Positions 1 through 24,855 of a DNA stretch of 24,855 nucleotides are shown here, piece by piece (the first letter of the stretch is position 1; each line of letters starts with the position of its first letter). The stretch covers positions 532,747-557,601 of the forward strand of contig MU646367.1 of assembly GCA_026770585.1 (NCBI GenBank), in the 5' to 3' direction. A model generated the notes under the pieces. It saw nothing but the letters and a program-made list of their open reading frames with translations. It searched no databases and was not told where the DNA came from. The translations under genes and the position numbers were made by a program. Source of the stretch: Baffinella frigidus. Taxonomy: Eukaryota > Cryptophyceae > Cryptomonadales > Baffinellaceae.

Positions 1-107
1 ACACCCTACACCCTACACCCTACACCCTACACCCCACACCCCACACCCCACACCCCACACCCTACACCCTACACCCTACACCCTACACCCTACAGCCTAC
101 AGCCTAA
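1..107 (+). repeat. Telomere-like (CCCTACA)n block
   Basis: Tandem 7-mers ACACCCT with a CCCCACA stretch in the middle, in the intron upstream of the first visible exon. The C-rich strand is the sense strand, as in all later blocks. Confidence 0.5.
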
Positions 108-338
108 CTGTTCCTCCAGCACCCTTCCATGAGGGGAGCATGCAACCAACCCACACATCCTTCTCACATGCAGAGCATCACCCGCACGTTGCTGCCCGCA
201 GCCGCACTCACAAGGGCGAGCACAAGAGAGCGAGAGAGAGAGAGAGAGAGCGAGAGATGGTGCGTGTGTCTGAGAAAGAGAGAGAGAGAGAGAGAGAGGG
301 GGGCGGGGCTGACGTGCGGCAACCACACCCGGGAGCAG
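108..338 (+). other. Intron remainder with (GA)n microsatellites
   Basis: Two purine runs, at about 228-258 and 274-300, of GAGAGA type lie in what appears to be intron, ahead of the acceptor GGGAGCAG (ending 338). No exon could be supported here with confidence. Confidence 0.5.
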
Positions 339-3300
339 ACGCAGAAGTACGGGGCGCGGCCGCTCCCGACCTCGCTCTCCCGCGCAACCCTCGAAGCGCT
401 GCGAACAGTCGCCGGCGCGCGCGCCCACGCGGGGATCGACGCCCTCTACCTCCTCGACGAGAACGCCGTGCGCGCCAGCGGGCGGCGTCTCGCGCCCGAC
501 GCGTTCCACGGGGAGGACGGGCCAAGGTACATGCTCCGCGCCGCGCGGGAGGTGGAAGACTTCTGGAAGGTGCACGCGGAGGTGCAGGGGGCGCTGCGCG
601 GGGCCGCTGAGAAGATGGCGCCTGGGGTAAACCCTACACCCGAAACCCGAAACCCAAACCCTAAACCCTAAACCCTAAACTCTAAACCCAACACCATAAA
701 CCCCAAACCCCACACCCCACATCCCAAACCCCACACCCCACACCCCACACCCCACATCCCACACCCCACACCCCACACCCCACACCCCACACCCCACACC
801 CCACACCCCACACCCTAACCCAGGGCGTGCACCCCATGAAGACGGTGGGTGACGTGTCCGCGGCGTCGGAGGTGCACAAGCTGTTCTGTTCCGTGGCGGC
901 CGAGGAGATGCTGCGCGGGATGGTGTGGCGCTCCCCTGAGGAGCAGTATCGCCAGGTGCCTCTCTCTCTGCCTCTCTGCCTCCCTACCTCCCTCGCCCCC
1001 CCACACACACACTTGCCATAGGTGCCTCTCTCTGCCTCTATCTGCCTCCCTCCTCCCCCCCGCTTGCCAACCCTGCATCCGTAACAGGTGCCTCTCGCTC
1101 TGCCTCCCTGCCTCCCTCGCCCCCTCACACACACACTTGCCAACCGCAGGTGCCTCTCTCTCTCGGCCCCTCTGCCTCCCTCGCCCCCCCCACCCCACCC
1201 CCCGCGTGCCAACCCTGCGTGCAGAACAGGCGCCGCTCTCTCTGCCTCCCGCAGCCTCCCCCCCGGCCCTACCGGTGATTGCCCCCGTGGCGAAGCGGGT
1301 CAGGGAGACACTCCGTCAGCGGAAGGTCCAGAGTTCGAACCTGGCCGTGGGGAGATCGCGTGACGCGCTTTTCCACAACAGGTGCTAGTGTACTCGCGGA
1401 GATTCACGCTCGGGCCCGGCGGGTGGGCGCGCGCGCCCCAGGGGGCAAGGTTCACGGACGTCGACAAGGAAGGCTGGCTGGATGCGGACGCGCAGCGCCT
1501 GCTCGCCCAGGGCAACACACTCATGCCCTTGCACGTGCGCACGCGGAGCTACTCGGTGGGGTGGGGCCCCGGGATCGAGCCGGCGAAGCTCCCGGAGCAC
1601 GCGACGTACCTCCGCTCGTTCGTGGATGACGTGACCACGGACCTCCTCGCGAGCATCGACGCGGCGGTGGCGGCCGCGGGGGGCGCGCCCGACAGCGTCG
1701 TCGCGGAGGCCGAGGCGCACTGGCGGGGCGCGCTCCGCCGCGCCGACACCCTCTGCGAGGCCGCCTCGGTCACCAAGGTCCTCGCTGCCGCGCGTGCGTA
1801 CCTCGCGCCTGCCGCGGACGCCCCCCCGAGCACCACCGGGCAGGCGTTGGTGATCTACGGCGCGTCGGGCGCCGGCAAGTCGTGCATCATGGCGGCGCTT
1901 GCTGCGGAGCCGCACGCGAGTGACGATGACAAAAGCGGAGATGACAAAAGCGGTCGGTCAACTCAAGTTGGCGGTGGCGCCTCTGTGGACCCGGTTGGGG
2001 AGGGGGGCGGGTGCGTGCTCGTGCGCTTCCTCGGCACCACGCCACAGTCCTCATCAGCACCCTCTCTCATCCGCTCGCTTCTCCTACAGCTGGCGCGGAT
2101 CTACGAACGAGAGGACGAGGCGATCCCGCACGACTTCCAGAGCCTCACAGCGCTCTTCAAGCTCGCGCTCCTCACGTGGCCCTCCGCCACGCGTCCGCTC
2201 GTGCTCCTCCTCGACGGGGTAGACCAGCTGGATGATGCGGAGCGGGGAAGGGAGCTGGGATGGCTCCCGCTCACCTCCCTCCCGCCCGCCGTGCGCGTCG
2301 TGGTCTCATCGCGGTCCTCCTCCTCTGGCGACACGCCAACCGACGCGCCCGAAGGGGCGACGTGCCTCGCGTGCCTCACCGCGGCGCTGGGCGTCGCGCC
2401 CGGGGCATCGTCCGGCATGGTGGAGGTGGAGGCGGTCTCGGAGCCGGAGGTGCTCCTGACGCAGGTGCTGGCGCGGCAGGGGCGCGCCGTGAGTGCCCTG
2501 CAGCTGGCCGAGGTGCACCGCGCGCTTTCCGACGCCCGCACGGTCTAAACCCTAGGCCCTGAACCCTAAACCCTAAACCCTAAACCCTGAACCCTAAACC
2601 CTAACACCTAAACCCTACACCTGAAACCCTTCACCCTGAACACTGAACACTAAATCCTAAACCTGACGCCTGAAACCTGAAACCCTTTACCCTAAACCCC
2701 AAACCCTAAACCCTGAACATGAACCAGGGCGGCGAGGCGGGGGCGGGAGGGGCGCTGTGGGTGCGGCTCGCAGCAGAAGCAGTCGCGACGTGGCGCTCCA
2801 CGGACGGCGTGCCCGCCAAGCTCCCCACCTCGGTGTCCGGGTTGGTCGGGCTGCTGTGGAAGCGGTGGGCGGGGATCCACAGGAAAGAGCTGGTGGGGGC
2901 GACGGTGGCGTACGTGACGCTCTCGCGCGGGGTGGGCGAGGGCGAGCTCTCCCACCTCCTCGCGCTCCAGGACAGCGTGCTCGCGGACGCGTACGAGTGG
3001 TGGGTGCCGCCCGCGCGCACCCTCCCCTCCCTGGTCCTCACCCGCCTCCTCCTCGACCTCGAACCCCTCCTCGTGCGCCGCGGGGATCCTTCGGGGGTGG
3101 AGCTGGTGGCGTGGAGCCACCGCGCTGTGGAGGAGGCGTTTGAGGAGCTGTGCTTCAGGGAGGACCCGGGGGTGAGGATACAGCGGCACCGCGAGCTGGC
3201 CGTGTTCTTTGGGGGGGACTGGGCTGGGCGTGCCAAGGACTACTCACCGTGGCTCGCGTCCAACATCCAGCGTCCCCAGTTCTTCCCTGGTGAGATCCTC

Positions 3301-5815
3301 AACCCTAAACTCCAAACCTTAAACTCTAAACCCTAAACCCTAAAAACTAAACCCTAAACCCTAAACCCTAAGCCCTAAACCTTGAACCCTGAACCCTAAA
3401 CCCCAAACCCTAAACCCCAAACCCCAAACCCCAAACCCTAAACCCTAAACCCTGGACCAGGTGAGACCGCGGGCGACCGGCTTGTCCCGCCACAGCCACT
3501 AGTGTTACAAGGCCGTATGATGGATGGGCTGCAAGGGTGCACGCTCAACCTCCGGAGAGTGCAGTGTCTTGTGCGGCATCTGATCGCGGGGAAGGAGCAC
3601 ACGCGCGCGATGGAGCACATCTCGTCTGTCGACTACATCCAGAGCCGGTGCGTCTTCTTCTTCTTCTTTATTACTCTCAATCCTAGAGCTGAGTGGTCCA
3701 AACGGTTATGAGCCTCAAGTCAATGCTCCCGCGTGCGTCTCCTCCTTGCTCCGTGGCGTTGAATCGATTCAAGATGATTCAACGCCGCATTCATCCTCTC
3801 AACACAAAGGTTCGTCCTCTTTCGAATGGACCAAGGTGTTGACGAAACGCCAAGTCGTTGCGTGGTGGCCGCTGCATCACACACTTTGCCGTGCGGTGTC
3901 AATTCAAGGGTCGAGAACCGCACGCAGCGCCAGCGCGGTCACCGTTTGGTACGCAGCTGATTTACCCTGCAGCCCTACGTACCTACTCCCAGCGCACTCT
4001 GCAGCAGTCTTTCGCAAGCACAGTGTTGTGCGTCACCACTGGTCACCGCCGGGACGCCGGTCTCTGCCAGGAGACCCCTGTCATGTCAGCAAGCGCACGT
4101 GCGAACTTGAAGCAAGCGCACGTGCGATCTCAAACGTGACGCTCCTCCGTCAGCACGTCCTCTGAACTCCGCGCCCTGCTCAGCTGATGCGAGGATCTCT
4201 GCGTGCAATTTTCCATCGAATGCCAGAAGCATCCAACGTTTGCATGCACCGCAGGTATCTCACCGGGGGGGGGCAGGAGCTTCTGCGTGAGTGCGCGGAT
4301 CTCATCGCGGCTTCGCAAGATGATGACCTTCGCGCGCGCGCGGGGGAGGTACTGTCCACTCCAAGCTGGAAGAGGGGGTGTTTTAAAAGTGGGGTTGTTG
4401 GAATGTGTACCAGTCACGGGCGGGTTTGGTCACGTTACTGCGGGATGTCTCGCTGTAACGTGACCAAATGCGGCTATTTGAGTGAAAATTACTACACATC
4501 GCCCCACTTGTAAAGGAAGTCCGATTTTAAAATACTGACCTTTGTAGCCTCGAGTGGGTGTCCCGGTCTCCTGTCTGGCTCACCTTTCGCCCCTGCCTCT
4601 CCACAAATACCAATCGCGTCGAGTGTCACATGGGGTGCATCTTCCATTTCCAGTGTCTTCTCGTGTGCGCGGCACGGGCACAGCTCACTGCTATGCGTCG
4701 GGAGTGTGTACCATACAGTACCCGACGCCTAACGTGTCGCGGCGTGGCACGGCCTCTGTGTCCTTGATTTCGAGTAACCCCTGTAACCCGTGGGATTGAC
4801 TGGGGACACCAGGGCGGGCGGCGGTTGCCCTTAATTTCGAGTAACCCCTGTAACGCAGATGCGGATCTTTCTCGAGCGGCACGATTCTGTTCTGAGAGCA
4901 GAGAGTGCGCGCGACCCGTCAATCGCCGCGCAGCTTGCTTTCCAGGTACAGGCGTTACTCCATTGCAAGGTCTTCCATGTTGAGGACCCTGGTATGCGGA
5001 CCTGCATCGAGTTGGTGGGGTTTCTGCAAGGGCATGTGCTGCACGTACCTGTGCCTACTTGCCACGGTGTGTAGTGTTGCTTGTGTACTTTTCGGTCGGG
5101 TCGGGAGGTCGGGAATGAAAAATTGAGGAAATCGTGACATGTCCACGCCAGGTCGTAAGTCGAAATTTCGTTTCACTACACCATCTACGAGTAAAGTTGA
5201 TTATCAGGGGCAAACACGCCAAACGTGTTGGGAATTGGAGCTCTTTGTAGCCGGAATGATACGAATCTGTACCAAGATAAGGTACGGTAACACTTTTATC
5301 GCGAACGGGTGTGTATGAAATTTCCATTTATGACCTGGCGTAGTTGTGGGTGTGGGGGTCATCTTGTCATCAAATCAAGGCCTAAGATAGCATAAAACTT
5401 TAGATGGACGCAAAAATACTCGGAACTTTTTCGATTTCCCGACCTCCCGTCCTCGTCCCAAAATCCGGGCGGGCCCGAAAATTACAATAGCTGGTGGCGG
5501 TGGATCTGCTCGTGGAATGCTCCGAAGTTTGCAGCGCTGAACCCTAAACCCTAAACCCTAAACCCTCAACCCTAAACCCTAAACCCTAAACCCTAAACCC
5601 TAAACCCTAAATCCTACACCCTAAACCCTAAACCCTAAATCCTAAACCCCAAACCCTAAACCCTGAACCCCAAACCCTAAACCGTAAATCCTAAGCAGGA
5701 GGCAGAAACGGCGGTGGTGCGGCGCAGCTTGGTGGAAGCAGAGCTTGCCAAGGCTCCCGGGGATCGGTGGCTTGAGTCGGAGATGGACATGTTAGAGATG
5801 GCCGGCGCCGCTTGA
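339..5815 (+). CDS. NACHT/STAND NTPase, NWD1/TEP1-like, 5'-partial, no WD40 seen
   Basis: Exons I infer: 339 (or 345)-626, 824-955, 1382-2542, 2728-3289, 3461-3647, 4255-4348, 4859-4945, 5699-5815 (TGA). All join in phase and give about 875 visible residues; the true start lies upstream of the window. Residues 1-140 resemble the end of a DUF4062 region (KYGARPLP, LDENAV). The large exon holds a P-loop NTPase: Walker A GASGAGKS at about residues 300-307, FLGTTPQSS, Walker B LVLLLDGVDQL at about 412-422, and RVVVSSRSS as the sensor-like strand. The exon at 2728 encodes the winged-helix type region (LWVRLA, LSRGVGEGELSHLL). The next exons encode the helical part (DYIQSR, FLERHDSVL). Family members are STAND switches that oligomerise on ATP binding and are used in signalling or innate-immunity-type sensing; that role here is inference. 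Known relatives normally continue into WD40 repeats, but this model ends at a TGA after WLESEMDMLEMAGAA. A donor at GATCG/GTGGCT near 5764 could instead continue the protein to exons I cannot see. Family call is firm; exact ends are less so. Confidence 0.5.
635..822 (+). repeat. Telomere-like CCCTAAA to CCCCACA block (intron)
   Basis: Starts as CCCTAAA units and grades into CCCCACA/CCCCACAT units; fills nearly all of intron 627-823 of the NACHT gene. The exon-intron ends carry inverted hexamers, CCTGGG at 621-626 and CCCAGG around 819-824. Confidence 0.5.
953..1255 (+). repeat. Tandem repeat of whole mini-intron units (4 copies plus a partial)
   Basis: Units of about 60-80 nt start CAGGTGCCTCTCTC and end in TTGCCAACC...CAG. 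Junctions lie near 956, 1019, 1087, 1149 and 1230 (last copy partial). Each unit contains its own donor (CAG/GTGCCT) and acceptor (CAG), so the array holds several possible splice sites before the acceptor used at 1381. Confidence 0.5.
1283..1353 (+). ncRNA. tRNA-like relic (A-box and B-box), possible pseudo-tRNA or SINE head
   Basis: An A-box-like TGGCGAAGCGGG (about 1288-1299) and a B-box-like AGTTCGAACC (1332-1341) are properly spaced. CCCCGTG at 1283-1289 can pair with CGTGGGG at 1346-1352 using two wobbles. D, anticodon and T stems are poor, so it is not a convincing functional tRNA. It lies inside an intron of the NACHT gene. Confidence 0.5.
2546..2722 (+). repeat. Telomere-like CCCTAAA block (intron)
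   Basis: Degenerate CCCTAAA/CCCTGAA units fill intron 2543-2727 of the NACHT gene from just after a GTCTAAAC donor to the acceptor GAACCAG. Confidence 0.5.
3299..3452 (+). repeat. Telomere-like CCCTAAA block (intron)
   Basis: CCCTAAA and CCCCAAA units fill intron 3290-3460. The intron begins GTGAGATC and the next exon begins GTGAGACC, a near-perfect direct repeat at the two ends. Confidence 0.5.
3648..4254 (+). other. Intron with CTT run, dispersed-repeat copy and small inverted repeat
   Basis: Donor CCG/GTGCGT, acceptor CACCGCAG. Holds a (CTT)n plus ACTCTCAA..CCTAGAG dispersed-repeat copy at 3648-3720, an 11-bp inverted repeat (GGCGTTGAATC at 3755-3765, complement at 3776-3786), and a tandem doublet GCAAGCGCACGTGCGA near 4090-4127. 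No coding signal that survives inspection. Confidence 0.5.
4349..4858 (+). other. Intron with 14-bp perfect inverted repeat and duplicated acceptor
   Basis: Donor GAG/GTACTG. TTTGGTCACGTTAC at 4425-4438 is matched by its exact complement at 4455-4468 (16-nt loop). The acceptor region is doubled: ATTTCGAGTAACCCCTGTAAC occurs at about 4767-4787 and again just before the used CAG at about 4834-4854. Confidence 0.5.
5086..5482 (-). mobile_element. MITE-like element, interrupted by another element
   Basis: In reverse orientation it matches the 201-bp element at 15111-15311: shared AAGTTTTATGCTATCTTA, GATGACAAGAT and the GTCGGGTCGGG-type ends. A second element (5143-5343) sits inside it, splitting the match. 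It lies in an intron of the NACHT gene. Confidence 0.5.
5143..5343. mobile_element. MITE-like element A, copy 1 (201 bp, terminal inverted repeats)
   Basis: The left end CCACGCCAGGTCGTAAGT and the complement of the right end CTACGCCAGGTCATAAAT match at 23 of 27 positions when extended to GAAATTTC. There is no internal ORF. Nested inside the element at 5086-5482. No clean target duplication seen. Confidence 0.5.
5539..5695 (+). repeat. Telomere-like CCCTAAA block (intron)
   Basis: One of the cleaner arrays: long runs of exact CCCTAAA, ending at the acceptor of the last NACHT-gene exon. Confidence 0.5.
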
Positions 5816-5836
5816 GATACTGTGCGTTCATTACAG

Positions 5837-6071
5837 GGGTATCTCGCTCATAAGAAGGACTGCAGAGAAAGCATTTTTTTGCTGTCGGATCGCGTTTAGC
5901 TCTCCAGTGCAGAGGCTCGTGATGAGGGGATAACGGGTTGGTTCTCTTGGGGTGTTTGAGCTATTCCAAAATAGGATCGCACTCGCACACACACCAAACC
6001 ACAAGTCAGCCTTTATGAGGCTCATGGTATCCCATGATTGAAGTATGAGAGCTCCAACCACGGATACCCCA
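5837..6071 (+). repeat. Dispersed repeat R1, copy 1
   Basis: Shares CTGCAGAGAAAGCA, CGGATCGCGTTT, CTCCAGTGCAGAGGCTCGTG and AGGCTCATGGTATCCCATG with 22320-22535. The ends GGGGTATC and GATACCCC are inverted, suggesting a small mobile element. Confidence 0.5.
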
Positions 6072-6328
6072 GAGAAGAAACACGATTGCAAAAAGTTAGA
6101 GGATTGTGTTGGGGGGTGACTTGAGGACAGCGAGAGAAAATTGTTTAGTTTAGGTCTTGAGGTTTTAATTTCGCCCAATCTAGCTCTTATGGAGCTTATG
6201 GAGCTTTAATGAACGTCATACAGCAGCACGCACGTTTCTTGTTCCGATGGAACGAAACGCCGTGGTGAGCACAGCCGCGGGAGCCGAAGAGCTAGTAGAG
6301 ATCCCCTACAGTCCTAGTAGGTATATAC

Positions 6329-6468
6329 CTTTAGGTCCTTTAGGTTTTAATTTCTCCCAACATATGCCAACGACACGCCGTTCCGTAGAAGGGATCTGCA
6401 GAGAAAGCAATTTTGCTTTCGGATCGCGTTTCGCTCTCCACTGCAGAGGCTCGTGAAGAGGGGATACC
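6329..6468 (+). repeat. Dispersed repeat R1, copy 2 (5' part)
   Basis: Nearly identical to 22258-22400: TTTAGGTCCTTTAGGTTTTA, CATATGCCAACGACACGCCG, then the CTGCAGAGAAAGCA segment with a small AAAGCAATTTTGCTTT hairpin. The downstream half found in the other two copies is missing. Confidence 0.5.
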
Positions 6469-6733
6469 GAGCTAGATTTGACCAGTACCGCATTTGACCA
6501 GTAAAAAAACTGTCCGTTGGGTCTCGAAGCAGGTGGGGCGTTGTAAGCCCTCAGGTCTTTGGGCGGGAGGAGTGCAGTGGCGTGTCGTTTGAACAGGGGA
6601 CATCCCTCGGATCAGGGGGCATCCCTCGGGTCTTGAACAGGGTGAACAGGGGGGCATCCCTCGGGTCGAACGGGTCTGGCTGGTGGAGAGAAGGGCGGGT
6701 GGACGCAGGGGAAGTCCCGGTTCTTGAGCGAAC

Positions 6734-8236
6734 ATGCCGCTCTGTACTGGGGTGCGGCCGTTCATGGAGGACATGCCGTCTAGGGCAGTCGATGACATCC
6801 AGTCCTTCACCGCCAACACAACTGCGCCGGTGCTGGCTTTCGTCAACGCCGGCCAGGACCACGACAGGCCAGTGGGGAGGCAGGAGATGCTCCATCTGAT
6901 TCAAAAAAGTGGGCAGTTGGGGAAGCACGCGAAGCAGTCGCTTCTTGATGCGCTGTATGGCCGGGAGTTGAGTAAGGAGCAGAAGGAGAAGGCGGCGGCG
7001 CTCCAGCTTCTCTCGCTCGGGAGGAAGACCGCCCGGGCGTGGACCGGGGGCAAGCTTTTGAAAAAAGGGGCAGGGTTGTTCTGGGAGAACGAGGGCGCCG
7101 AGCAGTCGACAAGCCTGAAACCCACGCGCGTGGGCAGTTATGACCCCACGCGCCCTGACCCGCGCGGGGAGTACAAGCACCACGACCTCCTACTTGAGTG
7201 GGCAGCCAGGCATGAAGGAGACCACGGCAAGTCGGCGGCCAACGCGGGCATAGTTCAGGTGGAGGTCACGAGCCCCACGAAGCTGGGCGGGATCGTCGGG
7301 GGGAACAAGCGCGTCGCGGTGTACATCGTTGAGAACGATCTGATACCGGAGGCGACGCTCTCGATGGTGAAGCAGATGCTCAAGGCCACGTTTGACCACA
7401 CGTGCTTCGAGGTCGACGGGTTCACGCTGAGCGTGGGCGAGATGGTGGGGCTGGCGCGGCACGAGGAGACGCTGCACGTGCCGCACGACACCGCCCGCGA
7501 GAAGGCCTTCCTGCGCCAACTGCGCGAATCCTGCCAGGTGCATCTTTCCCCCGAGACCCCCGACCCTAAATCCTAAATCCTAAACCCTGAACCCTAAACC
7601 CTAAACTCTCATCCCCAAACCCTAAACCCTAAACCCTAAACCCTAAACCCTAAACCCTAAACCCTAAACCCTAAACCCTATACCATAAACCCCACAACTA
7701 AACCCTCAACCCCACACCCTAAACCCTAAACCCTAAACCCTAAATTCTAAACCCTAAACCCTAAACCCTAATCCCCAAACCCAAAACTCCAACCCCAAAC
7801 ACCAAATCCCAAACCCCACACCCACACCCCAAACAACAAACCCCAAATCCCAAACCCCAAACCACAAACCCCAAACCCCAAACCCCTAACCCTAAACCCC
7901 AAACCCCACCAGACGAAGATGCGGGAGCTGCTGACGTCCCGCGCGCTCCCTGACCTAGGACCGCTGATATCCAACCCCGAAACCCCAAACCCGGAACCCC
8001 AACCCAGGTGAAGCTGCGGGAGCTGCTGACGACGCGCGCGCTGCCCGACCTAGCAGCGCTGCTCCCCGTCCCGAAGTGGCGCAAGGAGCACCTCGAGATC
8101 ATGCTGCGCGTCCTCGAGACCAAGCCCGCCTGGCTCGTCGACGCTGTCAGGTGAGCACTGCCTTCGTGCTGGTGGACTGCTCCCCCTCTCGCTTTCCCGC
8201 GCCCGCTCCAGCTCTCCCGCTCTCTCGCTCTCTCTC

Positions 8237-8281
<45 letters not shown>

Positions 8282-8780
8282 CGCTCGCTCTCGCTCTCTC
8301 GCTCTCTCCGCTGCAGACGTGCCGCACCCCGCGCCTTTCCACTTCGCCTTTGCGTGAAACCCTGTGCACTTCCGAGCCGAATTCCTTTCAGGAGAGGGTG
8401 ATCAAATGGCGGGGGGTGGCACGCTGACAAGCTGTGGTGTTGGCAGCATCATGCACAAGCTGGGAGAGCGCCAAGAGCACCTCCGCGAGCACCTCGAAGC
8501 CTTGCACTCCGCGCCCCGCGCCTCCGCCTTCGGCAACCCGGCAGGCACCCCCCGCGGCAAGGCCAAGGTCATCAAGATGCAGACGGGCGTCGTGCCTCCG
8601 CTTCCGGATCCGAGCGAGAGGCGCTTCTCGATCGCGATGAGAGAGCCTGAGCCGGAGCGGCCTGCCACGGCACGGGCTGCGTACAGCCACGCCCCCGAAC
8701 CTGTCGCGCTCGATCGGTGCCACCCCTCCCGGGGGACCTCTGCCCGTTTTTGCAGCACTCCGCGCCTCGGTTCTTCGTAG
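6734..8780 (+). CDS. Unrecognised protein, 3 exons, about 426 residues
   Basis: Exons: 6734-7537, 8008-8150, 8447-8780 (TAG). The joins are in phase (CAG/GTGCAT donor; GTCAG/GTGAGC donor), giving 426 residues. I do not recognise the family. The first exon encodes a basic segment (LSKEQKEKAAALQLL, GRKTARAWTGGK, KLLKKG), then a mixed alpha/beta-looking region (HHDLLLEWAARHEG, AGIVQVEVTSP, KRVAVYIVENDL). Exons 2 and 3 look helical and amphipathic (VKLRELLTTRALPDL, EHLREHLEALH), followed by a Pro/Arg/Ser-rich tail. The ATG at 6734 is the furthest in-frame choice; 6764 is possible, and an acceptor at TAGGGCAG (ending 6789) would imply an upstream exon. Exon 3 could also splice at 8716 (GATCG/GTGCCA) into the exon at 9188, which restores frame and would join this gene to the next one. 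Intron 1 is filled with telomere-like repeats and a partial copy of exon 2. Confidence 0.5.
7561..7912 (+). repeat. Telomere-like CCCTAAA/CCCCAAA block (intron)
   Basis: Longest block in the window; CCCTAAA units give way to CCCCAAA and CCCCACA variants. Intron 7538-8007 of the 426-residue gene. Confidence 0.5.
7913..7965 (+). pseudogene. Partial duplicate of exon 2 inside intron 1
   Basis: After an ACCAG acceptor-like site, 7917-7961 nearly repeats the first 45 or so nt of the real exon (8011-8055): GCGGGAGCTGCTGACG and GCGCGCTCCCTGACCTAG versus GCGCGCTGCCCGACCTAG. It breaks off before the rest of the exon. Confidence 0.5.
8151..8446 (+). other. Intron with long (CT)n microsatellite
   Basis: Donor GTGAGC, acceptor TTGGCAG. 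A pyrimidine run of CTCTCT with CTCG interruptions spans about 8217-8310; it creates long shadow frames on both strands. Confidence 0.5.
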
Positions 8781-9187
8781 CTAGCAGCGCCCGCTGTGGA
8801 AACCCTGCGGACTGGTCCGGGATTCTTTCTTGAGGCGCATAGACTTTTGTAACACTCAACTCAAGGCTTAAGGGCCTACCTCGGACCTGTATCGAGAGTG
8901 CTAAAGAAGAAGAGATGAAGATTGCGTGGAGAATGACGATGTGGTGGCGGGCGGTGCATGGATGGTGGCGTTGGGTGGAGGGTGGCGGTGGGGTGGCGGG
9001 CGGGCAGGGAATGCGGAGAGCGCTCTCTCCTCGTCCCACGCGATCCCTCTCCCTTCATCCCACGCCCTCTGTCCTCAATCCACACCATCCGGCGGTCAGG
9101 GAATGAGGGGAGAGCTCTCTCCTCGTTACCCCCCCTCTAGCTTTGTTCCACGTCCTGTCTCCTCATTCCACACCCTCTACTTGGCAG
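8781..9187 (+). other. Noncoding stretch with triplicated acceptor-like unit
   Basis: CAGGGAATG recurs at about 9005, 9098 and 9186, each preceded by CCACACC/CCCTC-type pyrimidine sequence and, in the first two copies, followed by GAGAGCTCTCTCCTCGT. Units are 89-93 nt. Only the last copy leads into a credible exon. Confidence 0.5.
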
Positions 9188-9281
9188 GGAATGGCGGGAG
9201 CGGATCGAGGTGTTGCGGCGGCGCGATCGCAAGTTCATGCGCGAGGAGTTGGAGCTCTTCTTCGAGACGTGCATCATTCCC
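9188..9281 (+). CDS. Putative internal exon, unassigned
   Basis: After an acceptor TTGGCAG the frame reads EWRERIEVLRRRDRKFM and then REELELFFETC, a strongly charged helical or coiled-coil-like stretch typical of coding DNA in this window. The end is uncertain: a GTGCAT donor after 9268, or a GTCCCT donor after 9281 (phase 0, of the GTC type seen in the stress-protein gene). It could follow the exon ending at 8716 (frame restored) or lead into the exon at 10457. I cannot place it in a gene with certainty. The intron upstream carries three tandem copies of its acceptor. Confidence 0.5.
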
Positions 9282-9357
9282 GTCCCTACTCCTGTCATCG
9301 TCGGCTCCTCCCCGGTTCTTCCCACACCTTTGTTGGGGGCAGAGGAGACGACTCTCC

Positions 9358-9411
9358 TTACTCTCCCTTCTCTCCCTTCTCTCCCTTCTCTCCCTTCTCT
9401 CCCTACTCTCG
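9358..9411 (+). repeat. Tandem repeat (TCTCCCTTC)n
   Basis: Five near-exact copies of a 9-10-nt CTCTCCCTT unit in a presumed intron. Confidence 0.5.
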
Positions 9412-9678
9412 TACCGAAGAGTGGTGTCGCTGCAGAATTCAGGACCGCCAAGTGGATCACTCTCACTCTTGTCCCCGTGCAACGCATGCTTTACCAAAAA
9501 ACAGATTCCGGCGTTGTCAAAGCCCAAATGCTTTCATTGTTTAAGTAGTCGTTTTCGAGGAAGTTATCGCGTATTGACCGTGCCAAGCACGGGAGAGGTT
9601 GTGAGGGATGATGTGCGAGGGGTTGCGAGAGGGGTCGTGAGAGGGGTCGCAGGCTGACGAGATGATCTCTCGGGATAG

Positions 9679-9957
9679 GTCGGACCACCAACACAACGCG
9701 CCGCCAACCCCTCTTCCGAGGGCAACCGCCGCACCTCCTTGGCCACCGCGCCGTTCCAGTCCGCGTTTGGTGCCGCGACAGGGAGTGGCGCGCGGTCGTC
9801 GTTCCGAAAGGCCCCGACTCTCCGAAAGCCCAAGGCCAGGAACCAGGAGATGCCCACGACGGCAGAGGTGCCGCCCCACCCCACCCTTGACTTGAATGGA
9901 ATCGCGGCACGCCGTGTCTTCTCAGCTTGGCGGCTGCGCGTCGACGTTGTCTTTTGA
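9679..9957 (+). CDS. Putative exon with Ala/Ser/Arg-rich product ending in TGA
   Basis: An open frame starts after an ATAG at 9675-9678, reads through NPSSEGNRRTSLATAPF and FGAATGSGARSSFRK, and stops at 9955-9957. The first two thirds have coding-like composition. The last 20 or so residues (after 9890) do not look conserved and may be noncoding. The overlapping frame stopping at 9895 gives Arg/Pro-rich sequence and looks like a shadow. It might be the last exon of a gene that includes the exon at 9188. Support is composition only. Confidence 0.5.
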   Translation, partial: VGPPTQRAANPSSEGNRRTSLATAPFQSAFGAATGSGARSSFRKAPTLRKPKARNQEMPTTAEVPPHPTLDLNGIAARRVFSAWRLRVDVVF

Positions 9958-9997
9958 ATGACGGAAGATCGTTGATGCTGTTGCGCGTTTACTAGCC

Positions 9998-10123
9998 CTG
10001 CCTCAGTCGGGTTGACTGATCGGTTTCAGACCAAACGTTGACAAATTTGTACCAACAAACCGGGGAATCGACTTCTGGTCTCCTCATTTTGAGGAGACCA
10101 GATTAAATCAGGCAGAACTAGGT
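9998..10123 (+). repeat. Dispersed repeat R3, copy 1, with perfect 13-bp hairpin
   Basis: Shares GCCTCA.TCGGGTT, GTTGAC, ATTAA.T.AGGCAGA and CTAGG with 17463-17588 and, in part, 19000-19073. The hairpin arms at 10074-10086 and 10090-10102 (TCTGGTCTCCTCA and its complement) are exact, with a 3-nt loop. Confidence 0.5.
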
Positions 10124-10456
10124 TTATGCTATGTATGGGTTCTATTCCAAGATAGCAACACCCGCCCTAACATGCCACACATGAAAGTTTCACGTGGCAT
10201 GCAAAATGCAACTGAATCCTTGTTCTTCCGAAAATCGATTGACGTGTCGAGTCGCGGGAGTGGATTGCGCGGTCGGGCACGGCTAGCTTCTGCTCTGTAA
10301 CACCTGGGATTTCGCGATTGTATGGGTGTCCGATAAATGTCATCGGGGTGGCAGATGCCACCAAAGACTGCTGGCATGTTTCCCGGGTGAGAATCAACTT
10401 GAGACAGATTCCCGAAGTCACCGGTGCTTTCTAAGTGGGGATGGGCAATTTGGCAG
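10124..10456. other. Noncoding stretch, no gene seen
   Basis: Mixed AT/GC sequence between repeat R3 and the acceptor TTGGCAG before the exon at 10457. A long minus-strand frame runs across it but has no supporting features. Confidence 0.5.
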
Positions 10457-13400
10457 ATGCTGGACAAGCCGCGGTACTGGTTCGACGGGAGGATGTGCAA
10501 CCAAGGGGGGGATAAGGAGGGGGAGCGACCCTTGACGACGCAGCAGGAGCAGGCGCTGCAGAACCATCTCCGCGATCCTGTCGAGTTCCGCGCCACGCAG
10601 GGCAATCCGGTAACGAGACCCCCAAGAGAACTCCAGGCAACCCGGTTACGAGGACCACATGTTTCTGCGCAGTTCTGGATGCGCACGCGCGCGCGGACCC
10701 TGCATCCTACATCCTGCACCCTACACCCTGCACCCTACACCCTACACCCTACACCATACACCATACACCCTAAACTACAAACCCTAAACCCTAAACCCTA
10801 AACCCTAAACCATCAACCATCAACCATCAACCCTCAGCCATCAACCCTCTACCCTCCGCGCGCGTTACCGCGGTCTGTGCTGCCAGCGCTGGCAGGGAGA
10901 GTGGCATGGGTATGTGGCGCACTGGAGAGTGACATGAGACTGTGGTGGGTGTGCAGGAGACGGAGCCACTGTCAACCAAGATGCTCGCCCTCAAGATGCT
11001 CAAACGATCCGAGCAGGTCCCGCCCTCCCTCCTTCGCTTGATTTCCAAGCATGTCTCCTGCGCTTGATCTCCTTCGCTTGATTCCCAGGCGTGTGGACCT
11101 GGATCGAGTTGGGGATATAGAAATCCGACTGCAGTTCCAAGGGAAATCGTCACGTTTGGGCAATTTGAATATAGCGGTATTTACTACGGTAGGCCGTAGG
11201 GCTCCCATGCCAAGAAGGCGGGCCGAGCAGCCCTACGGTCTGGTAAATACTGTATTATAAATTACCCTCTCGTCCATGAGTTTTCGGACTAGGATTGTGA
11301 AGCTCCAGATCTTGCAATCCTCACTAGAAACGCGATTGGCTCTCGCAGCTGAGGACACACGAACATCACGTGCACTTCGTTTCCAGCAGCCTCATGCTGC
11401 TGCATCGCCTCTGCCCTGCGCGGAGGGTCCCCCGTAACACTCAACACCCAACCCCTAACCCCTAACCCCCAGCCCCTTACCCCTAACCTCCAACCCCTAA
11501 CCCCCAACCCCTAACCTCGCATTGGGCGGTGGCAGACACGTCCGCGATCGTTCGAGCCCAACTTCATGTCGCACATCCTGGACCTCACGGGCGTCGTTCC
11601 AGGAAAGCCTGGGGAAGATCCCAACCTCCTCCCCGGCTCCGCGCGCGGCGCGTGCGCGTTCCGCCTCATCCCATCCTACGGGATGCACACGGAGATCCCC
11701 CCCCCCGTGCCGCACCCGCGCCACCCGAAGGCAGTCAAGGCTGGGCAGCGAGCGCGCGCGGGGGTGGCGGATGAGCTGGCGAGAGAGCGCGCGGTCAACC
11801 CGGAACCCGGAACCCGAAACCTGGAACCCGGAGCCCGGAACCCGAAATCCGGAACCCGAAACCCGAAAATCTAATACCTAATCCCCTAAACCGTTACCCC
11901 TCACTCCTAAACCCTCAAACCTAAACCCTAAACCCTAAACCCTAAACCCTAAACCCTAAACACTGAAACCTAAACCCTAAAACCTAAAACCTAAAACCTA
12001 AAACCCGAAACCAGGCGCATCCTGTGTCGCGGCACCACACCGGGCATATCACCTCCTACTCTCAGGTCCTGAACACTGAACACTCAACCCTTAACCCTAA
12101 ACCCTAAACCCTAAACCCTAAACCCTAAACCCTAAACCCTGAACCCTGAACCCTAAACCCTAAACCCTAAACCCTAAACCCTGAGCCCTCGATCCTCAAT
12201 CCTCAACCCTAAACGCGCAGGTGCTGGAGATCCAGGAATTGCTCCACAACCCGTCGATCGATTACTCGGTCCGCGCGCCCCTCCTCTCTCTCCTTTCTCT
12301 TCCTCTTCTTCTTCTTCTTCTGCTTCTTCTTGTTATTCGTCTTCTCCTTTTTCTTCTTCTTCTTTATGCGCAAGCCTAGAGCGGAGTGATCCAAAAGTCT
12401 ATGGGCCGTACGATCCAAAAGTCCGTGGGCCTCAAGACGAGCGCTCCTCCCCCCGCTCCCGCTTCCCGCTGCTTCCCTGCAGGGCTATTCCCGGCCACGT
12501 TCCCCTTGGTAGCAGGGGGCAGGGGGGGAGGGGGGGGGGGGTTGCCCACAAGGTGGGGGGGGTTCCCCGGCGCTACAAGGTGGGGGGGGTCTCTTGCGAC
12601 TGTGCTCGTGCAACGTCCAGGGAGATGTAGGAGCGAGGAGGATTTGGTGAGAAGCGAGAGGAGGGTTTGGCGTGAGCAATCTGGAAGGTGCGGTGTGGTG
12701 TGGAGTGAGCAACCTGTGGTGCAGGACTGGGTGGCTGCCTTGACTGAATTCATTTGGCCGCATTCCCCCGCAGGGCACGCGGAGGCATCGGCACGGACAC
12801 CACCACCATGAGGACCTTTCAGCGGAAGCCGAGGAGAGCAACAGGGGGCCGCGCATCTACCGCCCGCCGACCCAGGTTTCTAAACCCCAAACCCCAAACC
12901 CCAAACCCCAAACCCCAAACCCCAAACCCCAAACCCCAAACCCTGGGAAGGTCGATGCCATGCAGGGCCAGCCGGTAAGAGAATCGTTATTTTCTGCGCA
13001 GCCCTGGATGCGCGTGCGCGCGCGTACCCTAAACCCTACACCATTCGACACTCTTAACCCTGACCCCTAACCTCCAACCTCTATCCCCTAACCCCTAACC
13101 CCTCACCTTTGACCCCTAACCCCTAACCCCCAGCCCCTAACCCCTTAACCCTAACCCCTAACCCCTCACCCCTACTAACCTTAACCTCTTATCCCTAACC
13201 CCTACTAAACCCCTCACCCCTAACCCCTAAACCCTAAACCCTAAACCCTAAACCCTAAACCCTGAACCCTAACCCCTAACCCCTAACCCCTAACCCCTCA
13301 CACAGACGCCCGTCGCGCTCAAAAAGCGGCTCCAGAAAGATCTCGAGGAGCGGCGTATGTACAGAGCCCACGGCGGCGATCACCACCACCAGAACCAGCA

Positions 13401-13809
13401 AGACTCACCCTCCGGAAACGAGAGTCCAGACCGCTCACCGCGGCGGCACTCGATTGCGAGCGTTGCGGGCGGGGCGCTGGGTAGCACTGCGCTGCGGCAG
13501 CTGCCCGACGTCAGCAGTGCAGCGCTGCCGGAGGGCGATTACTCGCTTCACTCGCCTGACTCGGAATACGCGTTTCACGAGCACACACACAACACGCCTC
13601 GCCCTTCAGACGACTCGCCCATCGGGGGGGTCGGGGGGGTCGGGGGGGTGCAGCGGGTTGCAGGGGCCGAGGCGCCGCCTCAGGCGGCAGGGTTCCAGCC
13701 GTCTTCTCGCCCGGGGGGTAAGGGGGACTTTTTCCGGCGGAGTTCTTCGAAAGGTGGCAACGCAATTACCCACCGGGAAAGTTTGCTGGCGGATGCTGAG
13801 GAATGGTAG
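10457..13809 (+). CDS. Unrecognised basic, His-rich protein, 7 inferred exons
   Basis: Exons: 10457-10609, 10957-11016, 11536-11793, 12221-12268, 12774-12875, 12951-12974 (24-nt microexon), 13306-13809 (TAG). Every one is phase 0 at both ends, giving 382 residues. Landmarks in order: MLDKPRYWFDGRMCN, LSTKMLALKMLKRSEQ, FEPNFMSHILDLTGV, FRLIPSYGMHTE, VLEIQELLHNPSIDYS, a His-rich stretch (GHHHHHEDL), LKKRLQKDLEERRMYR, then a long Ser/Pro/Gly-rich tail with (GGV) repeats from the G-tract at 13623. No known domain recognised. The ATG at 10457 sits directly after a splice-like TGGCAG, so it is probably an internal exon start rather than initiation; the true 5' end may be the exon at 9188 or further up. 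Several donors are GTC (11017, 11794, 12269), as in the stress-protein gene. The introns are largely telomere-like repeats. Confidence 0.5.
10704..10850 (+). repeat. Telomere-like CCCTACA/CCCTAAA block (intron)
   Basis: Grades from CCCTACA to CCATACA, CCCTAAA and CATCAAC units. Lies in intron 10610-10956. Confidence 0.5.
11017..11535 (+). other. Intron, presumed, with doublet and CCCCTAA block
   Basis: CTCCTTCGCTTGATTTCCAAGC at 11028 is partly repeated as CTCCTTCGCTTGATTCCCAGGC at about 11069, another duplicated acceptor-like segment. CCCCTAA/CCCCAAC units at 11445-11515 precede the acceptor GGTGGCAG. The donor would be CAG/GTCCCG. Confidence 0.5.
11794..12220 (+). repeat. Telomere-like intron blocks (two)
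   Basis: Starts as CCCGGAA/CCCGAAA units, becomes CCCTAAA, is broken by a unique piece at about 12015-12066, then resumes to the acceptor AAACGCGCAG. Donor GTCAAC. Confidence 0.5.
12269..12773 (+). other. Intron with CTT-rich repeat R2 and G-rich tracts
   Basis: 12290-12436 holds a (CTT)n run and AAGCCTAGAG..GAGTGATCCAAAAGTC, shared with 3648-3720 and 19800-19870. 12510-12593 has several runs of eight or more G on the sense strand, able to form G-quadruplexes. Donor is GTCCGC. Confidence 0.5.
12876..12944 (+). repeat. CCCCAAA telomere-variant array (intron)
   Basis: Nearly perfect CCCCAAA 7-mers fill a short intron (12876-12950) between the exon ending CACCCAG and the 24-nt microexon. Confidence 0.5.
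13027..13300 (+). repeat. CCCCTAA/CCCTAAA telomere-variant block (intron)
   Basis: Mostly CCCCTAA units with CCCTAAA near the 3' end; runs up to the acceptor CACACAG of the last exon of this gene. Confidence 0.5.
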
Positions 13810-14185
13810 GGGGTCGGCGAGAGAGGGGTGGTGTGTGCGGAATGAAGCGTGTTCCTCCTCGGCGCACATAGCTATGAAAGCGGTGCAGGTTTTCTCGTCA
13901 GACAGGCCCCTGCCACAAGGATCACGTGAGTGCCCGGAGAGAGAAAGGCGGCAGCATTTAGAGGGATGCGAGTGCGTGATGGGGCCCTCAGTCTGCGATG
14001 GGTAGAAGAGTGCTTCCCTGCATTTTTCTGCCTGCTGGTTGCCTACTGGCATCATTGATAGGAGGGGTATGGGAAAAGATACAAGGGCGGACACCTGAGC
14101 GACCGTGCGTGTGAGATGGGTGGGGGGGGTGAGAACAACACGCTCGGCAGTCTCACAGTGGTCCACTTAGTGCGGTCCACTTAGT

Positions 14186-14449
14186 CGCCATAAGTGGCCA
14201 GGGATTAGCCAACTAGGAATGCCTCATCAAGTGGATACATTTACCTCACGAATCTATGGTAGAAACCTTCGAAGAGTGTTCTCCTCTGCTCTCACATCCA
14301 TGGTAAATGTATTCACGTTTATTTCTAAAATATGGTAGGATGATATGAAGAGTGTAATCCTCTGCTCGCACACACACGGAGGACTTTGATGATCTTCTCA
14401 AGAGGCAGTGTCTGAGAGGACGCCATAAGTGGCCAGGGATTAGCCAACT
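14186..14449 (+). repeat. 29-bp direct repeats flanking a 206-bp segment
   Basis: CGCCATAAGTGGCCAGGGAT plus TAGCCAACT occurs identically at 14186-14214 and 14421-14449. The segment between contains its own diverged doublet (TATGGTAG..GAAGAGTGT..TCCTCTGCTC twice). Confidence 0.5.
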
Positions 14450-14623
14450 TGGTGGATCGCCCGCAGTGCCTCGGCAAGCGTATCGGAGAGCAGATCCAGG
14501 TGCCTCGCCGTTTTGGAACACCTGTGGTTTGCTTTGTGATGCTCGGTTTGACTATTTGTCTTTTAGGTCCTTAAGGTTCTTCGAGCTCCCAACACAGGCA
14601 CCGGAACTGGTTCTGGGCAATCG

Positions 14624-14854
14624 ATGCCAAACTGGGCAAACCCGGCGTTTGAGCCCTTGACCGAGGAAATAGTGGAAAAAGCGCTGCTTGGTTTCTCGGA
14701 GGAATGGAAGGTGAGGCTGGTAAGGAAAGCGAGACTGCTCATGAATCGCCTGCCAGACCGCGTCAAACTGGAGGGTGCTTTGGTGCTTTGGTGCTTTTGT
14801 TTACACTCACATCGAAGGCCACAGCCCACCTCACTCTTGAGGAGTTGGGAGTAA
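14624..14854 (+). CDS. Possible small ORF or gene remnant, 76 codons
   Basis: An ATG frame reads FEPLTEEIVEKALLGF, EEWKVRLVRKARLLMNRL and DRVKLEGALVLW, which looks helical and coding-like, before degrading to the stop. It lies in otherwise noncoding DNA just after a copy of the motif TTAGGTCCTTAAGGTTCTTC that belongs to a dispersed repeat (other copy near 22213). It may be a small gene, an exon of an unseen gene, or a fragment carried by a mobile repeat. I recognise no family. Confidence 0.5.
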   Translation: MPNWANPAFEPLTEEIVEKALLGFSEEWKVRLVRKARLLMNRLPDRVKLEGALVLWCFCLHSHRRPQPTSLLRSWE

Positions 14855-15110
14855 TCTACGGATGAGCTTCCCGGAACGACCCACTGGCGTCCAACCGAGT
14901 CCCTTCCAACCGAGTCCCGCACCGGGAGTGCGAATCAAAAGTTGACATTTTTGCATGCGAATAGTTGACTTTTGCCAGAAAAAATATCATTTCCCCTCTG
15001 GACAGGCCCGCATCGGTACCGAAAATCTCGCCATAACCTAGGTAACCTGTTTATCCAGGTGACACTTTTTGGTGTCAGAAGATGAAATTCTTAGTTTTTG
15101 AAGGGCTATT

Positions 15111-15311
15111 GCAGAATTCGGGTTGGCTTGGATTCGGGGTCGGGTCGGCAAAAACAATTTTCTCGAAAAAAATGAAGTTTTATGCTATCTTATGCATGAA
15201 ATTGATGACAAGATAGCACCCCCCACCCATAAGATGACACAAAACGGCGCATTTTTGTCAGATTTCTGCCCGACCCGACCCTCGGAAAATCCAAGCCAAC
15301 CCGAATTCTAC
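15111..15311 (+). mobile_element. MITE-like element B (201 bp, 21-bp terminal inverted repeats)
   Basis: The left end GCAGAATTCGGGTTGGCTTG and the complement of the right end GTAGAATTCGGGTTGGCTTG differ at one base. Inner ends share GTCGGGTCGG. No coding frame. A reverse-oriented relative lies at 5086-5482. Confidence 0.5.
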
Positions 15312-15621
15312 AACAGAGCGGGTCTCTCATAAGTTGACACGATTCGGACCTCGAAAAGAAAATTAGTAACAAACAAAATCAGTCAACTTGTGTAGTAATT
15401 TTCATTGAAATGAAGATTCTTTTTTTTACGCAAAAAACGTGGCGTTTTTTAAAAACTTGGCGTTTTTTACGCACGCCACGTGAAGAGGTAGGCCGAGACG
15501 CAGGGCTCTAGCGCCCATCACCACCCCTGAGGGTGGATCGTTCAATGGAACGCCTCGCCCGCACCCTTCAGGTCTCAAACTGGGAGGGTGGAGAAGCAGG
15601 GCTTTTGCCTAGGGACATGAT

Positions 15622-15722
15622 CTGGCCCCCCTTAATCATAAAATCTGAGATCACATTTGTGAACCAACTTTCAATTCTGTTTCACAAATGTGATCTCAGA
15701 TTTCATGATTAAGGGGGGCCAG
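15622..15722. mobile_element. Foldback element with 42-bp arms
   Basis: Arms 15622-15663 and 15681-15722 are inverse complements at 41 of 42 positions, with a 17-nt loop. They begin CTGGCCCCCCTTAATCAT. It could be a MITE/foldback transposon or, if transcribed, a small-RNA hairpin precursor. Confidence 0.5.
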
Positions 15723-16211
15723 GCCCTCAAAACGAGGCTTTGCGGGGATTCCCGGTCCCGAGGCGGGCCCGTCAGGCGCTCGATTGGGTGTAACTTTCGA
15801 CCCCCTGGGCTCATTTCACTTTTCTCGACGGTTCTGGAATTCTCAAAAGACCCCCTTCAGATCCGCTCATTGAATCTGGGGCATCAGAGGCCCGCAAACA
15901 TACTCAAAATACGACCCCCCCAAAACCACCGCATCTGGTTTTGCACACCCTTCCACGCATCCTCGCAAAAATCTTGTTCCAACAAAGATGCTCACTTTTT
16001 CAAGGCCTACAACTTTGCGGAGACAAGTTTTTTCTTTTAAGCAGGGGCAGAAAAGTTGGAGGCATCATAGTTCGTAACATTGGAGCCATTTCTGGTTTTC
16101 CCACTAAATAACCTGTTCGTGCTTCTCCACCCTTCAAACTGGTCAATTTTTTGACGTTGGAGCCATTGGAAACCGTTTCTGTTCGTGACTGAAAACCCCG
16201 ATCAGAGGAAT

Positions 16212-19200
16212 ATGGCGGAGACCTCGCCATCCTGGCTGGTCAACAAGGACGTGACCAAGTGGGGGGTCCTCGTCGACGGAAGCAGCGTGTCCGGCAAGGC
16301 TTTCGACGCCGCTGTGTCGTTCCTCTGCTACCATGTTGCGCCCCTCATTTTTGGTTGGTTGGAGGCATGGCATAGTTACTCTGGGGGAGAGACTGTTCTT
16401 GTGTGCGAGTTTTGATCGTGCATCCGTTACTGGGAGCATGTGCGGGTCGAGAATGGGCATGTGCATCTGCTCGGTCACCGTTCAGCTTCATTGTCCTTTC
16501 AGGGCCCGCAACGTTTCGGAAGAAGTCTGTTTCGGGCCCTAGGCCCCGCTTGCAGGAGGCAAGAACGTTTCACACAGTTGCAGCCAAGATCGATCTGCAA
16601 ACAAGGCACGTGCACCTGCTGACGGGTTGCGAGGAAGCCGGAGCGGCCAAACAGGGACCCCGGTTGCCCTTTTTTACGAGACCCGCGGACGCTCACTGGA
16701 TGCCCCGGCACTTGCAGAATGGGAAGGGCGTCAAGGACGACCTCACCATCATCCACGGATTCGACCCTCAGGTACGCACTTGTTCGCGCAGATGTTGTTC
16801 CCGGCCCGCCAGAACATGCTAGGCCTTGCTGGCACTCTCTGGGCTAGAATAAGATATTATGGCAGCTTGAGCTTACGAGTGGGGTGTTGAGCAGACAGAC
16901 GCTGACAAGCCTACCTACCTGCGGGGGAGCAACATCCTCAACTCGTATGACACTCTGTTGATCCGCGCGAGGTCACTCACCCTTCCTGTCCCCAATCCCT
17001 TTTCCAAATTCGCTGCAACCTCCAACACAACTCGTTTTCCATGCGTCGTGTCCTCTGAGGCGGGGCGATTGGCTGGCAGGCGGCAGTACGAATCTGCCGG
17101 TCCCCACAAGCTGGGAACCCGCTTTCTGGCCGCCCAATTCAAAACTACCGCCGAGCTGCAGGAGGTTGAACGCCCTTCCCGCTGCAGCACTACTTTCTTG
17201 ACGGGCCTCGGAACCTGACGTGGTGGAGATCGAGGACGGCTTCGGCTGACGCCTCGTGTCGACATAGGAAAAAATCGTATTCCCTTGGTTTCGCGCTGCA
17301 CCAGCGCTGTCCCTCAGCCCACGTCTGAACCAGAAACCATTTCCCGGTGGTGATGTGTGGCGCGTGTGCCCCGCAGGTCTCGAAGCTGGAGTGGGCGCAG
17401 GGGGCGTCGACAGTCGAGAAGGCACCTGCCGTGGTCGCGGCGCTCCTCCAGGTCTTCTACGTCTGCCTCAATCGGGTTCACTGCTCGTTTTCACTCCAAA
17501 AGTTGACGGATATGCACCAACACCCCGAGGAATTGACTTCCGGTCTCGTCGTTTTGATGAGAACAGATTAAGTGAGGCAGAGCTAGGTCTTGCACCGTCC
17601 CGAGGCGGGCCTGCCAGAAGGTGTTACCTCGAAGGCAGTGAGGACGGCGCGGTGGGTGTGCTTGAGCAGCCTGAGGGGGACCGCTGGCAAAGGATTCGAT
17701 GTTGAGAAGGCGTCAACCATTTCGGACCGTTGTGCGGATTCGGCACGAACAGAGGGGGTTTGCTGACGAGGTGCGATCGATGTGTGGCAGACGATTCATT
17801 CAGAAGTGCACCCCGACTTCCTGTTCATGGGCAGTTTCGGCACGGGCGGCAAGAAAGTGCGTCCCGAGCCCGCCACACTCTGCCCCCATCATCTTTGCTA
17901 TCGCAATGAAAGGTCGTAAGTAGGAATTTCAGAACGCGACCTTTCGTTTCGTGATACAAATGAGTGTGCCCATAATTTAGGACACGCGGCCTTTCGTCCT
18001 TTCCACATCCACACTTCACCAAAAATCGTCCTTTCCACGTCCGCGCCGTATCAAATTAACAATAAGACTTGTAACTGAAATTCCAGTTTACGAACTGGCG
18101 TGGCCTGCTCTGATTGACTCCCCAGGGGGCTTGCACGCAGCGCAGCACGCCTCGTTGGATCCTCCTGAGTCTGGCAGGCGTTGATCCTTGAACTTGTGAA
18201 GGACTGGTCGCGGACAGCAACCACTGGCATAGCTTGACAGTGCTGGTACTAAATCGTCAGACTTTTGCAATTGTTTCATTGTTTTCGTGGCCAATAGATG
18301 TGAAACCCGCTCTAGATCTATCCCGGCTGCGGACAGCTCAGGGCCAGGCCAGGGCGCGTGCGGCATGGGCGAGCAGAAGTGCTGTGTGAGAGTGCGGTCC
18401 GTGGCACTGCTCAGGTAGGGTTGTTACATCGGCTGGGCGCTGATAACATATCGGAGTATCGGCACGTATCGGCCTCCCAGCCGATAACCGCCGATAAGTC
18501 CCCCTTCCAAGGCGCCTTCCTGGAGGTGCTTCACGGGGGGTCTGTGCTCTTATGGATGAGGTGGCAGGTCGGGGCCGTGGGGTCAGTGACAGACTACATC
18601 CTTCGCCTCAACAACTCGACCATGGTCATCATCAAGCACTGGCGCCCCATCCCAAAGCTCGGGGAGCCCACGACGTAAACCCTACACCCTACACCCTCAA
18701 CCCTACACCTTGAACCCTAAACAATCAACACTAAGTAATAAACACTGAACCTTTAACCCTTTAACCCTTAAACCCTTAAACCCTAAACCCGTAACCCGTA
18801 ACCCGTAACCCGTTACCCGTAACCCGTAACCCAAAAACCTAACACCTAAATTCTAACCCCTACACCCTAAACACTGAACCCCAAACCCTGAACCAGGTTC
18901 GTGGTGGCCCTCGACGACAGCCCTTCTTCGATGCGTGGCCTGGAGCAGGTCGGACACATTTCCAGGGAAAGGGGGTGCCGGGCTCTTTCCCGTTCCAACG
19001 TTGACGGATTGTACCGCAAACCCAGCACGTCAACTCGAGAACAGTCGATCAACCCGGGCGACGCAGAGCTAGGAGTCTCTAGCATCAGAGGCACGTACCT
19101 GGCACTGCCTACCTACACGGCGCGTGCCTGGCACTGCCTGCGTACGTCCAGGGCTTCCACGAGTCCGGGCGCCGGGAGGCTTCCCTGTTGGCGTGCGCGC

Positions 19201-21519
19201 GCCTGGTCCGTCACCTCAGCGGGGCTAGCAACCAGGCGCTCGGAGGTCGGAGCGCCGTGTCAGGCGGCGTGACTCGCGAGGGCATCGGAGAACTGCCTCA
19301 ACGTATTCCGTGTGCGTGTTGATCGGATTTTCACGTACGGTGTTCGCCTCCCTGAATCGAGCGGTGTTCGCCTCCCTGATCCGAGCAGTATTGTGATGCA
19401 CTTTTTTGGACTGAATCGAGCAGGTGATCTATGTCGCGAAGCCGACAGACACCATCCTCGGCATCACTGTCAGCCATCACCACGTAAATCCCAAACCCTA
19501 CACCCTAAACCCTAAACCCTACACCCTACACCCCAAACCCTACACCCTACACCCTACACCCTAAACCCTACACCCTATACCCTACAACCTACACCCTACA
19601 CCCTACACCCTACACCCTACACCCTACACCCTACACCCTATACCCCGCACCCTACACCCTCACCCTACGCCCTACACCCTACACCCTACACCCTACACCC
19701 TACACCCTACACCCTAAACTATTTCCCTCAGAAACTTATGTTTTTCTCGCAAGGTCCTTCGACCTCGAGAGCAAATGGTGGGCAGATGAACCACTGGATG
19801 TGTCTTCTTCTTCTTCTTCTCTATTACTCTCAAGCCTAGAGATGATTGCTCGAACAGTCTACTGGGCGTGTGCGCCGGGTAAGTTGTGACGGGTGCTACC
19901 ACGCTGTGACAGTTTAGACTCGATGCTTTCTGTAGGACACTTGCCACCATGCTTTTCATGGGTCCAGGTTTCCAAGGATCAGGTAGGGTCTCACTGATGC
20001 AATCTTGGTGTGTGCGTCCAACTGGTGCTGCCTTGGTGTGTCAAGGAATCCAAGGACAAGGTAGGGTCTAACTGGTGCTGCGCTACCGTGGTGTGTGCAT
20101 CGAAGTGGTGTTGCCTTGGTGTCTGCGTCTAATTGGAGATGTGCTCCCTTGGTTTGCACAGGGATCCAAGGGTCTGGTAGGGTCTAACTGGTGTACCTTG
20201 GGGTGTGCAGGGTTCCAAGGACCACGTAGGGGCTGGGTGTGTGCTACCTTGGTGGGTGCATCCGAGTGGTGCTGCCTTGGTGTCTGCGTCCAAGTGGTGA
20301 TGCGCTCCCTTGGTTTGTGAAGCGTTTCCCCCTGCGTAGCCCGCTGTGTGGGCTTGGGGTGTGCGTCTAACTGGTGTACCTTGGGTTGCAGGGATCCAAG
20401 GATCAGGCGATCATGGACCAGGCAGACGCACTGATCCGAAAGCATTCCGGGGAGATCTCGCCCCAGTGCCACATCAAGTTCTACAAGATGGTCGCCCCCG
20501 TCACTAAACCCTCGAATCTTGTTCTTATCTTTTTTCTTTTCATTTAGGGTTTTCCTGTGCTGTTGCTCATTGCAGCTGCGTTTCGATCCCGCCGCCGCCA
20601 GGTCCTGAGCCGTGCAACCCCAGCTTGCCGTGCCCTTCCAACGTGCGGGTTCGGTCCGCTGCCCACCACGGCTGTGCAGCGCACGTGCCTGAGGCAAAGG
20701 CCGCAGCGTTCGTGGAGGTGGCGGGGCTGAGAGCAGTTTGTCACTGCCACATGGCCGCCCACGGCCCCTTGCCTCCTCCAATCTCGCGGTGCTGACGGAA
20801 GGTGGGGGGTGTGTGCTCGCAGCCGGCCGAGGGGACGACTGCGGCGCAGGTCCTTCTGCAGGCGGCTGCGGAGCTTGAGGCTGACTACCTCTGTCTGGTC
20901 CTGCCCCGCCCGCACCCAACAGAAAGTGTGTGAGAGAGAAGGCAACTTTATTCATACTTGGAGGCTTGACTACTTCTGCCTGGTCCTGCCCCCGCCCGCA
21001 CCCCACACCCCACGCACAGAGAGAAGGCCACGTTATTGAATACCCCGCACAGCAACCGAGACGCGATCTCCCCCCACCTCCCCTTTGCCCGGGGGGTTGT
21101 CTGCACGGGCCGGCGGATTGTGTTGCAGCGCGTGTTGTTCCGACGCAGCTTGTCTCACCTGCCGCAGGATTGATGTCTTACGGTGGACGGCTGTGAGGAC
21201 GGACCCTAGGACGGGCCCGCCTCGGGCGGAAAGAGAAGTCATGTATGTAGACATTAGGCTTTTCTCCCCGCCCGAGGCGGGCCTGTCCTATGTCCGTCAC
21301 TCACACCGGCGGCGCGGGTGGCAGGGGTCGTTCAACACGGCGCACGGCGCGCACTCGCGCGACTCGATGACAGCCATGGGCTCAACCGCCCTCTACTGCT
21401 CTCAAAATTCAAAGTGCCACGCCATGGTGGTCAAGCCGCCGCGCAACCCCGACTCCGGCACCCCTGTTACCCCTGCGGTTTCCACCAGCCCACTTGCGGC
21501 TTCCGCGAAGAAGACGTGA
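16212..21519 (+). CDS. Two-domain universal stress protein (UspA family), 11 exons
   Basis: Exons: 16212-16334, 16718-16771, 16895-16987, 17377-17451, 17791-17856, 18568-18674, 18897-18948, 19424-19483, 20392-20499, 20823-20897, 21325-21519. Total 335 residues. Domain 1 (about 1-170) begins MAETSPSWLVNKDV and WGVLVDGSSVSGKAFD, then LTIIHGFD and SKLEWAQGASTVEKA. It ends in a textbook USP nucleotide motif G-2X-G-9X-G-S: GSFGTGGKKVGAVGS, formed across the 17856/18568 junction, which confirms that splice. Domain 2 starts FVVALDDSPSSMRGLEQ and continues VAKPTDTILGITVSHHH, EGTTAAQVLLQAA, ADYLCLGSFN, MGSTALYC and MVVKPPRNP. Its motif is degenerate (GSFN, then 14 residues before GS), so it may not bind ATP in the usual way. 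USPs are small cytosolic alpha/beta proteins induced by stress; tandem forms are common. The ATG at 16212 is the first Met in frame and gives a normal N-terminus. Several donors are GTC. Introns carry MITE-like elements and telomere-like DNA. Confidence 0.5.
17463..17588 (+). repeat. Dispersed repeat R3, copy 2
   Basis: Starts 11 nt after the GTCTTC donor of USP exon 4 and fills the first part of that intron. It aligns along its whole length with 9998-10123; its hairpin has decayed. Confidence 0.5.
17857..18567 (+). other. Intron 5 of the stress-protein gene
   Basis: Donor AAA/GTGCGT, acceptor GGTGGCAG. Contains MITE-like element A copy 2, then unique sequence; the join reconstitutes the USP nucleotide motif. 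A shorter acceptor choice inside the open frame at 18358-18678 would break that motif spacing. Confidence 0.5.
17903..18103. mobile_element. MITE-like element A, copy 2 (201 bp)
   Basis: AGGTCGTAAGTAGGAATTTCAG at the left, and AGTTCGTAAACTGGAATTTCAG when the right end is complemented; outer right end CCACGCC as in copy 1. Same length as copy 1, different internal sequence. Confidence 0.5.
18675..18896 (+). repeat. Telomere-like block with CCCGTAA variant (intron)
   Basis: CCCTACA, CCCTTAA and CCCGTAA units fill the intron joining the two USP domains. Donor GAC/GTAAAC, acceptor AACCAG. The donor overlaps an in-frame TAA, so unspliced mRNA would end after domain 1. Confidence 0.5.
18949..19423 (+). 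other. Intron 7 of the stress-protein gene, with R3 copy 3
   Basis: Donor CAG/GTCGGA, acceptor GAGCAG. About 19000-19073 matches repeat R3 (CGTTGACGGATTGTACC, GACGCAGAGCTAGG). Also a doublet GGCACGTACCTGGCACTGCC / GGCGCGTGCCTGGCACTGCC at about 19090-19140, and a doublet GGTGTTCGCCTCCCTGA at 19340-19380. Confidence 0.5.
19484..19728 (+). repeat. Telomere-like CCCTACA array (intron)
   Basis: Thirty-odd 7-mers, mostly ACACCCT, right after the CAC/GTAAAT donor. Confidence 0.5.
19800..19870 (+). repeat. Dispersed repeat R2, copy 3
   Basis: (CTT)n then CTATTACTCTCAAGCCTAGAG, matching 3655-3700 and, more loosely, 12340-12400. Confidence 0.5.
19955..20400 (+). repeat. Array of decoy copies of the exon 9 acceptor and exon start
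   Basis: GG(A/T)TCCAAGG follows an AG or AG-like site near 19962, 20046, 20162, 20212 and the real one at 20392. Copies alternate with CTTGGTGTGTGCGTCCAACTGG-like units. In the decoys GATCAG/AAG is followed at once by GTAGGG, a donor-like sequence. Confidence 0.5.
20873..21040 (+). repeat. Tandem duplication of exon 10 end plus donor
   Basis: GACTACCTCTGTCTG/GTCCT recurs as GACTACTTCTGCCTG/GTCCT about 82 nt downstream, with the following CCCGCACCC and AGAGAGAAGGC..TTATT..ATA also repeated. The first copy is the exon; the second lies in the intron. Confidence 0.5.
21198..21298. mobile_element. Foldback element in last USP intron
   Basis: Arms 21198-21238 and 21259-21298 are imperfect inverse complements with a GGGCCCGCCTCGGGCGG core and TAGGA/TCCTA further out. 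The core GAGGCGGGCC also occurs near 15760 and 17602. Confidence 0.5.
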
Positions 21520-22204
21520 GAGGCGGCGCGAGGTGTGTGTGGGAGGGGGTGGTGGGTTTGTCGCAGAGCGGGAAGAGTGAGATAAGAGTGAGATCGGGGC
21601 TGGAGGGTGAGAGAGAAACGCGAGTGGGTGTCTGGTGATGCGGCGAGAAAGCGTGTGAAGCAGCGGTGCTGGGCATTGCAGCGCCAGCACCGCAGGCTTC
21701 TCATCCGGGGGGTGGCCCTTCTCAGTCATGTATCCAGAGTTAATGAAGTTGCCAAATATTTACCTGTTGCAACTACCAGCACCACTGACCTGATAAAAAG
21801 GCGCTTGGGACGAGGGAGAGATCTGTTAATTTTGCGGTACATGTGAACCAAGAGGACTGCCACGATTTGACTGGTTCTGAGAGACCTTTACCACACGGCG
21901 GACTACGAAACTTTCATCAAAAATTGTCTTTTGATGAACGAACACAAACCCTCTTATTCCACCGCGTGGTTACTACCAACACGGCCGCCATGTATGAACC
22001 CCCACTGTTTTGGATATCAATGAGATCACACAGTCCTGGGTGTTGCAAAACATGAATTCTTGCGACTTTTTGCGAACGGCATTTACGTCAAGAACTTGGC
22101 GAAGATGGGACACAGGACCCCGCATTATTGGTACGTTTGTTTCCGTGCGGGATCTCGTATGACCTCTCTCTCGCTAGGTCCTGCTCAAAATGTAGGTCTT
22201 AGGC

Positions 22205-22535
22205 AAAATCCTTGAGGTCCTTTAGGTTCTTCGAGCTCCCAACATAGGCGGACACCGGTCCTTTAGGTCCTTTAGGTTTTAATTTCGCCCAACATATGCC
22301 AACGACACGCCGTTCCGTAGAAGGGATCTGCAGAGAAAGCATTTTTGCTTTCGGATCGCGTTTCGCTCTCCAGTGCAGAGGCTCGTGAAGAGGGGATACA
22401 GGGTGGCTCTCTTGGGGTGGGTGAAGGTATACGACATCGCTCCCATGCTCACTTACACGCACCGAACCCAAGTCAGCCTTGTTCTGAGGCTCATGGTATC
22501 CCATGGTGAAGCATAGGAGCTCCAGTCACGGATAC
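22205..22535 (+). repeat. Dispersed repeat R1, copy 3 (most complete)
   Basis: Contains both the TTTAGGTCCTTTAGGTTTTA half (as at 6329) and the AGGCTCATGGTATCCCATG/CACGGATACCCCA half (as at 5837-6071). The CCTTTAGGTTCTTCGAGCTC segment also occurs at about 14568. Confidence 0.5.
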
Positions 22536-22957
22536 CCCACAAGGTGAGGGGGGTTGTGTGGGGGTGTGAGATGAGACAGATGTCAAACCAAACGCATGTA
22601 GAGGTTTGGAAATTTCGTTGATTTCGTGTTTATTAAACAGGATTGTCGGTGTCAGCCCGTGCCTTCCCCAAGCTAGGACCGGGTCTGCCATACTTCCCAA
22701 ATAGAGCATTGGGCTCCGCCCGCTGTGGTTCAATCGACGAATTTTGCCGGATCTTCCCTGTACATTTTTCAGCAAAAAAAACGGCCATCCGCAGGGTTCG
22801 TTTTGGCATCCTCCTGCCACGGTGGACCACCCACGCAGACGTATGTGTGGACGCCGAGCACCTACGCATATGTCTCCGACATCGGAGGAGGTCTAGGAAG
22901 GATGTCAAGGCACGACATCCAGGACTAGGACTGCTGGTGCTCACTTGCATCCGTGCA

Positions 22958-22980
22958 CTCCGACTGCAGTGCAGTCGGAG
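22958..22980. promoter_or_regulatory. Perfect 23-bp palindrome upstream of the last gene
   Basis: CTCCGACTGCA, a central G, then TGCAGTCGGAG; 11-bp arms without mismatch, 25 bp before the ATG at 23005. It could be a protein-binding site or a 5'-UTR hairpin; function is inference. Confidence 0.5.
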
Positions 22981-23004
22981 ATCTAAAGGCTCGTGTGGCT
23001 AGCA

Positions 23005-24855
23005 ATGATGGACGGGTCGCCGAGTCCAGACAGATTGCACGAGATGGGAGACAGCGGCGCGCTAAGAGGGTGGAGCCCTGTGATGCATCCACTTCCCCCA
23101 TCCGATGCGGAGCTCCCTCCTCCTCTCGGCGTTGGTGAAAAAAAAGGGTTTGTTCGTGTGCCGGCAAAGCGTGTGCCGTCGACAACGCGCGTGCCGAAAA
23201 AGGCGGTGGTTGAGAGCGTCTCCGGGTACCGCACGGAGAGCCAGCGCACGGCTCCTCGGAGCACTGTGATCGAAGATGTGCTGGCTGTGCGCTCCCAGCC
23301 GACGCAGCAACGCCAGCTCTCTCCAGGTAGAAAGGCAGACACAACGTCGAAAAGTGTGGTGGAGAAGCTCGTCGCCAAGTACTTCGAACCGCTGTTGGTG
23401 CCAGTTGTGCCAGTTGTGGTGCCAGGGAAGGAGAAGCCTGTGGTGGTCCCCTCGGGAGTGACTGCCAAGCTTGCCGGCGCCGTGGAGGAACCCAAGTTCA
23501 TTCCTTCGGAGAAAGGGCCTGTGCTGCTGGTGAACAGCACGCGACAGAAGGACACGCAGCTGCCCCACGCCAAGACGGTGCGGACGACGCAGCGGCTGCG
23601 CGACAAAGAGCGGGCGGACGTGATGGCGCGGCTGATGCGCGTGGACGTGCCTTCGCGCCACGCGGGCAAGCCGGGGTCCGTCAAGAAGCGCCCAGCCACC
23701 GCAGGCTTTACCCTCAACCCTCAACCCCCAACCCTTCACCTTGAACCCTCAACCCTAATTCATAAATCATAAACCATAAACCCTACACCCCAAACCAGGC
23801 AAGTCACGTCCCCCTCCGAGAGCCTGGCCCGGGTTCTTCGGCGACAAGGTAAACCCTAAACCCTGAACCCGAAACCCTAAACCCTAAACCCTAAACCCTA
23901 AACCCTAAACCCTAAACCCTAAACCCTAAACCCTAAACCATAAAACATAAAACATAAAACATAAAACATAAAGCATAAAACATAAACTTAAAACTATTAA
24001 CCATACACTATAAACCCTAAACCCTAAACCCTAAACTCCAAACCCCAAACCCCGCACCCCAAACCCCAAACCCTGAACCCCAAACCCCAGACCCCAAACC
24101 CCAAAACCCAAAACAGGTTGAGGCGGCCGAGAACACAGTGGAGGACGAGCACGACACGACCGACTACCCGTCGCTCCAGTTCGAGGTGTCAGTCACCATG
24201 AGTGCCGCCGCGTCTGCGTCGAGTGGCGCCTGGTCCCCTTCTGCGGAGGCCGGAGCTCCGTGGGAGGATGCAGAGGGGGAGGCGGGGTGGAGGGACCAGG
24301 CCGCAGCGCCCCCAGCAAGGGATGTTTCATTCTCTCGAATTCAGCCGAGAGGCGGGCTGCCGCAGGCTCGATCTCCGACAGCGTCTCCTCCGGGCAAGAC
24401 AGGCGCTCTCGCAGGGCGCGCTCCCGGAGCAAGCCAGGACATCACCGCTTTATCGCCTTCCGCGCACAGCCCCCTGACCGTGACCGTCGCCCGGCGCACT
24501 TCTGGAGGCTCTGGAGGCGTCGCAGCCTCTCTGGAGCTCTCGGTCGAGTCCTCGGCGCTCGGCTCGCCAGTCGACGTGCCCTCCTCCCCAACCAGCGCCT
24601 TTTCGCTAACTGGGGGGCGCAACCTGCTACCGCACGGAGCGAGGACGTGGGAGCGCCAGACACCTTCTTCCGGCGGCAAGACGGCGCAGGGCTCGCACGT
24701 GCACGCGCAGGACGTGGGGGGTGCGCAGCGGCAGCACGAGGTGGTGCGCGAGGCGCGAGGCGAGGTGGCGCCGCGCCCGCACGCGGCTGTGGACCACCGC
24801 TTATGGGAGCAGGATGCGGGCGGCGTGCGGCAGCTTGCCGAGCTTGGCGGGGGGG
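23005..24855 (+). CDS. Unrecognised low-complexity protein, 3'-partial
   Basis: Exons: 23005-23704, 23799-23848, 24117 to beyond the window end. The frame is open from ATG 23005 (a second ATG follows at 23008). The first intron must use a GC donor (CAG/GCTTTA at 23705) to keep phase; the second uses GTAAAC. The product is about 497 residues so far, rich in Ser, Pro, Ala, Val and charged residues. Recognisable stretches: KGFVRVPAKRVPSTTR, KSVVEKLVAKYFEPL, a Val-Pro run (VPVVPVVVPGKEKP), RLRDKERADVMARLMR, then FFGDK, VEAAENTVEDEHD and a long disordered-looking tail. No domain recognised; it could be a scaffold or cytoskeleton-associated protein, but that is a guess. The last exon has no stop in the 739 nt visible, strong support for coding at this length. 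A perfect 23-bp palindrome lies 25 bp before the ATG. Confidence 0.5.
23705..23798 (+). repeat. GC-AG intron with CCCTCAA telomere-variant units
   Basis: Begins GCTTTACC after CAG and ends AAACCAG; filled with CCCTCAA/CCATAAA-like units. Phase on both sides requires this GC donor. Confidence 0.5.
23849..24116 (+). repeat. Telomere-like CCCTAAA block (intron)
   Basis: Exact CCCTAAA run, then ACATAAA units (about 23940-23990), then CCCCAAA variants up to the acceptor AAACAG. Donor AAG/GTAAAC. Confidence 0.5.

Follow-up and report, generated by a model that had tools for sequence, protein, structure and literature searches.

Interstitial telomeric sequences, which are short telomere-type arrays in the interior of chromosomes, have been inserted at double-strand breaks in primates, rodents, and the horse, some with target duplications or microhomology (PMC7215372, PMC2246262, PMC8537989). 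(Here and below, statements on the literature follow the accessible portions of the cited papers.) In humans, 31% of these sequences are in introns, which is compatible with random insertion, and none are in exons; whether the intronic repeats affect splicing was named as worth testing (PMC7215372). In a search of the literature that was mostly outside subscription journals, this was the only paper that we found on telomeric repeats in introns. Plant telo boxes are single copies of a telomere motif (AAACCCTA) in or near genes. They are enriched in 5' UTRs and first introns and are tied to promoters, and a telomerase-based origin has been proposed (PMC3022908). Other systems involve new introns. 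Introner elements account for many introns per genome from one repeated sequence, some with direct repeats at their boundaries (PMC9860276, PMC7789003), and another intron-rich alga lacks introner-like sequences (PMC12730881). In Daphnia, intron gains, some with direct repeats at their opposite ends, were explained by staggered repair of double-strand breaks (PMC4202315).

We examined a window of 24,855 nucleotides from Baffinella frigidus (532747-557601 of a 999381-base scaffold). Its arrays are tandem telomere-type repeats away from the chromosome ends, so they are interstitial telomeric sequences. Unlike what is described for humans, whole predicted introns are made of these arrays, and the polarity follows the gene strand in the genes that we checked. 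Unlike introners, the array introns show, by inspection, no element with ends, and what they have in common is only a telomere-type heptamer. We rejected the idea that these are plant telo boxes, which are single motifs in promoters or 5' UTRs, because the inferred introns contain about 7-50 copies and are found throughout the genes. The accessible part of the Daphnia report describes neither telomere arrays nor a strand bias of repeats, in contrast to what we see here. We think it somewhat probable that B. frigidus has spliceosomal introns that consist largely of interstitial telomere-type repeats, which arise or land in genes and of which selection keeps mainly the C-rich-sense copies.

A block finder identified 21 blocks in the window, all 21 of them C-rich on the plus strand, so the skew is beyond chance. 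Counts of individual motifs on the plus and minus strands agree (100 vs. 1 for CCCTAAA, 43 vs. 0 for CCCTACA, and 36 vs. 1 for CCCCAAA), and every heptamer array reported by Tandem Repeats Finder (TRF) is C-rich on the plus strand. Inferred plus-strand genes hold 20 of the 21 blocks (Table 1). The preliminary description had claimed at least 14 CCCTAAA-type blocks with the C-rich strand in the mRNA direction, and within the window both statements hold. Its "four different genes" are inferred from open frames: domain matches (AAA_16 and NPHP3_N) support gene A alone, and the nine other frames had none. Neither a block nor a TRF heptamer array was found in three inferred intergenic stretches (5816-6734, 13810-16211, and 21520-23006; the gene ends are inferred). 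Scans of the window for tRNAs and for Rfam families (at the gathering threshold) found nothing. Some arrays are homogeneous: ACCCTAC over 31.9 copies, ACCCCAC over 16.6 copies, and AAACCCC over 8.9 copies (100%). Two other introns (957-1381 and 8211-8308) contain different tandem repeats.

Table 1. Arrays, array introns, and gene A exons in the window (window coordinates).
Feature	Position	Strand	Basis or remark
C-rich period-7 array	1..106	+	Upstream of gene A's first exon seen; block finder, TRF
Gene A, AAA_16/NPHP3_N protein, 876 aa	336..5815	+	8 inferred exons joined
Gene A inferred exons 1-4	336-626, 824-955, 1382-2542, 2728-3289	+	
Gene A inferred exons 5-8	3461-3647, 4255-4348, 4859-4945, 5699-5815	+	
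Gene A array intron, GTAAACCC...CCCAG	627..823	+	Frame-keeping junction, P0006 alignment
Gene A array intron, GTCTAAACCC...ACCAG	2543..2727	+	Frame-keeping junction, P0006 alignment
Gene A array intron, GTGAGA...ACCAG, GGTGAGA at both ends	3290..3460	+	Frame-keeping junction, P0006 alignment
Gene A longer inferred intron, array (5540-5694) in 3' part	4946..5698	+	TRF, joined exons
Gene B array intron, joined by hand	7538..8007	+	Array end, acceptor, and exon start duplicated in tandem (95 bp)
Array within longer inferred intron, gene B	10697..10856	+	TRF; 3' part of intron
Degenerate array near inferred acceptor at 11535	11431..11516	+	TRF; 3' part of longer inferred intron
Array intron, GTCAACCC...ACCAG	11794..12014	+	Frame-keeping junction
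Array intron, CAG|GTCCTG...GCAG|GTG	12066..12220	+	Frame-keeping junction
Short array intron, AAACCCC units; acceptor uncertain	12876..12950	+	Frame, TRF
Array reaching inferred acceptor ACACAG at 13305	13058..13305	+	Frame, TRF
Gene C array intron, GTAAACCC...ACCAG|GT	18675..18896	+	Frame-keeping junction
Gene C array intron, GTAAATCC...CTCAG; acceptor less certain	19484..19731	+	Frame
Gene D array intron, GC donor, CAGGC at both ends, joined by hand	23705..23798	+	
Gene D array intron, AAG|GTAAACCC...ACAG|GT	23849..24116	+	Frame-keeping junction

The four genes in the window are all on the plus strand, so the window alone cannot separate an effect of the gene strand from an effect of the chromosome strand. 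On the same scaffold, however, a dynein heavy chain is encoded on the minus strand, and all 12 blocks in the 8 kb around it have their C-rich strand on minus. The orientation of the arrays flips with the gene strand over about 284 kb. The part of the dynein gene that we joined contains 8 of the 12 blocks, and its exons join into 1663 residues without a stop.

Do these arrays behave like introns? Nine array introns in the window have frame-keeping GT..AG junctions, each usually one choice among several stop-free alternatives, and two more were joined by hand (7538-8007 and 23705-23798, with a GC donor). Together with those of dynein, we have 19 array introns of 75-470 bases, with 16 GT donors, 3 GC donors, AG acceptors, and exons that join in frame, so we predict that they are spliceosomal introns. 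Their removal also seems to leave products that align to known proteins. The dynein product aligns to a DNAH2 chain (9fqr_D0) with 1859.7 bits and is gap-free at no fewer than 5 of 9 junctions. (Of the gap-free junctions listed, four belong to introns with blocks and the fifth to a degenerate array spotted by eye.) Gene A is 37% identical to P0006, a distant homologue that we compared at the protein level only, as one predicted protein, and the alignment runs across three array-intron sites. It is gap-free at the junctions of 627-823 and 3290-3460, with a three-residue gap six residues past the first of these, and it has single-residue gaps four or five residues to either side of the junction of 2543-2727. 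Overall, our gene models show arrays between in-frame exons, for plus- and minus-strand genes alike, and place the C-rich strand in the predicted RNA.

As had been claimed, the start of an array can overlap the donor itself, which we see in 6 of the 19 array introns: as GTAAAC or GTAAAT at 627, 18675, 19484, and 23849, as GTCTAAAC at 2543, and as GTAAAC in one dynein intron. By hand count, 12 of the 19, including all three with GC donors, are followed by an exon that begins with the same dinucleotide as the donor, and in only 4 of those 12 does the match extend to the third donor base. This repetition is partly explained by the AG|GT consensus alone. The longest exact direct repeat at the borders is 7 bases. 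By inspection (including of the TRF units), the telomere heptamer is the only sequence common to all 19. We also looked for three fragments of the dinoflagellate spliced leader in the sequences analyzed here; a 9-base fragment occurs once and the longer ones are absent.

Other loci give a more mixed picture. On another scaffold, C23, an array (C23:1297687-1297775:-) within the span of PF12774 matches is C-rich on the plus strand, which is also the strand of the dynein-like gene there, going by coordinates only; the five matches are short and two contain a stop. Outside the training loci, blocks agreed in strand with the nearest coding segment in 8/10, 8/11, 13/16, and 20/28 cases at thresholds of 25, 20, 18, and 15, respectively. 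In L041, the coding segment nearest to a plus-strand block is on the minus strand, 757 bases away. (Pfam searches of 10 open frames from other loci gave a hit in L041 only, to RRM.) L034, a stretch without recognized genes, has 9 minus and 2 plus blocks interleaved. The arrays had been described as always C-rich in the sense direction: this is supported in the genes that we checked, which include plus- and minus-strand genes of one scaffold, but it is too strong outside verified genes, as in L034 with its two orientations. Because 17 of 20 sampled stretches of the genome were all N, they do not provide an unbiased sample. Six viral-contig records share an array 31-mer, and we judged them to be unrelated from their flanks.

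Across the genome, there are 30621 overlapping exact 28-mers of the plant-type telomere heptamer, with nearly even totals for the two strands (15790 and 14831). Genes lie on both strands, so these totals are uninformative about the gene strand. Instead we used a coding-strand motif, GACNWCRNS, which was chosen after a large systematic scan of training exons. Its sense to antisense counts are 35:7 in inferred exons, 14:17 in noncoding DNA, and 0:0 in arrays. At 60-90 bases downstream of C-rich arrays, it occurs genome-wide 701 times in sense and 451 times in antisense. The ratio of 1.55 is modest, and arrays outside genes may add a large background. Reverse-strand matches alone, mostly one per array, give 245 vs. 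156, and distinct motif sites among the matches listed (C1-C36) give 71 vs. 40 (binomial p = 0.004). The pairing covers the downstream side only; the upstream sense count is 655. Genome-wide, then, the counts lean the same way as the claimed orientation, on a single paired side. A second approach, based on CAGGT within 20 bases upstream of an array, gave 527 for C-rich and 1260 for G-rich arrays. This ran the opposite way and gives no support; we set it aside because degenerate G-rich units like CAGGTTTAGGG, in our reading, themselves produce CAGGT-like letters.

Inverting the 19 array introns (4203 bases) would be costly. The number of AG dinucleotides increases from 52 to 397 and of GT from 34 to 598, and 18 of 19 introns, instead of none, have a G-quadruplex (G4) motif. 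As it stands, the C-rich strand of the arrays nearly lacks AG and GT, is pyrimidine-rich, has no G-quadruplex motif, and repeats CTAAAC, which is branch-point-like. TTTAGGG, the reading of the other strand, is named as a telomere unit for other organisms (PMC7789003).

We propose that arrays may form in genes or enter them by telomerase-type break repair, by slippage growth from a short seed, or by both. At the acceptor, AG|G would probably come from the flanking exon, which would often contribute the G or GT of the donor as well. An array could therefore be spliced immediately after landing at AG|G(T/C), in one orientation only. In the G-rich sense, each perfect repeat would bring both a GT and a TTTAG|G that resembles an acceptor, and the RNA might fold into quadruplexes. 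Selection would retain mainly arrays that are transcribed as the C-rich strand. In the genes checked, the one-way orientation is probably due to only C-rich-sense arrays being spliced out cleanly. Three causes had been suggested for it, and selection against the G-rich orientation is the one that the inversion counts support best. The spread of an intron element by duplication is seen as local tandem duplications only, and nothing here directly supports a link of insertion with transcription or splicing, which is not needed given selection. More tentatively, and with some doubt, telomerase-type repair may create spliceosomal introns genome-wide, with repeats in exon breaks at AG|G becoming introns instantly in the C-rich sense only.

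Alternatively, the arrays could have grown inside existing introns, with pyrimidine-rich or branch-point-like sequences as the seeds of slippage, and could have inherited their orientation from the polarity of the intron. The homogeneous variant arrays do show local tandem growth, introns at 957-1381 and 8211-8308 contain other tandem repeats, and some arrays occupy only the 3' part of longer inferred introns (5540-5694, 10697-10856, and 11431-11516). But it is the plant-type telomere heptamer in particular that is repeated, with tens of thousands of exact 28-mers across the genome, and several arrays span donor to acceptor. We consider this explanation rather unlikely.

We find it still harder to credit that the bias arose at insertion, with telomerase or a repair enzyme extending the template strand of transcribed genes by G-rich repeats, without selection. 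No block in the genes checked departs from the bias, and a model that ties telomerase to transcription has been put forward for the single telomere motifs of plants (PMC3022908), but no strand-biased mechanism is shown here. Given the costs of inversion in AG, GT, and G4 motifs, selection alone could suffice.

Nor does it seem at all likely that the repeat belongs to a mobile introner family whose copies bring their own splice sites and for that reason share one orientation. The splice sites of introners can come from the element itself, a target duplication, or the neighboring exon (PMC9860276), and some array introns do have short direct repeats at their boundaries, but the 19 are by inspection alike in the heptamer only, with variable lengths and either GT or GC donors.

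Finally, we consider it very improbable that orientation is set by chromosome arm or replication direction and matches genes through co-oriented neighbors: the last 13 of 26 array clusters on C1 are all on the plus strand (among the matches listed), but C1 does not have significantly fewer runs than chance (9 vs. 12.1 expected, p = 0.115, 37 positions among the 100 matches listed), plus- and minus-strand genes of a single scaffold have their arrays in opposite orientations, and the motif test on 36 contigs favors sense.

The origin of introns is an old question, and many lineages have too few recent gains for study. Many introns composed of one simple repeat of known polarity are a natural experiment: the orientation test can distinguish selection at the level of splicing from biased insertion, and the decay of the repeats yields a relative age. 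The array introns also bear on the question, raised for mammals, of whether intronic telomere repeats affect splicing (PMC7215372). If the reading of telomerase-type repair is true, then the telomere sequence would itself be an intron-making element.

The genome assembly totals 382 Mb, and introns and a dynein mark it as eukaryotic; the window, 24,855 bases long, is C65:532747-557601. CCCTAAA occurs 100 times on the window's forward strand and once on its reverse strand; the counts are 43 and 0 for CCCTACA and 36 and 1 for CCCCAAA. A block finder returned 21 blocks of such heptamers, all C-rich on the forward strand, and Tandem Repeats Finder gave a period of 7 with local variants, among them ACACCCT, ACCCCAC, and AAACCCC. 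The preliminary description had counted at least 14 blocks with the C-rich strand as sense. This observation is confirmed; its interpretation is partly supported.

We inferred four genes in the window from open frames, all on the forward strand. One of ten scanned frames has Pfam matches (gene A, to AAA_16 and NPHP3_N); the other nine have no Pfam match. In-frame exon joins were found around nine arrays, usually among several stop-free alternatives, and two more were joined by hand. Eight exons of gene A join into a stop-free protein of 876 residues, and a protein search (7995 candidates scored) found two relatives. P0006, a single predicted protein compared as protein only, is 37% identical to gene A's product, and the alignment runs through the sites of three array introns (see table). 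We consider it nearly certain that the array introns are real introns.

Features of the window and of L051, the 8 kb around a minus-strand dynein gene on the same scaffold (L051 in reversed coordinates)
Location	Coordinates	Feature
Window, gene A	627-823	Array intron; P0006 alignment gap-free at junction, three-residue gap six residues past it
Window, gene A	956-1381	Intron; several tandem ~60-base units, each starting AGGTGCCTCTCTCTGCCTC or near it, as if intron ends were tandemly duplicated
Window, gene A	2543-2727	Array intron; single-residue gaps in P0006 alignment a few residues to either side of junction
Window, gene A	3290-3460	Array intron; P0006 alignment gap-free at junction
Window, intergenic	5830-6480, 22200-22550	Common element that includes TTTAGGTCCTTTAGG-like sequence and CAGAGGCTCGTGAAGAGGGGATA
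Window	7881-8061	95-bp tandem duplication over array end, acceptor, and exon start, giving a second exon-start copy
Window	15620-15720	Inverted repeat around TTAATCATAAAATCTGAGATCACATTTGTGAA
Window	23705-23798	GC-donor array intron; next exon starts GC
L051	3854-3997, 6337-6524	GC-donor array introns; next exon starts GC
L051	7713-7879	Dynein intron with a different tandem repeat

Because all four window genes lie on the forward strand, the window alone cannot separate gene strand from chromosome strand. We therefore sought a minus-strand gene, and PF12774 (dynein family) matches the minus strand at C65:242689-244142. All 12 blocks in the surrounding 8 kb are C-rich on the minus strand (8 in the joined part of the dynein gene and 4 upstream). 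Ten exons join into 1663 residues, with DNAH2 chain 9fqr_D0 as the best match (1859.7 bits). The part of this alignment that covers five of the nine junctions is gap-free at all five (residues 164, 291, 639, 678, and 860). Four of these five introns have program-found blocks; the fifth has a GGAACC-type array, degenerate and identified by eye. Overall, eight of the nine joined introns are array-like. Judging from coordinates only, an array within the span of plus-strand PF12774 matches on contig C23 is C-rich on the plus strand.

Genome-wide, exact 28-mers of the repeat are evenly divided, as expected (15,790 forward and 14,831 reverse). As a strand marker we used GACNWCRNS, picked after a large systematic scan of 10.8 kb of inferred exons. 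It shows strand specificity in those exons (35:7) but not in noncoding DNA (14:17), and arrays do not contain it. At 60-90 bases downstream of C-rich arrays, there are 701 sense occurrences (456 forward, 245 reverse) against 451 in antisense (295 forward, 156 reverse), a ratio of 1.5 to 1.6 on either strand. (In each motif search the forward counts are the higher ones, apparently because a given array often appears in several forward rows but mostly in a single reverse row.) Among the matches listed for contigs C1-C36, distinct downstream sites number 71 sense versus 40 antisense (p 0.004), with six of the 71 under 200 bases from an antisense site. Upstream, the sense motif occurs 655 times genome-wide (55 distinct sites on C1-C36). 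The motif test therefore supports C-rich-sense arrays on one paired side only, downstream. In contrast, a donor-pattern test pointed the other way (527 C-rich versus 1260 G-rich); we set it aside, judging it confounded by degenerate G-rich units. We think the gene-strand bias very probably holds genome-wide. Separately, 17 of 20 sampled ten-kb genome stretches are wholly N and may be assembly gaps.

How might such introns arise? Insertion of telomeric repeats at double-strand breaks is well documented. In the parts of the sources we consulted, introners are introns that recur as repeats, and some of them have target duplications or inverted repeats (PMC9860276, PMC7789003). Plant telo boxes, for which an origin through telomerase has been proposed, are single motifs found preferentially in 5' regions (PMC3022908). 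Some Daphnia introns gained through staggered break repair bear end repeats (PMC4202315). In the literature searched, in part as excerpts and with most subscription journals outside the search, we found no description of introns built from telomere arrays in one constant orientation, and only PMC7215372 on telomeric repeats in introns. Five IMG/VR contigs (L052, L053, L055, L056, and L057) have near-identical flanks and a CCCTAAA array of variable length ending just 5' of ATG.

In 6 of the 19 array introns, some of the donor sequence comes from the array itself, as GTAAAC or GTAAAT in five and GTCTAAAC in one. Acceptors are mostly CAG/G. By hand comparison, 12 of the 19, the three with GC donors among them, have a donor dinucleotide identical to the two bases that open the next exon, a pattern that duplication of AGGT or AGGC at insertion would leave. 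The match is no more than suggestive, because the splice consensus alone yields part of the match and the third donor base agrees in just 4 of the 12. Arrays may have grown inside existing introns or may have made the introns: for some, homogeneous variants and the only partly filled longer introns favor growth, and for others, arrays that fill the intron from end to end with a unit specifically of telomere type favor insertion. That telomeric insertion creates introns strikes us as rather doubtful.

As for the strand bias, inversion would be costly. As transcribed, the 19 introns (4203 bases) contain 52 AG, 34 GT, and no G-quadruplex motif; inverted, they would contain 397 AG and 598 GT, and 18 of the 19 would carry a G-quadruplex motif. 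Each repeat of a perfect array, if inverted, would present an acceptor-like TTTAG/G. The C-rich strand is rich in pyrimidines, and its recurring CTAAAC is similar to the branch point consensus. We lean, modestly, towards selection at splicing as the cause of the bias.

The claim that the C-rich strand is always sense is tight in verified introns but looser elsewhere. Outside the training loci, for blocks with a coding segment at most 1.5 kb away, the strands of block and segment agree in 8/10, 8/11, 13/16, and 20/28 cases at thresholds of 25, 20, 18, and 15. One locus (L034) interleaves nine minus and two plus blocks, with no gene recognised around them, and in another (L041) the coding segment closest to a plus block lies 757 bases off and is minus. 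A filter acting on RNA predicts this pattern, tight in introns and looser elsewhere.
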